Below are positions 1-64,000 of a stretch of 64,000 nt of DNA, one piece after another; position 1 is the stretch's first letter; the number at the start of each line of letters is the position of its first letter. Both the position numbers and the translations under genes were made by a program. The stretch comes from Schaalia suimastitidis DSM 15538 (lineage in GTDB: Bacteria; Actinomycetota; Actinomycetes; Actinomycetales; Actinomycetaceae), in assembly GCF_000429105.1 (NCBI RefSeq), contig NZ_KE386848.1, positions 432,434 through 496,433 of the forward strand, written 5' to 3'. Under the pieces are notes generated by a model. The model did no database searches, was not told where the DNA came from, and saw nothing but the letters and a program-made list of their open reading frames with translations.

Positions 1-395
1 GCTTCTAGGATCTCCTGAATGATGGTGAGGCTGCGTGCCACGGTGAAACTTCCACGCGCGCGCAATTCCCGTCGAAGATTGGTCCCCTCGATGAGTTCCA
101 TCACAAGGAAACCCTGTCCGGCAACCACTCCTTGGTCAAATACGGATACCACGCCAGGATGCACGATACGTGCCGCTGACCGTGCTTCACGGCGGAAACG
201 GGCAACGAAGTCAGCTGAATCAGCCAAATGAGGGTGCATGACCTTCAATGCCACCGGACGATCCAGTCGCTCATCGTCTGCAACATAGACGCTGGCCATA
301 CCACCGCGTGCGAGCCGCGAGGTTACTCGGTAGCGTTCGTCGACGAGCATACCTATCAGCGGGTCTACAACCGCAGCATTTTCCTCAGGGGGCAT
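1..395 (-). CDS. Serine/threonine protein kinase, N-terminal part (runs off window)
   Basis: Reading from the ATG at 395 down to the window edge gives about 131 residues of a eukaryotic-type (PknB-like) kinase N-lobe. Visible are the glycine-rich loop RGGMASVY, the ATP-binding lysine in VALKVMH, and the hinge-like VMELIEGTNLR. The catalytic loop and everything after it lie outside the window. An AAGGA ribosome-binding sequence precedes the ATG. It is divergent from an Rv2175c-type gene, and a polyprenyl synthase follows. In M. tuberculosis the same neighbourhood holds PknL, which phosphorylates Rv2175c, so this is probably the PknL counterpart; that assignment rests on synteny. Confidence 0.88.
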   Translation of the reverse strand, partial: MPPEENAAVVDPLIGMLVDERYRVTSRLARGGMASVYVADDERLDRPVALKVMHPHLADSADFVARFRREARSAARIVHPGVVSVFDQGVVAGQGFLVMELIEGTNLRRELRARGSFTVARSLTIIQEILE

Positions 396-493
396 GTCGT
401 CAGTTTCCTTCACGGTTGGATTCTAAAGGATCAATGCCGCCTGTGGACTCACCGACGGCGGCGTGGTCGTGGCACGAAAGAGACTGTGACCTT

Positions 494-499
494 TAGGCT
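494..499 (+). promoter_or_regulatory. -10 box of leaderless Rv2175c-type gene
   Basis: TAGGCT ends 6 nt before the ATG at 506 and there is no Shine-Dalgarno sequence, so transcription probably starts at the A of the start codon. No good -35 is visible. Confidence 0.5.
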
Positions 500-505
500 A
501 GGTGT

Positions 506-856
506 ATGGCTAACGCTCAAGACTTGCTTTCTATTGACGAAACAGCACGGCGCCTCGGTATTGAACCGCGACGCATTAAGCAACTGCAACGCGATCATCT
601 TCTGTTTATGGTGCGTGGCGATGACGGTCAACTTGCAGTTCCTGCTGACCTGCTGGTCAAAGGAGAGTTCGGGTGGGAGCTCCTGGAAAATTTGCCGGGC
701 ACGCTGACGCTATTGGCTGATGGTGGCTTTAGTCCAGAAGAGACCGCGGCATGGCTTTACACCGAAAATGACGAACTGGGTCAAACGCCAATGGATGCGC
801 TTCTGCAAGGGCGGCATCATCGTGTCAATGTCATCGCAGCAGCGCTAGCGCTGTGA
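506..856 (+). CDS. Rv2175c-family winged-helix DNA-binding protein
   Basis: The 116-residue product matches the Rv2175c family: an N-terminal helix-turn-helix (LSIDETARRLGIEPRRIKQL) followed by a small C-terminal domain containing TPMDALLQGRHHRVN. In mycobacteria the orthologue is a DNA-binding protein whose activity is changed by PknL phosphorylation; here the kinase is divergent and 110 nt away, so the pair is conserved. The start is set by a -10 box 6 nt upstream (leaderless). The last codons contain the palindrome AGCGCTAGCGCT (841-852), echoed by AGCGCTGGCGCT at 889-900. The next 225 nt to the polyprenyl synthase hold no gene I can support. Confidence 0.88.
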   Translation: MANAQDLLSIDETARRLGIEPRRIKQLQRDHLLFMVRGDDGQLAVPADLLVKGEFGWELLENLPGTLTLLADGGFSPEETAAWLYTENDELGQTPMDALLQGRHHRVNVIAAALAL

Positions 857-1080
857 TGTTGGCGCAGTAAGGGGATGTCAGTACTGTAGCGCTGGCGCTC
901 TCGGCACCGCTGGTACGGTGACGTTGCGCGCAACGGGAGAGCTGTTGGACATTGCCGCCACAGCCTCGGCGCGGCAGTTTTTCGTCGCATGCACGTCGCG
1001 TGGTCCTCAAGCGTGTAGCGCTGTCCTCACGTATGTGACGTCCTAACGCGCGTAGTGTCGTCACGAACCGCGTGGAGGTC

Positions 1081-2160
1081 TTAGGCCGACCGGTGGGTGA
1101 CGATCTGCGCAACTTCTGCCAGGGTTTCGGTAGGGAGGGAGTCAATTTCAGCCAGATGCTCGAAGCCACGCTCAACCAGCTGAGTTATCAATGCCTCGTG
1201 CTCGCTTTTTCCCCGTTCAGCAACGATACGGGTGGCGCGAGCAATATCTGCAGGATCAGCCTTTGCGTGCCCAAGCACCGACCGTAATACGGCGCGCTCA
1301 GCGGTGGTGGCATTACGCCACGTGATGGCCAACAGCGCCGTGCGTTTACCTTCACGTAAGTCATCGCCAGCAGGTTTACCTGTTGTGGTGCTCTGTCCGA
1401 AAACCCCCAGGTCATCATCGCGGAGTTGGAATGCGATACCCCAAGGCAATAGCACTTTTTCTAAGGCATCCACGGTCGACGACGGCGCTGCGGCGTATGT
1501 GGCGCCAAGAAGGAATGGCTGGACCACTGAATAGTGGGCTGCCTTGCGTTCCACGACCGCGATGGCATCATCAAAATTCACACATGTCGCATCCTTGTCA
1601 TCCAGTGGCAGGTGTTCAGCGCGGATATCCATGTACTGTCCGATGGTGACCTGGGCATGCATCGCAGAAAAACGGTGACGCAACCGATGTACATCCTGGC
1701 TAGCTAGAGTGCGGCACTGCTGACCTAGGGCCATTTCGGCCAGCGACAGCAGGAGGTCACCGAGCAAAATTGCCGAGGCGGTGCCAAAGTTTTGTGGGTT
1801 ATTGGACCAGTGCCGTTCGCGGTGCAGCGCAGTGAAGGCGACATGAGGCGTTGGCTGCCCGCGCCTCGTCGACGCATGATCGATGAGATCGTCGTGAGCG
1901 AGCGCACTTGCCTGGTAAAACTCCAAGGCAGCGGCTAATGCGAGGGGTGCGTCTTTCTCGGGCGAGACGAGCTCTGCGCCGAGTAGCGCAAAAATACCCC
2001 GGAAACGCTTGCCTCCTGTGACCTGACGGAGCGCCGCCTCGTGAAGCTCCTGACTTGCCAATGTGGACGCCAACTGTGACAACAGCTCGTCACATAACGA
2101 AAGGGTGGCATCGTCAACGTGGGATCGTAGTTGCGGCAAAGAGTCAGTGAGTGAAGGCAT
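1081..2160 (-). CDS. Polyprenyl (geranylgeranyl-type) diphosphate synthase
   Basis: This 359-residue trans-isoprenyl diphosphate synthase condenses isopentenyl diphosphate with an allylic diphosphate to make C15-C20 or longer chains. It shows the substrate-binding GKRFRG (about residues 50-55), the first aspartate-rich motif DDLID (90-94) followed by TRRG, and the second aspartate-rich region LRDDDLGVFG (from about 246), the variant usual in actinobacterial enzymes of this type. Chain length cannot be read safely from sequence. A TAAGCT box 6 nt before the ATG suggests a leaderless mRNA. The M. tuberculosis Rv2173 (idsA2) gene lies in the same neighbourhood. DXS at 28.9 kb feeds the same isoprenoid pathway. 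Confidence 0.9.
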   Translation of the reverse strand: MPSLTDSLPQLRSHVDDATLSLCDELLSQLASTLASQELHEAALRQVTGGKRFRGIFALLGAELVSPEKDAPLALAAALEFYQASALAHDDLIDHASTRRGQPTPHVAFTALHRERHWSNNPQNFGTASAILLGDLLLSLAEMALGQQCRTLASQDVHRLRHRFSAMHAQVTIGQYMDIRAEHLPLDDKDATCVNFDDAIAVVERKAAHYSVVQPFLLGATYAAAPSSTVDALEKVLLPWGIAFQLRDDDLGVFGQSTTTGKPAGDDLREGKRTALLAITWRNATTAERAVLRSVLGHAKADPADIARATRIVAERGKSEHEALITQLVERGFEHLAEIDSLPTETLAEVAQIVTHRSA

Positions 2161-2166
2161 GGTTTA

Positions 2167-2172
2167 AGCTTA
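2167..2172 (-). promoter_or_regulatory. -10 box of leaderless polyprenyl synthase gene
   Basis: On the minus strand TAAGCT is followed by 6 nt and then the ATG at 2160, with no Shine-Dalgarno sequence. Confidence 0.45.
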
Positions 2173-2269
2173 CGGTTCTTGTACGGCACATGGGCACTAT
2201 GCACAACTCGGGCGACAGATCACACAGGGGGAGAGTGGGGTAAAAAGAGGCAAAATATGCACCACAGAT

Positions 2270-2275
2270 TATAAT
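2270..2275 (+). promoter_or_regulatory. sigA promoter, consensus -10
   Basis: A perfect TATAAT lies about 70 nt upstream of the sigA GTG. The -35 region is weak. The predicted leader of about 60 nt ends in an AGAAAGGG ribosome-binding sequence. Confidence 0.55.
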
Positions 2276-2341
2276 GGTAGACGTGTTTGCCATCGGCCAG
2301 ACCGATCGGCGTATTATCCCCTCCGCCAGAAAGGGTTCCGT

Positions 2342-3778
2342 GTGAGCGCAACCAAGGCAGATCCCGCCGCGACGAGCACCTCGGAAAAGACCACGACGCG
2401 TAAGAGTGCCGCGAAAGCCTCGACACGTAAAACCGCCACGAAAAAGAAGTCGCCGACCTCAAAGGACAGCGAAGTCGTCGAAGCGGTAGAGCCTGAAAAG
2501 GCCACGAAAAAGAAGGCTGTGCCTAAGAAAACGGCAGCCAAGGCAAGTGCGAAAGCCTCAAAGGAAACAGTTGAGGTAGTAGTCGAAGATGTGGATGCGT
2601 CAGCATCGGAAGACGATCTCGTGGTCGACGAGGTCGATGTTGACGACCCTGATGTCTCACCTGAAGAAGTTGAAGATATTGAACTTTCTGATGACGATGT
2701 CGTCGACGATGTTGATGAAGAGGAAGAAGCTGAGGAAGACCCGGTAGCCTCTGACGGCGCGCAGTTACGTGAAAGAACCCTTGAAGGTATTAAGGTCAAG
2801 GGTGGCTTCGTTGTTTCCGATTCGGACGATACCGACGAACCAGTCCAGCAGGTGACGGTTGCTGGTGCGACAGCGGACCCGGTCAAGGATTACCTTAAGC
2901 AGATCGGCAAGGTGTCGTTGCTCAATGCCGAACAGGAAGTTGACCTTGCGAGGCGCATTGAAGCGGGTCTGTACGCTGAATACAAACTCAAACACAACGC
3001 TGAGGAAATGACGTCGAAAGAGCGGCGTGAACTGCATTTCCTGTCTCAGGACGGGCAACAGGCGAAAAACCATCTTCTCGAGGCGAATCTGCGTCTAGTG
3101 GTGTCCTTAGCTAAGCGCTACACCGGACGTGGCATGCAATTCTTGGACCTCATTCAAGAAGGTAACCTTGGTCTGATCCGGGCGGTCGAAAAATTCGATT
3201 ACACCAAGGGATATAAATTCTCGACCTATGCAACATGGTGGATCCGTCAGGCGATTACCCGCGCAATGGCGGATCAAGCGCGCACCATTCGTATACCCGT
3301 GCACATGGTTGAAGTCATCAACAAACTTGCTCGCGTGCAGCGGCAGATGCTTCAGGATCTTGGTCGTGAACCTACGCCTGAAGAATTGGCCAAAGAACTC
3401 GATATGACCGCCGAAAAGGTCGTCGAAGTACAAAAATATGGGCGTGAACCGATTTCATTGCATACACCGCTGGGTGAAGACGGCGACTCTGAGTTCGGTG
3501 ACCTTATTGAAGACTCCGAAGCCATCGTTCCAGCTGATGCCGTTTCTTTCACATTGTTGCAGGAACAACTGCACCGCGTCCTAGATACCCTGTCAGAACG
3601 CGAAGCAGGTGTGGTGTCAATGCGTTTTGGTCTTGGTGACGGTCAACCAAAGACCCTGGATGAAATTGGCAAGGTGTACGGTGTGACACGCGAACGTATT
3701 CGACAGATCGAATCAAAGACCATGTCGAAATTGCGTCACCCGTCTCGCTCACAGGTACTGCGCGACTACCTCGACTAA
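2342..3778 (+). CDS. sigA: RNA polymerase principal sigma factor SigA (RpoD/HrdB type)
   Basis: The 478-residue group 1 sigma-70 factor directs RNA polymerase to housekeeping promoters. Residues 1 to about 170 form a long low-complexity extension, first Lys/Ala/Thr-rich and then Asp/Glu-rich, as in actinobacterial HrdB/SigA. Region 1.2 starts near residue 179 ([11 protein letters not shown]), region 2 near 248 with the -10-binding [10 protein letters not shown] segment, and region 4 ends the protein with the -35-reading helix [10 protein letters not shown]. The GTG start has an AGAAAGGG ribosome-binding sequence. Two 15-nt copies of a Lys-rich stretch (around 2438 and 2500) mark the repetitive N-terminus. 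A 27-bp perfect hairpin follows, facing a convergent YbjN gene. Confidence 0.97.
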
Positions 3779-3823
3779 TAGGGCAACAGGCAATCAGCCT
3801 TGGCGTTAGGCCAAAGGACACGG

Positions 3824-3882
3824 TGCCCCGCACTGAAAGTGGGAGGATCCACATTGGATCCTCCCACTTTCAGTGCGGGGCA
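3824..3882. terminator. 27-bp perfect inverted repeat between convergent genes
   Basis: Arms 3824-3850 and 3856-3882 are perfectly complementary around a 5-nt loop. It lies between the ends of sigA and the convergent YbjN gene. No T-run follows on either strand, so it is probably a bidirectional, U-tract-less terminator. Confidence 0.75.
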
Positions 3883-3974
3883 TGCGCGCTATCGCATGGG
3901 CGTATTGGCTTTGTATGCTGCAGCGAGAACGTGTGCAGTCGCGCGAGCAAACAACGCCACTACACCAAACTTAC

Positions 3975-4436
3975 TCAGTCGTCTGGCGATGACAGATTAA
4001 AACGTTCCTTGGCTGTCTTGAACGCTTGAAGGGACGTGCCAAGTGCGCAGTGTATCTGCTGCATAAGTTGCGCGTCGGTTGCGCCGAATTCGTAGTCAAC
4101 ATTCACTTCAGCATGGAGGAACATCTGCCCAGCATCGTTGTAGTGATGGTAAAGCTTGGGCCAAATTTTCTCGCGGTGCCAGTCTTCAATGAAGACGAGG
4201 AATTCATCAGCAACCTCCGCTGGAATCTCTTCGCGCATACGTGCCGAAATGTGGAGGATTTCTTTGGCTTTACCCGCCAGGATAAAGAAGAAATACCCGT
4301 TATCCCAACGGCCTCCGAGGTCGCCGTCTCCGTCTATGTCGTAATGCCAGCCTTCTTTTTTGAACAGCTCGACCAAACGCTCCTGCGAGATTGGGCGAAT
4401 GGAGTCAGCCGGTTCAGATTTGGAAAACCACGCCAT
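3975..4436 (-). CDS. YbjN domain-containing protein (downstream copy)
   Basis: The 153-residue soluble protein belongs to the YbjN family, which has a fold resembling type III secretion chaperones and no agreed biochemical role; in enterobacteria it is linked to stress and motility control. It has no signal peptide or membrane segment. It is clearly related to the next gene upstream: both open with the pattern ISRERI/ISQERL, then KEGW.Y.ID..GDLGG.WD, and end with QIHCAL.TS..AFK. The two are co-oriented and 32 nt apart, so likely one transcript. Function here is unknown. Confidence 0.85.
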   Translation of the reverse strand: MAWFSKSEPADSIRPISQERLVELFKKEGWHYDIDGDGDLGGRWDNGYFFFILAGKAKEILHISARMREEIPAEVADEFLVFIEDWHREKIWPKLYHHYNDAGQMFLHAEVNVDYEFGATDAQLMQQIHCALGTSLQAFKTAKERFNLSSPDD

Positions 4437-4468
4437 GATCTTTCCCTTCCGTAATAGTGCAAGAGCGA

Positions 4469-4915
4469 CTAGGCGTCGACTTCTTCGACGAGTGCTTTAA
4501 AGAACTGATTTGACGTAGCAAGCGCACAGTGAATGTGTTGAGCAAGCTGATCGTCGTTGGCGCCATGTTCGTGATCAATGGCCACCTCGGTGAAGACGCG
4601 GATCTTACCTTCGTCGTCAATGCGGTGGTAACACTTGGGCCACAGCTTTGTGCGGTGCCACGTGGTGATGAATTCGCGAAGCTGTTCCAGTTTTTCAATG
4701 GGAAGATTGTCATGCCAGCGACCAAGAATCATCAAAATTTCTTTGTCGTTCCCACGAAGCATGAAATGGAAGTTATTGTCATCCCACATGCCACCAAGGT
4801 CGCCCTCATTGTCAATGTGGTAATTCCATCCCTCTTTGTCAAAGATTGCTGTAATACGTTCTCGACTAATGGCGGGGGTGACCGGTTCAGGTGCCTTTGA
4901 TGAAAATAGACCCAT
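4469..4915 (-). CDS. YbjN domain-containing protein (upstream copy)
   Basis: The 148-residue paralogue of the neighbouring gene shares the same YbjN architecture (GDLGGMWDD near the N-terminus, WHRTKLWPKCYH in the middle, HIHCALATS near the end). The ATG at 4915 is preceded by AAGGAG at good spacing, so this is probably the first gene of a two-gene operon. The copies have diverged enough that the duplication is not recent. The role is unknown. Confidence 0.85.
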   Translation of the reverse strand: MGLFSSKAPEPVTPAISRERITAIFDKEGWNYHIDNEGDLGGMWDDNNFHFMLRGNDKEILMILGRWHDNLPIEKLEQLREFITTWHRTKLWPKCYHRIDDEGKIRVFTEVAIDHEHGANDDQLAQHIHCALATSNQFFKALVEEVDA

Positions 4916-5013
4916 ACGAGGACTCCTTAGAAATAGTGCTCGAAACCACCTTAGTTGACAAGGGTAGTCGCTTTCCAGTCTGCCGTGCCTATAGGTGCAT
5001 GCACGAAAGCGCC

Positions 5014-5241
5014 TTAGAAAGCATTTTCCTCGGCAATAAGGAGATGGCGTTCGTCAACGATTTCGATGGCTGTGCGCCTCAGTGCCTCAACATGGCCACG
5101 CGCATGGTGGGCGCAAAAATGCAGGGGGCCAGAAGCCAAAGTTGCGCGAACCCACGCCCGTGACCCACATACGTCACAGCGATCGGCAGCTGTGAGAAGC
5201 TGGGCGGGTGGTTCAATTACGGTACTTGCAGCAACTGTCAT
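5014..5241 (-). CDS. Small zinc-ribbon protein, DUF7455-like
   Basis: Starting at the ATG at 5241 gives 75 residues with DRCDVCG, then HFCAHHARGH: a CxxC and a C/H cluster likely to bind one zinc ion. Similar small proteins sit beside topoisomerase genes in other actinobacteria. The open frame extends further upstream, but that extension is Arg-rich and unlike the family, so the internal ATG, preceded by GGAG only 3 nt away, is preferred. It is divergent from parE. No function is established. Confidence 0.75.
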   Translation of the reverse strand: MTVAASTVIEPPAQLLTAADRCDVCGSRAWVRATLASGPLHFCAHHARGHVEALRRTAIEIVDERHLLIAEENAF

Positions 5242-5364
5242 AGCTCCATCACAACACGTCTGCCTAGCAAATGCGCGTTGGTCCACACGATTTCGCCACT
5301 GGCGTATTTTGGTCACACTAGCGTTCAAGCGGCGGGGGAGCGGGCATTTTGTCCCACGCTTCCC

Positions 5365-5370
5365 TACTAT
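5365..5370 (+). promoter_or_regulatory. -10 box of leaderless parE
   Basis: TACTAT ends 6 nt before the GTG at 5377, where homology to ParE begins; no ribosome-binding sequence is present. This argues against the longer upstream frame. Confidence 0.55.
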
Positions 5371-5376
5371 TGTCGG

Positions 5377-7485
5377 GTGACTCCATCCGTTTCATCTGAC
5401 TACAACGCGCGACACCTTTCAGTTCTTGAAGGACTTGAGGCTGTCCGCAAACGTCCCGGCATGTACATTGGCTCCACTGACTATCGCGGACTAATGCATT
5501 GCCTGTGGGAAATCATCGACAATGCAGTTGATGAAGCCCTCGAAGGTCACTGCGACACCATCACCGTGCGTCTGCACCCCGATCATTCTGCGTCGGTCGC
5601 AGATAATGGCCGAGGCGTGCCCGTCGATGAAGTGCCGGGTGTCGGTTTGTCAGGCGTAGAGGTTGTCTACACAAAACTTCACGCTGGCGGTAAATTCGGC
5701 AACGGATCCTATTCTTCTTCGGGTGGCCTACACGGCGTTGGCGCCTCGGTAGTGAACGCACTGTCAGCACGGATGGATGTTGAGGTTGACCGCGCAGGGA
5801 AGACGCATGCGATGTGCTTTAGGCGTGGCGAACCTGGAGAATTTGACGATACGCTTCAACGGACGCCAAATTCTCCCTTTGCCCCCTTTACTCAGTCGTC
5901 GAAACTCAAAGTCAGCGGCAAGGTCAAAAAAGGCGTGACCGGCACCCGCGTCCGATTTTGGGCTGACTTCCAAATCTTCCCCTCATCAGAAGGCTTTAGA
6001 TGGGCTGACCTGCTTGACCGCGCACGGCAAACAGCCTTCCTAGTACCGGGGCTCACAATAAACTGCTGGGATGAACGAGGCGACGAAGTCCTTCACGAAT
6101 CCTTCCGTTTCGATGGCGGCGTTGTTGACTTCGCACACTGGCTGGCCAGTGACGGGGCAGTGACCGATATTTGGCATATTACTGGTGAAGGCACCTTCAC
6201 TGAAACCGTGCAGGCATTAGATGCCACAACCGGTCACCTTAAAGCCACCGAAGTTGAGCGTTCCTGCCAAGTCGACTGTGCCCTTCGGTGGGGCGTGGGC
6301 TACGACACACACATTCAAAGTTTCGTCAATATTATTGCGACCCCTAAGGGCGGAACTCACCTTGCTGGTTTTGAACAAGCACTGCTGAAAGTTATTCGTT
6401 CACAGGTCGATAAAGCGGCACGCAAACTCAAAGTAGGACCTAAAGATGGGCGTCCCGAAAAAGAGGACGTGCAAGCTGGACTCACCGCAGTGGTTACTGT
6501 GCGTTTTCCTGAGCCGCAATTCGAAGGACAAACGAAAGAGGTACTCGGCACCCCGCAGGTGCGTACTGTGGTGGCACGTATTGTCGGAGAATGGCTGGAA
6601 CAGAAGTTTTCCTCCACGAAACGTGACGACAAACAACAAACGTCGCTTCTCCTAGAAAAAATCGTGGGCGAAATGAAGTCCCGCGTGTCGGCACGCCTAC
6701 ATAAAGAAATTTCACGCCGAAAGAACGCGCTGGAAACCTCGTCGCTACCTGCAAAGCTTGCCGACTGTCGCAGCGAAGATGTCACCCAAACGGAACTCTT
6801 TATCGTGGAAGGCGACTCTGCGCTTGGCACGGCCAAAGCAGCGCGCAACAGTCAATTCCAGGCGTTATTCCCCATACGTGGAAAGATTTTGAACGTCCAA
6901 AAAGCCTCCACAGCCGATATGCTTGCCAACGCCGAATGCGCCAACATTATTCAGGTGATCGGTGCAGGTTCAGGACGTACCTTCGATATCGAACAGGCCC
7001 GTTACGGCAAAGTTATCCTCATGACAGATGCCGACGTTGACGGTGCACATATCCGCACGCTCTTACTGACCCTATTTTTCCGCTATATGCGGCCACTGGT
7101 TGAGCAAGGCCGTGTTTACGCTGCGGTACCACCACTTCACCGTATCGAGGTCCTCGCAAAGGGTAAGAAACCTCGCGAATTGATCTACACCTACTCCGAA
7201 GAAGAAATGCACCGCGCCCTGGCCTCGTTACGCAAAGCGGGACGGAGCTGGAAGGAACCCATTCAGCGCTATAAAGGCCTAGGCGAAATGGACGCAGACC
7301 AGCTTGCTGAAACTACGATGGATCCTACTCATCGCTCGCTGCGTCGCATCACCCTCGCAGATGAAGAGGCGCTCCGACAGGCCGAAGACGTGTTTGAACT
7401 GCTGATGGGATCGGTTGTCGGTCCACGTAGAGATTTCATCGTGGACGAGGCTGCGCACCTTGACCGCGAACGTATCGACGCTTAA
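5377..7485 (+). CDS. parE: DNA topoisomerase IV subunit B (ParE)
   Basis: The 702-residue type IIA topoisomerase ATPase subunit partners with ParC to decatenate chromosomes. It shows the GHKL ATP-binding helix EIIDNAVDEALEG, the glycine-rich lid GLHGVGASVVNALS, and a TOPRIM domain with EGDSALGTAK and DADVDGAHIRTLL. It ends with the conserved LMGSVVGPRRDFI region. The reading frame stays open to 5278, but the GTG at 5377 fits both the family start and a -10 box 6 nt upstream. The location next to the principal sigma factor and near parC matches Streptomyces, where parE and parC are separate from gyrBA; hence topoisomerase IV rather than gyrase. Confidence 0.92.
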   Translation: MTPSVSSDYNARHLSVLEGLEAVRKRPGMYIGSTDYRGLMHCLWEIIDNAVDEALEGHCDTITVRLHPDHSASVADNGRGVPVDEVPGVGLSGVEVVYTKLHAGGKFGNGSYSSSGGLHGVGASVVNALSARMDVEVDRAGKTHAMCFRRGEPGEFDDTLQRTPNSPFAPFTQSSKLKVSGKVKKGVTGTRVRFWADFQIFPSSEGFRWADLLDRARQTAFLVPGLTINCWDERGDEVLHESFRFDGGVVDFAHWLASDGAVTDIWHITGEGTFTETVQALDATTGHLKATEVERSCQVDCALRWGVGYDTHIQSFVNIIATPKGGTHLAGFEQALLKVIRSQVDKAARKLKVGPKDGRPEKEDVQAGLTAVVTVRFPEPQFEGQTKEVLGTPQVRTVVARIVGEWLEQKFSSTKRDDKQQTSLLLEKIVGEMKSRVSARLHKEISRRKNALETSSLPAKLADCRSEDVTQTELFIVEGDSALGTAKAARNSQFQALFPIRGKILNVQKASTADMLANAECANIIQVIGAGSGRTFDIEQARYGKVILMTDADVDGAHIRTLLLTLFFRYMRPLVEQGRVYAAVPPLHRIEVLAKGKKPRELIYTYSEEEMHRALASLRKAGRSWKEPIQRYKGLGEMDADQLAETTMDPTHRSLRRITLADEEALRQAEDVFELLMGSVVGPRRDFIVDEAAHLDRERIDA

Positions 7486-7618
7486 CCGGCGCTTCCCGCA
7501 TCAAGCCACCGTAACGTCACTTATTGGTGCGGTCTGCACATGCCACTGACTGCGCCACCCGGTGTGTAGAAGAGTCCACCGCTCGTCCACGCGTGCGACT
7601 AAAGGCCTGAAATAAACG

Positions 7619-7624
7619 TAGAAT
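7619..7624 (+). promoter_or_regulatory. -10 box of leaderless GNAT gene
   Basis: TAGAAT ends 7 nt before the ATG at 7632 and no Shine-Dalgarno sequence is present. Confidence 0.5.
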
Positions 7625-7631
7625 AGAGGCC

Positions 7632-8651
7632 ATGACCGGACTCGAGCAGCGACTCAACGCACCACAGTCCGTGCCTTATCCCGGAAAACATCTTGGACTA
7701 CGTTGGCGTTCACTGATCAGCGCCGACGCACCAGCAGTCTACGATTTATGTCGGCGCACGGAGATTAGCGATCATGCTATTGGCGCCACCACGCCCACGG
7801 ATATCGCAGATATGGTGGAAGGCGCTTATGGGCGCGAATACATCGACACCATTGTCGGACTCGATGCGCAGCGCCAAATTGCAGCGGTTGCCAGCGTGAA
7901 GGTCTATCGCGATACCCATATGCCCGTATCAGCAACCTTTAAAGCAGTTGTTGATCCGCTTTGGCGTGGACGGGGTATTGGGCGTTCGCTGCTGTACTGG
8001 CAGGATGGACGTGCACGTCAAATGCTCGTTGAAATCTTCGGCGCACACTACGAAGGACCTGCCTCCATCATTAATTTAGTTGATTCGCATATGACCGATC
8101 GCAGACGGTTGTGTATTGCGGCGGGCTTTTCAGCTAAACGAAGTTTCCAAGTGATGTATCGTGAAATCGAAGGCTCGGAAGTAATGCCGACGCTCCCCAC
8201 CGGATACCGTGCGCGCAACCTCGACGCGGGCACGCTCCGCTCGGCGTCCTTAGATGACGTATTCAAGCATCATTATCAGGTGCCGCTGCGCGGCGCACGA
8301 TGGTCTGACACGGTGCCGCCATGCGACAAACGGTGGGCATTAACGCTTGAAAATGCCGTCACTGGCGAGGCGGTGGCGCAGTGTCTTGTGGGACGCCCAG
8401 CGGCGCGGTGGGTGCTTACCGGCAGTGCGGAGGCGTATATTGACAGCCTGATGATCGCCCCTTCCCACCCACAATGGGAACAGTGGGTCGGCTATCTTCT
8501 TGGATGGGCTTGTGCCGAGGCAGCAGCGTCGGGTATTCATCGTCTGGGCGTGGATGTTGATCCGAAACTGGCGGCAGATTATCACGCACTATTTGAACGC
8601 CATGGCTTCGTGGACGATCGTGCCCAGGTATTGTATTCCATCGACTACTAG
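7632..8651 (+). CDS. Tandem-domain GNAT N-acetyltransferase
   Basis: The 339-residue protein contains two GNAT folds in tandem. The first has the acetyl-CoA pyrophosphate-binding signature VDPLWRGRGIGRSLL near residue 113; the second, C-terminal half is weaker and ends with a typical ALFERHGF.DD segment. Such double-GNAT proteins are common in actinobacteria, related in layout to mycothiol synthase, but nothing here identifies a substrate. It is soluble with no signal peptide. A paralogue follows 66 nt downstream with its own strong ribosome-binding sequence. Confidence 0.8.
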   Translation: MTGLEQRLNAPQSVPYPGKHLGLRWRSLISADAPAVYDLCRRTEISDHAIGATTPTDIADMVEGAYGREYIDTIVGLDAQRQIAAVASVKVYRDTHMPVSATFKAVVDPLWRGRGIGRSLLYWQDGRARQMLVEIFGAHYEGPASIINLVDSHMTDRRRLCIAAGFSAKRSFQVMYREIEGSEVMPTLPTGYRARNLDAGTLRSASLDDVFKHHYQVPLRGARWSDTVPPCDKRWALTLENAVTGEAVAQCLVGRPAARWVLTGSAEAYIDSLMIAPSHPQWEQWVGYLLGWACAEAAASGIHRLGVDVDPKLAADYHALFERHGFVDDRAQVLYSIDY

Positions 8652-8717
8652 GTGCCTCACCGACGATACGTCTCCATCACTGGCAGCACCGATCCGATAA
8701 CGAAGGAGGTAGAGCAT

Positions 8718-9761
8718 ATGCCAGAAAACACTAATACTGGCGCACTACCGATTCGGCAGCGCATATCAGCTCCGCTGACAGTTGCGATGCCTCCCTCGCA
8801 TCATGGTGTCGAGTGGGTGGCTCTTGAACCCGCACATTTACACGCCTTAGCAAGTCTTTTCGCGCGTATCGAGGCTCGGGATAATCCGCCGTTTCGCACC
8901 TCGATTGAAGAAGTCGCCGAGATGCTGACTGCTGCAGCACAGTGGCGAGGTGTCGCCGGTTTTGCTACCAAGGGCATTGCAAAAGGACGTATGGTGGCAT
9001 TCGCGCAGGTCGCAATGCGGTTCCCTGGACATGTGGAATGCGTATGCCAAGGTGGCGTGGACCCTGCTTTTCGTCTGATCGGACTTGGTGGCTCTTTAGT
9101 CGAATGGCAAGAGGCAACCGCACGATCCATGTTGGCAACGTGCGACGCGGCAGGTCCCGCACAAATCGTTGCCCTGGTGGAAACCGGCCAAGAAGACCAC
9201 GAATTTCACCTGAAAAAACGTGGGTTCCATTGGGCGCGGACCTACTATGAGTTGCGTGCAGACCTCACACGTATCCCTGAAACACCCACACTGAACCGAT
9301 TCCTCACATTAGAAGCGTGGAGTGATCAATGGGAGGAACCTGCGCGACAGGCAGCTAATCGTATTTCCGAACAGGAATGGGGGCGGCCACCCATCACACA
9401 AGAGCAATGGTTGATGGGACGGACGGCATTCGTCCCAGAGTGGTCTTTCGTTGTTGCTGATCGGCGTGGCGATAGGCCACGCGTAGCAGGCTTCCTTATT
9501 GCGTCACGCTATGTTCAAGATTGGGCGGCGCTAGGGTGGAAAGAAGGCTATATCGACCAAATGGGTGTCGATCAGGCCTACCGCAATAACCGCGTGGTTG
9601 ATGCCCTCATCGTGGCGTCAATGAAAGCTCAGGCGGCCGACGGAATGGACCGAACAGGCGTAGGTATAGGCTCAGCGAACCACTCTGGCGCACTGGCAGT
9701 CTATGACTATCTGGGTTTTAGAACTGTTGGGCAATCACGGCTTTATGCCATTGAGGTCTGA
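8718..9761 (+). CDS. Tandem-domain GNAT N-acetyltransferase (second copy)
   Basis: The 347-residue protein starts at the ATG at 8718, preceded by a near-perfect AAGGAGGT at 8703-8710; the open frame upstream of that is ignored. The N-terminal GNAT-like half carries VDPAFRLIGLGGSLVEW in place of the usual acetyl-CoA loop and may be degenerate. The C-terminal half has MGVDQAYRNNRVVDALI and ends with NHSGALAVYDYLGFR, typical of GNAT enzymes. It is related to the preceding gene and probably co-transcribed. Substrate unknown. The pair sits between parE and parC. Confidence 0.78.
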   Translation: MPENTNTGALPIRQRISAPLTVAMPPSHHGVEWVALEPAHLHALASLFARIEARDNPPFRTSIEEVAEMLTAAAQWRGVAGFATKGIAKGRMVAFAQVAMRFPGHVECVCQGGVDPAFRLIGLGGSLVEWQEATARSMLATCDAAGPAQIVALVETGQEDHEFHLKKRGFHWARTYYELRADLTRIPETPTLNRFLTLEAWSDQWEEPARQAANRISEQEWGRPPITQEQWLMGRTAFVPEWSFVVADRRGDRPRVAGFLIASRYVQDWAALGWKEGYIDQMGVDQAYRNNRVVDALIVASMKAQAADGMDRTGVGIGSANHSGALAVYDYLGFRTVGQSRLYAIEV

Positions 9762-9945
9762 ACCTTCCCGCGACACCATCGAGTTCAAAACTTGACCTGC
9801 GTTGTCATTTCGGCCTAGTCCCGCCAGGGTGCTACCACAATCTCATCCACCAGTGGTCACTGCAGCAGCACACGCCAAACTTCGCAGTAACACACGATCA
9901 TGGCGGGCGCGCACGGTAACCCAAAGACGGCGGTGGCCTCGTCAA

Positions 9946-12429
9946 TTAGCCGAGGTAAGCAATAGCGAAACTTAATGGCGAACCGGAGCCGTCACGACGC
10001 GGATCTTCACCAGGTAGGGTCACCGGTGATCCATCAGCAGAGGCCGCCCTAGGGGAGCGGGCACCAACCCACGCAATATCAAGCCGGTCTTCACCTTTTA
10101 GGAAACGCTGGACGCGTACCCCCTGCGTGCCTCGACCCTTTTGCGGATACAGTGCGAACGGCGTGACCTTTACAGTGGTTTGACCAGTGCCCGGGAGAGC
10201 GCCCTCGGCCGCTGCCACAGTGACGACTGCCGCCTCGTCAATGGCATCAACGACCCAAAAACCGATGGCCTGAGCGCCAGGGGCAAGGTTGATACCTGCC
10301 ATACCACCTGCGGACCGTCCCTGCGGACGCACCTTTGCGGCCGGAGTACGCAGTAGTTGCGCATCGGAGGTAATAAAAACGAGTTCCGCATCGTCTTCGG
10401 CGGGAGCAAAACCAACGAGACTGTCGCCATCGTCCAACGCAATCACTTCCCAGTGGTCGCGTTGCAGTACATCGGCTTTGAGTCGCTTAACGACGCCCCG
10501 GGCTGTCCCCATTGCCATAATTGTCGCGGCTTGCGGATCTAAAAGCCCCACAGCAGGAGAATCACTGTGAATAAGCAACTGCGCTGGGGTGGCTGCAGCA
10601 AATGACAGTCCCGTTTCGAAACGCGGCAGTGCCGGCAAATCCACGACTTCGATACGGTGAGCCATACCGTCGGCGGTGACCACAGCAACCTGGGACCGAA
10701 CAGTGGAGGGCAACAGGGCTTTCCATCCGTCGTGAGCAGCACGCGGGCCCACCTCAAGAGGGTCTGCACCTTCGACGCGCGCTAAAGCACCGTGGGCACA
10801 CAGCACCACGGTGCAGGGTTCATCAGCAATTTCAAGCGCAAGGCCTTTGGTGCCACGTCCGGTTGCTGGCAGGGCAGCGGCCAGAGCGGCATCAGAAGAA
10901 CCTTGCGCTGCCACCGCTTCGGTGCCAGCGGCGGCAAGTAGCAGCGTGCGTCGAGGCGTGCCTAAACGGGTCGCAACATCACGTAACTCACCTGTGACCA
11001 TGTCATGAAGTAACGCTTGGGAGGCGAGGATTTCTTGTAGCTGAGCAATATTATTGGCAAGCTCATCACGCTCGGATTCGAGTTCGAGTCGCGAAAACTT
11101 CGTCAACCGTCTCAAACGGAGTTCAAGGATGTGGTTGGCTTGCAGCTCGGAAAGATCAAAAGCCGTTTGAAGGCGGGTGCGCGCAATATCAACGCTGTCA
11201 GAAGAACGAATAATGGCGATTACGTCGTCAATGTCGAGGACAGCAATGAGGAGGCCTTCAACCAGGTGCAGGCGGTCACTGTATTTGCCGAGGCGATATT
11301 CGCAGCGCCGACGTGTAACCGAGACGCGGTGGTCAAGGAATACGCGCAGCATATCTTTCAAACCCATTGTGCGCGGCTGGCCTTCGACCAGGGCAACGGC
11401 ATTAATTGAGAAGGAACCTTCTAACGGGGTGCGCTGGTAAAGCTGCTGAAGCACCGCTTCAGGGTTGAATCCGTTTTTGACTTCAATGACTAAGCGCAGT
11501 CCGTGAATTCGATCGGTGAGGTTTTGTACCGACGAAATACCTTTGAGTCTGCCTGCCGACACGTGTTCTTTAATTTTTTCGATCACTTTTTCGGGGCCAA
11601 CCATATAAGGCAATTCGGTAACGACCAGCCCCATCTTGCGTGCAGTGACACGCTCGGTTGTTACCTTCGCGCGGGTTCGAAAGGATCCTCTCCCCGTTTC
11701 GTATGCCTCTTTAATCCCGTCAAGGCCGACGATGACGCCGCCTTCGGGTAGGTCTGGGCCGGGGACAAAACGCATGAGGTCTTCAGTAGTGGCATCGGGG
11801 TGCGCCAGGAGGTGGCAAGCCGCAGCAATTGTCTCGGACAGGTTGTGGGGTGCGATATTGGTTGCCATCCCAACGGCGATACCGGAAGCGCCGTTGACTA
11901 ATAGCTGCGGGAATGCGGCGGGTAGTACCTCCGGTTGCATAAATTGGTTGTCGTAGTTGGGAACAAAATTGACGGTGTCCTCGTCCAAGCCACCAACAAG
12001 GTCCATCGCGGCAGGGGCCAGGCGTGCTTCTGTGTAGCGGGCAGCGGCCGGACCGTCATCAAGTGAGCCGAAATTTCCATGCCCGTCGATCAGCGGTACG
12101 CGTAGGTTAAAGGGCTGGGCGAGGCGGACTAGGGCGTCGTAAATTGCCGAGTCACCGTGTGGGTGGAGTTTGCCCATCACTTCGCCGACAACACGTTGGG
12201 ATTTCACGTGTCCTTTGTCGGGACGCAGGCCCATTTGATCCATTTGGAACAAAATGCGTCGTTGAACGGGTTTGAGGCCGTCGCGTGCATCTGGCAACGC
12301 ACGTGCGTGGATAACCGATACGGCGTATTCGAGGAAACTGGTGCGCATTTCGTCCGAGACGTCAATTTCCGAAATATTCTCATCGGTAGGAAGAGGTAAC
12401 GGCTGTTCTTTCATGCGCATGGTGTCCAT
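9946..12429 (-). CDS. parC: DNA topoisomerase IV subunit A (ParC)
   Basis: The 827-residue breakage-reunion subunit has the winged-helix region near the N-terminus with the quinolone-resistance segment GDSAIYDALVRLAQ (from residue 92; Ser94 and Asp98 keep the susceptible-type residues) and the catalytic tyrosine Tyr132 in AARYTEARL. The C-terminal half is a beta-pinwheel DNA-wrapping domain with a degenerate GyrA-box-like QKGRGTQGV. It faces parE across two acetyltransferase genes. No clear ribosome-binding sequence precedes the ATG at 12429; in-frame ATGs lie 3 and 5 codons further in. The stop codon is followed at once by one of the dispersed TTGACGAGGC decamers. Confidence 0.92.
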   Translation of the reverse strand: MDTMRMKEQPLPLPTDENISEIDVSDEMRTSFLEYAVSVIHARALPDARDGLKPVQRRILFQMDQMGLRPDKGHVKSQRVVGEVMGKLHPHGDSAIYDALVRLAQPFNLRVPLIDGHGNFGSLDDGPAAARYTEARLAPAAMDLVGGLDEDTVNFVPNYDNQFMQPEVLPAAFPQLLVNGASGIAVGMATNIAPHNLSETIAAACHLLAHPDATTEDLMRFVPGPDLPEGGVIVGLDGIKEAYETGRGSFRTRAKVTTERVTARKMGLVVTELPYMVGPEKVIEKIKEHVSAGRLKGISSVQNLTDRIHGLRLVIEVKNGFNPEAVLQQLYQRTPLEGSFSINAVALVEGQPRTMGLKDMLRVFLDHRVSVTRRRCEYRLGKYSDRLHLVEGLLIAVLDIDDVIAIIRSSDSVDIARTRLQTAFDLSELQANHILELRLRRLTKFSRLELESERDELANNIAQLQEILASQALLHDMVTGELRDVATRLGTPRRTLLLAAAGTEAVAAQGSSDAALAAALPATGRGTKGLALEIADEPCTVVLCAHGALARVEGADPLEVGPRAAHDGWKALLPSTVRSQVAVVTADGMAHRIEVVDLPALPRFETGLSFAAATPAQLLIHSDSPAVGLLDPQAATIMAMGTARGVVKRLKADVLQRDHWEVIALDDGDSLVGFAPAEDDAELVFITSDAQLLRTPAAKVRPQGRSAGGMAGINLAPGAQAIGFWVVDAIDEAAVVTVAAAEGALPGTGQTTVKVTPFALYPQKGRGTQGVRVQRFLKGEDRLDIAWVGARSPRAASADGSPVTLPGEDPRRDGSGSPLSFAIAYLG

Positions 12430-12490
12430 TTTGGTCAGGTATTGCCTGTCTACTTAGACTCCCACGCCGGTTAGGGGCACAATGTGAGTG

Positions 12491-13033
12491 ATGAGTATTA
12501 AAACTGATATTGAAAAGTGGGGGTTTTACCCTGCCATTGTGGAGCGGGCGTTGACCCGTGCCTTGGGTGGTGAGGAGCCTCGGGCATTGATCCATCAGAT
12601 CGATGCGGCATTTGATCATGGGTCAATGTTTCGCCATTTGACGCTTGCCGCGCTGGGCACTGACGTTTTTGTACATATCCATGTTGATGAGTTAGAAAAC
12701 GGTGGTGCCGGGGTTGCCACCGCTGTGCACCCGCTTGATGCACTCACCGGCTTGTCGGTGATGGAATACGTCGCCGGGCCGGAAAACGGTGGTAATCCCA
12801 GCGAGATCACCATCTCTTTGAACTTAGGCGGGACGAAACGCATGGAAATCCTACCTGGTGCCTGCGAGGACCCGGACTGCACGGCTGATCATGGGTGGCA
12901 AGGTCCGGTATTTCCTGATGATCTGACGATTCGCATTGCTGATGCTGCTGAAGGTAGCGGTGCAGTGGAGCGTGCACAGGTTTTCGTTGACGCGCTTTGT
13001 GCGGCTATCGCGCGGCGGCCTCACCGTGACTGA
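12491..13033 (+). CDS. DUF5998 family protein
   Basis: The product of about 180 residues is an actinobacterial protein of unknown function that sits beside topoisomerase IV genes in related genomes. It is soluble, with no signal peptide. It contains SMFRHLTLAALGTDVFVHIH near the middle and a C..DC.ADHGW cluster near residue 135. A GTG at 12488 is an equally possible start. The end overlaps the start of the following phosphodiesterase gene, so the two are translationally coupled. Confidence 0.82.
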   Translation: MSIKTDIEKWGFYPAIVERALTRALGGEEPRALIHQIDAAFDHGSMFRHLTLAALGTDVFVHIHVDELENGGAGVATAVHPLDALTGLSVMEYVAGPENGGNPSEITISLNLGGTKRMEILPGACEDPDCTADHGWQGPVFPDDLTIRIADAAEGSGAVERAQVFVDALCAAIARRPHRD

Positions 13034-14171
13034 CATCATTACTCGGCTGCGTATCGAAGGCGCTGCGTTACCCGATGCGACGGATTTTCTGCTGACTGAG
13101 GTTTTCGGTGGCGCCATTGCCACCATTGACGATGCACTGCCAGGGGCTTTGCCCAAGCGCCGCGATGATTGGGATCTGGACCGTGGACAGCAGGTACTAC
13201 TGATTCTCGTCGATGGCTTGGGCTGGGAGTCGCTGAACAGACATTACGGACACGCAGCGACGCTACGAGCATTGCGGGATACCACTTACTGTGCGCATAC
13301 TGTGGTGCCATCGACGACAGCTGCCGCAATCACTGCCTTCGCTACAGGCGCTCAACCTGGCGCAACACGGATGGTGGGGTACAGCGTATTCGACAATGAT
13401 GCGCTGATGAACCTTCTGGCTTTTGCCCCCGACGTTGATCCGTGCCGATGGCAGGAGGTGACTCCGCACTTTACTGCTCTTACCCACGCAGGTGTCACAT
13501 CTGCCGTTATTTCGCCTCCGGCCTTCGCGAACTCTGGTTTGACGCGTGCCGCGCTGCGGGGTGCACGTCATGTGGGTGCTGTGTCGTGGGAGGCGCGGTG
13601 CCAAGCGGCGCTGGCCGAACTACGCGAAGGTACTCAGGTGGTCTACCTGTATTGGTCGGATATCGACCATATTGGCCATGGGCGCGGTGTTGCCTCACAT
13701 GAATGGGCAGGGGCATTGGAAGACTTTGATCGGGGCCTATTGACCTTGCTTCGGCAGTTACCGTCTGGGGTGCGAGCTGTATTAACAGCGGACCATGGGA
13801 TGGTGGATGTTGAGCAGCGTGACCTTGTTGACTGTGCACATACGGCTGCGTTGCGAGAAGGAACTCGCGTACTCGCAGGGGAAACGCGCGCGGTGCATGT
13901 GCATTGCGAAGCGGGGCACGCTGATGCGGTGTTGCGCAGGTGGCGTGACTATTTAGGGGAGCGGGCCTGGGTTGTGACACGCGCAGACCTTGCTGCGCTG
14001 ATGGGAGATGGGCCGGGCCTGTCCCTAGTGGGGGATTTCGTTGCTTTTATGCGACAGGGGTACGGGGTGGTTGACTCGCGGACGCAAAGTGCTGGGGCGA
14101 TTTCCCTTGTCGGTGTTCACGGGTCGCTGACATCTGCCGAAATGCTGATACCTGTCATACGTCTAGCCTGA
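13026..14171 (+). CDS. Alkaline phosphatase superfamily protein (type I phosphodiesterase/nucleotide pyrophosphatase)
   Basis: The 381-residue enzyme carries the metal-binding motifs of the nucleotide pyrophosphatase branch: LILVDGLG with Asp63, the Thr nucleophile region VPSTTAAA (Thr97/98), SDIDHIGHGRG and ADHGMVD. It should hydrolyse phosphodiester or pyrophosphate bonds; substrate unknown. The GTG start at 13026 overlaps the stop of the DUF5998 gene by 8 nt; the open frame runs further upstream but inside that gene. No signal peptide is seen, so it is probably cytoplasmic. Two tandem hairpins follow its stop codon. Confidence 0.87.
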   Translation: MTDIITRLRIEGAALPDATDFLLTEVFGGAIATIDDALPGALPKRRDDWDLDRGQQVLLILVDGLGWESLNRHYGHAATLRALRDTTYCAHTVVPSTTAAAITAFATGAQPGATRMVGYSVFDNDALMNLLAFAPDVDPCRWQEVTPHFTALTHAGVTSAVISPPAFANSGLTRAALRGARHVGAVSWEARCQAALAELREGTQVVYLYWSDIDHIGHGRGVASHEWAGALEDFDRGLLTLLRQLPSGVRAVLTADHGMVDVEQRDLVDCAHTAALREGTRVLAGETRAVHVHCEAGHADAVLRRWRDYLGERAWVVTRADLAALMGDGPGLSLVGDFVAFMRQGYGVVDSRTQSAGAISLVGVHGSLTSAEMLIPVIRLA

Positions 14172-14176
14172 GGGGC

Positions 14177-14207
14177 ACGTGTCTCGCCTGAAGGCCACGA
14201 GACATGT
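14177..14207. terminator. First of two tandem hairpins between convergent genes
   Basis: Arms 14177-14186 and 14198-14207 pair with one mismatch around an 11-nt loop, immediately after the phosphodiesterase stop codon. Confidence 0.5.
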
Positions 14208-14211
14208 AAGA

Positions 14212-14247
14212 ATTGTGGGGTCCTACCAACTGGTAGGACCCCACAAT
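14212..14247. terminator. Second tandem hairpin, 16-17 bp perfect stem
   Basis: Arms 14212-14228 and 14231-14247 are perfectly complementary with a very tight loop, 11 nt before the end of the convergent DUF4190-type gene. There is no U-tract. Confidence 0.7.
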
Positions 14248-14258
14248 GGTGACAAGGT

Positions 14259-15431
14259 TCAGAGGGTGAACTCGTAGACCACGACCTGTTCTTTATCGAA
14301 GTCGAAAAGTCCACTGACCTCAATTCTCACTGGCGAGGTTTCGTCGATAAGGACAAACCCGGTAACTTGCGTGAAGGATTTGCCAGGGTCTACTGATTCA
14401 AGTGAGGCGAGAGGGTCGTAGCCTACCGGCTCTTCATCCAAGTAGTAGGCCTCTTCCAGGACCTGCCCATTCTGGGTAGCTTCCATCGAGTAGTCGAAAA
14501 GGCCAGCGGTCTCACTCACGCGGTTATTGACCATTTCCCAGGTGAGGGCGAACGTAGGCTTTCCGTCCATGTCGGGCACTGAAAGTGTCCCATCAAGAAG
14601 ACGAATGGTGATGTTGTCAGCGATGGGTCCTTCTGCCAAGGCTGGACCACCGGTCGGCAATGCCTCGGACGTGGAACTACTATCATCTGCGCCCGTTGAA
14701 CTGCTTGAGGTGGACTCATCTGCACTTGTGGAATCAGTCGTGGACGATTGATAACTCGTCTGCGTGCTCACTTCGTTCAGGACCGAGGTCACTGCAAAAT
14801 TAATGACGATTGCCACGACCAGTGTGATGACAGAAAGTGTTACGCCGGCAATGGCAAAGCCCATACCACGCTTAGAAGCGTTGGGGCGTGTTTGGACGAT
14901 TCCAACGATGCCGAGGATAACAGCAATAACCGCCATGAGAATTGCGACGATATTGACGTAAGGAATCCACGCCATCAGCAAGGCAATCAGAGCAACGACC
15001 ATTGAAATGATGGCCATCACCGACATTGGTTTCGATTGCACCATCGCGGCCCCATATGGAGCTTGACCATATGCAGGCGCGGCACCAGTTGGCGTCCCAT
15101 AGGGCGTAGTTGAAGCGGTAGGTGCATATCCGTAAGGCTGTTCAGGTGCTGGCTGCTGCCCGTAGGCACCCTGCGCGTAAGGTGCCGTCGCACTCGGTGG
15201 CTGCCCGTAGGGCGCATCGTACGGGGTGGTTGTGGGCGATTGGCCGTATGGTTGAGCCGACTGCCCGTAGGAAGCGTCATATTGCGTGGGGTATTCTGGT
15301 GCGGCCCCTGGATAACCCGTAGGTTGTGCTGCCTCAGAAGCGGGTGTGTATGCCGGTGTATATGGCTGAGTGGACGGATCAGGCGTAGTGCCATCAGGTT
15401 GCGTGGGATTGGGGGGAGGGATGTTACTCAT
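14259..15431 (-). CDS. Membrane protein with Pro/Tyr-rich head, DUF4190-like segment and DUF5067-like extracellular domain
   Basis: Of 390 residues, 1 to about 130 are a low-complexity cytoplasmic head rich in Pro, Tyr, Gln and Gly (repeated YGQ/PYG units). Two or three hydrophobic segments follow at about 135-225 (DUF4190-like), then a Ser/Thr-rich linker, then a C-terminal domain of about 120 residues that would face outside and resembles DUF5067. The ATG at 15431 has a GAGGTAA ribosome-binding sequence. The layout (disordered head, membrane hairpin, exposed domain) recurs in the two membrane proteins near 57 kb, though the sequences differ. Function unknown. Confidence 0.78.
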   Translation of the reverse strand: MSNIPPPNPTQPDGTTPDPSTQPYTPAYTPASEAAQPTGYPGAAPEYPTQYDASYGQSAQPYGQSPTTTPYDAPYGQPPSATAPYAQGAYGQQPAPEQPYGYAPTASTTPYGTPTGAAPAYGQAPYGAAMVQSKPMSVMAIISMVVALIALLMAWIPYVNIVAILMAVIAVILGIVGIVQTRPNASKRGMGFAIAGVTLSVITLVVAIVINFAVTSVLNEVSTQTSYQSSTTDSTSADESTSSSSTGADDSSSTSEALPTGGPALAEGPIADNITIRLLDGTLSVPDMDGKPTFALTWEMVNNRVSETAGLFDYSMEATQNGQVLEEAYYLDEEPVGYDPLASLESVDPGKSFTQVTGFVLIDETSPVRIEVSGLFDFDKEQVVVYEFTL

Positions 15432-15615
15432 CGTGTTACCTCACTCGCGGCAGAAGGTGTTGACGGACGCCAGAAGCGAGTTCTGGATATCTCCTATAGT
15501 AGATGAGCGAAAACAACCACGGTGCCATATTCCACAACAGGCTTGCTGTAATGAATCAGGTGGTATGCGGTACCGGAATAATTTTCAGTAATAGTGCTCG
15601 TAGTGCGCTGCTGCC

Positions 15616-16644
15616 CTATGGCTTTGATCCAAAGACAATTTCGTCCCATGAGGGGACTGAGCGGCGTCCAGATTTGCGTTTAGTGCGGTCGGGCGCTGGC
15701 GTGAGTGTATCAAGACCGGGTAGCACGGCCTCGGCATCGTTGCTAGTGGTCCCTTCGTCAACCGTTGTCGCGGCATTCTCCGTCCCAGTAGGCGCGGTGG
15801 GGGACGTCGTGTGGGCAAGCGAGAGAATTCGGGCAGAAATTGCCGAGGCGATACCGCCTGAGGTGGTATGTGTTCCAGAGGACGGCGGGGTGCTGGGGGA
15901 TTGCTCAGCTAAAAAAGCCTCGTAATCGTCGTCGTCATCGCAGTCAATTTCGACAGGCTGTCGTTTTCCGCGGGCAGCATTGAGATCGTCGATCAGGGCT
16001 TCGCGTCGACTGAGATCATCTGCACTGGCATCACCGATAACATTTGGTGGAAGCGGAGTGAAGATTGATGATGTAGGTGTCAGTGACACAGTTTCAGTGA
16101 GCCACTTGGCCTCCTGGTCAATGGCATCCAATTGGCCGGAGCTGCTGAGTGTCCAATGTGCACCGATTTCGGCTGCCCCTTGAACGAATGTCAAACAGAT
16201 TTCCCACGGACCGCTACCTTCGCGGCGTGCAGACCATGCCAGGGTTGACGCGTCGACACCACGTGCCGCCAAGCGATCCACCACAAGATCCCCGACAATT
16301 GGCGCATCCTCGTCGTCCCCAATATGTGTACCGAGGGCGCGTGACAACGCGTAATCTTGTTCTGCTTTGACCGGACCTTCGTACCGTAGGACCTGCTGCA
16401 CCTCAAGGCCGTGATCGCGGGCGATATCCTCAGGTGATGCGCCGGCACGAAGAAGAGCTTGAATATCTTTGGGTCGAAGCTGAGGGGTGCCAGGCGTTGC
16501 AATCGCTTCCAGGACCGGTCGGTCGCGTCTGACGCAACCCCTGAGTTCGTCAGTGATGGCAACGGTATAACGTTCCCCTTGTGAGTCGGTGAATACCAAT
16601 GTGTGCCCATCTGCGCCGACGCCGAGCAGGTCAAGCTGAATCAA
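15616..16644 (-). CDS. sepH: Cell division protein SepH (DUF3071)
   Basis: This is an actinobacterial regulator of FtsZ assembly. Starting at TTG 16644 gives 342 residues. The N-terminal DUF3071 domain begins LDLLGVGADGHTLVF and includes a helix-turn-helix (IQALLRAGASPEDIARDHGL, about residues 65-85). The C-terminal half is disordered and acidic, ending in the family-typical basic motif KRKSGRRSVPSWDEIVFG. The open frame extends to 16815, but the upstream part does not resemble SepH, and the TTG has an excellent GGGAGGT at 5-nt spacing. The alternative is the ATG at 16677. It is divergent from the DUF4193 gene. Confidence 0.88.
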   Translation of the reverse strand: MIQLDLLGVGADGHTLVFTDSQGERYTVAITDELRGCVRRDRPVLEAIATPGTPQLRPKDIQALLRAGASPEDIARDHGLEVQQVLRYEGPVKAEQDYALSRALGTHIGDDEDAPIVGDLVVDRLAARGVDASTLAWSARREGSGPWEICLTFVQGAAEIGAHWTLSSSGQLDAIDQEAKWLTETVSLTPTSSIFTPLPPNVIGDASADDLSRREALIDDLNAARGKRQPVEIDCDDDDDYEAFLAEQSPSTPPSSGTHTTSGGIASAISARILSLAHTTSPTAPTGTENAATTVDEGTTSNDAEAVLPGLDTLTPAPDRTKRKSGRRSVPSWDEIVFGSKP

Positions 16645-16864
16645 TTGGCACCTCCCGTTTCCACCTATCGTGCGCATACTCTCAGATAAAGAAAGAATAG
16701 TGCTCCAGATGCCTGGGCGTGTCCAAAACTCATGGCGACAAACATCAAGACAGGGGGCGCGACCTCGTTTAGGTGTGAACTCCGTTAAAAATGTGGTACC
16801 CTGCCTGCGCTGCATGAACTCATCAGGAGCGAGTGCTTCTCGCAGATGCGAAGGGAGAACCGCA

Positions 16865-17167
16865 ATGGCAACCGACTACGATGCACCTCGCAAAAATGAG
16901 GACGAAGTTGCTGAGGATTCCATTGAGGAACTGAAGTCTCGTCGAAATGACGCTGGCTCTGCCAATGTTGACGAAGACGAAAATGAAGCGGCCGAGAATT
17001 TTGAGCTTCCCGGCGCGGACCTGTCAAAGGAAGAACTTACTGTTCACGTCGTTCCGCGCCAAGACAACGAATTCACGTGTTCGCAGTGTTTCTTAGTCCA
17101 TCACATTTCTCAGATCGCCTATCACGACGACGCCGGACAGCCCGTGTGCACTGAGTGCGCGATCTGA
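16865..17167 (+). CDS. DUF4193 zinc-ribbon protein
   Basis: The 100-residue acidic protein opens MATDYDAPRKNEDE and ends with two CxxC pairs (FTCSQC and VCTEC) forming a probable zinc ribbon. DUF4193 is found across actinobacteria and is the Rv2699c family; its role is not established. The ATG has an AAGGGAG ribosome-binding sequence. It heads a run of four co-oriented genes (DUF4193, DUF3710, OB-fold, DUF3159) spaced by 10 nt or overlapping, as in mycobacteria. Confidence 0.9.
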   Translation: MATDYDAPRKNEDEVAEDSIEELKSRRNDAGSANVDEDENEAAENFELPGADLSKEELTVHVVPRQDNEFTCSQCFLVHHISQIAYHDDAGQPVCTECAI

Positions 17168-17177
17168 GGCGAGGGAG

Positions 17178-17849
17178 ATGTTCTTCAGCCGAAAGAAAAA
17201 ACGACTCTCTGCCCGTGAAATAGGTGCCTCTTACGACGAAGATCGTCAGGATGAGGCTCGCTCACATGGGCAGGTGCGGCCGACTCTGGCGCAGGACCAC
17301 GAGATTTGGAATCAGCCAGGTCCGCGTAGTGCGGCCGAGGTCGATACCTCGGTCGGGTATGTCGATATGGGGTCGTTGCGTATTCCGGTCGTGCCGGGTA
17401 TGCAGGTGCAGACACAGATGTCTGAGGATAAGAAAAATATCCTTGGCGTTTTCCTGGTCTTAGGTAACTCAGGTCTGCTGATTACCGTTGCCGCCGCCCC
17501 ACGCTCAGGCGGCGTATGGGACGAGCTGCGCAGCCAAATGCGTGACGGTCTACAGGCTGACGGTGCGACGGTCGATGAGGTTGAAGGCCGCTACGGCGTC
17601 GAGCTTCACGTCGCAGCGCCCGTCGCTGGACCCGACGGCGCTAAACACACGTCCTATACACGCATTATTGGATGTGAAGGCGACCGTTGGTTTGCTCGGC
17701 TCAGCGTGGTGGGTCCCGCAGCAATAGACGAGGCCGTGGGTGCGGATGTGGAGAAAGTCATTGACCGGCTCGTTGTCGTGCGTGACGAAAAACCTCGCGC
17801 ACGCCTCGACGTTCTCCCCCTTTCCCTACCAGCTGCGCGCAATGCATAA
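17178..17849 (+). CDS. DUF3710 family protein
   Basis: The 223-residue actinobacterial protein (Rv2696c family) is of unknown function. It has a basic N-terminus (FFSRKKKRL), then a globular domain with SLRIPVVPGMQVQ and the WDELRSQM segment. There is no membrane segment. The ATG follows a GAGGGAG ribosome-binding sequence 10 nt after the DUF4193 stop, and its end overlaps the OB-fold gene by 8 nt. Confidence 0.88.
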   Translation: MFFSRKKKRLSAREIGASYDEDRQDEARSHGQVRPTLAQDHEIWNQPGPRSAAEVDTSVGYVDMGSLRIPVVPGMQVQTQMSEDKKNILGVFLVLGNSGLLITVAAAPRSGGVWDELRSQMRDGLQADGATVDEVEGRYGVELHVAAPVAGPDGAKHTSYTRIIGCEGDRWFARLSVVGPAAIDEAVGADVEKVIDRLVVVRDEKPRARLDVLPLSLPAARNA

Positions 17850-18243
17850 ACGCCGCACGTGGAGATCTTTCTTCACTTCCCTAAGGGTCTCACCTCGTGC
17901 GCCTTTGACGACAGTGCGCGTACCCCACGGCGCCTCGCGAGCCATCCATGATGACGCGCCAACTCCTGCCACCCCCATTGGCGCGGTTCGGCGACGTGAA
18001 CGTGTCCGTCTGGTCGGTACCGTTGAGTCGAAGACATTTTCTCCAGCGAATGCCTCGATGTTATTGACTGCGCGCCTGTCGGATCCAAGTGGCAGCATCG
18101 AGCTTCGGTGGCCCGGCCGACGTGATATTCCGGGCCTTCATGTCGGTTCGCGTGTGGAGGTCCAAGGGGTCGTTGGAGCTGACCACGAAAAGAATATTGT
18201 CATTAACCCGTTATATCGGCTAATCAGTGCGGAGCGATCGTGA
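17842..18243 (+). CDS. OB-fold nucleic-acid-binding domain protein
   Basis: Starting at the ATG at 17842, which overlaps the DUF3710 stop, gives 133 residues. The C-terminal two thirds form a single OB fold resembling the RecG/anticodon-binding type (VRLVGTVESKTF, GSIELRWPGR, GLHVGSRVEVQGVV). It corresponds to the Rv2694c position in mycobacteria. Binding of DNA or RNA is inferred from the fold only. The stop overlaps the DUF3159 GTG start. Confidence 0.82.
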   Translation: MHKRRTWRSFFTSLRVSPRAPLTTVRVPHGASRAIHDDAPTPATPIGAVRRRERVRLVGTVESKTFSPANASMLLTARLSDPSGSIELRWPGRRDIPGLHVGSRVEVQGVVGADHEKNIVINPLYRLISAERS

Positions 18244-18926
18244 CGCAACACCACGACACACCTGGCAACACTCGCAGCGGCATCCTGGGTCAACTTGATT
18301 CCCAGCAATTCTCACTTACCGAGGCTGTCGGAGGCTGGCGCGGCATGGTGGAGTCTGTGGTGCCCTCGCTGGTTTTTGTTGTCACCTACGTTGTCACAAC
18401 GCAGCTGCGTCTCTCGCTTGTCGTGACAGGCGTCGTTGCAGCACTCCTGTGTCTTGCGCGCCTCATTCAACGTCAGAATATGACGCAGGCTTTATCCGGG
18501 GCGATTGCGGGTATTGGTATCGGTGCATTGTGGGCGTGGACATCTGGGCGTGGGCAGGACTTTTTTATTGGCGGACTTATTAGTGCAGCCGTCTTTTCCA
18601 GTGTGATGCTGATATCGTTGCTTGTCCGCCGTCCACTTATCGGTGTGGCACTTCAGGTGGTGTATTCACTGCCGCGCACGTGGTGGTCAGATACCGATAG
18701 TACCCACGTGTCATTACGCGCGCGGGCGTGGGCTGCAACATGGGTCTGGGCCGCAGTGTTTATTTTGCGCCTGGCCATTCAATATCCGCTGTGGTATGCA
18801 GGTATGGTTGCTCAGCTTGGTGTTGCGAAACTAATCCTTGGGCTGCCACTATTTGGCTTAGGTGCGTGGATAACGTGGCTGTTGATTGCGCCTGAACTGA
18901 CCGCTTTGCGTAACCGCCGAAACTAA
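18240..18926 (+). CDS. DUF3159 integral membrane protein
   Basis: The 228-residue membrane protein has about six hydrophobic segments and matches DUF3159 (Rv2693c family). It begins with a short hydrophilic tail containing FSLTEAVGGWRGMVESVVP, the family's typical opening, and carries a central GRGQDFFIGG. The GTG start overlaps the OB-fold stop. It may be a permease-like or scaffold protein; no substrate is known. It converges on ceoC. Confidence 0.88.
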   Translation: MTQHHDTPGNTRSGILGQLDSQQFSLTEAVGGWRGMVESVVPSLVFVVTYVVTTQLRLSLVVTGVVAALLCLARLIQRQNMTQALSGAIAGIGIGALWAWTSGRGQDFFIGGLISAAVFSSVMLISLLVRRPLIGVALQVVYSLPRTWWSDTDSTHVSLRARAWAATWVWAAVFILRLAIQYPLWYAGMVAQLGVAKLILGLPLFGLGAWITWLLIAPELTALRNRRN

Positions 18927-19017
18927 GGCGGTACCGGTAAAGGCGATATGGCGCAGGCGGGGACTATCCCATCCGAAACAGCGCCTTTTGCCTTTTGTTG
19001 CACATATCTTGTCGTTG

Positions 19018-19701
19018 TCAGCCTCGTACCGGGTGGTTGCCGACGAGGATATGTGTCACCTCGTCGACAAGCGTGCGGTCAGAATCGGGGACCAGAAGCA
19101 GCAGTTCGTCTTCGGCTTCTACTGTGTCGTCAGGACCAACACTGATCGGACGCTCATCACGCAGTAAGGCAGACAGTACAACCTTCGGGGGAAGCCCTAA
19201 GTTATTGACCTGTTTGCCAATAACCGGTGACGTGCTGGGCAGTACCAGGGCGTACATTGATACGCGGGCAGCATTAAAGGAAAAGAGCCTTACGGCGGTA
19301 CCGACACTCACTGCTTCTTCTACTAGAGCGGTGACGATTTTCGGCGTTGATACGAGTACATCAACACCCCATGCGCCGTCGAATAACCACTCGTTTTTCG
19401 GGTTGTTGAGACGGGCAACGACACGTGGGACGGCAAACTCCGTTTTAGCGAGTAGCGAAATGACCAGGTTCGCTTTATCGTCGCCGGTTGCGGCCACTAA
19501 AACATCAGCGGATTCAAGGCCAGTATCTTTTAATGAATCAGGCGAACAGGCATCTGCGAGGACCCAATCAGCATCGGCAACCGAAGCGACCCGGATTTGG
19601 TCGGGAGCGTTGTCAATAAGTGTGACGTCGTGGCCGTGGTCAATGAGCTCTAGGGCAACCGTGCGGCCAACGGAACCTGCCCCAGCAATGACGATCTTCA
19701 T
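19018..19701 (-). CDS. ceoC: TrkA-family potassium uptake regulator (KTN), second gene
   Basis: The 227-residue regulatory subunit of a Trk/Ktr-type potassium system has an N-terminal Rossmann domain with GAGSVGRTVA and a C-terminal TrkA_C-like domain. It lies 3 nt after the companion gene. In M. tuberculosis the same pair is ceoB-ceoC (Rv2691-Rv2692), between the APC permease and DUF3159 genes exactly as here; the symbol is assigned by that synteny. No Trk membrane subunit is in the window. Confidence 0.88.
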   Translation of the reverse strand: MKIVIAGAGSVGRTVALELIDHGHDVTLIDNAPDQIRVASVADADWVLADACSPDSLKDTGLESADVLVAATGDDKANLVISLLAKTEFAVPRVVARLNNPKNEWLFDGAWGVDVLVSTPKIVTALVEEAVSVGTAVRLFSFNAARVSMYALVLPSTSPVIGKQVNNLGLPPKVVLSALLRDERPISVGPDDTVEAEDELLLLVPDSDRTLVDEVTHILVGNHPVRG

Positions 19702-19704
19702 CTT

Positions 19705-20370
19705 TTAATTCTCCAATCGTGGCGCGCGGGTGAGTATCGCACGCAACGGTGTTGGGTCGGTGCCGCCGATTGCAAAATACAACTGGTCATGTTCTTGGAC
19801 CACCATGTCGCTGCGTGCAGGCATTGCAGTGCCAAGTCTGGAGACAAATGCGATACGTTCGCCGGTGAGTTCTTCCACCACCGGGAATGCAATACCGTAC
19901 CAGGGGGCTACGGGGGTTGCTGTCACCATCGAGACCATACCGGTGGGATGGGTCCACGTCACGGCTGCCGATGGCGGAAGCAGGCGCCGCAGCACCGAGG
20001 CAGTGGTGCGCTGTACGGTGGCGACCGTTGGGATGCCGAGACGTTCGTATACCAAGGCTCGGGTGGGGTCGTAGATACGTGCCACCACGCGCTCCACATT
20101 GAAGGTTTCTCGGGCAATGCGTGCGGCAATGATATTGGAATTGTCGCCATTAGATACCGCAGCAAAGGCATAGGCATCTTTGATACCTGCTTGGCGCAAT
20201 GCGTCCCGATCCATCCCGAGTCCCGTGACACGTCGGCCAGAGAAATCCTGCCCGAGGCGGACGAAAGCCTTGGGGTCAGAGTCAATGACAGCTACGGAAT
20301 GCCCTTGGCTGTCTAACGTCGTTGCAAGTAGGGCACCTACACGCCCACAACCCATGATGACAAAGTGCAC
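19705..20370 (-). CDS. ceoB: TrkA-family potassium uptake regulator (KTN), first gene
   Basis: The 221-residue NAD-binding regulator has GCGRVGALLA at residues 7-16 and a TrkA_C domain. It should sense NAD(H) or nucleotides and gate a K+ transporter encoded elsewhere. The GTG start at 20370 has a TAGGTT box 6 nt upstream and is divergent from the APC permease GTG at 20411, so two leaderless promoters share about 40 nt. ceoC follows directly. Confidence 0.88.
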   Translation of the reverse strand: MHFVIMGCGRVGALLATTLDSQGHSVAVIDSDPKAFVRLGQDFSGRRVTGLGMDRDALRQAGIKDAYAFAAVSNGDNSNIIAARIARETFNVERVVARIYDPTRALVYERLGIPTVATVQRTTASVLRRLLPPSAAVTWTHPTGMVSMVTATPVAPWYGIAFPVVEELTGERIAFVSRLGTAMPARSDMVVQEHDQLYFAIGGTDPTPLRAILTRAPRLEN

Positions 20371-20376
20371 AGGATA

Positions 20377-20403
20377 AACCTACTCCTATTTCAGCGCTAA
20401 GCT
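20377..20403. promoter_or_regulatory. Back-to-back leaderless promoters, ceoB and APC permease
   Basis: On the minus strand TAGGTT (20382-20377) ends 6 nt before the ceoB GTG. On the plus strand TAAGCT (20398-20403) ends 7 nt before the permease GTG. Neither start has a clear ribosome-binding sequence at ordinary spacing. Confidence 0.45.
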
Positions 20404-20410
20404 GGTAGCC

Positions 20411-22420
20411 GTGCGGAAATTAATCGCAGAGACAAAACGCATAGTATTGGGAAAGCCGATGCCGTCAGATGCGGCAGGGGGCGAACTTCTGCCCAAACGG
20501 ATTGCCCTTCCTGTATTTGCTGCTGATGCATTGTCGTCGGTGGCCTACGCCCCCGATGAAATCCTCCTTACCCTGTCGTTAGCCGGTGCGATGGCATTGG
20601 TGAATTCCTTCTGGGTGGGCCTAGCCGTAACAGTTGTCCTATTCGTTGTCGTGATGTCCTACCGGCAGACGGTACATGCCTACCCCAGTGGGGGAGGCGA
20701 CTACGAAGTCGTGACCACCAATCTTGGACCTCGTTGGGGATTGCTTGTTGCGTCTGCCTTACTGGTCGACTATATCCTCACGGTCGCCGTGTCCATCTCT
20801 GCGGGCGCACAGTATGTCACCACAGCATTTCCGCTGCTTGCAGGCTGGGAAGTGCCTTTGGCGGTGTGTCTTGTCGCGCTACTTGCCCTGCTGAATCTTC
20901 GAGGGACACGAGAATCTGGGGTTGCCTTCGCTATACCCACCTATGTGTACATGGGGGCGATAGGCGTGATGATTGTGTGGGGTTTGATCAAATATGTCAC
21001 TGGAACCCTCGGACAGGCGCCCACCGCTATCTATGAGGTCGTGCCCCACAGTCAATACGCTGATGGTCTTATTGGACTGGGTGGCGCATTCCTGCTGATG
21101 CGGGCTTTTTCTTCAGGTTGTGCGGCCTTGACTGGGGTAGAAGCCATCTCTAATGGCGTGCCCTCTTTTAGGCGTCCTAAGTCTCGTAATGCAGCAGCGA
21201 CATTAGCGATGCTTGGAGGTATTTCGGCATCAATGATGCTGTCTATACTGCTGCTTGCCCGTGCTACCGGCACCAAAGTGGTGGACGATCCACAGACGCA
21301 GTTACGCCTTAACGGCCAGCCGGTACCTGAGGACCTTAACGTTGGTCCAGCAATTAGCCAGATCGCGCAAGCTGTATTTGGACCAACAAGTTTTTTCTTC
21401 CTGCTGGTCACCATCGTCACCGGACTCATACTGGTTCTTGCAGCCAATACCGCCTTTAATGGTTTCCCGTCTTTGACGTCAGTTCTTTCCCGCGATTCTT
21501 TCCTTCCGCGGCAACTGCACACGCGCGGCGACCGCCTCGTCTATTCCAATGGCATCATCGTGCTGGGTGCTGGCGCTGTCATCTTGATTGTGGCATTTGA
21601 TGCTGAAGTGACCCGATTGATCCAACTGTATGTTGTCGGCGTATTCGTGTCATTCACCCTGTCGCAACTGGGGATGATCCGGCATTGGAATACCTTGCTG
21701 CGTACACGACAAGACGGTTTAGCGCGCACGAAGGTTTTGCGTTCCCGGGCCGTCAATATCGTTGGCTTCATGGCTACCGGTATTGTTCTGGGTGTCGTAT
21801 TGGTGACGAAATTTGCGCATGGTGCGTGGATTACGCTGGTGCTAATCGCACTGGCCTATCTGATGCAAAATGCGATCTATAGTCACTACCAGATGATCGC
21901 CGCAGACTTACGTGTGGAAGATTGGACGACTAAACGTGCCCTCCCATCTCGTGTGCGGGCCCTTGTGTTGGTGTCAGGCTTTACCAAACCCGCTATGCGC
22001 GCCATCGCTGCGGCACGAGCGAGTGAACCGACGTCAATTGAGGTTGTTTCAGTCATTACTCAGCGGCACGATGAGAATAAATTGCGCACACAATGGGAAC
22101 GTTCTGGCGTGCCGGTGCCATTGACGCTCCTTGCGGCGCCTTATCGGGATGTCACCGGCGTCATCGTTCAGCATATTTCAGCTTTGCGGGCATCATCTCC
22201 CAGTGAAATGCTGATTGTGTATCTGCCGCAATATTTGGTGCGCCACTGGTGGGAGCATATTTTGCATAATCATATGGCCGCGATACTTAATCGTGAGTTG
22301 CTGAAAATACCTGGTGTGATCGTCACAGTCGTTCCGTGGAAGCTTGGTGACGACGAGGCAGTGGAAGGGCGCCGTCCATCAGGTGGGGCACCAGGACAGA
22401 CCAAGAATGAGGATATGTGA
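20411..22420 (+). CDS. APC-family permease (amino acid/K+ transporter-like)
   Basis: The 669-residue protein has about twelve transmembrane segments over residues 40-500 and a cytoplasmic C-terminal domain of about 170 residues. The N-terminal ALPVFAADALSSVAYAPDE segment is typical of the APC subgroup represented by Rv2690c. Divergent linkage to ceoB/ceoC suggests, but does not prove, a link to ion homeostasis or K+ transport (compare KimA-like APC transporters). The GTG start is supported by a -10 box 7 nt upstream. It overlaps the following methyltransferase by 4 nt. Confidence 0.87.
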   Translation: MRKLIAETKRIVLGKPMPSDAAGGELLPKRIALPVFAADALSSVAYAPDEILLTLSLAGAMALVNSFWVGLAVTVVLFVVVMSYRQTVHAYPSGGGDYEVVTTNLGPRWGLLVASALLVDYILTVAVSISAGAQYVTTAFPLLAGWEVPLAVCLVALLALLNLRGTRESGVAFAIPTYVYMGAIGVMIVWGLIKYVTGTLGQAPTAIYEVVPHSQYADGLIGLGGAFLLMRAFSSGCAALTGVEAISNGVPSFRRPKSRNAAATLAMLGGISASMMLSILLLARATGTKVVDDPQTQLRLNGQPVPEDLNVGPAISQIAQAVFGPTSFFFLLVTIVTGLILVLAANTAFNGFPSLTSVLSRDSFLPRQLHTRGDRLVYSNGIIVLGAGAVILIVAFDAEVTRLIQLYVVGVFVSFTLSQLGMIRHWNTLLRTRQDGLARTKVLRSRAVNIVGFMATGIVLGVVLVTKFAHGAWITLVLIALAYLMQNAIYSHYQMIAADLRVEDWTTKRALPSRVRALVLVSGFTKPAMRAIAAARASEPTSIEVVSVITQRHDENKLRTQWERSGVPVPLTLLAAPYRDVTGVIVQHISALRASSPSEMLIVYLPQYLVRHWWEHILHNHMAAILNRELLKIPGVIVTVVPWKLGDDEAVEGRRPSGGAPGQTKNEDM

Positions 22421-23724
22421 TGATGACGGATCCGAGTCTGGTGACGTTACGCGTCGACGATGTTGCGCACGGAGGGGCGTGCGTTGCTCGTCAAAGTGAT
22501 GGGCGCGTCGTTTTTGTGCGCCACACATTGCCTGGCGAGCACGTCGTCGCGCGGATTACCCGCACACGTAGTCGCCTTGCGTGGGCAGATGCCGTTGACA
22601 TACTTGAGGCCAGTGCTGACCGTGTGCCATCTGTGTGGCCTGAGGCCGGTCCTGGTGGGGTCGGCGGGGGAGAGCTTGCCCATGTGCGTCCTGCTGCCCA
22701 ACGTGCGTGGAAAGAACAAGTGATCCGTACGCAAATCCGTCGCATTGGTGGGCCACTTCTTGACGAGGCGGTTCGTGCAATTGGCGGCATCACTGTCCAA
22801 GCAGCACCGGGTGACGAGGATCCTGACGATACCTTGTGCGGGCGTCGCACCCGCATTGAGTTGGTGGCTAGTAACGAGGCGCGCCTGGGTATGCATGTGC
22901 ATCATGGCCATGATCTGCGTGTCCTTGAGCATATGCCGTTGGCGGTACCTGCTCTTCAAGACCTCAACGTTCTGGGCGCTGCCTCGCCGATATGGCATGG
23001 CGCGTGGGGGCCAGGGGAGCGCGTGCGATTGGTAGCACCTAATGGTGATGATCCACTTATTGTGACGCCGCGGGGCTTCTTCGACCGTTTTGGCGATGTT
23101 GATGATCGCGACGCATTGCGGTGGGATGTCACACTTGCCACGGGCGTGTTGCAGTACCAGGTGAGGCCGCAAGGTTTTTGGCAGACACACGTGGAAGGCG
23201 CATCTGTACTGGCCCGCGCTGTCGTCGAGGGCGCGCAATTGCGTGGTGGCGAGCAGGTGATGGAACTATACGCGGGTGCTGGCTTGTTTTCGCAGGCCCT
23301 GGCACACCACGCACTTGTGTCTGGGCTGAAGCAGGTGGCGATAGTGACGCTGGAAGGTGACGAGGCAGCTGTGGCTGATGCTGCTGCCAATTGTCGTGAC
23401 TTGCCTGGTGTTGACACGTGGGTGGGTGACGTTGATGCCCAGGGTGTGAAGGCGCTGGCCCGACAAGGTGAACGAATGCCTGACGTTGTGGTCCTTGATC
23501 CTCCTCGTTCAGGTGCGGGCAAAGATGTTGTGCGTGCTGTTGCTGCGAGTGGCGCGAAGAGGGTTGTCCTTGTTTCCTGCGATCCTGCGGCTGGGGCACG
23601 TGACTTAGCTGGTTTTGTGGGGTGTGGGTATCGTCTGGAAACCTTATGGGCGTGGGATCTGTTCCCGCATACGCATCACGTGGAGTCAGTGGCGGTGCTG
23701 ACACGCACATCAAGGAGTAGCTGA
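22417..23724 (+). CDS. TRAM-domain class I SAM RNA methyltransferase (TrmA/RlmCD-like)
   Basis: The 435-residue RNA uracil-5-methyltransferase-type enzyme has an N-terminal TRAM/OB domain (GGACVARQSDGRVVFV), a SAM-binding motif MELYAGAGLFSQAL near residue 283, and the catalytic region VVLDPPRSGAGKDV followed by VLVSCDPAA, whose Cys is the nucleophile. The 4Fe-4S cysteines of RlmD are not evident. The start is GTG 22417 or one of two ATGs just after it; all overlap the permease gene end. It is the Rv2689c position in mycobacteria. Confidence 0.88.
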   Translation: MMMTDPSLVTLRVDDVAHGGACVARQSDGRVVFVRHTLPGEHVVARITRTRSRLAWADAVDILEASADRVPSVWPEAGPGGVGGGELAHVRPAAQRAWKEQVIRTQIRRIGGPLLDEAVRAIGGITVQAAPGDEDPDDTLCGRRTRIELVASNEARLGMHVHHGHDLRVLEHMPLAVPALQDLNVLGAASPIWHGAWGPGERVRLVAPNGDDPLIVTPRGFFDRFGDVDDRDALRWDVTLATGVLQYQVRPQGFWQTHVEGASVLARAVVEGAQLRGGEQVMELYAGAGLFSQALAHHALVSGLKQVAIVTLEGDEAAVADAAANCRDLPGVDTWVGDVDAQGVKALARQGERMPDVVVLDPPRSGAGKDVVRAVAASGAKRVVLVSCDPAAGARDLAGFVGCGYRLETLWAWDLFPHTHHVESVAVLTRTSRSS

Positions 23725-23874
23725 AGGGTCGTGGTGAGGCTCGCGGCGCCTGCCGACAAGAGGATTCGCGGATTAGATGCAGTGGGCGTGACGTAATTCA
23801 GCGAGCGGTATTTGCGAGGCTGTGGCCACCTTTGGTGCAAAATGGCTGTTTGTGGCCGTGCGGTTGCGCAAAAT

Positions 23875-23892
23875 GGAACGCATTTGCGTTCC
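23875..23892. promoter_or_regulatory. 18-bp perfect palindrome upstream of acnA
   Basis: Eight-base arms (GGAACGCA and TGCGTTCC) flank a TT centre, 14 nt upstream of the second acnA dyad. It sits where a repressor or activator dimer could act. The regulator is unknown. Confidence 0.5.
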
Positions 23893-23906
23893 CCTACCAC
23901 TGCGCA

Positions 23907-23928
23907 TATCTTGATGTCGAGATAATCT
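23907..23928 (+). promoter_or_regulatory. acnA promoter with overlapping near-palindromic operator
   Basis: The dyad at 23907-23924 fits TATCTyGAyrTCrAGATA. Its right end merges with a -10 box (TAATCT 23923-23928, or GATAAT shifted by 2). The same dyad-to-promoter geometry occurs before putP. Confidence 0.6.
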
Positions 23929-23947
23929 GTCCAGGGTAGGAGCAGCT

Positions 23948-26635
23948 ATGACCAGTATTAACTCCTTCAACGCACGTGCCACGCTGAGCGTCAACGGAAA
24001 TGACTACACGATCTACCGCCTTGACGCCGTAAGCGGCACCGAAAAACTCCCATACTCGTTGAAGGTTCTGGCCGAAAACCTCCTACGGACCGAAGACGGC
24101 GCAAATGTCACAGCAGAGCAAATCCGTGCCCTCGCCTCCTGGAATCCACAGGCAGAACCCGACACCGAAATCCAATTCACCCCAGCGCGCGTCGTCATGC
24201 AAGACTTTACGGGCGTGCCCTGCATTGTTGACCTTGCCACCATGCGTGAGGCAGTCGCAGAACTTGGTGGCGACCCCACCCGCATCAATCCACTCGCACC
24301 TGCCGAAATGGTGATCGACCACTCCGTGCAAATCGACGTATTCGGCACAGCCGACGCCTTTGAACGCAATGTTGAACGCGAATACGAACGCAACCAGGAA
24401 CGCTACCAATTCCTCCGCTGGGGACAAGGCGCCTTCGACAATTTCCGCGTCGTCCCACCAGGGACCGGCATCGTCCACCAGGTCAATATCGAATACCTCA
24501 CCCGCACCGTATTTACACATACAGCACAAGACGGCACTGTCACCGCCTACCCCGACACCTGCGTGGGCACAGATTCACATACCACAATGGTTAACGGCCT
24601 CGGTGTTTTAGGCTGGGGCGTCGGCGGTATCGAGGCCGAAGCAGCAATGCTCGGGCAACCGGTGTCGATGCTTATTCCCAAAGTCGTCGGCTTCAAACTT
24701 TCTGGCTCCATCCCCGCCGGAGCCACCGCCACCGACGTTGTCCTCACCATCACGCAAATGCTGCGTGCCCATGGTGTCGTCGGAAAATTCGTCGAATTCT
24801 ACGGCGACGGCGTCGGTGCAGTACCACTGGCAAACCGCGCCACCATTGGCAATATGAGCCCCGAATTTGGCTCGACGGCCGCCATGTTCCCCATTGACGA
24901 CATCACCTTGGACTACCTACGCCTCACCGGGCGCAGCCAAGACACTATTGCCCTTGTCGAGGCATACGCCAAAGAACAAGGCCTATGGCACGACCCAACA
25001 CGGGAAGTTGCCTACTCCGAATACCTCGAACTGGACCTTTCCACCGTGGTGCCATCCATCGCAGGACCTAAACGCCCGCAGGACCGCATCGCACTGTCTG
25101 AATCGAAGGAGGCCTTCGCCTCGGCCCTGCCACATTATGTGCCCGACGGTCCGCGGCCAGATGTTCCCATCACCCTTGAAGACGGGACCGTTACACGCCT
25201 CAACCACGGTGACGTAGCCATTGCTTCGATCACCTCCTGTACAAATACGTCAAACCCGTCAGTGATGCTGGCAGCTGGCTTACTGGCACGCAAAGCAGTT
25301 GCGCGTGGCCTGCAATCAAAGCCATGGGTAAAAACCTCAATTGCACCCGGCTCTAAGGTTGTCACCGACTACTACGACAAAGCGGGACTGTGGGATGACC
25401 TTAACACCCTAGGTTTCAATCTGGTTGGCTATGGATGCGCTACGTGCATCGGTAACTCGGGGCCACTACCAGCGGCAGTATCGGAAGCAGTCAACGCGAA
25501 TGATTTAACGGTTGTGTCGGTTCTGTCCGGTAACCGTAATTTCGAGGGCCGAATTAATCCCGACGTGAAGATGAACTACTTGGCCTCGCCTCCGCTGGTC
25601 GTTGCCTACGCGCTGGCTGGCACGATGGATTTTGACTTTGACACCCAAAGTCTTGGTAGAGATCCTGACGGTGTCGACGTGTACCTGCGTGATATTTGGC
25701 CAACACCTGCAGAGGTGCAAGCAACGATTGACGCAGCTATCGACCGTGACATGTTCGCCCAGTCATATGCTGATGTTTTCGCTGGCGATGCGCGTTGGCA
25801 GAGCCTGGAAACGCCCGAAGGAGATGTTTTCTCTTGGGATAACGCTTCCACTTACGTGCGTAAACCCCCATATTTTGAAGGTATGACGATGACGCCGACG
25901 CCGGTGAGCGATATTCACGGTGCGCGCGTGTTACTTAAACTGGGCGATTCGGTGACTACTGACCATATTTCGCCTGCTGGATCCTTCACACCTGAAACCC
26001 CAGCGGGACAGTATTTGCTTGCTCACGGTGTCCAGCGGCGTGATTTCAATTCCTATGGGTCACGCCGAGGCAACCACGAGGTGATGATTCGCGGGACCTT
26101 CGCCAATATTCGTATCCGCAACGAAATCGTCCCTGGCGTTGAAGGCGGATTCACCCGCGACTTTACGCAGGCAGATGCGCCAGTCGTTCCTGTTTTTGAC
26201 GCTGCGCAATCGTATTTGGCTGCCGGGACACCACTGGTTGTCCTTGGTGGAAAAGAATATGGCTCAGGATCGTCCCGCGACTGGGCGGCAAAAGGTACAT
26301 CACTGCTGGGCGTGCGAGCCGTTATTACCGAAAGCTTTGAACGTATCCACCGCTCGAACCTCATTGGCATGGGCGTCTTGCCCCTGCAATTCCCTGTTGG
26401 CCAAGATCGCAATAGCCTGGGACTGACGGGCGAAGAGGTTTTCGATATCACCGGTATTGACGTGCTCAACGAAGGGACGACACCCAAGACCGTGCATGTG
26501 GTGGCGCGGCGTGAAGGCGCTGAGCCTATTGCATTTGACGCCGATGTGCGCATTGATACACCTGGCGAGGCCGACTACTACCGTAACGGCGGCATCTTGC
26601 AGTACGTGCTTCGCCAACTTGCGGCACGAGGCTGA
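23948..26635 (+). CDS. acnA: Aconitate hydratase (aconitase A)
   Basis: The 895-residue monomeric 4Fe-4S enzyme interconverts citrate and isocitrate in the TCA cycle. The cluster cysteines are visible: Cys431 in SCTNTSN, and Cys497 and Cys500 in [12 protein letters not shown]. Substrate-binding [12 protein letters not shown] and [18 protein letters not shown] lie in the C-terminal swivel domain. The length is normal for AcnA/IRP-type enzymes. The ATG has a GGTAGGAGC ribosome-binding sequence. Two dyads lie in the promoter, one overlapping the -10 box, so the gene is probably regulated by a dimeric repressor. A hairpin follows the stop. Confidence 0.97.
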
Positions 26636-26646
26636 CAATGCGTTGC

Positions 26647-26680
26647 GGCCCTCAGTGACCTTTGATGGTGACCGAGGGCC
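26647..26680. terminator. Imperfect hairpin after acnA
   Basis: Arms 26647-26660 and 26667-26680 pair with two mismatches, 11 nt after the acnA stop. There is no U-tract. Confidence 0.5.
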
Positions 26681-26826
26681 ACTTCGTTATTGCCCACATC
26701 GTGCCTTTGCCCACTGTTGGGTGAAGCGTGGAGCAGTCTTATCGCGATGTGGTTTCGCACTTCGCCGCGCTCCAAATCCAGCAGGCACACAACCGGACTG
26801 CTGGTTGAGCGGCGACGACAGGCGTC

Positions 26827-28809
26827 CTATGCATGCACTCCATCGAGGGCTAAACCCCATACGTCGGCATAAAACGCTAACTCGGTTTCCCAAGCATCGC
26901 GAATATTATCCGCATGTGTGAAGCCGTGCGCTTCATTGGGATAGATTTTCACAACGACGGTTTTGCCCTGTGCCACTAAAGCATCATGCATCGCCGTTGC
27001 CTGAGAAGCAGGTACCACTGCGTCCTTACCGCCCTGAAGTAGCAGCAGGGGAGCAGTGATCTGGTCAATATGTGCCACCGGGGAACGCTGGGTCCACAGT
27101 GGAGACTCAGGATCGTCGGTGCCAATAAGGCGGTACAGGTAGCGGGATTCAAATTTATGAGTTTCCGCCGCCAACGCACGCAAGTCACCAATGCCGTAGG
27201 CAGAGCAGCCAGCGGAAAAAGGCGTGTCGGCAACAAGGGCTGACAATGTGGTGAAACCTCCTGCCGATCCGCCCCGGATTGCCATACGGTCCTCATCGAC
27301 GAGGCCACGCGCAGCCAGGTACAACGCGCCGTCCACGCAGTCATTGACATCCATTACACCCCAGTTGCCGTTAAGGCGTTCTCGGTAGGCACGTCCATAA
27401 CCCGTGGAACCACGGTAATTGACATCAAGGACAGCAAAACCTCGGCTGGTCCAATACTGGAATAACACCTTCAACCCTGGCCGTGCAGCTGAAGTCGGGC
27501 CGCCGTGCACGCTCACGATGAGAGGAGGACGTTCACCCTCGGGCGCAACAAAATCGGCATTGGTCGGCGGATAGAAGAAACCATGAGCCACTTCGCCGTC
27601 CCGAGTGGGCCACGTCATGGCCTGAGCGGTCGAAATGAAACCGGGTTCCACCTCAGCTTCAGAGGACAGGCGAATAATGTCAGTGTGCCCATCTTTTACT
27701 TCAATAATGGCAGGCGCATGGGTGGCGGAGTCCCCAAGGAAAACAACGCGGCCATCAGCTGATGCCACGTTACCAATGGGCCACCATCCGGTTGCCCATT
27801 CTTCAGCGAGACCATTGTCGATGCGCACAGTACCCACATGCCACGTCACGCCTTCAGCCCACGAGCAAATCAGGTGATCATGGTCGAAATTGTCATAGGA
27901 GTGCAAACCCAGTTGCCAATGGGGGTGCGAGAAAGCCTGACGTCCCGGATGCAGCGGACGCCGACGCAAACGGGTGGTCCATGCGTCAAGCTCTTCACCT
28001 TCCCGCCAGCTAAATCCTTCGGTCCGATACAGGTTGGCCCAGCCTGACGAATCGTCGACATGGATAAGGTCACCATCTAACGTCCAACGGGGTTCATAGA
28101 CACACACGCCAGGGCGGTCCACCAGAGTGACATGCGCCGAAAAATTGCCTTCAAAATCGAGGGAGGCCACATGTAATGCTGAACGTGTCCACGGCATATC
28201 GGGGTGATCCCATGTGAGCCACGCAAGTTTGGACCCATCTGGGGAAAGCGTCGGTGCCATCACAAAATCGGTGCCTGATACCAACGTGGTGATAAGCGAA
28301 CCGTCGCGCGCAGCCGACCCGTCAAGTGGAACGGACACAAGCGTATTCGTTGGCTCACCTTCACCACGGTGATCTTCACACACGACGTAAACGACGCCCC
28401 GGACCTCGGCAAGCTCAATATCTCCGTAGCGCACATTTTCCATCGGTGTCAGCGGCACGAGGCGCGAATGCGGGTCTTTGCGGTCAAAACGGTAGAGCCG
28501 CCCGTCGGTACCGTCAGAGAAAACAATCAGTCCGTCTTCGACTGCGTAGGCACGCCCCCCGTATTCGTGGACACGCGTGCGCACATCCGGTAGTCGAACG
28601 CCGTCGATAAGGGGAAGTACCTCACTGGTTTGTCCCAGGCGATTACGACGCAACAGAGTATTACGACCATCAGCTAAGGGGTGCCCTTCCACCCAGTAAG
28701 TGTCAGGCCCATCAACGCGGACCTGCGATAACGTCACCGAACGGGCAACAAAAGAGTCACTGGATATAGGTGACGACCATTCACCGTAGGGAGCAACTGC
28801 AGAACACAT
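26827..28809 (-). CDS. S9 family peptidase (prolyl oligopeptidase/acylaminoacyl peptidase-like)
   Basis: The 660-residue serine peptidase has an N-terminal beta-propeller of about 400 residues and a C-terminal alpha/beta-hydrolase domain. The catalytic triad is readable: Ser515 in RGGSAGGF, Asp596 in QGGKDAVVP and His628 in NEAHGFTH. No signal peptide is present, so it acts on peptides in the cytoplasm. The ATG has an AAGAGG ribosome-binding sequence. It is transcribed convergently with acnA and divergently from dxs. Confidence 0.9.
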   Translation of the reverse strand: MCSAVAPYGEWSSPISSDSFVARSVTLSQVRVDGPDTYWVEGHPLADGRNTLLRRNRLGQTSEVLPLIDGVRLPDVRTRVHEYGGRAYAVEDGLIVFSDGTDGRLYRFDRKDPHSRLVPLTPMENVRYGDIELAEVRGVVYVVCEDHRGEGEPTNTLVSVPLDGSAARDGSLITTLVSGTDFVMAPTLSPDGSKLAWLTWDHPDMPWTRSALHVASLDFEGNFSAHVTLVDRPGVCVYEPRWTLDGDLIHVDDSSGWANLYRTEGFSWREGEELDAWTTRLRRRPLHPGRQAFSHPHWQLGLHSYDNFDHDHLICSWAEGVTWHVGTVRIDNGLAEEWATGWWPIGNVASADGRVVFLGDSATHAPAIIEVKDGHTDIIRLSSEAEVEPGFISTAQAMTWPTRDGEVAHGFFYPPTNADFVAPEGERPPLIVSVHGGPTSAARPGLKVLFQYWTSRGFAVLDVNYRGSTGYGRAYRERLNGNWGVMDVNDCVDGALYLAARGLVDEDRMAIRGGSAGGFTTLSALVADTPFSAGCSAYGIGDLRALAAETHKFESRYLYRLIGTDDPESPLWTQRSPVAHIDQITAPLLLLQGGKDAVVPASQATAMHDALVAQGKTVVVKIYPNEAHGFTHADNIRDAWETELAFYADVWGLALDGVHA

Positions 28810-28900
28810 AAGAACCTCTTACCGTTGGTGCGCGTCGTTTTAACCTACGTGACATTCTATGCCCTTTCACACGTGAGAGGGTGAATGACCGGCGGGGCAT

Positions 28901-28906
28901 TAGAAT
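28901..28906 (+). promoter_or_regulatory. -10 box of leaderless dxs
   Basis: TAGAAT ends 7 nt before the ATG at 28914; no ribosome-binding sequence is present. It supports this ATG over the one at 28881. Confidence 0.55.
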
Positions 28907-28913
28907 TGCACCC

Positions 28914-30797
28914 ATGGCTCATACACGAAGGAAGTTCCCGCTGCTGGATAGCATTACGCAGCCGTCGGATCTTCGTTCACTCACCCCCGCCCAGCTTGTC
29001 GAATTATCTACGGAGATACGCGCGCAACTGATCGCCACCGTATCGAAGACGGGTGGGCATTTGGGGCCAAACCTTGGTGTTGTGGAGCTCACTATCGGCA
29101 TTCACCGGGCACTGAACAGCCCAACCGACACCATCATTTTTGATACGGGACACCAGTCATATGTGCACAAAATGCTGACCGGTCGGCACGACCTTGCGAG
29201 TTTGCGGCAGCGCGGCGGCATCTCAGGCTACCCGAGCCGCAGCGAATCCGAACACGATATTGTCGAAAGCTCCCACGCCTCGTCCTCCTTGTCGTGGGCT
29301 GACGGTATCTCCCGTGAGAAACAACGCCGCGGTGACCGTTCCTGGACAGTGGCAGTCATCGGTGACGGTGCCCTCACGGGCGGGATGGCATGGGAAGCGC
29401 TGAATAACATTGCTTCTGACTCTCAACGACGCGTCATGGTGATCGTCAACGACAATGGACGCTCCTACTCACCAACCATCGGAGGCGTCGCCCACCACCT
29501 TGATGTCCTACGCAGTTCAAAAAATTACGAACGTGCGCTGGCATGGGGCAAGCGCCGTCTCATGGGAATGGGAGAACCTGGACGCGTCGCCTACGACGCA
29601 CTTCACGGGATGAAATCAGGACTGAAAGATGCGTTGATACCTCAGGCAATGTTCGAAGGTCTGGGCGTGAAATACCTTGGGCCAGTTGACGGGCATGACG
29701 TGGTGGCTGTTGAAGACCTTGTTGCTAGAGCAGCCTGCCTTGAAGGCCCGGTCCTGCTGCACGTCATTACTCAGAAGGGCCGCGGCTACACGCCAGCGGA
29801 AGAAAATATCGCTGACCGTTTCCACGCAGTTGGCCCTATTCACCCTGAAACTGGGCTGCCTATTACGCCTGCCCGCTTCGGTTGGACCAGTGTCTTTGCA
29901 GACGAGATGCGCAATATCGCCCATGAACGCGACGACATTGTTGCCCTGACCGCTGCGATGCTCCTGCCTGTTGGACTTGGTCCCATGCGTGATGATTTTC
30001 CTGAGCGTGTGGTGGATGTTGGGATTGCGGAGCAACATGCGGTGGCTGCGGCCGCTGGCATGGCTTATGCCGGTGCGCACCCCGTATTTGCTGTCTATGC
30101 CACCTTCCTTAACCGTGCCTTCGACCAGGTCCTCATGGATGTGGCGCTTCACAAAGCGGGGGTCACATTTGTCCTTGACCGGGCGGGTGTCACTGGCGAT
30201 GACGGTGCCTCCCATAACGGTATGTGGGATATTTCTATGCTGTCGGTGGTTCCCACTTTGCGTCTTGCGGCACCTCGGGACGAGGTGAGTCTCCGCCAAC
30301 AGTTACGGGAAGCTGTCGCAGTTGACGATGCGCCGACCGTGTTGCGCTATGGGAAAGGTCCTTTGCCTGCGCCCATTGAGGCACTGCGGAACTACAAGGG
30401 CATTGATGTCCTGTATGAGGAAGTTGGCCACAGACAGAACCTCACGCTGATTGCGACCGGGTCAACGGTGACCGACACCCTTCAAGCGGCACGAAGGTTG
30501 TCGGACCAGGGGCATTCTGTCACTGTTCTTGACCCGTGTTGGCTACTCCCAATCCCACAGGCGTTGACTGAGTTGACGGTGACGGCTGACCTTGTCGTGA
30601 CCGTTGAGGATGGTATCGTTGACGGCGGTTTCGGTTGGGGTGTGCGTGACCTTCTTGCGCCGCACGGCAAGCGGGTCCTGACCATGGGTATTCCACGGCA
30701 TTTCTTTGACCATATGAGTCGGGAAGACCTACTTCACGAAGCCGGTTTAGATGCGGATGGTATTGTCAGTGCCGTCAACGCATGGCTTTCCCACTAA
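28914..30797 (+). CDS. dxs: 1-deoxy-D-xylulose-5-phosphate synthase
   Basis: The thiamine-diphosphate enzyme condenses pyruvate and glyceraldehyde 3-phosphate, the first step of the MEP isoprenoid pathway. Starting at 28914 gives 627 residues. The N-terminal FDTGHQSYVHKMLTGR segment, the TPP/Mg motif GDGALTGG...ALNN near residue 150, and the catalytic glutamate Glu373 in VGIAEQHAV are present. The stop codon interlocks with that of the convergent RNase D gene. The dxs, rnd and DUF3000 order matches Rv2682c-Rv2680 in M. tuberculosis. Confidence 0.96.
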   Translation: MAHTRRKFPLLDSITQPSDLRSLTPAQLVELSTEIRAQLIATVSKTGGHLGPNLGVVELTIGIHRALNSPTDTIIFDTGHQSYVHKMLTGRHDLASLRQRGGISGYPSRSESEHDIVESSHASSSLSWADGISREKQRRGDRSWTVAVIGDGALTGGMAWEALNNIASDSQRRVMVIVNDNGRSYSPTIGGVAHHLDVLRSSKNYERALAWGKRRLMGMGEPGRVAYDALHGMKSGLKDALIPQAMFEGLGVKYLGPVDGHDVVAVEDLVARAACLEGPVLLHVITQKGRGYTPAEENIADRFHAVGPIHPETGLPITPARFGWTSVFADEMRNIAHERDDIVALTAAMLLPVGLGPMRDDFPERVVDVGIAEQHAVAAAAGMAYAGAHPVFAVYATFLNRAFDQVLMDVALHKAGVTFVLDRAGVTGDDGASHNGMWDISMLSVVPTLRLAAPRDEVSLRQQLREAVAVDDAPTVLRYGKGPLPAPIEALRNYKGIDVLYEEVGHRQNLTLIATGSTVTDTLQAARRLSDQGHSVTVLDPCWLLPIPQALTELTVTADLVVTVEDGIVDGGFGWGVRDLLAPHGKRVLTMGIPRHFFDHMSREDLLHEAGLDADGIVSAVNAWLSH

Positions 30798-32044
30798 ACG
30801 AGGGCACCTAAGGCGGTCACAAGTGGGCCGGTGACGATGTCTTTTTGCCAGGGGCGCGCGTCACTTTCGTCAAGGCGTACTCTCAGGGCCGCTTCAACGC
30901 CTCGTGAACGCTCAAGGACTGCCCACGCGACGTATCTTTGCACCTTGGGTGCCAGCAGCACATCCTGGGCGATACCGAGCGTATCGGCACTTGCCTGCAC
31001 AGCAGCACGCACGGCCTGAAGACGCTGATGGGCCTCAGGGTCGGTCTTCGCCCAGAAGCGCGCTTCGGGTATATGTCCCGCTGGGGGCGGGACTTTACGC
31101 GGCGGAAGATCTGCTTCATTTGCCGTCAACGCCACGGTAATGGCACGCAACCAACGGTCGGCGTATTGACGTGCAATCGGCGTGCGGAATTCTGCGATGG
31201 CCTGCAGGGCACGCTTATTACGCGGTGGAGCCTGAGCGGCGCGAACAAGGGCCGTATTGCGCAACAATTTCCCTGGCGCAATATTTAAAGTGTGTGCCAC
31301 GTCCTCACGCATTTGCCACAGGCAACGAAGGACTTCCAGTTGCCGCCGGTCGCTGATTTTCGAGGCGCCGGGAAGTGCACGCCACCGGTCTGCTTTAGGT
31401 TTTGGTGCAGGCATGTGCAAGATGTAGGCAAATTCTTGTTCAGCCCACTCCCACCGGTCCGCGTCGTGAAGTTGTCGCGCCATGCGTTGATACAAGGCAG
31501 TGAGAAGTTCAACATCAAGGGCTGCGTAACGTAGCCATGTGGATGGTAGGGGTCGCACCGACCAATTTGATGCCTGATGGTCTTTTGCGAGCGTCAGACC
31601 AAGTATGGTTTCGCATACCGATGCCAATCCGAACCGTTCCAATCCCAACAGTCGAGCAGCCACTTCAGTATCGAAAAGGGATGTTGGCGATAAGCCGAGT
31701 TGGCGAATATTGGGCAGGTCCTGGTCGGCAGCGTGAAGAAGCCATCGCTGGTGGTTCAAAAATGACAGGCATGACAAATCGGGCAGAGCCGCCGTGTCAA
31801 TGAGGAAGGTGCCGACGTCCTCACGGCGAATCTGAATGAGATAGGGATCGGCACCGTATTTGAAACCTTGTGCGCGTTCAACGTCGACGGCGACGGGCTG
31901 TGAGGCTGAGCGTAACTGTGCGGCAGCCTCGGAAAGTCCTTCGGTGGTGTCAATAATGGAGGGGGTACCGCCGCGTGGGCTGGCGCACAAGACGGGGGAG
32001 TCGGTATCACCATCGGGTAGGCCATGTGTATTGGCGACAATCAT
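30794..32044 (-). CDS. rnd: Ribonuclease D (DEDD exonuclease with HRDC domain)
   Basis: The 416-residue 3'-5' exoribonuclease is likely involved in tRNA maturation. It has an N-terminal DEDD nuclease domain with Asp54 and Glu56 (VAVDVERAQ), then HAADQDLPNIRQLG and RYAALDVELL, followed by an HRDC helical domain near residues 215-295. It is 7 nt downstream of the DUF3000 gene, in the same operon, and overlaps the dxs stop tail-to-tail by 4 nt. Confidence 0.92.
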   Translation of the reverse strand: MIVANTHGLPDGDTDSPVLCASPRGGTPSIIDTTEGLSEAAAQLRSASQPVAVDVERAQGFKYGADPYLIQIRREDVGTFLIDTAALPDLSCLSFLNHQRWLLHAADQDLPNIRQLGLSPTSLFDTEVAARLLGLERFGLASVCETILGLTLAKDHQASNWSVRPLPSTWLRYAALDVELLTALYQRMARQLHDADRWEWAEQEFAYILHMPAPKPKADRWRALPGASKISDRRQLEVLRCLWQMREDVAHTLNIAPGKLLRNTALVRAAQAPPRNKRALQAIAEFRTPIARQYADRWLRAITVALTANEADLPPRKVPPPAGHIPEARFWAKTDPEAHQRLQAVRAAVQASADTLGIAQDVLLAPKVQRYVAWAVLERSRGVEAALRVRLDESDARPWQKDIVTGPLVTALGALV

Positions 32045-32050
32045 TGGGCC

Positions 32051-32602
32051 TTAGACTCCTTCAAGGTGCAGGGAAGATTCCACACCAGCGCTACGTAGCA
32101 TCAGCATCGCCCATGCTTGCAGATGTTCACCAAGGTAGGGGGTATTGGGTGTCCATGATGCGCGCAATTCAACGTGGAGGGTTGCCCCTTTAAGGATGAG
32201 TCCGCCAAAGGATTCGGATATTTCTCGGGTGACGGTGCCCGTCATATCGTGGTAGCCAGCCCCCGCCTCGTCAAGACAGTCATGTGCCCATTGCCATAGC
32301 GCCTCCGACAGCAAAGGATCATGTCCCATATCGGAATCAATTTGTGAACGCATCTGAGCGACGATCCGAAAGCTTCCGTTCCATCCGGCTTGTCCTTCAG
32401 GATCGTGAAGTATTACCAAACGTCCAGCTGAACGTGGTTGTCCAAAGTCGTGTGCCCTCGTGCGAAGGCCAACAGCGGCAGTCCATGGTGCCATGCGTGT
32501 GGGCGACGGCAATTCCTCGTATTCGATACCAGGGTGAGTGGCGCCGTCACGTAGGGACGTTAACGAGGCGATGAAATCCTCTGGTGGTACTGCTTCACTC
32601 AC
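32051..32602 (-). CDS. DUF3000 family protein
   Basis: The 183-residue actinobacterial protein (Rv2680 family) is of unknown function and is almost always next to RNase D. It is soluble; typical segments include GRLVILHDPEGQAGWNG and GTVTREISESFGG. The GTG start at 32602 has a TAGGGT box ending 6 nt upstream and no convincing ribosome-binding sequence, so the rnd operon probably begins with a leaderless mRNA here. Confidence 0.9.
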   Translation of the reverse strand: MSEAVPPEDFIASLTSLRDGATHPGIEYEELPSPTRMAPWTAAVGLRTRAHDFGQPRSAGRLVILHDPEGQAGWNGSFRIVAQMRSQIDSDMGHDPLLSEALWQWAHDCLDEAGAGYHDMTGTVTREISESFGGLILKGATLHVELRASWTPNTPYLGEHLQAWAMLMLRSAGVESSLHLEGV

Positions 32603-32604
32603 CT

Positions 32605-32623
32605 CTTCACCCTAGGGCTGAAG
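32605..32623 (-). promoter_or_regulatory. -10 box (TAGGGT) of the DUF3000-rnd operon, inside a short dyad
   Basis: TAGGGT at 32614-32609 on the minus strand ends 6 nt before the GTG. The box is embedded in an imperfect dyad with 5-bp arms (CTTCA/TGAAG) spanning 32605-32623. Confidence 0.4.
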
Positions 32624-32743
32624 TGTCAATGCGTATGCAAGGCGCGCCGCACACACGCTGTGTACCGCATGGCAACGCACTGCGTGACGAGGGTATTTTT
32701 GCGCAGAATACTGCCGAATGTGACAAGGGTTACCCGGCTCAGT

Positions 32744-32772
32744 TTTTCATGTGGCTAAAAAGGTGTTAGGCT
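32744..32772 (+). promoter_or_regulatory. Candidate promoter of the tRNA array
   Basis: TTTTCA (32744-32749), a 17-nt spacer and TAGGCT (32767-32772) lie about 50 nt upstream of the first tRNA. The match to consensus is moderate. Confidence 0.4.
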
Positions 32773-32825
32773 TCCATGCGTTCCCACGGACGAGGTCCTC
32801 ACTCAGAGGCTTTCAGGTGGATAAC

Positions 32826-32898
32826 GCGGATGTGGCTCAGTTGGTAGAGCATCACCTTGCCAAGGTGAGGGTCGCGGGTTCGAGTCCCGTCATCCGCT
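32826..32898 (+). tRNA. tRNA-Gly (GCC), copy 1
   Basis: A complete cloverleaf: 7-bp acceptor GCGGATG/CATCCGC, anticodon stem CACCT/AGGTG with loop TTGCCAA (anticodon GCC), T-arm GGTTCGAGTCC and discriminator T. CCA is not encoded. Confidence 0.97.
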
Positions 32899-32899
32899 C

Positions 32900-32971
32900 G
32901 GGCGATTGGCGCAGCGGTAGCGCGCTTCCTTGACACGGAAGAGGTCACTGGTTCGAACCCAGTATCGCCCA
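32900..32971 (+). tRNA. tRNA-Val (GAC)
   Basis: Acceptor GGGCGAT/ATCGCCC, anticodon loop TTGACAC (anticodon GAC), T-arm GGTTCGAACCC and discriminator A. It starts one base after tRNA-Gly copy 1. CCA is not encoded. Confidence 0.97.
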
Positions 32972-32994
32972 CGATCACTTTTAGTGAGTGTCAT

Positions 32995-33067
32995 GCGGAT
33001 GTGGCTCAGTTGGTAGAGCATCACCTTGCCAAGGTGAGGGTCGCGGGTTCGAGTCCCGTCATCCGCT
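32995..33067 (+). tRNA. tRNA-Gly (GCC), copy 2
   Basis: Identical over its full length to the tRNA-Gly at 32826, so the array contains a recent or gene-conversion-maintained duplication. Confidence 0.97.
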
Positions 33068-33107
33068 CGGTCCACACACCGGGGTCCCCGGACACCGGCG
33101 GAACTGT

Positions 33108-33178
33108 GGTGGGTTGGCCGAGAGGCGAGGCAGCGGCCTGCAAAGCCGTATACACGGGTTCGAATCCCGTACCCACCT
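33108..33178 (+). tRNA. tRNA-Cys (GCA)
   Basis: Acceptor GGTGGGT/ACCCACC, anticodon loop CTGCAAA (anticodon GCA), T-arm GGTTCGAATCC and discriminator T. Confidence 0.96.
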
Positions 33179-33179
33179 C

Positions 33180-33251
33180 GGGCGATTGGCGTAGTGGTAG
33201 CGCGCTTCCTTCACACGGAAGAGGTCACTGGTTCGATCCCAGTATCGCCCA
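33180..33251 (+). tRNA. tRNA-Val (CAC)
   Basis: Differs from the upstream tRNA-Val (GAC) at only four positions, one of them the first anticodon base (loop TTCACAC, anticodon CAC). It is the only member of the array followed by an encoded CCA (33252-33254). Confidence 0.97.
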
Positions 33252-33260
33252 CCAAACGTC

Positions 33261-33284
33261 AACCCTGCATATGTGTGCAGGGTT
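33261..33284 (+). terminator. Intrinsic terminator of the tRNA array
   Basis: A 9-bp perfect stem (33261-33269 with 33276-33284) and 6-nt loop, with a T-rich tail, 10 nt after the last tRNA. Confidence 0.85.
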
Positions 33285-33554
33285 TTGACATTTTCGGGCG
33301 CCGCGTTCTTAGGCGGGGAGTTTCATTTCCCAACACATCCTTCAAGTCAGCGAACTATTGCCCCAATTTTGGCCTATTGTCCCCAACATGGGGGAGAGCC
33401 AACCTTGGGCCGCCAACATTTCCTTCTCTAACCCTATTGTCTCCAAGGTGGGCAGAGCCGACCTAGAGGGCGTGAATCCCCAGACTTAGTGCGGGTGGGC
33501 CGCGTCGGGGTTGGTAGCCAAGAGTATCCGGGCGAATTCAGGGTGAACCCTGAG
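33285..33554. repeat. Gene-poor stretch with imperfect 60-nt-spaced repeats
   Basis: No credible gene lies between the tRNA terminator and the fem gene promoter. Two imperfect copies of a unit of about 29 nt beginning CCTATTGTCCCCAA / CCTATTGTCTCCAA start at 33373 and 33433, exactly 60 nt apart. A shorter related piece (ATTGCCCCAA) precedes them near 33356. Purpose unknown. Confidence 0.45.
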
Positions 33555-33582
33555 TTGGCATACGCGCACCTCACGGTATAGT
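33555..33582 (+). promoter_or_regulatory. Promoter of the Fem-type gene
   Basis: TTGGCA (33555-33560), a 16-nt spacer and TATAGT (33577-33582): the best -35/-10 pair seen in the window. The leader is about 30 nt and ends with GAGGA before the ATG. Confidence 0.65.
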
Positions 33583-33620
33583 TATCTTGAAGAGAATTGC
33601 GGACTAACTGTGAGGACTAA

Positions 33621-34655
33621 ATGGACGGGATTTCGACACGGCTCGTCGCCTTGGATGCCGAAGCCATGAGGATCGCCGCAGCAGGGGTTGTGCCCGTCCC
33701 GCTCGAACAATCCGCCCCATGGGAAAAAGTCGAAGAAAATAACGGCAGGCGCTGCTGGGCACGCCTTGCCTGGTACGAAGGCGACAAATGTTGCGCCATT
33801 ATTGCCCTGTATGAATATCAACTCCGCTGGTGGCGCTTCCTTTGGGCTCGCTGGGGGCCGGTCTGGCTAAAAGAAGCCACACCTGAACGTGAAGCCGCAT
33901 TTCGGCGTGACCTACGCCAATACATTCAGCGCACGGACAAAGGTATTGTGTTTGTCCGACTCCATGCCTGGTTCAATGCTGCCGATGTCATCACCCCGAT
34001 CACGACGATTACCTATGATCGCACCGTCATTATTCACACCTTCGGCGGCAGCGAGACGAAACTTTATGATTCAATGCCTTCTTCTGGTCGGCGCAATATA
34101 CGCCGCGCTCAGAAAAAAGCTGCCGATGTGGGCGCCACAATGGTGGACGACACGGGAATCAGCTTAGATAATTACCGTGCATACCACGCCATCATGGAAG
34201 AAACAGCACAGCGTGACGGATTTCGGCCACATCCAATGGATTACTACCTCACGTTGATGAACACCCTGGGTCCGCAACATGCGCACCTATTTTCCTTGAA
34301 GGATGCCGACGGCAATATCTTGTGCTGGGACATGGTGCTCACTCATGACCGGCGCGCCATAGTTCCTTACGGCGCATCGACAGCGCGTGCCCGCCAACTG
34401 GGATTACCAGCATTGCTGGACTACATGGTGGTGGCAGCACTGGGTGCGCAGGGCGTCAAATCGGTCGACCTCATGGGTATTCATTCGCCTCGTGTGCCAG
34501 AACTCTTTACTGTTGGAAAATATAAAATGTCTTTCGTTCAGCAGGCGACAGATGTAGCCGGAGGCTGGGATATGCCCGTGAAATGCTGCACCTTCACGTT
34601 TATGAGGCAACTGCGCCGCTTCAAATGCCTAACCAAACGCCTGCGCGGGCATTAA
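33621..34655 (+). CDS. FemABX-type peptidoglycan cross-bridge aminoacyltransferase
   Basis: The 344-residue protein matches the FemABX family, which transfers amino acids from aminoacyl-tRNA to the stem peptide of lipid II. It consists of two GNAT-like subdomains. Visible family segments include SMPSSGRRNIRRAQKKA in the centre and GKYKMSFVQ near the C-terminus, where lipid II is bound. The ATG has a GAGGA ribosome-binding sequence and a near-consensus promoter. Its neighbours are an ATP-grasp ligase and an Asp/Glu racemase, pointing to cross-bridge synthesis. The amino acid transferred cannot be deduced. Confidence 0.88.
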   Translation: MDGISTRLVALDAEAMRIAAAGVVPVPLEQSAPWEKVEENNGRRCWARLAWYEGDKCCAIIALYEYQLRWWRFLWARWGPVWLKEATPEREAAFRRDLRQYIQRTDKGIVFVRLHAWFNAADVITPITTITYDRTVIIHTFGGSETKLYDSMPSSGRRNIRRAQKKAADVGATMVDDTGISLDNYRAYHAIMEETAQRDGFRPHPMDYYLTLMNTLGPQHAHLFSLKDADGNILCWDMVLTHDRRAIVPYGASTARARQLGLPALLDYMVVAALGAQGVKSVDLMGIHSPRVPELFTVGKYKMSFVQQATDVAGGWDMPVKCCTFTFMRQLRRFKCLTKRLRGH

Positions 34656-34679
34656 ATATTTTGCGCCACCTTTAACTGA

Positions 34680-34685
34680 TAGTCT
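34680..34685 (+). promoter_or_regulatory. -10 box of leaderless ATP-grasp ligase gene
   Basis: TAGTCT ends 7 nt before the ATG at 34693 in a 37-nt gap after the fem gene, so ligase and racemase may be transcribed separately from it. Confidence 0.45.
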
Positions 34686-34692
34686 GGACAGG

Positions 34693-36075
34693 ATGACTGA
34701 CCTGAGGAAATCTATGGCCCGCACCCACTGCGACGCTCACCCTTGGACGCCTCGGAGCTTAATGGCTCGGCTGCGGGGCCTTCGTTACCTCGACGTGCCA
34801 GCACCCGGTCCTCAATTTGGGCGCCACGTTGCCGTGAGTCACACAGGTGCGCCCTTTCGCTTGCTCATCCTTGGCGGCGATATGGGGGGTCTTTCGCAGG
34901 CACGGTCACTTTACGAGGCCTATCGCACCCCAGCGCAGATCCTGGCCATTGCACGCATACCGGTGCATTCGGCCTCGTCAATGTACGAAATTGCCTACGA
35001 ACCGGCACTTGAAGACGACGACACCTTCGTGGAGTCCATCAACCGGATTGCGCGCCTTCACGACACTCCGCTGCTGCTCAGCTCATCATTCGACCTCTAT
35101 ATTGAAATGGCGTCGCGTCTGCGCGAACGTTTCGATGCACGTGTCATAGTGCCATTTGCTCCCTTTGATGTGATGGAACGCATTGTCGACAAAGCAGTGT
35201 TTGCCGCCTACACGCAACAGCTCGGCATTGCCCATCCTGCGACGGTGATTCACCGTGTGGGCAGCGGACCCGTGCCGGACCTGTCTGAGCTGGGATACCC
35301 GGTGGTAGCTAAGCCGGCACAAAGTGACGCCTTGCGGCACCTTGATATTGATGATGTGCAGAAGGTGTATTACTTTGCTTCGAGGGACGAGGTCGACCGT
35401 TTCGACGAGTCACTTAAGCGTGCAGGTTTTAGTGGCGAAATTGTGTTCCAAAGGCGTGTGGGCGGTTCAGATGCTCAGATGCGGATCCTCACGTGTTACT
35501 GCACCCGCGACCATCAGGTGCCCATCAGTGCTTTCGGACGTGTCCTCATTGAAGAACACGATCCTAATTTGCGAGGTAATCCAGCTCTGATTTTCACCGG
35601 AGAAGTTGCCGACACACCGGTGGCACAGGCGACGACGCTGCTCAAAGAATTGGGGTGGGTCGGATACGCCAATTTTGATATCAAAGTGGATCCCCACACG
35701 GGCAAGCACCTATTTTTTGAAATCAACCCCCGTTTGGGGCGCTCAAATTACTACCTCAACGTTTCAGGATTTAACCCCATTGAGGTGCTTGTTGAAGACT
35801 GGATTAGTGGCGCGCCTGTCGCGCCACTTACAGCCCAGCGCCGCGGTGTCTACACGATGGTACCCTTAGGTTTAGCGCTCGCATATGGGGCTGGCGATCG
35901 GGGTAGACTGCTTGCAGCGGCACTTGGTGGACGCATGAAAAACCCACTCATTGCGTGGCGTGACCGCGTATTTATCAAGAATATTTACGCCTACGCTGCC
36001 ACGCTCCTCCAGTATCGTCGCTTTGCCCGCCACTATCCTTTGGCACAGTATCGAGCGGAAAGTCGTCACCTATGA
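34693..36075 (+). CDS. ATP-grasp carboxylate-amine ligase, probable D-aspartate ligase
   Basis: The 460-residue ATP-grasp enzyme has an N-terminal pre-ATP-grasp Rossmann part (LLILGGDMGGLSQARSLYEA), the ATP-binding lysine in YPVVAKPAQSDALRH, and the Mg-binding end of the fold in FEINPRLGRSNYYLNVSG. It forms amide bonds from a carboxylate, an amine and ATP. Overlap with an Asp/Glu racemase (ATGA) and proximity to a Fem transferase suggest D-aspartate addition to the peptidoglycan stem lysine or ornithine, as by Aslfm in Enterococcus faecium. That specificity is inference; other amino acids are possible. Confidence 0.8.
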   Translation: MTDLRKSMARTHCDAHPWTPRSLMARLRGLRYLDVPAPGPQFGRHVAVSHTGAPFRLLILGGDMGGLSQARSLYEAYRTPAQILAIARIPVHSASSMYEIAYEPALEDDDTFVESINRIARLHDTPLLLSSSFDLYIEMASRLRERFDARVIVPFAPFDVMERIVDKAVFAAYTQQLGIAHPATVIHRVGSGPVPDLSELGYPVVAKPAQSDALRHLDIDDVQKVYYFASRDEVDRFDESLKRAGFSGEIVFQRRVGGSDAQMRILTCYCTRDHQVPISAFGRVLIEEHDPNLRGNPALIFTGEVADTPVAQATTLLKELGWVGYANFDIKVDPHTGKHLFFEINPRLGRSNYYLNVSGFNPIEVLVEDWISGAPVAPLTAQRRGVYTMVPLGLALAYGAGDRGRLLAAALGGRMKNPLIAWRDRVFIKNIYAYAATLLQYRRFARHYPLAQYRAESRHL

Positions 36076-36788
36076 GCAACAGCAGGCAAACGGGGGGAGT
36101 CCTTGGCGGTCTGGGGCCGCTGGCAACCGTGTCCTTCCTTCAACAGGTGATTGATGCGACCGCTGTTACGGTTGAACAAGAACACGTCGACCTCATTGTG
36201 TCGCAACGGGCTTCAACGCCTGACCGCACCGCTGCACTGCTTCATGGCGGCCCCACTCCGGCGCCACAAATGGCACGTGACGCCCGGATGCTTCAAGATG
36301 CAGGCGCTCAATTCATTGTCATACCTTGTAATACGGCATCCAATTTTCTTGGTGCGGTTGAACGTGCGGTGTCAATTCCTGTCGTGTCGATTGTTAACGA
36401 AACAATTGACGAGGTGATGCGGCGTCTTCCACAGGCAACTACCGTTGGGCTGATGGCCACAGACGGCACGATCCAATCGGGTATCTATGCTGAGGCTGCG
36501 AAATGTCGCGGATTGCAGGTTGTTTTGCCAGATGAGGATCTGCAACGCCGCATTATGGCGATGATCTACGAGGGCGTCAAAATTGGTCGCCCTGTTGACC
36601 GTGACGAATTTTACGCCTGTATTGACGCGCTGCGTGACCAAGGTGCAGACGCGGTGATCTCTGGGTGCACAGAAATATCGGTCCTGTGTGCTCAATATGG
36701 GCCAACGCCGCCATATGTTGTGGATTCTTTAGATGCCTTAGCGCGTCGCACAGTGCTTCTGGCTGGAGCTTCCCTCAAGGAATGCTAG
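36072..36788 (+). CDS. Aspartate/glutamate racemase family protein
   Basis: The 238-residue PLP-independent racemase has the two catalytic cysteines Cys86 (VIPCNTASN) and Cys199 (SGCTEIS), and the N-terminal GGVLGGLGPLAT typical of aspartate racemases rather than MurI. The start overlaps the ligase stop (ATGA), so the two are coupled. It most likely supplies D-Asp (or D-Glu) to the ligase for cell-wall synthesis. Normal length. Confidence 0.87.
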   Translation: MSNSRQTGGVLGGLGPLATVSFLQQVIDATAVTVEQEHVDLIVSQRASTPDRTAALLHGGPTPAPQMARDARMLQDAGAQFIVIPCNTASNFLGAVERAVSIPVVSIVNETIDEVMRRLPQATTVGLMATDGTIQSGIYAEAAKCRGLQVVLPDEDLQRRIMAMIYEGVKIGRPVDRDEFYACIDALRDQGADAVISGCTEISVLCAQYGPTPPYVVDSLDALARRTVLLAGASLKEC

Positions 36789-36901
36789 ACGCCCAACGAC
36801 TTCACCGCCTCGGCACGCTTCCTTGACGTAGAGCGCACGTGTGGCGCGTGGGCGAGTAGCATAGAGACACAAAGAAACCGCTTCGAACACAGGAGAACCT
36901 C

Positions 36902-38923
36902 GTGCCTAGTATCGACGTCCACATTGACGGCCAGCCTCAGTCCCTTGACCATGGCACAACTGGCACCACCGTCTATCAGGATCGTCGCGACGTGGTGGCC
37001 ATGTTCGTTGACGGTGAACCGTGGGATTTAGAACGGGTAATCCCCGCAGGCGCATCCGTTGAGGCCATCACCATTACCTCCGAGGCGGGACTGCAGATCC
37101 TGCGGCATTCCTGCACCCACGTGATGGCTCAGGCTGTGCAAGACATCTACCCCGACGTCAACCTTGGTATCGGCCCCTTTATTACCGACGGTTTCTACTA
37201 CGACTTCGGCAATATTGACGCTGTCACGCCAGAACTGATGCGCGAACTAGAAAAACGTATGAAGCGCATCATTAAAGAAGGACAAACCTTCCGACGTCGC
37301 ACAATTACCGACGAAGAAGCGCGCGTTGAGCTGGCCCAACAGCCCTACAAACTGGAACTTGTCACCACCAAGGGCGCTGGCGCCGACGGTGCCTCCGTTG
37401 AAGTCGGTGGCGGCGAACTCACCATGTATGACAATGTGCGCCGCGACGGTACCGTGGCCTGGACCGATCTGTGCCGCGGCCCCCACCTGCCAAATACCCG
37501 CCTGATTGGCAACGGCTTCGCCTTGACGAAATCTTCGTCAGCCTACTGGAAAGGCGACCAAGCCAACGACCCTCTACAGCGCATCTACGGCACTGCGTGG
37601 GCTTCGAAAGAAGACCTGGTGGCCTACCAGGAACGCATCAAGGAAGCAGAGCGACGTGACCACCGTCGCCTCGGCGCTGAACTTGATCTGTATTCGTTCC
37701 CCGAGGAACTGGGCGCGGGCCTGCCCGTCTTCCACCCTAAGGGTGGCGTCCTCAAGCGCGTCATGGAGGACTACGTGCGGGCCGCCCACATCGCCAACGG
37801 CTTCCAGTACGTTGGTACACCCCATATTTCCAAGGAAGATCTTTTCCATACCTCCGGGCACTTGCCATACTACGCCGACGGCATGTTCCCCCCGATGGAT
37901 GACGACGGGCAGCTCTACTACCTCAAGGCCATGAACTGCCCGATGCACAACCTTATCTTCCGTTCGCGTGGGCGTAGCTACCGCGAACTGCCTCTGCGCC
38001 TCTTCGAATTCGGCACCGTGTACCGCAACGAGAAGTCCGGTGTGCTCCAGGGGCTGACTCGCGTGCGGTCCATCACCCAGGATGACTCTCACAGCTATGT
38101 GATGCCCGAACAGGCTGCCGACGAAATCAAGCATCTGCTGAATTTTGTCCTTACCCTGCTGAAAGACTTTGGATTGACTGACTTCTACCTGGAACTGTCC
38201 ACCCGCGACAACGACGGTAAGAAGAAGGAAAAGTTCATCGGCTCGGACGAGCAGTGGGAACAGGCCACTGAAATCCTTCAGCGTTGCGCTGAAGAATCGG
38301 GACTGACCTGCGTACTTGATCCAGGTGGTGCGGCTTTCTACGGCCCGAAGATTTCGATTCAAGCCAAGGATGCTATTGGTCGCACCTGGCAAATGTCGAC
38401 CATCCAGTACGACTTTAACCAGCCGTCCCGATTCGGCCTGTCGTTCACTGCGCCCGATGGGAGCCATCAAGAGCCGGTGATGATTCACTCGGCAAAATTT
38501 GGGTCAATTGAGCGTTTCATTGGTGTCTTGGTGGAACACTACGCGGGTGCGTTCCCGGCGTGGCTTGCCCCTGAGCAGGTTCGTCTAGTGCCGGTGGCGG
38601 AAGCTTTCGACGACTACTGCAAGAGCGTTGCTGCCAAACTTGCTGCGCGTGGTATCCGCGCTGAGGTTGACCTGTCGGATGATCGTTTTGGCAAGAAGAT
38701 CCGTAACGCATCGAAAGATAAGGTGCCGTTCACGCTGATTGCTGGTGGGGAGGACGCCGAGGCGGGCGCGGTGTCGTTCCGTTTCCGTGACGGCAGCCAG
38801 CTCAATGGGATCGCCATTGACGAGGCGGTGGAGCGGATCGTTCGCCACGTTGAGGCTCGCTGTAACCACGATAAATTTGCCGACATGATTGATGTGTCGT
38901 CGGGTGAGGATACCGAAGCCTGA
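36902..38923 (+). CDS. thrS: Threonine-tRNA ligase
   Basis: The 673-residue class II aminoacyl-tRNA synthetase charges tRNA-Thr. An N-terminal TGS domain (1 to about 62) is followed by the editing domain with His69 and His73 (HSCTH) and CRGPH, the catalytic core with the zinc ligand Cys346 in KAMNCPMHN and motif 2 around [11 protein letters not shown], and a C-terminal anticodon-binding domain. The GTG start has an AGGAG ribosome-binding sequence 6 nt upstream. A TAGCAT box lies at 36857-36862. No T-box leader is seen. It heads a thrS-HIT-pgsA-prsW operon; thrS-HIT-pgsA is also the order in mycobacteria. Confidence 0.97.
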
Positions 38924-38945
38924 GCCTGACGCGGGCAGGAGGATT

Positions 38946-39554
38946 GTGGCAGACCTACCGATTGAAGAGGCGCATCACCTGGCGGGCAGCCCGGATGGTT
39001 TTGCGCGCCTGTGGACGCCGCACCGTATGGCGTATATCCAAGGTGACAAGAAACCAGTTGATACCTCCGCTGGTCACTGCCCGTTCTGTGTGGCACCCAC
39101 GCGCAGTGATAGCGATGGCTTGATTGTCTATCGTGGCCAGACCTGTTTTGTGTTGATGAACCTTTTTCCCTATAACGCAGGTCATTTGCTGGTGTGTCCG
39201 TACCGTCACGTATCTGACTACACCGACCTTGAGGCGAACGAACGCATCGAATTGGGTGATCTGACGGCTACCGCCATGCGTGTGCTCAGGGAGGTTTCTG
39301 CACCGCAGGGCTTTAACCTGGGCATGAATCAGGGTGATGTGGCTGGTGCTGGTATTGCCGCGCACCTGCACCAACATGTGGTGCCTCGGTGGCTGGGGGA
39401 TGCGAATTTCTTGCCCATCATTGCGCAAACAAAAGCGTTGCCGGAGCTATTAGAAGACGCGCGCGCCCGCTTGGCTCGTGCGTGGCCACAAGGCGATACC
39501 CAGGGCACTAAAGACAGTGGTGCACCTGCCGTTGCGCCCACAGACAGATATTGA
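38946..39554 (+). CDS. HIT-domain protein (AP4A phosphorylase-like)
   Basis: From the GTG at 38946 the protein is 202 residues. It has a zinc-binding CPFC (45-48) and the histidine triad HLHQHVV (His140, His142, His144), so it is a nucleotidyl transferase or hydrolase of the HIT superfamily, probably acting on diadenosine polyphosphates or nucleoside phosphoramidates. An AGGAGG lies just 3 nt before the GTG; the longer frame to 38889 overlaps thrS and lacks homology. It is the Rv2613c position in M. tuberculosis. Confidence 0.88.
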   Translation: MADLPIEEAHHLAGSPDGFARLWTPHRMAYIQGDKKPVDTSAGHCPFCVAPTRSDSDGLIVYRGQTCFVLMNLFPYNAGHLLVCPYRHVSDYTDLEANERIELGDLTATAMRVLREVSAPQGFNLGMNQGDVAGAGIAAHLHQHVVPRWLGDANFLPIIAQTKALPELLEDARARLARAWPQGDTQGTKDSGAPAVAPTDRY

Positions 39555-39576
39555 TGCACAGTCAGGGAGTTCACTC

Positions 39577-40212
39577 ATGTTAGGCAACCACGGGCGCGGC
39601 ATTACCGCCGCCATTTTCACACCGCCTGCACGCCTCCTTGCGCGTATGGGTGTCAGCCCGAATGCGGTGACCGTGGTGGGCACGACTATCACGGTCATCC
39701 TTGCTGTGACATTACTGGGGCGTGGCTATCTGTGGCAGGGTGGCGTTGCACTGGGCTTTGTGTTGTTTTGTGACTCTATTGACGGGGTCCTTGCCCGTCT
39801 CACAGGTAAAACGTCGACATTTGGTGCCTTCCTTGATTCCACGATGGACCGCATTGGCGACGGAGCTGTTTTCGGTTCTTTGCTTGCGTGGGCTGTATTT
39901 GGCATGGACGCTGGTGCGCCACGAATATTGGCCGTTGTGGCGGGCATTATTGCGATGGTGGGTGTGGGCACAGTGCCGTATGCGCGTGCGCGGGCAGAAA
40001 GCGTTGGCGTTATCGCGAAAGTGGGTATTGCAGAACGTACTGACCGTCTCATCATTGCCCTTGTGTGCGCCGCATTCACTGACTGGGGATTTGGCCAGTG
40101 GTGGATTGGGGCCGGACTTGCGTGGGTTGCTTTCGCATCTGCATTGACTGTTGGACAGCGTGTGCTGTTTACCGCCTCGGCCCTGAAAGCAGAAAGTGAC
40201 ACTGCCGCGTGA
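39577..40212 (+). CDS. pgsA: CDP-alcohol phosphatidyltransferase, probable phosphatidylinositol phosphate synthase
   Basis: The 211-residue membrane enzyme makes phospholipid from CDP-diacylglycerol. The complete CDP-OH-P signature D..DG..AR........G...D...D is at residues 66-91 (Asp66, Asp69, Asp87, Asp91). It has about six hydrophobic segments. The order thrS-HIT-pgsA matches mycobacteria, where PgsA1 makes phosphatidylinositol phosphate from inositol 1-phosphate; that substrate is inferred from synteny. The start is the ATG at 39577 with AGGGAG upstream; the open frame to 39478 overlaps the HIT gene. Confidence 0.88.
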   Translation: MLGNHGRGITAAIFTPPARLLARMGVSPNAVTVVGTTITVILAVTLLGRGYLWQGGVALGFVLFCDSIDGVLARLTGKTSTFGAFLDSTMDRIGDGAVFGSLLAWAVFGMDAGAPRILAVVAGIIAMVGVGTVPYARARAESVGVIAKVGIAERTDRLIIALVCAAFTDWGFGQWWIGAGLAWVAFASALTVGQRVLFTASALKAESDTAA

Positions 40213-41393
40213 ATCTGCCGTCCCACAACTATCCCTTCCCGCAGACGCCCGCCACACCTGTTGTGCGTAAAAGGCGCGCCCCCGCATTTGAGGGAACCGT
40301 CCTGATACTGGGGATTCTTGGTATCCTCACGTGTTTTGCTGCCTATTTTTCTGGGGCGGGAGTATTCCCAACGACAGCGATGGCTATCGTCGCCCTTCCT
40401 GCGCTTGGGATCGTTGTCGCCACCGCGCATTACCTTGATCGCTGGGAGGTGGAGCCACTGTGGACGCGCTTGCTGGTGTTTGTGTGGGGCGCGGGCGTAG
40501 CGACACTGGTTGCAGCCGAGCTAAATACTTTTGGCTACGACGTTCTTGCGATGAGCCTTTCCGACCCATTTTCGGCCAGTGATGCAACCGCGGTATTTGT
40601 TGCGCCGCTGACAGAAGAAACGTTGAAAGGCGCCATTGTTGTCTTAATTCTGTTTCTTCGCAGGCACGTGGTGCATTCGCCGCTTGATGGTCTTGGGTTG
40701 GGGATGCTTTCAGGCGCTGGTTTCGCTTTTGTTGAGAATATTCAATATTTCTTGGAGGTCTATAACGTTAGCCCTGGATCCCTAGGTGCGATCGTCTTTT
40801 TACGAGGCGGTATGGGGTTGTTCGTCCATCCAATGGCAACATCACTGATTGGTTTCGCTGTTGCATGGGCGATGACTCGAACGCGTTCAGGAACAAGTTG
40901 GGTGCCCATCGGTTTCCTCGGGTGGCTCTGTGCGGTCGTATTCCATGGGTTGTGGAATTACTTGGCAGTTGAGCACAGTTACCAATGGCTTTACTTGTAT
41001 CTCGTCGTGCAGGTTCCTTTATTTCTCACGTGGTTTGTCACTGTGCTTGTCCTTGCTGCGCGTGAGGCCTCCCTTATTGCGAAAGGGCTGGAGCCGGTCG
41101 TCAAATCGGGGGCGCTCTTTCAAGTTGAGGTTCAGATGACTACCTCAATGGCCAAGCGACGCGCAGCGATCCGTTGGGCGGCCAGTGGCGGACCTCACGC
41201 GAAAGTGGCGATGAAACGGATGCTGAACAATATCGCTGCCCTTGGTTTGGATGGTTACAGGTCGATGCGTGGCGTACTTCCAGCAGACCGTTACAGCGCG
41301 ATACCTTTACTGCTCACGCAAGTGCGTGATGACCGCGATATGGTTATAAAAGCAACGAGCAGCGCAACAACGCAGCGCCACAACACGCAATGA
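40209..41393 (+). CDS. PrsW family intramembrane metalloprotease
   Basis: The 394-residue membrane protein (about eight segments within residues 28-300) has the PrsW/CPBP-type active-site motifs: Glu136-Glu137 in LTEETLKG, Glu176-Asn177 in FAFVENIQYF, His207 in FVHPMA and His246 in FHGLWN. PrsW in Bacillus cleaves an anti-sigma factor; the target here is unknown. A soluble C-terminal tail of about 110 residues follows. The GTG start overlaps the pgsA stop, so it is the last gene of the thrS operon. Confidence 0.88.
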   Translation: MNLPSHNYPFPQTPATPVVRKRRAPAFEGTVLILGILGILTCFAAYFSGAGVFPTTAMAIVALPALGIVVATAHYLDRWEVEPLWTRLLVFVWGAGVATLVAAELNTFGYDVLAMSLSDPFSASDATAVFVAPLTEETLKGAIVVLILFLRRHVVHSPLDGLGLGMLSGAGFAFVENIQYFLEVYNVSPGSLGAIVFLRGGMGLFVHPMATSLIGFAVAWAMTRTRSGTSWVPIGFLGWLCAVVFHGLWNYLAVEHSYQWLYLYLVVQVPLFLTWFVTVLVLAAREASLIAKGLEPVVKSGALFQVEVQMTTSMAKRRAAIRWAASGGPHAKVAMKRMLNNIAALGLDGYRSMRGVLPADRYSAIPLLLTQVRDDRDMVIKATSSATTQRHNTQ

Positions 41394-41435
41394 CTGCAGC
41401 CGATCAAGCGTTGAAGAAATACCACCGACTTTTAT

Positions 41436-42047
41436 GTGGATGACCCAATGACTGTTTCCAGAACAACCGATAGTGCGATGATTGAAAAGACTGGTGATGA
41501 TGGCGCTACCAGTCCGCTTGGGATTGAATGGCCTATCGATGCGGAAGGTTACCCTCACCGTGAAGCGGCGCGTATTGTGGTTTTCGATGCTGCAGGTCGG
41601 TTGCTTATGGTTCACGGGCATGACAGCGCTGATCCTGCTCGCAGATGGTGGTTCACAATTGGAGGTGGCCTTGAAGCGGGGGAGAGCCCTCGTGAAGGCG
41701 CTGTGCGTGAACTACGTGAAGAAACCGGTATCGTTGTCGATGCAGCCCAACTTGAAGGGCCGGTGATGTATCGCAGTGCACAGTTTCATTTCCTCAGTGT
41801 CACTGCCCGTCAAGATGAGTGGTTTTTCGTTGTGCGTCTGAATGAGGAACAGCCTTGTTTGATCCATGACGGATGGACGGAGCTCGAAAAAACGGTCCTT
41901 GACGAGCAACGGTGGTGGCATCTGGACGATTTGGAAGCTGAAGCCGAGCGGGCCGTCCTTTTTCCTGCTGACATTATTGATCGTGCACGCCGCTGGTGGA
42001 GTGGGTGGGACGGGACATTGGAACGCGCAATCGAGTCGTCCGAATAG
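41436..42047 (+). CDS. NUDIX hydrolase
   Basis: The 203-residue protein has a perfect NUDIX box at residues 77-99 (pattern Gx5Ex7REUxEExGU). It hydrolyses nucleoside diphosphate derivatives; substrate unknown. The start is uncertain: GTG 41436 or ATG 41448, neither with a good ribosome-binding sequence. It lies 42 nt after prsW and ends beside a hairpin shared with the convergent tRNA-Pro gene. Mycobacteria have a NUDIX gene in the corresponding pgsA region. Confidence 0.88.
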   Translation: MDDPMTVSRTTDSAMIEKTGDDGATSPLGIEWPIDAEGYPHREAARIVVFDAAGRLLMVHGHDSADPARRWWFTIGGGLEAGESPREGAVRELREETGIVVDAAQLEGPVMYRSAQFHFLSVTARQDEWFFVVRLNEEQPCLIHDGWTELEKTVLDEQRWWHLDDLEAEAERAVLFPADIIDRARRWWSGWDGTLERAIESSE

Positions 42048-42049
42048 AA

Positions 42050-42072
42050 AAACCGCTGTTTACCAGCGGTTT
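42050..42072. terminator. Shared terminator of tRNA-Pro and the NUDIX gene
   Basis: A 9-bp perfect stem (42050-42058 with 42064-42072) and 5-nt loop. On the minus strand it is followed by TTTTTC, so it is an intrinsic terminator for tRNA-Pro and may also stop the NUDIX transcript. Confidence 0.8.
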
Positions 42073-42079
42073 CAGTTTG

Positions 42080-42153
<74 letters not shown>

Positions 42154-42271
42154 TATTTATTTATATTGCCAACTGGCAACCCGTCAATGATACCGGGTTA
42201 CCCCCATGAGGTGGCAAATTGCTGAGCCGCGACCCGCGTCACACTCGGCCGCATACAGCTTCGGGCGGGTG

Positions 42272-42766
42272 TTATGTCAGCGGCATAGTCATACGTACAC
42301 CGGTCCACACTTCGCGACTGTCGTGCACTGTGACGCTAAATGTTTGACAGTCACGAAAACCGCAGGATTCGTACACGTGATGTGCGACAGGGTTGTTGTC
42401 GAATACTCCGAGGTTAATATGTCGTGCCCACGGCAGCTGGCGCGCAATGGTGACGAGAATCTGGACAACGGCGCGTCCATAACCGCGCCCACGCATTGTG
42501 GGATTGACCAGGATGCGACCCACACGGACCGTTTCGTTATCAAGCTTGCGATACGAGGCGGTGGCGACTAATTGATTGTCGTCTTGCGTATCGTCCCAGA
42601 ACGCTAGTGCAACCCACTGCAGATCAGTCGGATCAAGAAAATCCTCAGCAGTGAAAGGGTAGGTGAGGGTTGTGCCCGCAAATAATGTTGTCTCCTGTGG
42701 GGAAGTAACCCACGTGCTAATGAGGTGTGCAGCTTCGTGATTGACACACGTGTAGCGAAGAGTCAT
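42272..42766 (-). CDS. GNAT family N-acetyltransferase
   Basis: The 164-residue single-domain acetyltransferase has the acetyl-CoA loop VNPTMRGRGYGRAVV near residue 88 and NPVAHHVYESCGF near the C-terminus. Substrate unknown. TAGTGT at 42778-42773 on the minus strand ends 6 nt before the ATG, predicting a leaderless mRNA. It stands alone between tRNA-Pro and the putA terminator. Confidence 0.85.
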   Translation of the reverse strand: MTLRYTCVNHEAAHLISTWVTSPQETTLFAGTTLTYPFTAEDFLDPTDLQWVALAFWDDTQDDNQLVATASYRKLDNETVRVGRILVNPTMRGRGYGRAVVQILVTIARQLPWARHINLGVFDNNPVAHHVYESCGFRDCQTFSVTVHDSREVWTGVRMTMPLT

Positions 42767-42772
42767 GTGCTG

Positions 42773-42778
42773 ACACTA
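42773..42778 (-). promoter_or_regulatory. -10 box of leaderless GNAT gene
   Basis: TAGTGT, 6-nt spacer, then the ATG at 42766; no ribosome-binding sequence. Confidence 0.45.
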
Positions 42779-42897
42779 GCAAACGCATGACTTGCTCGGG
42801 CTGTGGCGATCGACCCGCGTAAGCCCCGTAAATACATCAGAAGGCAACCGGCCAGCGTAAGGAAAATAGACGCTTCCAATGTCAAGCGCCCAAATAG

Positions 42898-42933
42898 ATG
42901 CTGCCCCTGGCTATTACAGGCCAGGGGCAGCAT
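42898..42933 (-). terminator. putA terminator hairpin
   Basis: A 14-bp perfect stem (42898-42911 with 42920-42933) with an 8-nt loop, 10 nt after the putA stop; no U-tract. Confidence 0.75.
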
Positions 42934-42943
42934 GATGTGCGGA

Positions 42944-45900
42944 TCAGATCAGCACCTTTTTGCCCAGCGGCGTCGGATTACCGAAGCGGTGGTTGGTAAA
43001 TGACACAGCCTGCTCGTGAACAAAAGGCACCAGTTCCACGCGGCCACTCAAGGTCACTTCGCCACTCCACACTGCCACATCGGCAAGCCACTCGGTGGGT
43101 AGCGCCTGGGACAATGCCGTGAGTGAACCGCCAACAAGGCGGATACGCGCATCCAAACCTGAAGTGGGAGCCCACGCGGCCGCCCAAGCGTAGAACGCCT
43201 CGTCACTTTCGTGTACAACGGTGGCGCCAAGGCGAGCCAGCACCGCACGCGCAGTATCCGACAGGGAAGTGGGCGCTGACACGCGCAGTTGCGATCCAAG
43301 GGCCGTGGCAGCGCCAGCCAAAGCCAACACCTGCCATTCTGGCTCACCATCACTCAGACGCACGACCACTGGCAGCGGGAAGTAGCGCAACACGTTACGT
43401 TCTACACCCAAGCCAGACGGGTCGTGCCCGACACCGAACTCCGTGTCAATCGCATGCTGCGCAGAGGCGGCAAAAATACGCAGCAGGTCGCCGTCGGCAA
43501 TACTGTGCGACGCCTCGTCAATGATGCGCAGAGCTTCAGCAGACAGCGGCGCTGACGGTGCCAAAGTGGCATCAGTGCGCTTAAAAGTACCCAAGCCGAA
43601 GAGATACGAGGGGCCGCCTGCCTTCGTGCCAGCACCTACCGCTGAGCGTTTCCAACCGCCGAAAGGCTGGCGGCGGACAATGGCGCCGGTGATGCCGCGG
43701 TTCACGTAGACGTTACCGGCCTGCACGTGTTCAAGCCAGTAGTTGATTTCGTCGGCGTTAAGCGAATGAATACCCGCGGTGAGACCAAAATCGGTGGCGT
43801 TTTGCAGCTCAATGGCGTCTTCTAAGGTTTCGGCGGTCATCACCCCCAGAATGGGACCGAAATACTCTGTGAGGTGATATTCCGAGCCTGGTTTGACACC
43901 TGCACGCACACCGGGACTCCACAATTTGCCGCTCTGGTCCAACTGACGGGGCTTAATGGCCCACACTTCGCCCTCACCCAGCGTGGTCAAGCCACGCAGT
44001 AGCTTGCCTGAGGCGGGCTCAACTAACGGTCCCATCTGCGTTTTCAGTTCCCACGGCCACCCGACGTTGAGCGAGCGAACGCCATCGAGGAGCTGATTGC
44101 GGAAGCGTTTGGAACGCGCCACCGATCCCACCAAAATTACAGTTGAACAGGCCGAACACTTTTGACCGGCGTGACCAAAAGCAGAACTAATGACGTCTTT
44201 GGCTGCCAGGTCAAGGTCAGCGTGCGGCGTGATGATAATGGAGTCCTTGCCTGAGGTTTCCGCAAGAACCCCAAGGTCGGGACGCCACGATTTGAACATC
44301 TTTGCCGTCTCAATTGAGCCAGTAAGGATGACGCGATCCACCTTGGGGTGGCTGATGAGTTCCCTGCCCAGTTCGCGTTCGGACATGCTCACCAGTTGTA
44401 GGACGTCGCGCGGTACGCCAGCGTCCCACATGAGTTTGGCGACCATTGCACCTGTGCGTGCCGAGGCCGAAGCTGGTTTGAAGATGACGCCGGAGCCTGC
44501 CGCAAGGGCCGCGAGGATACCGCCTGCGGGGATCGCCATGGGGAAATTCCACGGCGGTGTGACAACGATGAGGCGGGAGGGCTGGTAGGTGGCGCCACCG
44601 AGGTTGTCTAGGGCCAAGGCTTGTTCGGCGTAGTAGTGCGCGAAGTCGGCTGCTTCAGAAACCTCAACGTCTCCCTGATCGAGGGCTTTACCTGCTTCTG
44701 ATCCGGCAACTTCAATGAGGAGCCCACGGTTCTTTGAAAACTCGATACCTACACGGTGGAGGATTTCGGCGCGCTCTGCTGCTGGGCGGTTTCCCCATGC
44801 TTCGGCGGCTTGGTATGTGGACTCGATAATGGTGCCCAGCTGCTCGGGGCTGGTGACTTTCGCGTGGTCAATAATGTCACGGCCAAGTGTCGAGTCTTTC
44901 ATGCGCCCCGCAATTTCGCGTGCCCATTGGAGGTTTGCAGGTAGGGACGGGTCAGAGTCGGGCGTATTGTTGAAATTCCAGTTGCCGTCCGCGTCAGTGA
45001 CGAAGGCGCGGATGTCGTCGTGTGTTTCCTCAAGGCGGTTTTGGGTGCGGTTGGGTCCAACCGGGTCGGTGAAGGCGTGGCTGACGGCAGCAAGGAAACG
45101 TCCTTCTTCACGGGCCAAGAGTTCTTCAGAGTCCGCGATGTCAAATATGGATGACATGAAGTTGGCTGGGAGCGCATTTTCTTCGAGGCGCCGCACCAGG
45201 TAGGCGATGGCGACGTCGAATTCTTCGGGGTTGACGACTGGCACGTAGTACAGGAGGTGGCCGACGTCTTCTTGCATGGCTTGGGCTTGCGGGGAGGCCA
45301 TGCCGCTGAGCATTTCGAATTCCACGTCGGTGCCCACGTTAAGGCCGCGTTCTTTTGCCAGTTCGTAGGCGAAGGCTGCGGTGAAAAGGTTCATACCTGC
45401 CACGCCAATATTGACGTTGGCAATATGGTCGCGCTGTAGGGCGTATTCGAGGACTCGAATGTAGTTGGCGTCGGTGTGTTCTTTGGTGGGTTCTGTGGCG
45501 AGCGGCCAGCCTTTGGTGGTGGCTGCGACGCGTTCCATGGAGAGGTTGGCGCCTTTGACGACGCGGACCTTGATGGGTGCACCACCTCGGGCAACGCGCG
45601 CTGCAGCCCATGCTTGGAGGTCTTCCATTGCTGGCATGGCGTCAGGCAGGTAGGCCTGTAAGACGATACCGGCACGCAGGTTGAGGAATTCTGGGCGGTC
45701 CAGAATTGTTTTGAAAACGTCGATGGTGAGGTGGAGGTCGTGGTATTCCTCCATGTCGAGATTAATAAATTTCTTTGGCGTGTAGGAGTTGGCGCGTTCG
45801 TACAGTGGCAGTAGTGCGCTGACCGCGTGTGCGACCGCATCATCGTATGCCCACGGGTTGTGGGGGCCGATGACGGCGGAAACTTTCATTGACACGTAGT

Positions 45901-46420
45901 CAACGTCGTCGCGTTCCAGCAGAGCCATGGTGTCCGCCATGCGTTTGGCTGCTTCTTTGTCGCCGAGTACTGCTTCTCCCAGCAGGTTCATGTTGAGGCG
46001 TGCGCCTTCGGCTTTGAGGCGAGCGATGGCTTTGGTGAGGCCTTTGCCTTTTGCGTCAAGAACTAGGTCCCCTACTAGCTGTTGGAAGACTTTGGTGGCG
46101 AGGGGGACGACTGCGCTGGGGGCAAGGGGTGCGACTTTCCCGCCGAGGCCAAGCGGCGCCCGCAAATAGGCTGGCAGGAAGTTGGGGCCTTGGCTGGCCA
46201 GTTCTTTTATGGTGTGGGCTGCAACTGTGTCGTCTTCAGGCCGGATCACGCCATCAACAAATTGAACGGTGAATTCAAGACCATCGGGGTCTTGCAGTGT
46301 TTGTGCGAGTAGTTGGGCGGCACGATCATTGGGGTAGTTTTTTGATTCTTCTAGCCAGTAGCGTGCGCGCGTGGTGGCTTTGTGTGCGACGTCGTCAATA
46401 TTGTGTGGTTGGTAGACCAT
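42944..46420 (-). CDS. putA: Bifunctional proline dehydrogenase / L-glutamate gamma-semialdehyde dehydrogenase
   Basis: The 1158-residue PutA oxidises proline to glutamate in two steps. The FAD-dependent proline dehydrogenase barrel fills roughly residues 60-450. The NAD-dependent aldehyde dehydrogenase domain follows at roughly 510-980, with the catalytic Cys755 in GHAGQKCSACS and the glutamate in LAETSGKDS. About 170 further residues form a C-terminal region of unclear role; there is no N-terminal DNA-binding domain, so it is not a PutA repressor type. The ATG at 46420 has a GGGAG ribosome-binding sequence; the frame is open to 46474. putP lies 90 nt upstream in the same direction. Confidence 0.95.
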   Translation of the reverse strand: MVYQPHNIDDVAHKATTRARYWLEESKNYPNDRAAQLLAQTLQDPDGLEFTVQFVDGVIRPEDDTVAAHTIKELASQGPNFLPAYLRAPLGLGGKVAPLAPSAVVPLATKVFQQLVGDLVLDAKGKGLTKAIARLKAEGARLNMNLLGEAVLGDKEAAKRMADTMALLERDDVDYVSMKVSAVIGPHNPWAYDDAVAHAVSALLPLYERANSYTPKKFINLDMEEYHDLHLTIDVFKTILDRPEFLNLRAGIVLQAYLPDAMPAMEDLQAWAAARVARGGAPIKVRVVKGANLSMERVAATTKGWPLATEPTKEHTDANYIRVLEYALQRDHIANVNIGVAGMNLFTAAFAYELAKERGLNVGTDVEFEMLSGMASPQAQAMQEDVGHLLYYVPVVNPEEFDVAIAYLVRRLEENALPANFMSSIFDIADSEELLAREEGRFLAAVSHAFTDPVGPNRTQNRLEETHDDIRAFVTDADGNWNFNNTPDSDPSLPANLQWAREIAGRMKDSTLGRDIIDHAKVTSPEQLGTIIESTYQAAEAWGNRPAAERAEILHRVGIEFSKNRGLLIEVAGSEAGKALDQGDVEVSEAADFAHYYAEQALALDNLGGATYQPSRLIVVTPPWNFPMAIPAGGILAALAAGSGVIFKPASASARTGAMVAKLMWDAGVPRDVLQLVSMSERELGRELISHPKVDRVILTGSIETAKMFKSWRPDLGVLAETSGKDSIIITPHADLDLAAKDVISSAFGHAGQKCSACSTVILVGSVARSKRFRNQLLDGVRSLNVGWPWELKTQMGPLVEPASGKLLRGLTTLGEGEVWAIKPRQLDQSGKLWSPGVRAGVKPGSEYHLTEYFGPILGVMTAETLEDAIELQNATDFGLTAGIHSLNADEINYWLEHVQAGNVYVNRGITGAIVRRQPFGGWKRSAVGAGTKAGGPSYLFGLGTFKRTDATLAPSAPLSAEALRIIDEASHSIADGDLLRIFAASAQHAIDTEFGVGHDPSGLGVERNVLRYFPLPVVVRLSDGEPEWQVLALAGAATALGSQLRVSAPTSLSDTARAVLARLGATVVHESDEAFYAWAAAWAPTSGLDARIRLVGGSLTALSQALPTEWLADVAVWSGEVTLSGRVELVPFVHEQAVSFTNHRFGNPTPLGKKVLI

Positions 46421-46510
46421 TGTGTGGCTCCCTAGGTGACTGTATGCCAAATACGGGTGGTTTGGAGATGTCAACTCTCTGTTTGTCGGTGACGTGTAGC
46501 CAGGCAGATG

Positions 46511-48076
46511 CTACGAGCGTAGACGCGGTTTGCCGTCGACGTCGATAAGTGGCTCAGCTAAGGCGTGTACTTGGGCGAATTCTGCTTCGATGGCCTCGTT
46601 ATTGGCGGAGACTAGTCGCACTGCGCGGTCGAATTCGGCGTCAATTTCTGTGTCTTTTTGGTAGGTGGCAGCTGAAACGACGATGGCGACCAGTAGTGCT
46701 GCGAGGAAGCCGGGGAGTATTTCGTACAGTCCGAACCACTTGTAGGTGCCCCACACGCCGACGGTGACGGCACCGGCAGTCATACCGGCAAGGGCGCCTT
46801 GCCAGGTGAGGCGACGCCAGTACAGGGCCAGGATGACGATGGGGCCAAAAGCGGCGCCGAATCCTGCCCATGCGAAGGCGACCAAGTTGAGGATAGAGTC
46901 GGTGCGGAACCAGGCGAAGATGGCTGCGAGTACTGAGACTGCGAGGACGGCGATGCGTCCAAGGGTGATTGACGAGGCGGTGTCGCGTCGGTGTTTGCCG
47001 GTGGCGTTGACGATGTCTTCAACGACGGCTGAGGAGGTGACGAGTAGTTGGGAGGAAATAGTGGACATGATGGCGGCGAGGATGGCGGCCAACATGAATC
47101 CTGCGATGAATGTGGGGAAGAGTGCTTGGCCTGAGAGGATGAAGACAGATTCGTGTTGTCCTTCGGCGACGTTGATGATTCCGGCGTGGTGGAGTGCGAC
47201 GGCGACCAGGGCTGTGCCGCCTGCGCCGATAATGGATAGGAGCATCCAGCCAATGCCGATGCGGCGTGCTTGTTTGGCTTCGGCGGGGCTGCGTAGTGCC
47301 ATGTAGCGCACGATAATGTGGGGTTGTCCGAAGTAGCCAAGGCCCCATGCGAGTGCCGAGATAATGCCGATGGTGGTGCCGCCGCTGATGGGGGAGAGGA
47401 GCATGGGGTTGGTGGCGAGGATACCGTCGGTGACTTTATCAAGTCCTCCCAGGGCGATTATGCCTGCGATAGGCACTGTGACCAGTGCAAAGAGCATCAT
47501 GAGGCCTTGGACGACGTCGGTCCAGGATACGGCGAGGAATCCGCCGATAAGGGTGTAGAGGATGACGACGCCTGCGACAAGGACCATGCCAAGGTGGTAG
47601 TTCATGCCGAAGGCTGATTCGAAGAAGGTGCCGCCTGCGACCATGCCGGAGGACACGTAGAAGGTGAAGAATACGAAGATGATGATGCCGGCGGCAATGC
47701 GCACGTAGTGCTTTTTGTCGTGGAGTCGGTTGCCCAGGAAGGAGGGGACGGTGATGGCGTTGCCGGCGACTTGAGTGTAGGAACGTAGGCGTGCGGCGAC
47801 CAGTTTCCAGCTTGCCCATGAGCCGATGGTGAGGCCCACTGCAATCCACCCTTCGACGATGCCGCTGATGTAGAGGGCGCCGGGTAGGCCCATGAGGAGC
47901 CAGCCTGACATATCTGAGGCACCTGCTGATAAGGCAGCGACTCCTGGGCTGAGGTTTCGGCCGCCAAGCATATAGTCGTCAAGGTTCTTTGTGCGGGTAT
48001 ATGCCCAGATACCAATGATGATCATTGCAACGAAGTAAATAATCATTGCCATTGCTTGGCCCGTGATCGCTGACAT
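46511..48076 (-). CDS. putP: Sodium/proline symporter
   Basis: The 521-residue SSS-family transporter has about thirteen transmembrane segments and the PutP signature GASDMSGWLLMGLPGA near residue 55. It imports proline with Na+ for PutA. The start is the ATG at 48076 with GGGAAA upstream; the frame is open to 48109. It is the first gene of a putP-putA unit. Its promoter carries a TATAGT -10 box overlapped by the same near-palindrome found at acnA. The C-terminal tail of about 50 residues is cytoplasmic and acidic. Confidence 0.95.
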   Translation of the reverse strand: MSAITGQAMAMIIYFVAMIIIGIWAYTRTKNLDDYMLGGRNLSPGVAALSAGASDMSGWLLMGLPGALYISGIVEGWIAVGLTIGSWASWKLVAARLRSYTQVAGNAITVPSFLGNRLHDKKHYVRIAAGIIIFVFFTFYVSSGMVAGGTFFESAFGMNYHLGMVLVAGVVILYTLIGGFLAVSWTDVVQGLMMLFALVTVPIAGIIALGGLDKVTDGILATNPMLLSPISGGTTIGIISALAWGLGYFGQPHIIVRYMALRSPAEAKQARRIGIGWMLLSIIGAGGTALVAVALHHAGIINVAEGQHESVFILSGQALFPTFIAGFMLAAILAAIMSTISSQLLVTSSAVVEDIVNATGKHRRDTASSITLGRIAVLAVSVLAAIFAWFRTDSILNLVAFAWAGFGAAFGPIVILALYWRRLTWQGALAGMTAGAVTVGVWGTYKWFGLYEILPGFLAALLVAIVVSAATYQKDTEIDAEFDRAVRLVSANNEAIEAEFAQVHALAEPLIDVDGKPRLRS

Positions 48077-48164
48077 AGGCGGTTTCCCTTTCGGTTGTTG
48101 TCGTGGCACCGTTGCCTAAGGTGGACTTTAGTCCCCTGGGACCTTTGGCACAAGGGGGTGGAAC

Positions 48165-48186
48165 ACTATATCTCGATATTGAGAGA
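48165..48186 (-). promoter_or_regulatory. putP promoter with overlapping near-palindromic operator
   Basis: The dyad at 48169-48186 matches TATCTyGAyrTCrAGATA at 16 of 18 positions. On the minus strand its last two bases begin the -10 box TATAGT (48170-48165), the same arrangement as at acnA. The rest of the 353-nt putP-hsdM gap holds no gene, one TTGACGAGGC decamer (48363-48372) and no clear hsdM promoter. Confidence 0.6.
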
Positions 48187-48362
48187 ATGAAGGTATTGTA
48201 GCCAACGCTGGTAGGAAACGGTGTGCCAATAATGTGGTGTCATGTGTAAGGGGAGTGGGGGGTGTGGGGCAATGTCCTTCGGTGGCCGGTGAAGGCCCAC
48301 GACACGGTGGACGGGTCCGTCATCGCGCAGCAATAGGGCAGTAAACTACCTGCGGATTCACA

Positions 48363-48372
48363 TTGACGAGGC
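48363..48372 (+). repeat. Dispersed decamer TTGACGAGGC (one of 13 in the window)
   Basis: This is an intergenic copy upstream of hsdM. The others are at 9936, 10232, 22760, 32275, 34972, 38817, 43512, 46969, 56982, 57228, 58800 and 61853 (start positions, either strand). Five read as (Ile/Leu)-Asp-Glu-Ala, five lie in an antisense Ala-Ser-Ser frame, three are intergenic. Confidence 0.7.
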
Positions 48373-48429
48373 GGAGCTTGGCTTAGGGTATCCAGCGGGC
48401 TTTGCGGCAAATATGAAGGGATTGAGGCA

Positions 48430-49995
48430 GTGTCGCCAGAAACGTCGCATGAGCAGCGAATGGAACTTCATCGAACAATCTGGCGTATTGCCAATGATCT
48501 GCGCGGCAGCGTAGACGGCTGGGATTTTAAAGCCTACGTCCTGGGCATGTTGTTCTATCGTTTTATTTCCGAGAATCTGTGCGACTACCTGGATGCCGTG
48601 CAGGCAAAGGCTGGTATCAACGACTTCAGCTACGCGGCCACACCCGATGCGCAGGCAGAATTTGGCCGCCAACAGATCGTGGAAGAAAAAGGATTTTTCA
48701 TCCTTCCGTCCCAATTATTTGCCAACGTCCGCAAACGAGCGTGGCATGATGAGAATCTGAACGAAACACTGCACGACGTATTTCGAAATATTGAAGCGTC
48801 TGCTGTTGGCGCAGAGTCCGAAGCCGACCTCAAGGGACTTTTTGATGATCTCGATGTCAACAGCGCGAAGCTCGGCAACACCGTGGCACAACGCAACGAA
48901 AAGCTCGCCAAGTTACTTGACGCTATTGGGGACTTACCGCTGGGAGATTTTCAAGGCAACGCCATCGACATGTTTGGAGACGCCTATGAATACCTCATGC
49001 AGATGTATGCCTCAAATGCAGGCAAATCTGGCGGCGAATTCTTCACCCCACAAGAAGTGTCAGAAGTTCTGGCACGCATTGCCGTAGCCGGTAAGACAAG
49101 CGTCGAATCCGTGTATGACCCATGTGTTGGCAGCGCAAGCCTTTTGTTGCGATTCGCAAAGGTCCTTGGGCGCGACAACGTGAGGCATTTTTACGGTCAA
49201 GAAATTAATCTCACGACCTATAACCTGGCGCGCATCAACATGTTCCTTCATGGCGTGAATTTTGAGAGTTTCGACATTGCATTGGGCGACACGCTAACTG
49301 ATCCCCACTTCGAAGAAAAGCAACCATTTGAAGCGATTGTGTCCAATCCGCCGTACTCCACGAAGTGGGATGGGAACTCAAACCCTCTTCTTATTAACGA
49401 TGAACGTTTCGCGCCAGCCGGTGTATTAGCACCGAAAGCCAAAGCTGATTTAGCCTTCACGATGCACATGCTGTCGTGGCTTGCGGTCAACGGCACTGCA
49501 GCCATCGTTGAATTCCCCGGTGTCCTTTATCGAGGTGGTGCTGAACGCAAGATCAGGAAATACCTGATTGATAACAACTATGTTGAGGCCATCATTCAGT
49601 TACCGCCTGACCTGTTTTTCGGAACAACGATTGCCACCTGCATTATCGTGCTGAAGAAGTCTAAGGTCGAAAATGACGTGCTATTTGTCGACGCTTCGAA
49701 GCTCTTTAGTCGGGTCGGCAACAAAAACAAACTACTGCCAGGACATCAAGAGCGCATACTCCAACTACTCGCAGACCGCGCACCTGTCGATCATGTGGCT
49801 GCCATCGTGTCTAACGCTGCCATCGCAGAGGCTGATTATGCCTTGTCGGTATCGAGTCACGTTGAGCCCGAGGACACGCGCGAAATTATCGACATACAAG
49901 CGCTCAATGCTGAAATTGCACAGATCGTTGCTCGGCAGGCTGAGCTACGCACATCCATTGATACCATCGTCGCAGACCTAGAGGGTGAGCGATGA
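48430..49995 (+). CDS. hsdM: Type I restriction-modification system, methyltransferase subunit HsdM
   Basis: The 521-residue N6-adenine methyltransferase has an N-terminal helical HsdM_N domain (TIWRIANDLRGSVDGWDFK), the SAM-binding region GGEFFTPQEV and DPCVGSAS (230-237), and the catalytic NPPY at 306-309. With HsdS it methylates the host's recognition sites. The start is GTG 48430 (GAGG just upstream) or ATG 48460. It overlaps hsdS by 4 nt (ATGA), heading a four-gene operon. Confidence 0.95.
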   Translation: MSPETSHEQRMELHRTIWRIANDLRGSVDGWDFKAYVLGMLFYRFISENLCDYLDAVQAKAGINDFSYAATPDAQAEFGRQQIVEEKGFFILPSQLFANVRKRAWHDENLNETLHDVFRNIEASAVGAESEADLKGLFDDLDVNSAKLGNTVAQRNEKLAKLLDAIGDLPLGDFQGNAIDMFGDAYEYLMQMYASNAGKSGGEFFTPQEVSEVLARIAVAGKTSVESVYDPCVGSASLLLRFAKVLGRDNVRHFYGQEINLTTYNLARINMFLHGVNFESFDIALGDTLTDPHFEEKQPFEAIVSNPPYSTKWDGNSNPLLINDERFAPAGVLAPKAKADLAFTMHMLSWLAVNGTAAIVEFPGVLYRGGAERKIRKYLIDNNYVEAIIQLPPDLFFGTTIATCIIVLKKSKVENDVLFVDASKLFSRVGNKNKLLPGHQERILQLLADRAPVDHVAAIVSNAAIAEADYALSVSSHVEPEDTREIIDIQALNAEIAQIVARQAELRTSIDTIVADLEGER

Positions 49996-51275
49996 GCCGC
50001 ATAGATGACCTCATTAGAGAGCGTTGCCCAAATGGTGTACCTTTTCGGCGAATTGGTGATGCTGACATCAGTATTGGGGTTGTTGCTGGCGGAACGCCAC
50101 GATCGTCTGAACCGAAGTACTGGGAAGGCGGCGTTATTCCATGGATGAGTTCTGGAGAAGTAAACAAAGGAACTATTTGGAGCACTGAAAAGAAAATTAC
50201 CCCACTTGCCTATGAGGCGAGCAGTACGAAACTTGTTCCATCCGGGTCTGTAGTTGTCGCACTAGCGGGGCAAGGCACGACTCGCGGTAAAGTTGCACGC
50301 ACGCGCATTGAGCTTTGTACTAATCAGTCATTAGCTACCATCATCGTTTCAAGCGCAATGGATTCGGATTTTCTTTATTTCTATCTGTGCACACAGTACG
50401 AACAGCTGCGTGCAATTTCGTCGGGGGATGGGACAAGGGGTGGACTTAATCTTCAGATGATACGAAGCTTCCGTGTGCCGGTCCCGCCTTTAGACATACA
50501 GCGTGAAATCGTTGCAATTCTCGATAATTTCACTAAGCTTGAGGCGGAGCTTGAGGCGGAGCTTGAGGCGGAGCTTGTTGCCCGCAAAAAACAGTACGAG
50601 TACTACCGTAACGCGCTACTTTCCTTCACCGAACAGACTGATTTTGAGCGCGAGGGTAAGTGCTCTTATGTTGAATGGCGAACACTTGGGGAGTGCGGGA
50701 CATTCGTGCGGGGTCAAGGAATCCAAAAATCGGACTTCCAAGATTCAGGAATGCCCGCTATCCACTATGGGCAGATACATACAAAGCTTGGGGTCGCAAC
50801 GAAAAGTGCTATCAGCAAGGTGTCGTCGCATCTTTATCACCGATCGAAGAAAGCTCAATCAGGCGACTTACTAATAGCGACCACTAGTGAAGATGAAGCA
50901 GGCGTAGCAACTGCAACTGCTTGGCTAGGTAATAGTCCTGTTGCTGTTGGCGGCCACATTCTGATATACCAACATCACCTTGATCCGAAATACGTTTCTC
51001 ACTGGTGGCGAAGTTCTGGCTTTCAACAACAGAAATTGAAATATATCTCGGGAATCAAAGTGCTGGATATCTCAGCGGCATCTTTAAGTCGTATCCTCAT
51101 ACCTGTCCCACCCCTTGAAGAACAGCGAAGAATCGCCTCGATACTTGATGCCTTCGACGCGTTGGTCAACGACATAAGCTCAGGGCTTCCAGCGGAAATT
51201 ACAGCGCGGCGCAAACAGTATGAATACTACCGGAATCGTTTGCTGACCTTCCCAGAACTCAAAGAAGACGCATGA
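49992..51275 (+). CDS. hsdS: Type I restriction-modification system, specificity subunit HsdS
   Basis: The 427-residue subunit has two target recognition domains (about 10-175 and 220-385), each followed by a conserved helical region ending in the near-identical ARKKQYEYYRNALLSF and ARRKQYEYYRNRLLTF. This internal repeat gives HsdS its pseudo-twofold symmetry. In the central region the tetrapeptide EAEL occurs three times in a row (184-195), encoded by an exact 12-bp tandem repeat. In EcoR124-type systems, change in such a repeat alters the spacer length of the recognition site. Both domains look intact. Overlaps on both sides are 4 nt. Confidence 0.94.
   Translation: MSRIDDLIRERCPNGVPFRRIGDADISIGVVAGGTPRSSEPKYWEGGVIPWMSSGEVNKGTIWSTEKKITPLAYEASSTKLVPSGSVVVALAGQGTTRGKVARTRIELCTNQSLATIIVSSAMDSDFLYFYLCTQYEQLRAISSGDGTRGGLNLQMIRSFRVPVPPLDIQREIVAILDNFTKLEAELEAELEAELVARKKQYEYYRNALLSFTEQTDFEREGKCSYVEWRTLGECGTFVRGQGIQKSDFQDSGMPAIHYGQIHTKLGVATKSAISKVSSHLYHRSKKAQSGDLLIATTSEDEAGVATATAWLGNSPVAVGGHILIYQHHLDPKYVSHWWRSSGFQQQKLKYISGIKVLDISAASLSRILIPVPPLEEQRRIASILDAFDALVNDISSGLPAEITARRKQYEYYRNRLLTFPELKEDA
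50541..50576 (+). repeat. 12-bp tandem repeat, three exact copies, in hsdS
   Basis: The unit GAGGCGGAGCTT is repeated at 50541, 50553 and 50565, encoding three EAEL units in the spacer helix between the two recognition domains. Gain or loss of a unit would stay in frame. Confidence 0.9.
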
Positions 51276-52198
51276 GTAACAACGGCACCCACATTGAACT
51301 ATTCCTCGTTGATGGGATCGCTGGAGGAATCACCACCGCAGAAATAACAGGATGGACAGGCCATATCCTTATAGGCCCGCGCAGTGAACTCCCACGCATC
51401 CTTAAACGCAATGAAGCCAAACGAAACGGCACCTATATTCTCCTTGGCAGCGACGCCTCGGCAAGAGAAGAAATCCGCGCGTACATTGGGAAAACCGAGA
51501 ATTTCGAAGCCCGCTTTCGACAACATGACGCCAAAAAAGAATTCTGGGACCGACTGGTCCTTATCACCGCCAAAGACGATGCCTTCAACGAAGGACACTG
51601 GGGCTACCTTGAAGCCCGCCTCGTCGAAGAAGCCACACAAGCAGAACGCTGCCACCTCGATAACACCCAAAACCCCCAGACACGCAGGCTATCTGAAGCA
51701 CAACGCTCAGATATGGAAGCCTTCCTGACACAACTCACTACGGTGCTCCCCGTACTGGGGGTCAGTATTTTGCGCGGCAGAAAAAACAATTCCGGCACGC
51801 CAGATAGCGCAGGTGCAAAAAACACCTCACCGGTATTTACACTCACCGTCGCTCGACACAATATCGACGCAAAAGCTCAAGTCATTGACGGCGAATTCTT
51901 CCTCCTCGAAGGATCTCGTGTTGCCGCTTCCTGGATAGGAAAAGCCAGAAGCACAGCCACACAACGGTCATACGACACACTTAACGTACTTCGTGAGCGG
52001 CTCATCACCGACGGCTCTATACACCGCGTCGATGACCACGCCATCACCACCCGCGATATCCCCTTCAACTCCCCATCCCAAGCAGCCGCCATCGTTTGCG
52101 GGCGAGCCTGCAACGGACGTAACTACTGGACCTACGCTGACGGAAACTATGCCACCTGGGAAGCCAGCGGCCTCGACACAATAGGAAAACACTCATGA
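51272..52198 (+). CDS. GIY-YIG-like nuclease / DUF4357 protein within type I R-M operon
   Basis: The 308-residue protein lies between hsdS and hsdR, overlapping each by 4 nt. Residues about 50-125 resemble a GIY-YIG fold (GTYILLG, then YIGKTENFEARFRQH and a glutamate in YLEARLVEEA), with a degenerate first motif. The C-terminal 100 residues resemble DUF4357. Proteins of this layout are repeatedly found in type I R-M loci. Whether it is a nuclease, an accessory to restriction or a regulator is unknown. The position and tight coupling suggest a real role in the system. Confidence 0.78.
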   Translation: MSNNGTHIELFLVDGIAGGITTAEITGWTGHILIGPRSELPRILKRNEAKRNGTYILLGSDASAREEIRAYIGKTENFEARFRQHDAKKEFWDRLVLITAKDDAFNEGHWGYLEARLVEEATQAERCHLDNTQNPQTRRLSEAQRSDMEAFLTQLTTVLPVLGVSILRGRKNNSGTPDSAGAKNTSPVFTLTVARHNIDAKAQVIDGEFFLLEGSRVAASWIGKARSTATQRSYDTLNVLRERLITDGSIHRVDDHAITTRDIPFNSPSQAAAIVCGRACNGRNYWTYADGNYATWEASGLDTIGKHS

Positions 52199-55100
52199 CT
52201 GACGCATCCGCGCGACACTACGACCCCATTGCCGTTAGCAATGAAAGCACCGTGGTTGCCCAATACGAGTGCCCGCCAGCAAGCCCCGACCACTATCAAT
52301 CTGAAGCCGAACTGGAAGCAGACTTCATCCGCATCCTACAAAGCCAAGCCTACGAATACCTGCCCATCACCACTGAAGCCGACCTTATTACGAATCTTCG
52401 TCTCCAACTCGAACGCCTCAACGACACAGAATTTAGCGACGACGAATGGAAACGATACTTCACCCATGTCATCGCTAAAGCAGGCGACGGCATCAAAGAA
52501 AAAGCCATCCGAATCCACGAAGACTACATCTATGCACTCAAACGTGACGACGGCACCATCAAAAATATTCGACTGATCGACGCTACCCACATCCACAACA
52601 ACCGGCTTCAAGTCATCAACCAGTACGAAGTCGCGCAAGGCGAAGGAGGCTCACGGTACGCCAACCGATACGACGTGACCATCCTGGTCAATGGTTTGCC
52701 TATGGTGCACGTTGAACTCAAGCGACGCGGCGTAGAAATAAGGCAAGCCTTCAACCAAATCAAACGCTATCAACGCGACAGTTTCTGGGCGGGAAGTGGC
52801 CTATTCGACTACGTCCAACTATTCGTTATCAGCAATGGCACGTTGACAAAGTACTACTCCAACACCACACGGAGCCAACACCTGGAAGGTCTACGTAAAG
52901 CAAAAGCAAAGCAGAGTAGTCATTCATTCGAATTCACTTCCTGGTGGGCTGACGCTGCCAATAAACCAATTCAGGACCTCACGCATTTTGCCCGTACATT
53001 CTTCGCAAAACACACCTTGCTGGCGATCCTCACCCGCTACTGTGTGTTAACTGCTGATCGCACGCTCATGGTGATGCGTCCCTACCAAATCGTCGCCACA
53101 GAACGCATTCTGCAACGTATCAATACGTCAACCAACCTCAGACAGCTGGGGACAATTTCTGCAGGCGGCTACGTGTGGCACACAACCGGCAGCGGAAAAA
53201 CACTCACCTCATTCAAAACGGCCCTTCTTGCATCCCGTACCGAAGGTATCGACAAAGTTCTCTTCGTCGTCGACCGCAAAGACTTGGACTACCAGACGAT
53301 GCGGGAATATGACCGGTTTGAAAAAGGAGCAGCCAACTCCAATGCCTCCACTGCGATTCTCAAGTCCCAACTTGAAGATCCAACTAAACGCATCATCATT
53401 ACGACGATCCAAAAACTGTCGAATTTCGTTGCGGGCAACAAAAACCACCCCGTTTTCGGGCAGCATGTCGTCATCATCTTCGACGAATGCCACCGCAGCC
53501 AATTCGGTGACATGCATGCTGCCATCACTAAGAGCTTCAAGAAGTACCACATCTTCGGATTTACTGGCACTCCAATATTCGCCGATAACAGCGGTGGGGG
53601 ACGGCCCGGTATGCGGACCACTGAACAGCTCTTTGGCGACAAACTCCACACATACACAATCGTTGACGCCATTACTGACCGGAACGTCTTGCCATTTCGT
53701 ATCGACTACATCAACACCATGAAAACAGGCACCGTCGAAGACCAGCAAGTCCACGGCATTGACACGGAAACCGCCTTTCTTCACCCAGAACACATCCGGC
53801 AAGTAACGGCCTATATCCTTCAACACTTCGACCAGAAAACAAAACGTTCGTCCAGTTACGAACACAAGGTCGTCACCAATATTGAAGAAAATATACGCCC
53901 GAAGAAAGACACAAGAGAAAACACCGAACGACGGCGAGTGCGCGGATTCAACGCTATCTTCGCCACTGCCTCGATTGATGCCGCTAAACGTTACTACAAC
54001 CAATTTGCCCTTCAACAACGCGACCTTCCCGAAGCCCAACGCCTCAAGGTAGCCCTTATTTACTCTTATGGAGCCAACGAAGACCTTGACGCTGCAGGGC
54101 TGCTTCCCGAAGAAAACTTCGATGCCTTGGCCTTAGAGCCAGACTCACGAAACTTCTTGGAAGATGCCATTAGTGACTACAATGCGCTATTTGGTACCTC
54201 CTACGACACCAGCGGCGACGGTTTTCACAATTACTACAAAGACCTGTCGATGCGATTGAAAAACCGCGAAGTTGACCTGGTGATCGTCGTCAATATGTTC
54301 CTCACCGGTTTTGACGCCACGACACTGAACACCCTATTCGTTGACAAAAACCTACGTGCACATGGCCTAATCCAGGCCTATTCACGTACCAACCGCATTC
54401 TGAACTCTGTGAAAACCTACGGCAATATCGTTTGTTTTAGAAATCTTGAGGATGCCACTAATCAAGCGTTAGAACTCTTCGGTAACAAGGATGCCCGTAG
54501 CGTCGTACTGTTAAAGCCGTACAGCGAATACTACGCCGAATACCTTGACCTGGTTGATCAACTTCGGGCAACAGTGACACCGGGGGAGAGGATCGTCGGA
54601 GAGAGCGCTGAACGTGACTTCATCGTGCTGTTTGGCAAAATCCTTCGCCTGAATAATATCCTCACATCCTTCGACGAATTCGCGTATGCGGCCAAACTTG
54701 GCCCCGGCGAATTTGAAGACTATAAGGGCATCTACAACGATCTGCGTGAGGAATATACAGTTCGCACCAACGCCGACAAAGCCTCGATAGCCGAAAATCT
54801 TGTCTTCGAAATCGAATTGATTAAGCAGGTTGAAGTTAACGTCGACTTCATTCTGATGCTGGTCGAAAACTACCGGAAGACCCATGGAAATGGGGAAGAT
54901 AAGGAAATTCGCGCCCAGATCAGTCGGGCACTCCGTGCAAGCCCAACATTGCGTGACAAACGTGACCTAGTGGAGGAATTCGTTGACTCAGTATCAATCA
55001 CAGGTGACCTCCACGACCAGTGGCAGGCGTTCATCGCGCACCGTCAAGAGGCTGAGCTTAGCGCCATCGTCACTGAAGAAAACTTGAATGTGGAAGAGAT

Positions 55101-55284
55101 CGGTGCGTTTATCGCACGCGCTTTCCGTGAAGGTGAGATACCTTCGACAGGAACAATGATCAATAAAGTGCTGCCTCCGATGAACTACTTCACGCCTGAT
55201 GCTGCGCGCGCACAAATGAAACAACGTGTTGTCGAACGCCTCAGTGCCTTCCTCAACCGCTTCATGGGGCTAGGCTCTCATTAA
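52195..55284 (+). CDS. hsdR: Type I restriction-modification system, restriction subunit HsdR
   Basis: The 1029-residue motor and nuclease subunit has the N-terminal PD-(D/E)xK nuclease core VHVELKRRG (Glu174, Lys176), the Walker A GSGKT at 332-336, the Walker B box DECH at 430-433, motif III FGFTGTP, and motif VI in QAYSRTNRILN, followed by a helical C-terminal region for assembly with the methylase. All key residues appear intact, so the system is probably active. It is the last gene of the operon, and 258 nt without a gene follow. Confidence 0.95.
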   Translation: MTDASARHYDPIAVSNESTVVAQYECPPASPDHYQSEAELEADFIRILQSQAYEYLPITTEADLITNLRLQLERLNDTEFSDDEWKRYFTHVIAKAGDGIKEKAIRIHEDYIYALKRDDGTIKNIRLIDATHIHNNRLQVINQYEVAQGEGGSRYANRYDVTILVNGLPMVHVELKRRGVEIRQAFNQIKRYQRDSFWAGSGLFDYVQLFVISNGTLTKYYSNTTRSQHLEGLRKAKAKQSSHSFEFTSWWADAANKPIQDLTHFARTFFAKHTLLAILTRYCVLTADRTLMVMRPYQIVATERILQRINTSTNLRQLGTISAGGYVWHTTGSGKTLTSFKTALLASRTEGIDKVLFVVDRKDLDYQTMREYDRFEKGAANSNASTAILKSQLEDPTKRIIITTIQKLSNFVAGNKNHPVFGQHVVIIFDECHRSQFGDMHAAITKSFKKYHIFGFTGTPIFADNSGGGRPGMRTTEQLFGDKLHTYTIVDAITDRNVLPFRIDYINTMKTGTVEDQQVHGIDTETAFLHPEHIRQVTAYILQHFDQKTKRSSSYEHKVVTNIEENIRPKKDTRENTERRRVRGFNAIFATASIDAAKRYYNQFALQQRDLPEAQRLKVALIYSYGANEDLDAAGLLPEENFDALALEPDSRNFLEDAISDYNALFGTSYDTSGDGFHNYYKDLSMRLKNREVDLVIVVNMFLTGFDATTLNTLFVDKNLRAHGLIQAYSRTNRILNSVKTYGNIVCFRNLEDATNQALELFGNKDARSVVLLKPYSEYYAEYLDLVDQLRATVTPGERIVGESAERDFIVLFGKILRLNNILTSFDEFAYAAKLGPGEFEDYKGIYNDLREEYTVRTNADKASIAENLVFEIELIKQVEVNVDFILMLVENYRKTHGNGEDKEIRAQISRALRASPTLRDKRDLVEEFVDSVSITGDLHDQWQAFIAHRQEAELSAIVTEENLNVEEIGAFIARAFREGEIPSTGTMINKVLPPMNYFTPDAARAQMKQRVVERLSAFLNRFMGLGSH

Positions 55285-55337
55285 CGCCCACTCACCAGGT
55301 TGAACACGCGAAGCTGACCGACAACAACTCAGCTGAC

Positions 55338-55496
55338 AACGCTAGGGAGTGTGCGCCTCGTGTTGCCTTATGCACCTTGCCTTCACCTGTGCTCAGATTG
55401 CAGACGCTGGGGGAGTACGCATAATGCCGCTACCTTTGTCGCTTGTGCAATTTCTTTACATTGCCGATGCTAGGGGTACGCATGATGCCACCCGAC
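55338..55496. repeat. Three imperfect direct repeats downstream of hsdR
   Basis: Related units of about 26-30 nt (consensus near GACGCTAGGGAGTACGCAT) begin at 55338, 55403 and 55466, that is 65 and 63 nt apart. They are too divergent for a CRISPR array. No gene is supported in this 258-nt gap. Confidence 0.45.
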
Positions 55497-55542
55497 GTGC
55501 GCCGCCCTGGTCGCAATACGCGCAGGGCGGCACGGGCCGTTG

Positions 55543-57192
55543 TCATCCTTTCGCGACGTACACTAGTGGATCTACGCTAGTAGGATGAACGACCAACACC
55601 TTTGGTGCTTTGATTTCGACGTGGTGAGCGTCGGTAAATTTCTGTATCTGCTCGCCGTTACTCAAGTCAAAGATACCTTCGGCCGTAATAATCGCGCTTT
55701 CATCGGCAGTGAGTTCGCCCGCATACGATGCGCACCCATAACTGGAGTCAAATGACAGTCTTTCTTGGCCCTTCAGTTCCACACCCTTGACTTCCAAAAT
55801 CTCGCAGTCGGAACCCTTTGCTTCTTGAATCGCGCCAGCCCACGAGGCGTCACCATCCTGTAGCCACTTGCGGTACTGATCAATGGTGAACATATTGCCA
55901 ACATTAAGGGGCAAGACTGCCTGTGACTTTGCAAGGTCAAGGTTAGTCATGCGTTCGACCTCAACACCGTCTTTGTTGATCCACGCGACGTTGGCGGCGC
56001 CATTTTCGCTGCCTTCGAGGAAGATTCCCCAGCCATCTTTGGCACCCATCCATGCGGCTTCGGTCAGTTGATCAGGCAATGACACCTTCGCCATCGTCCC
56101 AGTGGCAAGATTAAGGACGCCGTGGACTGAACGGTCAGAATCGGTGACGAGCACATACGACACACCGTCAATCTGCATTGGTCCTTCCAGGCGGTACTCT
56201 TGCGCATCAATGTCGAGCGTCCACTGCGGTTCGGTATCGTCAGGGGATGCCCATCCTTGGAAGCCGTTCTCAAAGGTTGTTACCACGGCCATATCTGCAG
56301 CAACGAAAACAGAAATAGCATCGCGATACGGCCACGGCGCCAGAACTTCGTCACCTGTTTTGACGTCAAATAAGAATTCCGGTGCGGTGACGAAACCATG
56401 CCAAATGCCAAGGCTGGCGTAATACATGTCTTCTGTCGCACGGCTCCAATTCTGAACGGGTTCGCCATCAACGACACTGTAGGACTCCACCCACCGCTCA
56501 TCGTTCTTGTGTCCGAGGAGAACGAAATCATCCCCCTGAGCCGCAATCTGCAGGATATCAATGTCAGTATCGACCAGCGTCGCACCGTTTTTCCATTGCG
56601 GACTGGGTTCAATGACAAAGGGGTCTGCCTGCGCCTTACTGCCACCAAATTTCATCCACACGCCAACAATGGCAGCAACCACCACCAAAGCGACAACAAC
56701 GACGGTGGCGATAATTGCGATAAGCGCGCCGTTCCGTTTACGCTGTGGGGCTGCAAGAGGTACGTGCGATGTCCCAAAGCTGCCAGGGGCAGAAACACCT
56801 TGGCCAGTTCCGTACGGCGCACCACCTGGGGGCGCAGAGGTTCCATAAGGCGATCCCGCTGGCACACCGGTCACCTGAGGCGCAGGCCCATTGGAAGCGG
56901 GCACCGCCTGTGCTGTGGGCGCTGGCCCATAAGGGGCAGGCACAGCTTGAGATGCGGGCGCAGCTTGCTGGTGTTCGCCCATTGACGAGGCGCGTGCCGC
57001 CAAAGCAGATTGAGTGGCAGGATGCGGGCTGCCAGATAGCCAATTGAGCAACGCCGGTGATGCTAAAGGATGCGCTGCAATCAGCGGGTGAAGGTCGGTT
57101 CGACGAAAAGCAATCGCTTCAAGAACCTGTGGTGGTGTTGTAGGGTTCGCGGCCTGTTGGACGTCAGCGTCAAAGGGCGGGTTCTGTGCCAT
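55543..57192 (-). CDS. Membrane protein with variant leucine-rich-repeat-like head and extracellular domain (copy 1)
   Basis: From the ATG at 57192 the protein has 549 residues. Residues 1 to about 60 resemble the variant leucine-rich repeat (helix-turn) type (ANPTTPPQVLEAIAFRRTDL, then LIAAHPLASPALLNWLSG). A Pro/Ala/Gly-rich linker follows, then one transmembrane segment near 165-190 and a large exposed domain of about 350 residues with repeated short beta-rich stretches, possibly propeller-like. The head would lie inside and the C-terminus outside. The frame is open to 57354, but TATGCT 6 nt before the ATG supports this start. It is paralogous to the next gene. Function unknown. Confidence 0.78.
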   Translation of the reverse strand: MAQNPPFDADVQQAANPTTPPQVLEAIAFRRTDLHPLIAAHPLASPALLNWLSGSPHPATQSALAARASSMGEHQQAAPASQAVPAPYGPAPTAQAVPASNGPAPQVTGVPAGSPYGTSAPPGGAPYGTGQGVSAPGSFGTSHVPLAAPQRKRNGALIAIIATVVVVALVVVAAIVGVWMKFGGSKAQADPFVIEPSPQWKNGATLVDTDIDILQIAAQGDDFVLLGHKNDERWVESYSVVDGEPVQNWSRATEDMYYASLGIWHGFVTAPEFLFDVKTGDEVLAPWPYRDAISVFVAADMAVVTTFENGFQGWASPDDTEPQWTLDIDAQEYRLEGPMQIDGVSYVLVTDSDRSVHGVLNLATGTMAKVSLPDQLTEAAWMGAKDGWGIFLEGSENGAANVAWINKDGVEVERMTNLDLAKSQAVLPLNVGNMFTIDQYRKWLQDGDASWAGAIQEAKGSDCEILEVKGVELKGQERLSFDSSYGCASYAGELTADESAIITAEGIFDLSNGEQIQKFTDAHHVEIKAPKVLVVHPTSVDPLVYVAKG

Positions 57193-57198
57193 GCGCCT

Positions 57199-57204
57199 AG
57201 CATA
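57199..57204 (-). promoter_or_regulatory. -10 box of leaderless membrane-protein gene
   Basis: TATGCT on the minus strand, a 6-nt spacer, then the ATG at 57192; no ribosome-binding sequence. Confidence 0.5.
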
Positions 57205-57286
57205 GACGACACCGAAGAGGCAGCCCAGCCTCGTCAAGGTACGAGAACACCACTGCGAGACAGAATCCGCGCACAATAAGGCACAA

Positions 57287-57328
57287 AAGGGGCCAGCGGG
57301 CGTCCTTTGAACATCCTGCTGGCCCCTT
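57287..57328 (-). terminator. Second of two tandem hairpins after the upstream membrane-protein gene
   Basis: Arms 57287-57300 and 57315-57328 form a 14-bp stem with one G-T pair and a 14-nt loop. Confidence 0.65.
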
Positions 57329-57340
57329 CGTGTCGTTTGC

Positions 57341-57379
57341 GTCGCGGCTAGCACAACGTTTCGTTGCGCTAGCCGCGAC
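57341..57379 (-). terminator. First of two tandem hairpins after the upstream membrane-protein gene
   Basis: Arms 57341-57358 and 57362-57379 form an 18-bp stem with one A-C mismatch and a 3-nt loop, 51 nt after the stop of the gene at 57430. Confidence 0.7.
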
Positions 57380-57429
57380 CGGTGTGATGTGCGTGCCCCG
57401 TAGGCGGTACACCATCACGCCATCGTGCA

Positions 57430-59154
57430 CTATTTCGCTGGCACGTACACCTTGTACATTCCGTCTTCAACCTCAACGACCAGAGCCTTACTTGACTTCA
57501 TGTCGGCATAGTACGCTTCTGCTCCATAGTCGTCGATGCGGGCACCGGTCTTGGCGTCGAAAATACCGTAGGAGCCAATGAGCGTCGCGTGGTCCTCAGT
57601 CAGATAGAAAAATGGTGAGTCGCACGACACGTCAAATTCGTCGATGTCGAGTTTGACGCCATCAACTGTGATCTCATCGCAGGACTCACTCACAGTTGAG
57701 GTCGCATCAGCAAAGGACGTGTCGCCATTTTCAATCCATGCTTTGGCCTCAGTAAAGTTCACGAAGCCGTGCGTCAACAGTGGCATCGACGTGAATATTG
57801 CCTCCGTGTCAACGTTTTCTGAACGATCGAACTCTTTACCTGACTGGTCAACCCACACGATCGTGGTGCCGGAGCTGTCATCTTCCAAAGCAATGCCAAA
57901 AGCGTCGGTGACGGCAAAATTGAAATCCAGCACCGTTGGTTCGTCAATGTCGATCTGCGAAGCCTCCCCGTTGGACAGGTTAACAATCATCTCCTGGGTG
58001 CTATTTTCACTACTGATCAACGTCGCATGGGTGACGCCATCGAAGTTGGCGACCATACCCACATACAAATCATCGTTGTTATCGTCGACGCTCCATGCTG
58101 CAGTGGAAGCGTCGACACTGTTCCACCCTTGGATGCCTTCCTCGTAGGTGTTGACAACGACAACGCCTCCGTAAATATAAAGGTCTTCAGCATCCGTCTG
58201 TGCCCACGGCGCTGGTGCACCGTCACCTGTTTGTAGATCGAAGAGGGTAGAGTTCACCACCAGGCGGTCCTGCCAAAAACCGGCTCCATAGCCGTTGTAA
58301 TCATCCAGTTCAGCAGTCCACCGTACATTTGCACCGCCATCAGCTATTTCGTACAGAGTCACGGTCGCTGGTGTCGGTTCATAATCAATCAGTGCCACCA
58401 GATTATCCGAGGCCGCCACAAGGGAAGATGTGTTGACAGAACCGATTTCGGTGCCGCCAGCACTCCACTCATTGACAGGTGTCACTGCTGTGAACGAAGC
58501 GTCAGAACCACCGACAGAAAAGCTGCCCCGCAACAGCATCCACAGACCTGTGGCGATAAGAGCAACAACCAGGAACGCCGCAACACTAAGCGTCACAATA
58601 ACTGGAGTCGAGATGCTACGTTTGCTACCCGGTGTGCCCGCGCTTGCGTCCCCATAGGTGCTGACAGGCGTGGTCGGCTGACCAGATGCCGCAGAAGTAA
58701 ACGAAGCTGGGAAGCCTGCGGCTGGGTTCTGCCCAGGTGCGAACGGCGCTGGTTGGGCGGGTGAGTTCTGCCCAGGTACGAAAGGCGCCGGTTGGGCACT
58801 TGACGAGGCGGCCTCGGCAATGTGCGTTGGTATTGCATCAGCCGGGGCTGGGGCGGCGGTGGGCGGCTCAGGTACGGGCACGTCGCCAGGCTGAGCAGCG
58901 GAAGGGAGGGACGCCTCGGCAGGCACGCCGGAAGGTATTGCGGTAGGCGCAGTGCGGGCGGCAAGGGCGGCTTGTACGTGCGGGTCCCGGCTTTGAGATA
59001 GCCACTGAAGAAGCTGAACGGGCGCCGCGGGATGGGCCGCAATCACTGCATGAAGATCCGGGCGAGCAAATGCGATCTGCTCCAATTCAGCGGGCGGTGT
59101 CGTGGGATTGTGAACAGCCGCCACATGGGAATCAAAAGGTCCTTGTGTTGACAT
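57430..59154 (-). CDS. Membrane protein with variant leucine-rich-repeat-like head and extracellular domain (copy 2)
   Basis: The 574-residue paralogue of the preceding entry has the same order: an N-terminal head (HNPTTPPAELEQIAFARPDL then VIAAHPAAPVQLLQWLSQS), a Pro/Ala-rich linker with FAPGQN/FVPGQN repeats, one transmembrane segment near 185-210, and an acidic extracellular domain of about 360 residues. Identity is highest in the head. Double hairpins and a separate promoter lie between the two genes, so they are transcribed independently. It is divergent from the metal ABC operon. An envelope sensor or binding role is possible but unsupported. Confidence 0.78.
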   Translation of the reverse strand: MSTQGPFDSHVAAVHNPTTPPAELEQIAFARPDLHAVIAAHPAAPVQLLQWLSQSRDPHVQAALAARTAPTAIPSGVPAEASLPSAAQPGDVPVPEPPTAAPAPADAIPTHIAEAASSSAQPAPFVPGQNSPAQPAPFAPGQNPAAGFPASFTSAASGQPTTPVSTYGDASAGTPGSKRSISTPVIVTLSVAAFLVVALIATGLWMLLRGSFSVGGSDASFTAVTPVNEWSAGGTEIGSVNTSSLVAASDNLVALIDYEPTPATVTLYEIADGGANVRWTAELDDYNGYGAGFWQDRLVVNSTLFDLQTGDGAPAPWAQTDAEDLYIYGGVVVVNTYEEGIQGWNSVDASTAAWSVDDNNDDLYVGMVANFDGVTHATLISSENSTQEMIVNLSNGEASQIDIDEPTVLDFNFAVTDAFGIALEDDSSGTTIVWVDQSGKEFDRSENVDTEAIFTSMPLLTHGFVNFTEAKAWIENGDTSFADATSTVSESCDEITVDGVKLDIDEFDVSCDSPFFYLTEDHATLIGSYGIFDAKTGARIDDYGAEAYYADMKSSKALVVEVEDGMYKVYVPAK

Positions 59155-59292
59155 GCCTTAAGTCAAACACTCGCAACCACCCCAATGTTCATCGTTTCAC
59201 ATTGTGAAGAACAACGGTTGGTCACAAAGCCTCGATGCGCTTGCAGTGGAGAAAACACACTCTTCAAATACTGCATGTTGGTAACTAAAGGA

Positions 59293-59366
59293 CCGGTGCC
59301 TCGCAGGCTCATATCGCTGGGAATAATCGCCCATCTGGTCGCATGCGAGGCACCGGATGGGCGATT
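59293..59366 (+). promoter_or_regulatory. Interleaved two-helix element in the leader of the metal ABC operon
   Basis: Two perfect complementary pairs interleave: 59293-59305 with 59344-59356 (13 bp) and 59325-59334 with 59357-59366 (10 bp), in the order A-B-A'-B'. If transcribed they could form a pseudoknot or two alternative hairpins. The element ends 72 nt before the start of the transporter operon. Confidence 0.55.
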
Positions 59367-59438
59367 TGCGCGGTAACCACGTCATAGTGTCTAATTGTTA
59401 CTGCGAACGATTCCCATTAGCTAGAAGAGGCTTGTGTC

Positions 59439-61061
59439 TTGGCATCCCCCCACGCCACGCCGCGTCCAAGGCGCAGTGTCACGACATTACTGGCCGCAGT
59501 AGCAGCATTGTCACTTGCCGCCTGCACATACCCCACCGCGAATGCCCACAACACAACGGGCCACAGCAAACTCAACGTCATCACCACCACCGGTATTCTT
59601 GCTGATTTCGTGCGCCAGATTGCCCAAGACAGGGTGACGATCCGGCAACTCATCCCCAATGGCGCTGACCCCCACACCTATGAACCCAGCTTAAGGGCAG
59701 TGCGCGACATTGCGTACGCCGACCTGGCACTAAGCAACTACATGCTGCTCGAAGAGCACGCCACCATACGCACCCTGGACGCCAATCTTCCCGCAAACGT
59801 GCCGTCAATCTCGGTCGCTGAAGAGGCCGCCAAACACGGAGCCACCCTTATTCCGCTAGTGGAAGACCGCAGCCTCGACACTGTATGGCTAGGTATGCGC
59901 GTCCACGGTGACGGTGCCCAACACGGCGCCACCCGCGCCTCGACCATTGACCTGTACGCAACCAGCGTCGAAGGTCCCGGACACGCATCGTCCTACATCA
60001 CCACATCCTTTGGACAGCCCGAAGTTGCCTTCGCCTCCCTCGACGGCTTCGATCCTCAAGGCGGATACGCAACCGATACGGCCATACTGCCAGCAGCGGC
60101 ACACCAGCATATGAGTTGGGCCTTCACCGAACCCGGTATCTACCGCATTCACTTTGAGGCGCGCCTACGCCCAACAAGCGCAGCCCAACCAGTTGCCCTC
60201 TCAGGTGCCACAGCCGTCTTCGCCGTTGGAATCTCAGGTGAAGAAATTGCTGCGCAGGAAGGTCGCACGATACTGTCTGCCGGGCACGCCGATATCACAG
60301 CCAATCTGGATAACTCATCGGTGATGTTGGCCGTAGACGCGAAAAACACCACCCAAGGTACCCAAGGCGCCGCAGCGCACGCAGGCAGTGATTTTCTTGA
60401 CCTTGACCGCGTCATCATTGAGGTTCCTACACGTACACTGACCGCCCTTCCTGGCGCATCAGGCTTCCGCTTTATCGGTCAACCAGGTAGTAACGTTTAC
60501 CTGCTACCACAGGCCGTGCTCGGCAAACACGTCCACGGAGAAATCGACCCTCACCTGTGGCATAACGTCCGTAATGCAGCTGCCTACGTCAAAGTAATCA
60601 CAGATGCGCTGATCAGTGTTGACCCCGAAGGTGAGGCACACTATCGAAGCAATGCGGCGGCCTACCTTGAAGAATTAGACAATCTGGACGCCGAAGTTGC
60701 TCAGATTATCAACACGATCCCCAGATCACGCAGACAGCTGGTCACCACCTCTGATGCTTACGGCTACCTCGCCGCAGCCTACGACCTCAGCGTCGCCGGT
60801 TTTGTCGCACCCAACCCTGCGGTTGAACCTTCCGTAGCCGACCGCATCACCCTTAACGCCACCATCGCCAATCTCAATATCCCCGCCGTTTTTCTTGAAC
60901 CGGCAGCGATGCGGCAACGTTCCGTCCTAAAAACCATTGCCGAAGACCTTGGCGTTGCCACCTGTGAACTGCGCGGCGAAAGCCTTGACGCACAAGCACC
61001 CACCTATGTCGACATGATGCGAGCCAATGCTCATTCCCTAGCCACCTGTTTAAACCCATGA
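59439..61061 (+). CDS. Anchored-repeat ABC transporter, metal substrate-binding lipoprotein
   Basis: The 540-residue lipoprotein (lipobox SLAAC, Cys29) belongs to the ZnuA/TroA class that delivers Zn2+ or Mn2+ to an ABC permease. The metal-binding histidines fall in two separated parts: His79 (GADPHTYEP) and the cluster His364-His375 (KHVHGEIDPHLWH). Between them, roughly residues 135-345, lies an inserted domain with SWAFTEPGIYRIHFEA, the actinobacterial surface-anchored repeat seen again in the next gene (compare TIGR03769/TIGR03772, from memory). The start is a TTG with AGAGG about 8 nt upstream. It overlaps the next gene by 4 nt. Confidence 0.88.
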   Translation: MASPHATPRPRRSVTTLLAAVAALSLAACTYPTANAHNTTGHSKLNVITTTGILADFVRQIAQDRVTIRQLIPNGADPHTYEPSLRAVRDIAYADLALSNYMLLEEHATIRTLDANLPANVPSISVAEEAAKHGATLIPLVEDRSLDTVWLGMRVHGDGAQHGATRASTIDLYATSVEGPGHASSYITTSFGQPEVAFASLDGFDPQGGYATDTAILPAAAHQHMSWAFTEPGIYRIHFEARLRPTSAAQPVALSGATAVFAVGISGEEIAAQEGRTILSAGHADITANLDNSSVMLAVDAKNTTQGTQGAAAHAGSDFLDLDRVIIEVPTRTLTALPGASGFRFIGQPGSNVYLLPQAVLGKHVHGEIDPHLWHNVRNAAAYVKVITDALISVDPEGEAHYRSNAAAYLEELDNLDAEVAQIINTIPRSRRQLVTTSDAYGYLAAAYDLSVAGFVAPNPAVEPSVADRITLNATIANLNIPAVFLEPAAMRQRSVLKTIAEDLGVATCELRGESLDAQAPTYVDMMRANAHSLATCLNP

Positions 61062-62263
61062 AAGACCAGTTAATGTCCACCCGCCCACGCCTTTACACTC
61101 GTAGCCGCACCCTCCTCCTTGTCATGGCCTTGATCGCAAGCCTAAATATCTGCTTTGTGTTGTCGGCAATGGCTCAGGATGACCTCACACAAACAGTCAC
61201 CTCCGATGAAGCCAGCGACGATGCCTCCACCGTCATTAGCCGTGGCCACGTTGACCTTGGGCCACGTATCGTCGATGGGCAGTGGATGGTGCGGGCACGC
61301 GACGACTCTGGCCAAAAGCCCGTATGGCGCGCACCAGCAAATACTGTGCTTCACGTCACCGATGCTGCGCTGATGGATGCTCCAACCGACGACATGTACA
61401 ACTTTATGGGCGCAAGCGCAGGCCAACGCTGGTACGTCGTTCCCCAAACAGAAAATCCTCAGGCAGTGTGGCTCGGGTGGAATACCCAAGATCCAGCGGT
61501 CACCCAGACCGTTGACCGCGGTGTCACCATGCGTATCGGTCCCATCATGGGACCAGGAAAATCTTGGCTATTCCTACAAAACGGTACCTTTGGAGAACCG
61601 CTACTCCTGGTTGACGGACAAGTTCCCCAACCTCAAGATGTCTGGGTAGATGTCAACACCCACGTCCATGCCAACTGGGTCTTTACCGAACCCGGTATCT
61701 ACCTGGCACGCGTGGAATTTAGCGCCACAACACGCGATGGTGCAACACTCAGCGACCACACGGTACTGCGTTTCGCGGTGGGGGATAGCACCAGTACAGA
61801 CGAGGCCCTCGTCGCCGACACGTCACCGCTGCTGACTGCCGAGGCTGGAAACGCCTCGTCAATAGATGGCGCATCCAGCGATAGCAGCGCAACCGACGCA
61901 ACAAATCCCGCAGCCCAAGCCTCACCGGCGCTTGGCGAGCCGAAGAACAGCCTCCCCACCACGGCCCTGTGGATCGCCATCGGCGTCGCCATCATTGCTG
62001 GTGTCGCCCTGGTCTTTGTATGGCAACGCAACAAGCGTATTAGCGCTGAACGCGAATATGCACAGCAGGAGGCCAAAGCATGGGCCACCGAGTCACGCAC
62101 CGCAATTGCGACAAAGAGAGATTCGGTAAGTGCACGCAAGGAAATATCAGACACGCAAGACCCAAACGCGCGCAAGTCAAGCGCAACGGCTGCTGCGGGC
62201 GAGTGTGAACCGGGAACGGCAGACGCAAACACGCGCCAATCGGAGACCGCAACCGATGAGTGA
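61058..62263 (+). CDS. Surface-anchored repeat protein of the metal ABC operon
   Basis: The 401-residue protein has a signal peptide (cleavage likely after AMA near residue 34) and an exterior domain opening RGHVDLGPRIVDGQW and containing NWVFTEPGIYLARVEF. A low-complexity Ala/Ser linker, one transmembrane segment near 305-325 (ALWIAIGVAIIAGVALVFVW) and a charged cytoplasmic tail complete it. Proteins of this choice-of-anchor type accompany this transporter class. It may capture metal or a metal-bearing ligand outside the cell and hand it to the lipoprotein; that is inference. The ATG overlaps the previous stop. Confidence 0.83.
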   Translation: MKDQLMSTRPRLYTRSRTLLLVMALIASLNICFVLSAMAQDDLTQTVTSDEASDDASTVISRGHVDLGPRIVDGQWMVRARDDSGQKPVWRAPANTVLHVTDAALMDAPTDDMYNFMGASAGQRWYVVPQTENPQAVWLGWNTQDPAVTQTVDRGVTMRIGPIMGPGKSWLFLQNGTFGEPLLLVDGQVPQPQDVWVDVNTHVHANWVFTEPGIYLARVEFSATTRDGATLSDHTVLRFAVGDSTSTDEALVADTSPLLTAEAGNASSIDGASSDSSATDATNPAAQASPALGEPKNSLPTTALWIAIGVAIIAGVALVFVWQRNKRISAEREYAQQEAKAWATESRTAIATKRDSVSARKEISDTQDPNARKSSATAAAGECEPGTADANTRQSETATDE

Positions 62264-62996
62264 AATGCCGTTATCGTTAAGCAATATTTGTGTGAGCCTC
62301 GGCGGACGCCAAGTACTGACCGATGTCACCCTATCGGTGGATAGTGGTGAACTGGTCGGACTGATCGGCCCCAACGGCGCCGGTAAAACCACGGTGTTGC
62401 GCACCATTTTACGCATCCTGACACCACGAAGTGGCACAGTGACCACATCACAACCCCCACGCAATATCGGATACGTGCCGCAACGCCACGAATTCTCGTG
62501 GGACTGGCCCCTTTCCGTACGAGACGCTGTCATGGCAGCACTCACGAGCCGCATGGGTTTACTGCGCCGACCCCGCCTAGATGCTCAACGCGCAGTAGAA
62601 AAGGCACTATTTCGCACCGACATGACCCACCTGGCCAACCGTGTTGTCGCAGAACTATCAGGCGGCCAAAAACAACGGGTCCTGGTCGCGCGCGCACTCG
62701 CGCTCAACCCGGATCTACTCCTCCTGGACGAGCCTTTCACCGGACTCGATATGCCGACACAAGAACTCCTCCAAGACCTTTTCAATGGCCTGGCACACGA
62801 TGGTTGCGCCGTGTTGATGACAACACATGACCTGGTAGCCGCTAGGGCACACTGTGACAGGTTACTTCTGCTCAACGGAACCATCATTGCTGATGGCTCA
62901 CCACAATCACCTGCACTCAATACGCCTGACGTATGGGTAAGGACATTCAATATTCGGCCCGATAATCCGCTGCTTGATGCACTCGGAGTTGCCTAA
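62256..62996 (+). CDS. Anchored-repeat ABC transporter, ATP-binding protein
   Basis: The 246-residue ATPase of the zinc/manganese type has Walker A GPNGAGKTT, the Q-loop at VPQRHEF, the signature LSGGQKQR, Walker B LLLLDEP and the switch histidine in TTHD. The ATG at 62256 overlaps the upstream gene by 8 nt; the frame is open to 62130. It ends in a 1-nt overlap with the permease gene. Confidence 0.93.
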   Translation: MSEMPLSLSNICVSLGGRQVLTDVTLSVDSGELVGLIGPNGAGKTTVLRTILRILTPRSGTVTTSQPPRNIGYVPQRHEFSWDWPLSVRDAVMAALTSRMGLLRRPRLDAQRAVEKALFRTDMTHLANRVVAELSGGQKQRVLVARALALNPDLLLLDEPFTGLDMPTQELLQDLFNGLAHDGCAVLMTTHDLVAARAHCDRLLLLNGTIIADGSPQSPALNTPDVWVRTFNIRPDNPLLDALGVA

Positions 62997-63853
62997 TGCT
63001 CACGCCGTACGACTTCATCCTTGACCTATTTAATCCCGTCCTTGCATTCCTTCCGCGGGCACTACTGATGGCCTGCCTGGCGGCCCTCGTCTGCGGCGTA
63101 GTCGGTGTCCATATTGTCCTCCGTGGAATGGCATTTATCGGTGATGCCGTCGCGCACTCGGTATTTCCAGGCCTCGCCATTGCGTTCATACTCAATACGT
63201 CACTGGTACTTGGAGGCGCCATCGCTGGTGTCGTCACCGCAATACTGGTTGCCGTCTTGGCACACCGCGGTCGCGTCAAAGAGGACTCCATCATTGGGGT
63301 GCTATTTGCGGGCGCTTTTGCCCTTGGCGTCGTCATCATTGCCCATGCTCCTGGCTATGCCGGATCCCTCCAGGATTTCCTATTCGGCTCCATCACGGGC
63401 GTGCCTGCCTCAGATATTCCTGTGGCATTTGTCGGCACCGCCGTCATTATGGGCATGATGATACTTTTCCACCGGCCTATTACCGCAGTCGGCTTGGACC
63501 GCGAAACTGCGCGTGCAGCGGGCATTCCCATACTGGCAAGCGACATCGTTCTTCATGTGGCCGTGGCACTGGCAGTGGTGCTTTCAGTACAAACCATTGG
63601 CAATATTCTTGTCTTAGCGCTACTGGTCACGCCCGCAGCAACGGCGCGACTGCTCACTGACCGTTTGGGGACGATGTTCGTTCTGGCCCCTGCCATCGGT
63701 GTCGTATGCGCTGTCCTGGGCTTATATCTTTCGTGGTCAATTGATGTGCCAACCGGTGGCACCATTGTCTTGGTCCTGACCGTAGTCTTTGCCCTGTCCT
63801 GGCTTGCGGCGCCACGCCACGGCGTACTGCGTCGGCGCTGTCAGGGTAGCTAG
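62996..63853 (+). CDS. Anchored-repeat ABC transporter, permease
   Basis: The 285-residue ABC-3 family (ZnuB/MntB-type) permease has about eight transmembrane segments and the typical segments GMAFIGDAVAHSVFPGLAI and LLVTPAATARLLTDRL. It is the last gene of the four-gene operon, coupled to the ATPase by overlapping stop and start codons. Metal specificity (Zn or Mn) is not readable. Confidence 0.93.
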   Translation: MLTPYDFILDLFNPVLAFLPRALLMACLAALVCGVVGVHIVLRGMAFIGDAVAHSVFPGLAIAFILNTSLVLGGAIAGVVTAILVAVLAHRGRVKEDSIIGVLFAGAFALGVVIIAHAPGYAGSLQDFLFGSITGVPASDIPVAFVGTAVIMGMMILFHRPITAVGLDRETARAAGIPILASDIVLHVAVALAVVLSVQTIGNILVLALLVTPAATARLLTDRLGTMFVLAPAIGVVCAVLGLYLSWSIDVPTGGTIVLVLTVVFALSWLAAPRHGVLRRRCQGS

Positions 63854-63912
63854 CAGTTCAATGTCGCTGGAGCACGGCTGTCGCACGAAGAAATGCTGCC
63901 GTATGCGTGCCA

Positions 63913-64000
63913 CTATGTGAGGTGCCAACGTTCCACATCTGACTGATCATCCCAAAACTGGCGGTAGGTACCGTCACGCTCGTACAGTGCCTGATGTGTG
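63913..64000 (-). CDS. ABC transporter ATP-binding protein, C-terminal end (runs off window)
   Basis: The last 28 codons of a minus-strand gene read THQALYERDGTYRQFW and end WHLT-stop. This closely matches the C-terminus of exporter-type ABC ATPases (GTHEELL..DGLY..LW). The gene is convergent with the metal permease. Only the tail is present, so substrate and domain order are unknown. Confidence 0.75.
   Translation of the reverse strand, partial: THQALYERDGTYRQFWDDQSDVERWHLT

What the first reader, a model, noticed from the sequence alone, without database searches (positions are those of the whole stretch)
9936..61862. Decamer TTGACGAGGC occurs 13 times in 64 kb, on both strands and in several frames
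Exact copies start at 9936(-), 10232(-), 22760(+), 32275(-), 34972(-), 38817(+), 43512(-), 46969(+), 48363(+), 56982(+), 57228(-), 58800(+) and 61853(-). With equal base use a given 10-mer is expected about 0.12 times here (128,000/1,048,576). Most copies extend to A/C-TTGACGAGGCG. Five encode (I/L)-D-E-A in frame, five are antisense in Ala-Ser-Ser frames, and three are intergenic, one directly after the parC stop codon, so protein constraint alone does not explain them. No strand bias is seen. It could be a DNA-uptake-like, Chi-like or chromosome-organising word.
Basis: partly seen in the sequence, partly recalled or inferred. Interest (0 to 1): 0.7.

Follow-up and report, generated by a model that had tools for sequence, protein, structure and literature searches.

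The report
DNA-uptake-like genome word in Schaalia
A ten-letter DNA word is scattered hundreds of times through this Schaalia-like bacterium's genome, and relatives carry variant spellings of it (up to about 1,400 copies of one of them), which is the pattern left by self-recognition tags for taking up DNA, a feature best documented in two Gram-negative families.

Summary
TTGACGAGGC occurs 13 times in the window (expected 0.17) and 247 times in the 2.29 Mb genome, against 4 for the reversed word. It is not a protein or codon effect: in 37% of the genome, 83 copies lie in genes (codon-shuffle mean 7.6-8.0) and 20 between genes (expected 0.28). Copies are strand-neutral, which argues against a Chi- or KOPS-like word. 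Single-mismatch forms are in excess. Congeners carry a one-base-longer variant that is at background here: 1,377, 778 and 654 copies of ACGAGGGCGG in three genomes (controls 13-31). In the richest genome it forms close inverted pairs and clusters at gene ends. This genome encodes ComEA, ComEC, DprA and two Tad-type loci, the equipment used for transformation by the actinobacterium Micrococcus luteus. Best explanation: an independently evolved set of DNA uptake sequences with lineage dialects in Actinomycetaceae (about 0.6). Uptake bias and a receptor are inferred, not shown. Against it: ComEC and T2SSE ATPases are near-universal in the family and do not discriminate (the three richest relatives were not tested for them), one congener with both shows no clear word, the gene-end signs are weak here, and some GC-rich relatives' counts are codon-driven.

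The parts
9936..9945 (-). TTGACGAGGC copy, intergenic, directly 3' of the stop of the topoisomerase subunit A (parC/gyrA-type) gene
   Evidence: 0 of 10 relatives have TTG[ACT]CGAGGC or ACGAGGGCG within 60 bases after the same stop
10232..10241 (-). TTGACGAGGC copy, sense, encodes IDEA inside the topoisomerase gene 9946-12429(-); 0 of 10 relatives have IDEA there (L039 has PDEA, with GACGAGGC in its DNA)
22760..22769 (+). TTGACGAGGC copy, sense, in 22420-23724 (RlmD/RumA-like methyltransferase, below the NCBIfam cut-off)
32265..32274 (-).
34972..34981 (-). TTGACGAGGC copy, antisense, in 34762-36075(+)
38817..38826 (+). TTGACGAGGC copy, sense, in thrS 36902-38923(+)
43512..43521 (-). TTGACGAGGC copy, sense, in putA-like gene 42944-46420(-) (below the NCBIfam cut-off)
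46969..46978 (+). TTGACGAGGC copy, antisense, in putP 46511-48076(-)
48363..48372 (+). TTGACGAGGC copy, intergenic, between divergent genes
56982..56991 (+). TTGACGAGGC copy, antisense, in 55543-57192(-)
57228..57237 (-). TTGACGAGGC copy, intergenic, about 35 bases upstream of the predicted start of 55543-57192(-)
58800..58809 (+). TTGACGAGGC copy, antisense, in 57430-59124(-); first arm of an inverted pair
58811..58820 (-). TTGCCGAGGC, the commonest one-mismatch variant, second arm of the inverted pair with 58800-58809
61853..61862 (-). TTGACGAGGC copy, antisense, in 61058-62263(+)

Best explanation
The word is a DNA-uptake-sequence-like tag. A competent cell's pilus or surface DNA receptor binds DNA that carries ATTGMCGAGGCGG-type words better than DNA without them, imports it through ComEA and ComEC, and recombines it. 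Over many generations uptake bias (molecular drive) lets chance near-matches gain further matching letters, so the word accumulates on both strands, in permissive reading frames and between genes, surrounded by an excess of one-mismatch forms. When the receptor's preference changes, a lineage drifts to a new spelling: here ATTGACGAGG-CGG, in relatives ATTnACGAGGGCGGGGC or GACGAGGGCG. Shown: overrepresentation, strand neutrality, one-mismatch excess, dialects, and competence and Tad-type genes in this genome. Inferred: natural competence, biased uptake, the receptor (most likely a minor pilin or tip protein of a Tad/Flp pilus) and the drive.
For: 247 copies genome-wide against 4 for the reversed word; with up to one mismatch 1,304 against 141. 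In the sample, 52 sense and 31 antisense copies in genes against 6.7 and 1.35 under codon shuffling (200 shuffles; summed 7.6 in 30 shuffles), and 20 intergenic against 0.28. Excess over the mean of 40 letter-shuffled words falls with mismatch load: 43x, 6.6x, 1.9x, 1.4x, 1.1x, 1.0x; only loads 0 and 1 exceed the highest control word. PMC1939737 (passages) reports a steady decline with mismatch load for H. influenzae and N. gonorrhoeae uptake sequences and not for its controls. No strand bias. Dialects in the genus: ACGAGGGCGG 1,377 in G015 (control 13), 778 in G014 (31), 654 in G018 (20), but 2 here (4); in G015 54 coding against 2.3 and 31 intergenic against 0.19. G015's flanks show the same 5' ATT. 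In G015, 8 inverted (two share a copy) against 2 direct close pairs, about 1 of each expected; 11 of 28 intergenic copies lie between convergent genes, 2.9 expected; 14 of 28 lie within 30 bp of a stop, 3.1 expected. ComEA, ComEC, DprA and two Tad-type ATPase loci in this genome. M. luteus transforms with ComEA/ComEC and Flp pili and lacks the comG cluster (passages of PMC6370729). A one-base-insertion dialect is known in Neisseria (wadDUS; passages of PMC3630211). One orientation is commoner in reading frames (52 against 31), as the abstract of PMC2346458 reports for uptake sequences.
Against: No uptake or transformation data, and no receptor identified. ComEC is found in 150 of 151 family genomes and T2SSE in 151 of 151, 150 above the cut-off, so presence does not track the word; G032 (same genus) has both but no clear word in 100 kb (16 copies against 5 genome-wide). 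The three genomes richest in the variant (G014, G015, G018) were not in that set of 151, and no ComEA, ComEC or TadA homologue was found in the small parts of them that I hold, so their machinery is unshown. In this genome intergenic enrichment is borderline (20 of 103 against 12.7% of bases, P 0.05), intergenic copies show no convergent-gene bias, close inverted pairs are few (3 against 0.9 expected) and there is no gene-terminus bias. G014 shows no convergent-gene bias either (2 against 3.2). Spacing is no more even than random. Exact-word density (1 per 9.3 kb) is far below the 2,245-5,918 copies per genome quoted for Neisseriaceae dialects in the passages of PMC3630211. Variant counts in some GC-rich relatives are codon-driven: G113 17 against 20.6 and G006 9 against 8.3. 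Outside the genus 4 of 23 genomes also reach three times the reversed control for TTGACGAGGC, at low counts (9-22).
Confidence: 0.6

Rival explanations
1. A chromosome-organising or nucleoid-protein binding word: a DNA-binding protein needs many dispersed, unoriented sites, and selection keeps them; related species have drifted binding specificities.
For: Dispersed, strand-neutral, lineage-specific, in and between genes. In this genome the gene-end signs that would favour uptake sequences are weak. No binding protein was searched for.
Against: In G015 the variant clusters after stop codons and in inverted pairs, which such a role does not predict. The wide range of counts among congeners (6 to 247 for TTGACGAGGC; 2 to 1,377 for ACGAGGGCGG) is less expected for an essential organising site.
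Confidence: 0.17
2. A methylation or mismatch-repair product, like cyanobacterial HIP1: a methyltransferase-linked repair bias creates and maintains the word without selection on it.
For: HIP1 and alternate HIPs are likewise abundant, replace one another between lineages and track methyltransferases (abstract of PMC4390886).
Against: The word is not palindromic, and the two dialects differ by a one-base insertion. Methyltransferases were not tested.
Confidence: 0.1
3. Chi-like or FtsK-orienting (KOPS) word.
For: A short overrepresented non-palindromic word.
Against: No strand bias: 133/114; 56 of 103 on the G-rich strand of its stretch, P 0.43; 689/688 in G015; 35/34 in total over 7 stretches of the G014 chromosome.
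Confidence: 0.03
4. A by-product of peptide and codon usage (I/L-D-E-A).
For: 52 of 103 sampled copies are in that one frame; DEA is commoner than amino-acid frequencies predict (217 against 98).
Against: Codon shuffling that keeps every protein gives 6.7 sense and 1.35 antisense against 52 and 31; 20 copies lie between genes; at the topoisomerase IDEA site 0 of 10 relatives have IDEA.
Confidence: 0.02
5. A short dispersed mobile or REP-like repeat.
For: Some inverted pairs in G015.
Against: 83 of 103 copies are inside genes here, and similarity fades beyond about 12-13 bases.
Confidence: 0.03

Closest known systems
DNA uptake sequences (DUS) of Neisseriaceae and their dialects
   Same: 10-12-mer (length recalled), thousands of copies, lineage dialects with a shared core, one of which differs by a single-base insertion (passages of PMC3630211); shown to direct uptake of kin DNA there.
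   Different: The word is unrelated to GCCGTCTGAA (as printed in the passages of PMC6370729). The host is an actinobacterium with Tad-type pilus ATPases; no ComP-like receptor is known here and uptake is untested.
Uptake signal sequences (USS) of Pasteurellaceae
   Same: Overrepresentation falling with mismatch load (passages of PMC1939737); one orientation favoured in reading frames, hundreds to thousands of copies (abstract of PMC2346458).
   Different: Different word (recalled). The bias towards gene termini reported in that abstract is not seen.
Natural competence of Micrococcus luteus (ComEA, ComEC, Flp/Tad pili)
   Same: Same gene set in an actinobacterium (passages of PMC6370729).
   Different: No uptake word was mentioned for M. 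luteus in the passages read.
HIP1 palindromes of cyanobacteria
   Same: Abundant genome-wide short word, replaced by alternatives in some lineages (abstract of PMC4390886).
   Different: HIP1 is palindromic and tied to methyltransferases; this word is not palindromic and methylation is untested.

Membership tests
DUS/USS class (uptake-enhancing words) | Hundreds to thousands of copies far above expectation | tested here: met
   247 against 4; 1,377 against 13 in G015 for its variant
DUS/USS class (uptake-enhancing words) | Not explained by codons or protein; present between genes | tested here: met
   83 against 7.6 and 20 against 0.28 here; 54 against 2.3 and 31 against 0.19 in G015. Not met for the variant in G113, G006, G032, G147
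DUS/USS class (uptake-enhancing words) | No strand bias | tested here: met
DUS/USS class (uptake-enhancing words) | Overrepresentation declines with mismatch load | tested here: met
   declines here and in G014, but here only loads 0 and 1 exceed the highest of 40 control words; G015's 10-mer falls to background at load 2. Of two relatives without the word, G032 is at background and G147 has a mild one-mismatch excess (21 against 9.5, control maximum 19)
DUS/USS class (uptake-enhancing words) | Lineage dialects with a shared core | tested here: met
   congruence with a tree not tested
DUS/USS class (uptake-enhancing words) | Inverted pairs at gene ends (feature recalled) | tested here: inconclusive
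   Seen in G015; weak here
DUS/USS class (uptake-enhancing words) | Competence machinery in the genome | tested here: met
   ComEA (Pfam domains; NCBIfam comE below cut-off), ComEC, DprA, TadA x2 (second below the NCBIfam cut-off), TadE-like; near-universal in the family, so not discriminating; not tested genome-wide in G014, G015, G018
DUS/USS class (uptake-enhancing words) | Word-dependent DNA uptake or transformation | not testable with these tools
   needs a bench assay
DUS/USS class (uptake-enhancing words) | Dedicated receptor such as ComP | not tested
   no receptor search was made
Neisseriaceae DUS proper | Shares the DUS word or its CTG core | tested here: not met
   TTGACGAGGC and its reverse complement contain no CTG; core as stated in PMC3630211
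Chi / KOPS | Orientation bias along the replichore | tested here: not met
   orientation judged from GC skew of stretches, not from a mapped origin
HIP1 | Palindromic word | tested here: not met
   TTGACGAGGC is not its own reverse complement (direct from the sequence)
HIP1 | Matching DNA methyltransferase | not tested
   no methyltransferase search was made
REP/BIME repeats (definition recalled) | Intergenic, palindromic, tens of bases shared | tested here: not met
   83 of 103 copies in genes; flanks little conserved beyond about 12-13 bases

The most novel reading that the evidence does not exclude
Actinomycetaceae evolved, independently of Neisseriaceae and Pasteurellaceae, a self-recognition code for DNA uptake that works through a Tad/Flp pilus. 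It has at least two dialects within one genus (TTGACGAGGC and ACGAGGGCGG), and perhaps a third built on ACGACGnCG in other genera, so that oral and animal actinobacteria are kept apart, or allowed to mix, by the spelling of a 10-17-letter word.
Probability: 0.5. Interest if true: 0.88.

Novelty: new variant of a known kind. Interest (0 to 1): 0.75.

Why it matters
If true, self-specific DNA uptake is not confined to the Gram-negative families where it is best documented, and it can arise with a different pilus. The dialects would predict which commensal actinobacteria exchange genes, would let competence be inferred from sequence alone in species not shown to transform, and would give a word to add to DNA for genetic work in hard-to-handle oral actinobacteria, some of which host Saccharibacteria epibionts (S. 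odontolytica is grown with N. lyticus TM7x; passages of PMC10633639). An independent origin would also let the molecular-drive theory of uptake sequences be tested.

Tried and rejected
Chi/KOPS reading: rejected on strand neutrality. Codon or peptide reading: rejected for this genome and G015, but it can explain a family-wide excess of GACGAGGGCG over the reversed word: in G113 (418 against 19 there) codon shuffling of ACGAGGGCG gives 20.6 for 17 seen in genes and 0 between genes, so alone is not evidence of dialects. Presence/absence correlation with ComEC or a pilus ATPase: no discrimination. Even spacing: not found. Copy-poor regions as mobile DNA: the two pieces of 41 without any TTG[ACT]CGAGGC are a glycosyl-hydrolase/transporter stretch (L121) and a small contig with rhamnan/ABC-export genes (L150); suggestive, not tested further. 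Gene-terminus bias: absent. Third dialect ACGACGnCG: strong in genes in G107 and G099 against codon shuffling but nearly absent between genes; left open. The extended 13-mer ACGAGGGCGGGGC has 40 copies in 151 kb of G015 (reversed 0) and 0-7 per genome (controls 0-5) in 198 order genomes, G015 not among them. Inverted pairs in this genome: 3 against 0.9 expected, too few. Competence homologues in held parts of G014, G015, G018, G017: none found by tblastn, but only small parts are held. Literature: searches (uptake sequence, natural competence or transformation with Actinomyces, Actinobacteria, Schaalia, Actinomycetaceae or Micrococcus luteus; the words themselves) showed, in the listings that I saw, no report of an uptake word in Actinobacteria. 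Listings were capped (13: 15 of 25; 31: 30 of 101; 32: 12 of 46; 48: 12 of 196; 59: 10 of 643; 70: 10 of 158; 12, 23 and 58 complete), and the library lacks most subscription journals and all bioRxiv preprints. A lookup of Maughan et al. 2010 failed. The script stopped on an error after printing its first table; redid the rest.
Full report
WHAT WAS CHECKED. The window is G000:C1:432434-496433 of a 2,294,128-base genome in 11 contigs. The nearest named relatives by its topoisomerase subunit A protein are Schaalia and Actinomyces records at 76-80% identity (S. cardiffensis, Actinomyces sp. S6-Spd3, S. georgiae, S. canis and others; records very near the window's own genome may have been left out of that search). 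TTGACGAGGC occurs 13 times in the window against 0.17 expected. In the genome there are 133 forward and 114 reverse copies against 3 and 1 for the reversed word, and 1,304 against 141 when up to one mismatch is allowed.

NOT PROTEIN, NOT CODONS. I took 40 stretches placed by position and not by hits, which with the window make 860,173 bases, and predicted genes with a simple script of my own (706 genes, 87% coding). Of 103 exact copies, 52 are sense, all in the frame nTT GAC GAG GCn; 31 are antisense, in three phases (20, 9, 2); 20 are intergenic. Two hundred synonymous shuffles that keep every protein gave means of 6.7 sense and 1.35 antisense. Intergenic copies number 20 against 0.28 from an order-1 model of the intergenic DNA. 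At the topoisomerase IDEA site 0 of 10 relatives have IDEA; one, L039, has PDEA with GACGAGGC in its DNA. None of the 10 has TTG[ACT]CGAGGC or ACGAGGGCG in the 60 bases after the stop. The sites turn over, and the motif appears to have shaped the protein there, not the reverse (inference).

WHAT THE MOTIF LOOKS LIKE. The commonest variants are TTGCCGAGGC (71), TTGTCGAGGC (33), GTGACGAGGC (33) and TCGACGAGGC (31) against 103 exact; positions 5-10 are tighter than 1-4. Intergenic and antisense copies favour A before and G after the word, giving ATTG(A/C)CGAGGCGG. Excess over the mean of 40 shuffled words falls with mismatch load: 43x, 6.6x, 1.9x, 1.4x, 1.1x, 1.0x; from load 2 on, some control words are as common. 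The passages that I read of PMC1939737 report a steady decline for H. influenzae and N. gonorrhoeae uptake sequences and not for controls.

STRAND. Forward/reverse counts are 133/114 (P 0.25). In the sample 56 of 103 copies lie on the G-rich strand of their stretch (P 0.43); orientation was judged from GC skew, not from a mapped origin. In relatives the counts of the variant are 689/688, 382/396 and 317/337, and seven stretches along the G014 chromosome give 35/34 in total. This argues against Chi and KOPS.

DIALECTS. Of 34 same-genus genomes, 29 have at least three times as many TTGACGAGGC as reversed words (a control that codon usage can inflate); of the 23 others (one same family, 22 same order) 4 do, with 9-22 copies, and all 23 have 1-22 copies with controls of 1-47. 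Among 20 genomes reached through named loci a Flaviflexus MAG also has 36 against 3. Low-count congeners carry a longer word. ACGAGGGCGG occurs 1,377 times in G015 (control 13), 778 in G014 (31), 654 in G018 (20), 172 in G002 (14) and 2 times here (4). In G015 (151,114 bases) ACGAGGGCG is 54 in genes against 2.3 under codon shuffling and 31 intergenic against 0.19; G014 52 against 18.4 and 15 against 0.71; G018 13 against 4.2 and 8 against 0.36; G033 23 against 9.9 and 8 against 0.46; G016 24 against 9.9 and 4 against 0.33, where ACGAGGTCG and ACGAGGACG are also in excess in genes. G002 shows both words in excess in genes. Intergenic G015 copies read ATTnACGAGGGCGGGGC with a T-rich stretch a few bases further. 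Aligned to the window's ATTGACGAGG-CGG, the two differ by one inserted G and in how far the 3' end is fixed. PMC3630211 (passages) describes wadDUS, a Neisseria dialect that differs from the standard one by an inserted T. Genomes without a clear word in the sample include G032, G006, G113 and G147. In G107 and G099 ACGACGnCG is in excess in genes but hardly between genes; I leave it as a hint.

A WARNING ON COUNTS. The family-wide table of GACGAGGGCG in 151 genomes shows large excesses over the reversed word in GC-rich genomes, but in G113, one of the largest (418 against 19), codon shuffling accounts for all that the sample holds (17 seen in genes, 20.6 expected, 0 between genes). Only genomes tested with codon shuffling or intergenic counts should be called dialect carriers.

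GENE ENDS AND PAIRS. In G015, 8 inverted pairs (two share a copy) against 2 direct pairs lie within 80 bases, about 1 expected of each; 11 of 28 intergenic copies lie between convergent genes against 2.9 expected (P 6e-5), and 14 of 28 within 30 bases of a stop against 3.1 expected. Inverted uptake sequences acting as terminators are known in Neisseria and Haemophilus (recalled). G014 has 4 inverted against 1 direct pair (0.6 expected) but no convergent-gene bias. In this genome the same signs are weak, though the window holds one pair at 58800-58820 and one copy directly after a stop codon.

MACHINERY. The genome has comEA (SLBB plus HHH domains), comEC and a DNA polymerase III delta-like gene side by side (C1 about 125667-129373), DprA, and two T2SSE ATPases above the Pfam cut-off, both best matched by the TadA model in NCBIfam (one above and one below its cut-off), each beside a T2SSF-type gene, one also with DUF4244 and TadE-like genes. 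Two weaker T2SSE hits fall below the cut-off. M. luteus, another actinobacterium, has comEA and comEC but no comG cluster and needs Flp pili for transformation (passages of PMC6370729). ComEC is found in 150 of 151 and T2SSE in 151 of 151 family genomes, so these genes are permissive, not diagnostic. G014, G015 and G018 were not among those 151 and the parts of them that I hold show none of ComEA, ComEC or TadA.

JUDGEMENT. The pattern (abundance, strand neutrality, presence in and between genes, one-mismatch excess, lineage spellings with a shared core, gene-end pairs where density is highest, competence and pilus genes here) fits uptake sequences better than any rival that I could name, but the defining act, biased uptake, cannot be tested here. 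It works like a DUS; it is not a member of the Neisseriaceae DUS (no CTG core). I put 0.6 on uptake sequences and 0.17 on a chromosome-organising site; a methylation-driven word is next at 0.1. If the reading holds, it would be an independent origin in Gram-positive bacteria; my searches of the held papers showed no earlier report (searches and their caps are listed under Tried and rejected).

Noticed in passing
L227-L231 (G099), L232-L236 (G107), L188-L189 (G035): ACGACGnCG words are in excess in three genera (codon-shuffle tested in G107 and G099 only), possibly a third dialect or a codon-pair effect; nearly absent between genes in G107 and G099.
   Followed up: partly
G014 sample, L166-L174: A second repeated string around AACAGAGCGGACTTCG (16-26 copies in 145 kb), unrelated to the word, nature unknown.
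   Followed up: no
G033 sample, L180-L184: A string around GCGACCACTCGGCG is repeated about 13-17 times in the sample.
   Followed up: no
L188-L189 (G035) and the G017 sample (L190-L191, L211-L214): Strings repeated about 85 and 47 times in the samples, likely CRISPR arrays or long tandem repeats (guess, not tested).
   Followed up: no
L114:6903-8267: ComEC here matches only the membrane Competence domain in Pfam; no lactamase-type domain was matched. Open-frame lengths around the listed ComEC hits range widely across the family (344 to 1,620 aa).
   Followed up: no
L039, L040: Records named Trueperella pyogenes and Xylanimonas cellulosilytica sit with Schaalia by the topoisomerase protein (79%), probably mislabelled.
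   Followed up: no
L150 (G000:C10): 16 kb contig of 48% GC with rhamnan synthesis and ABC export genes and no TTG[ACT]CGAGGC; perhaps a variable surface-polysaccharide locus.
   Followed up: partly
window:32826-33254: Cluster of five tRNA genes (Gly, Val, Gly, Cys, Val).
   Followed up: no
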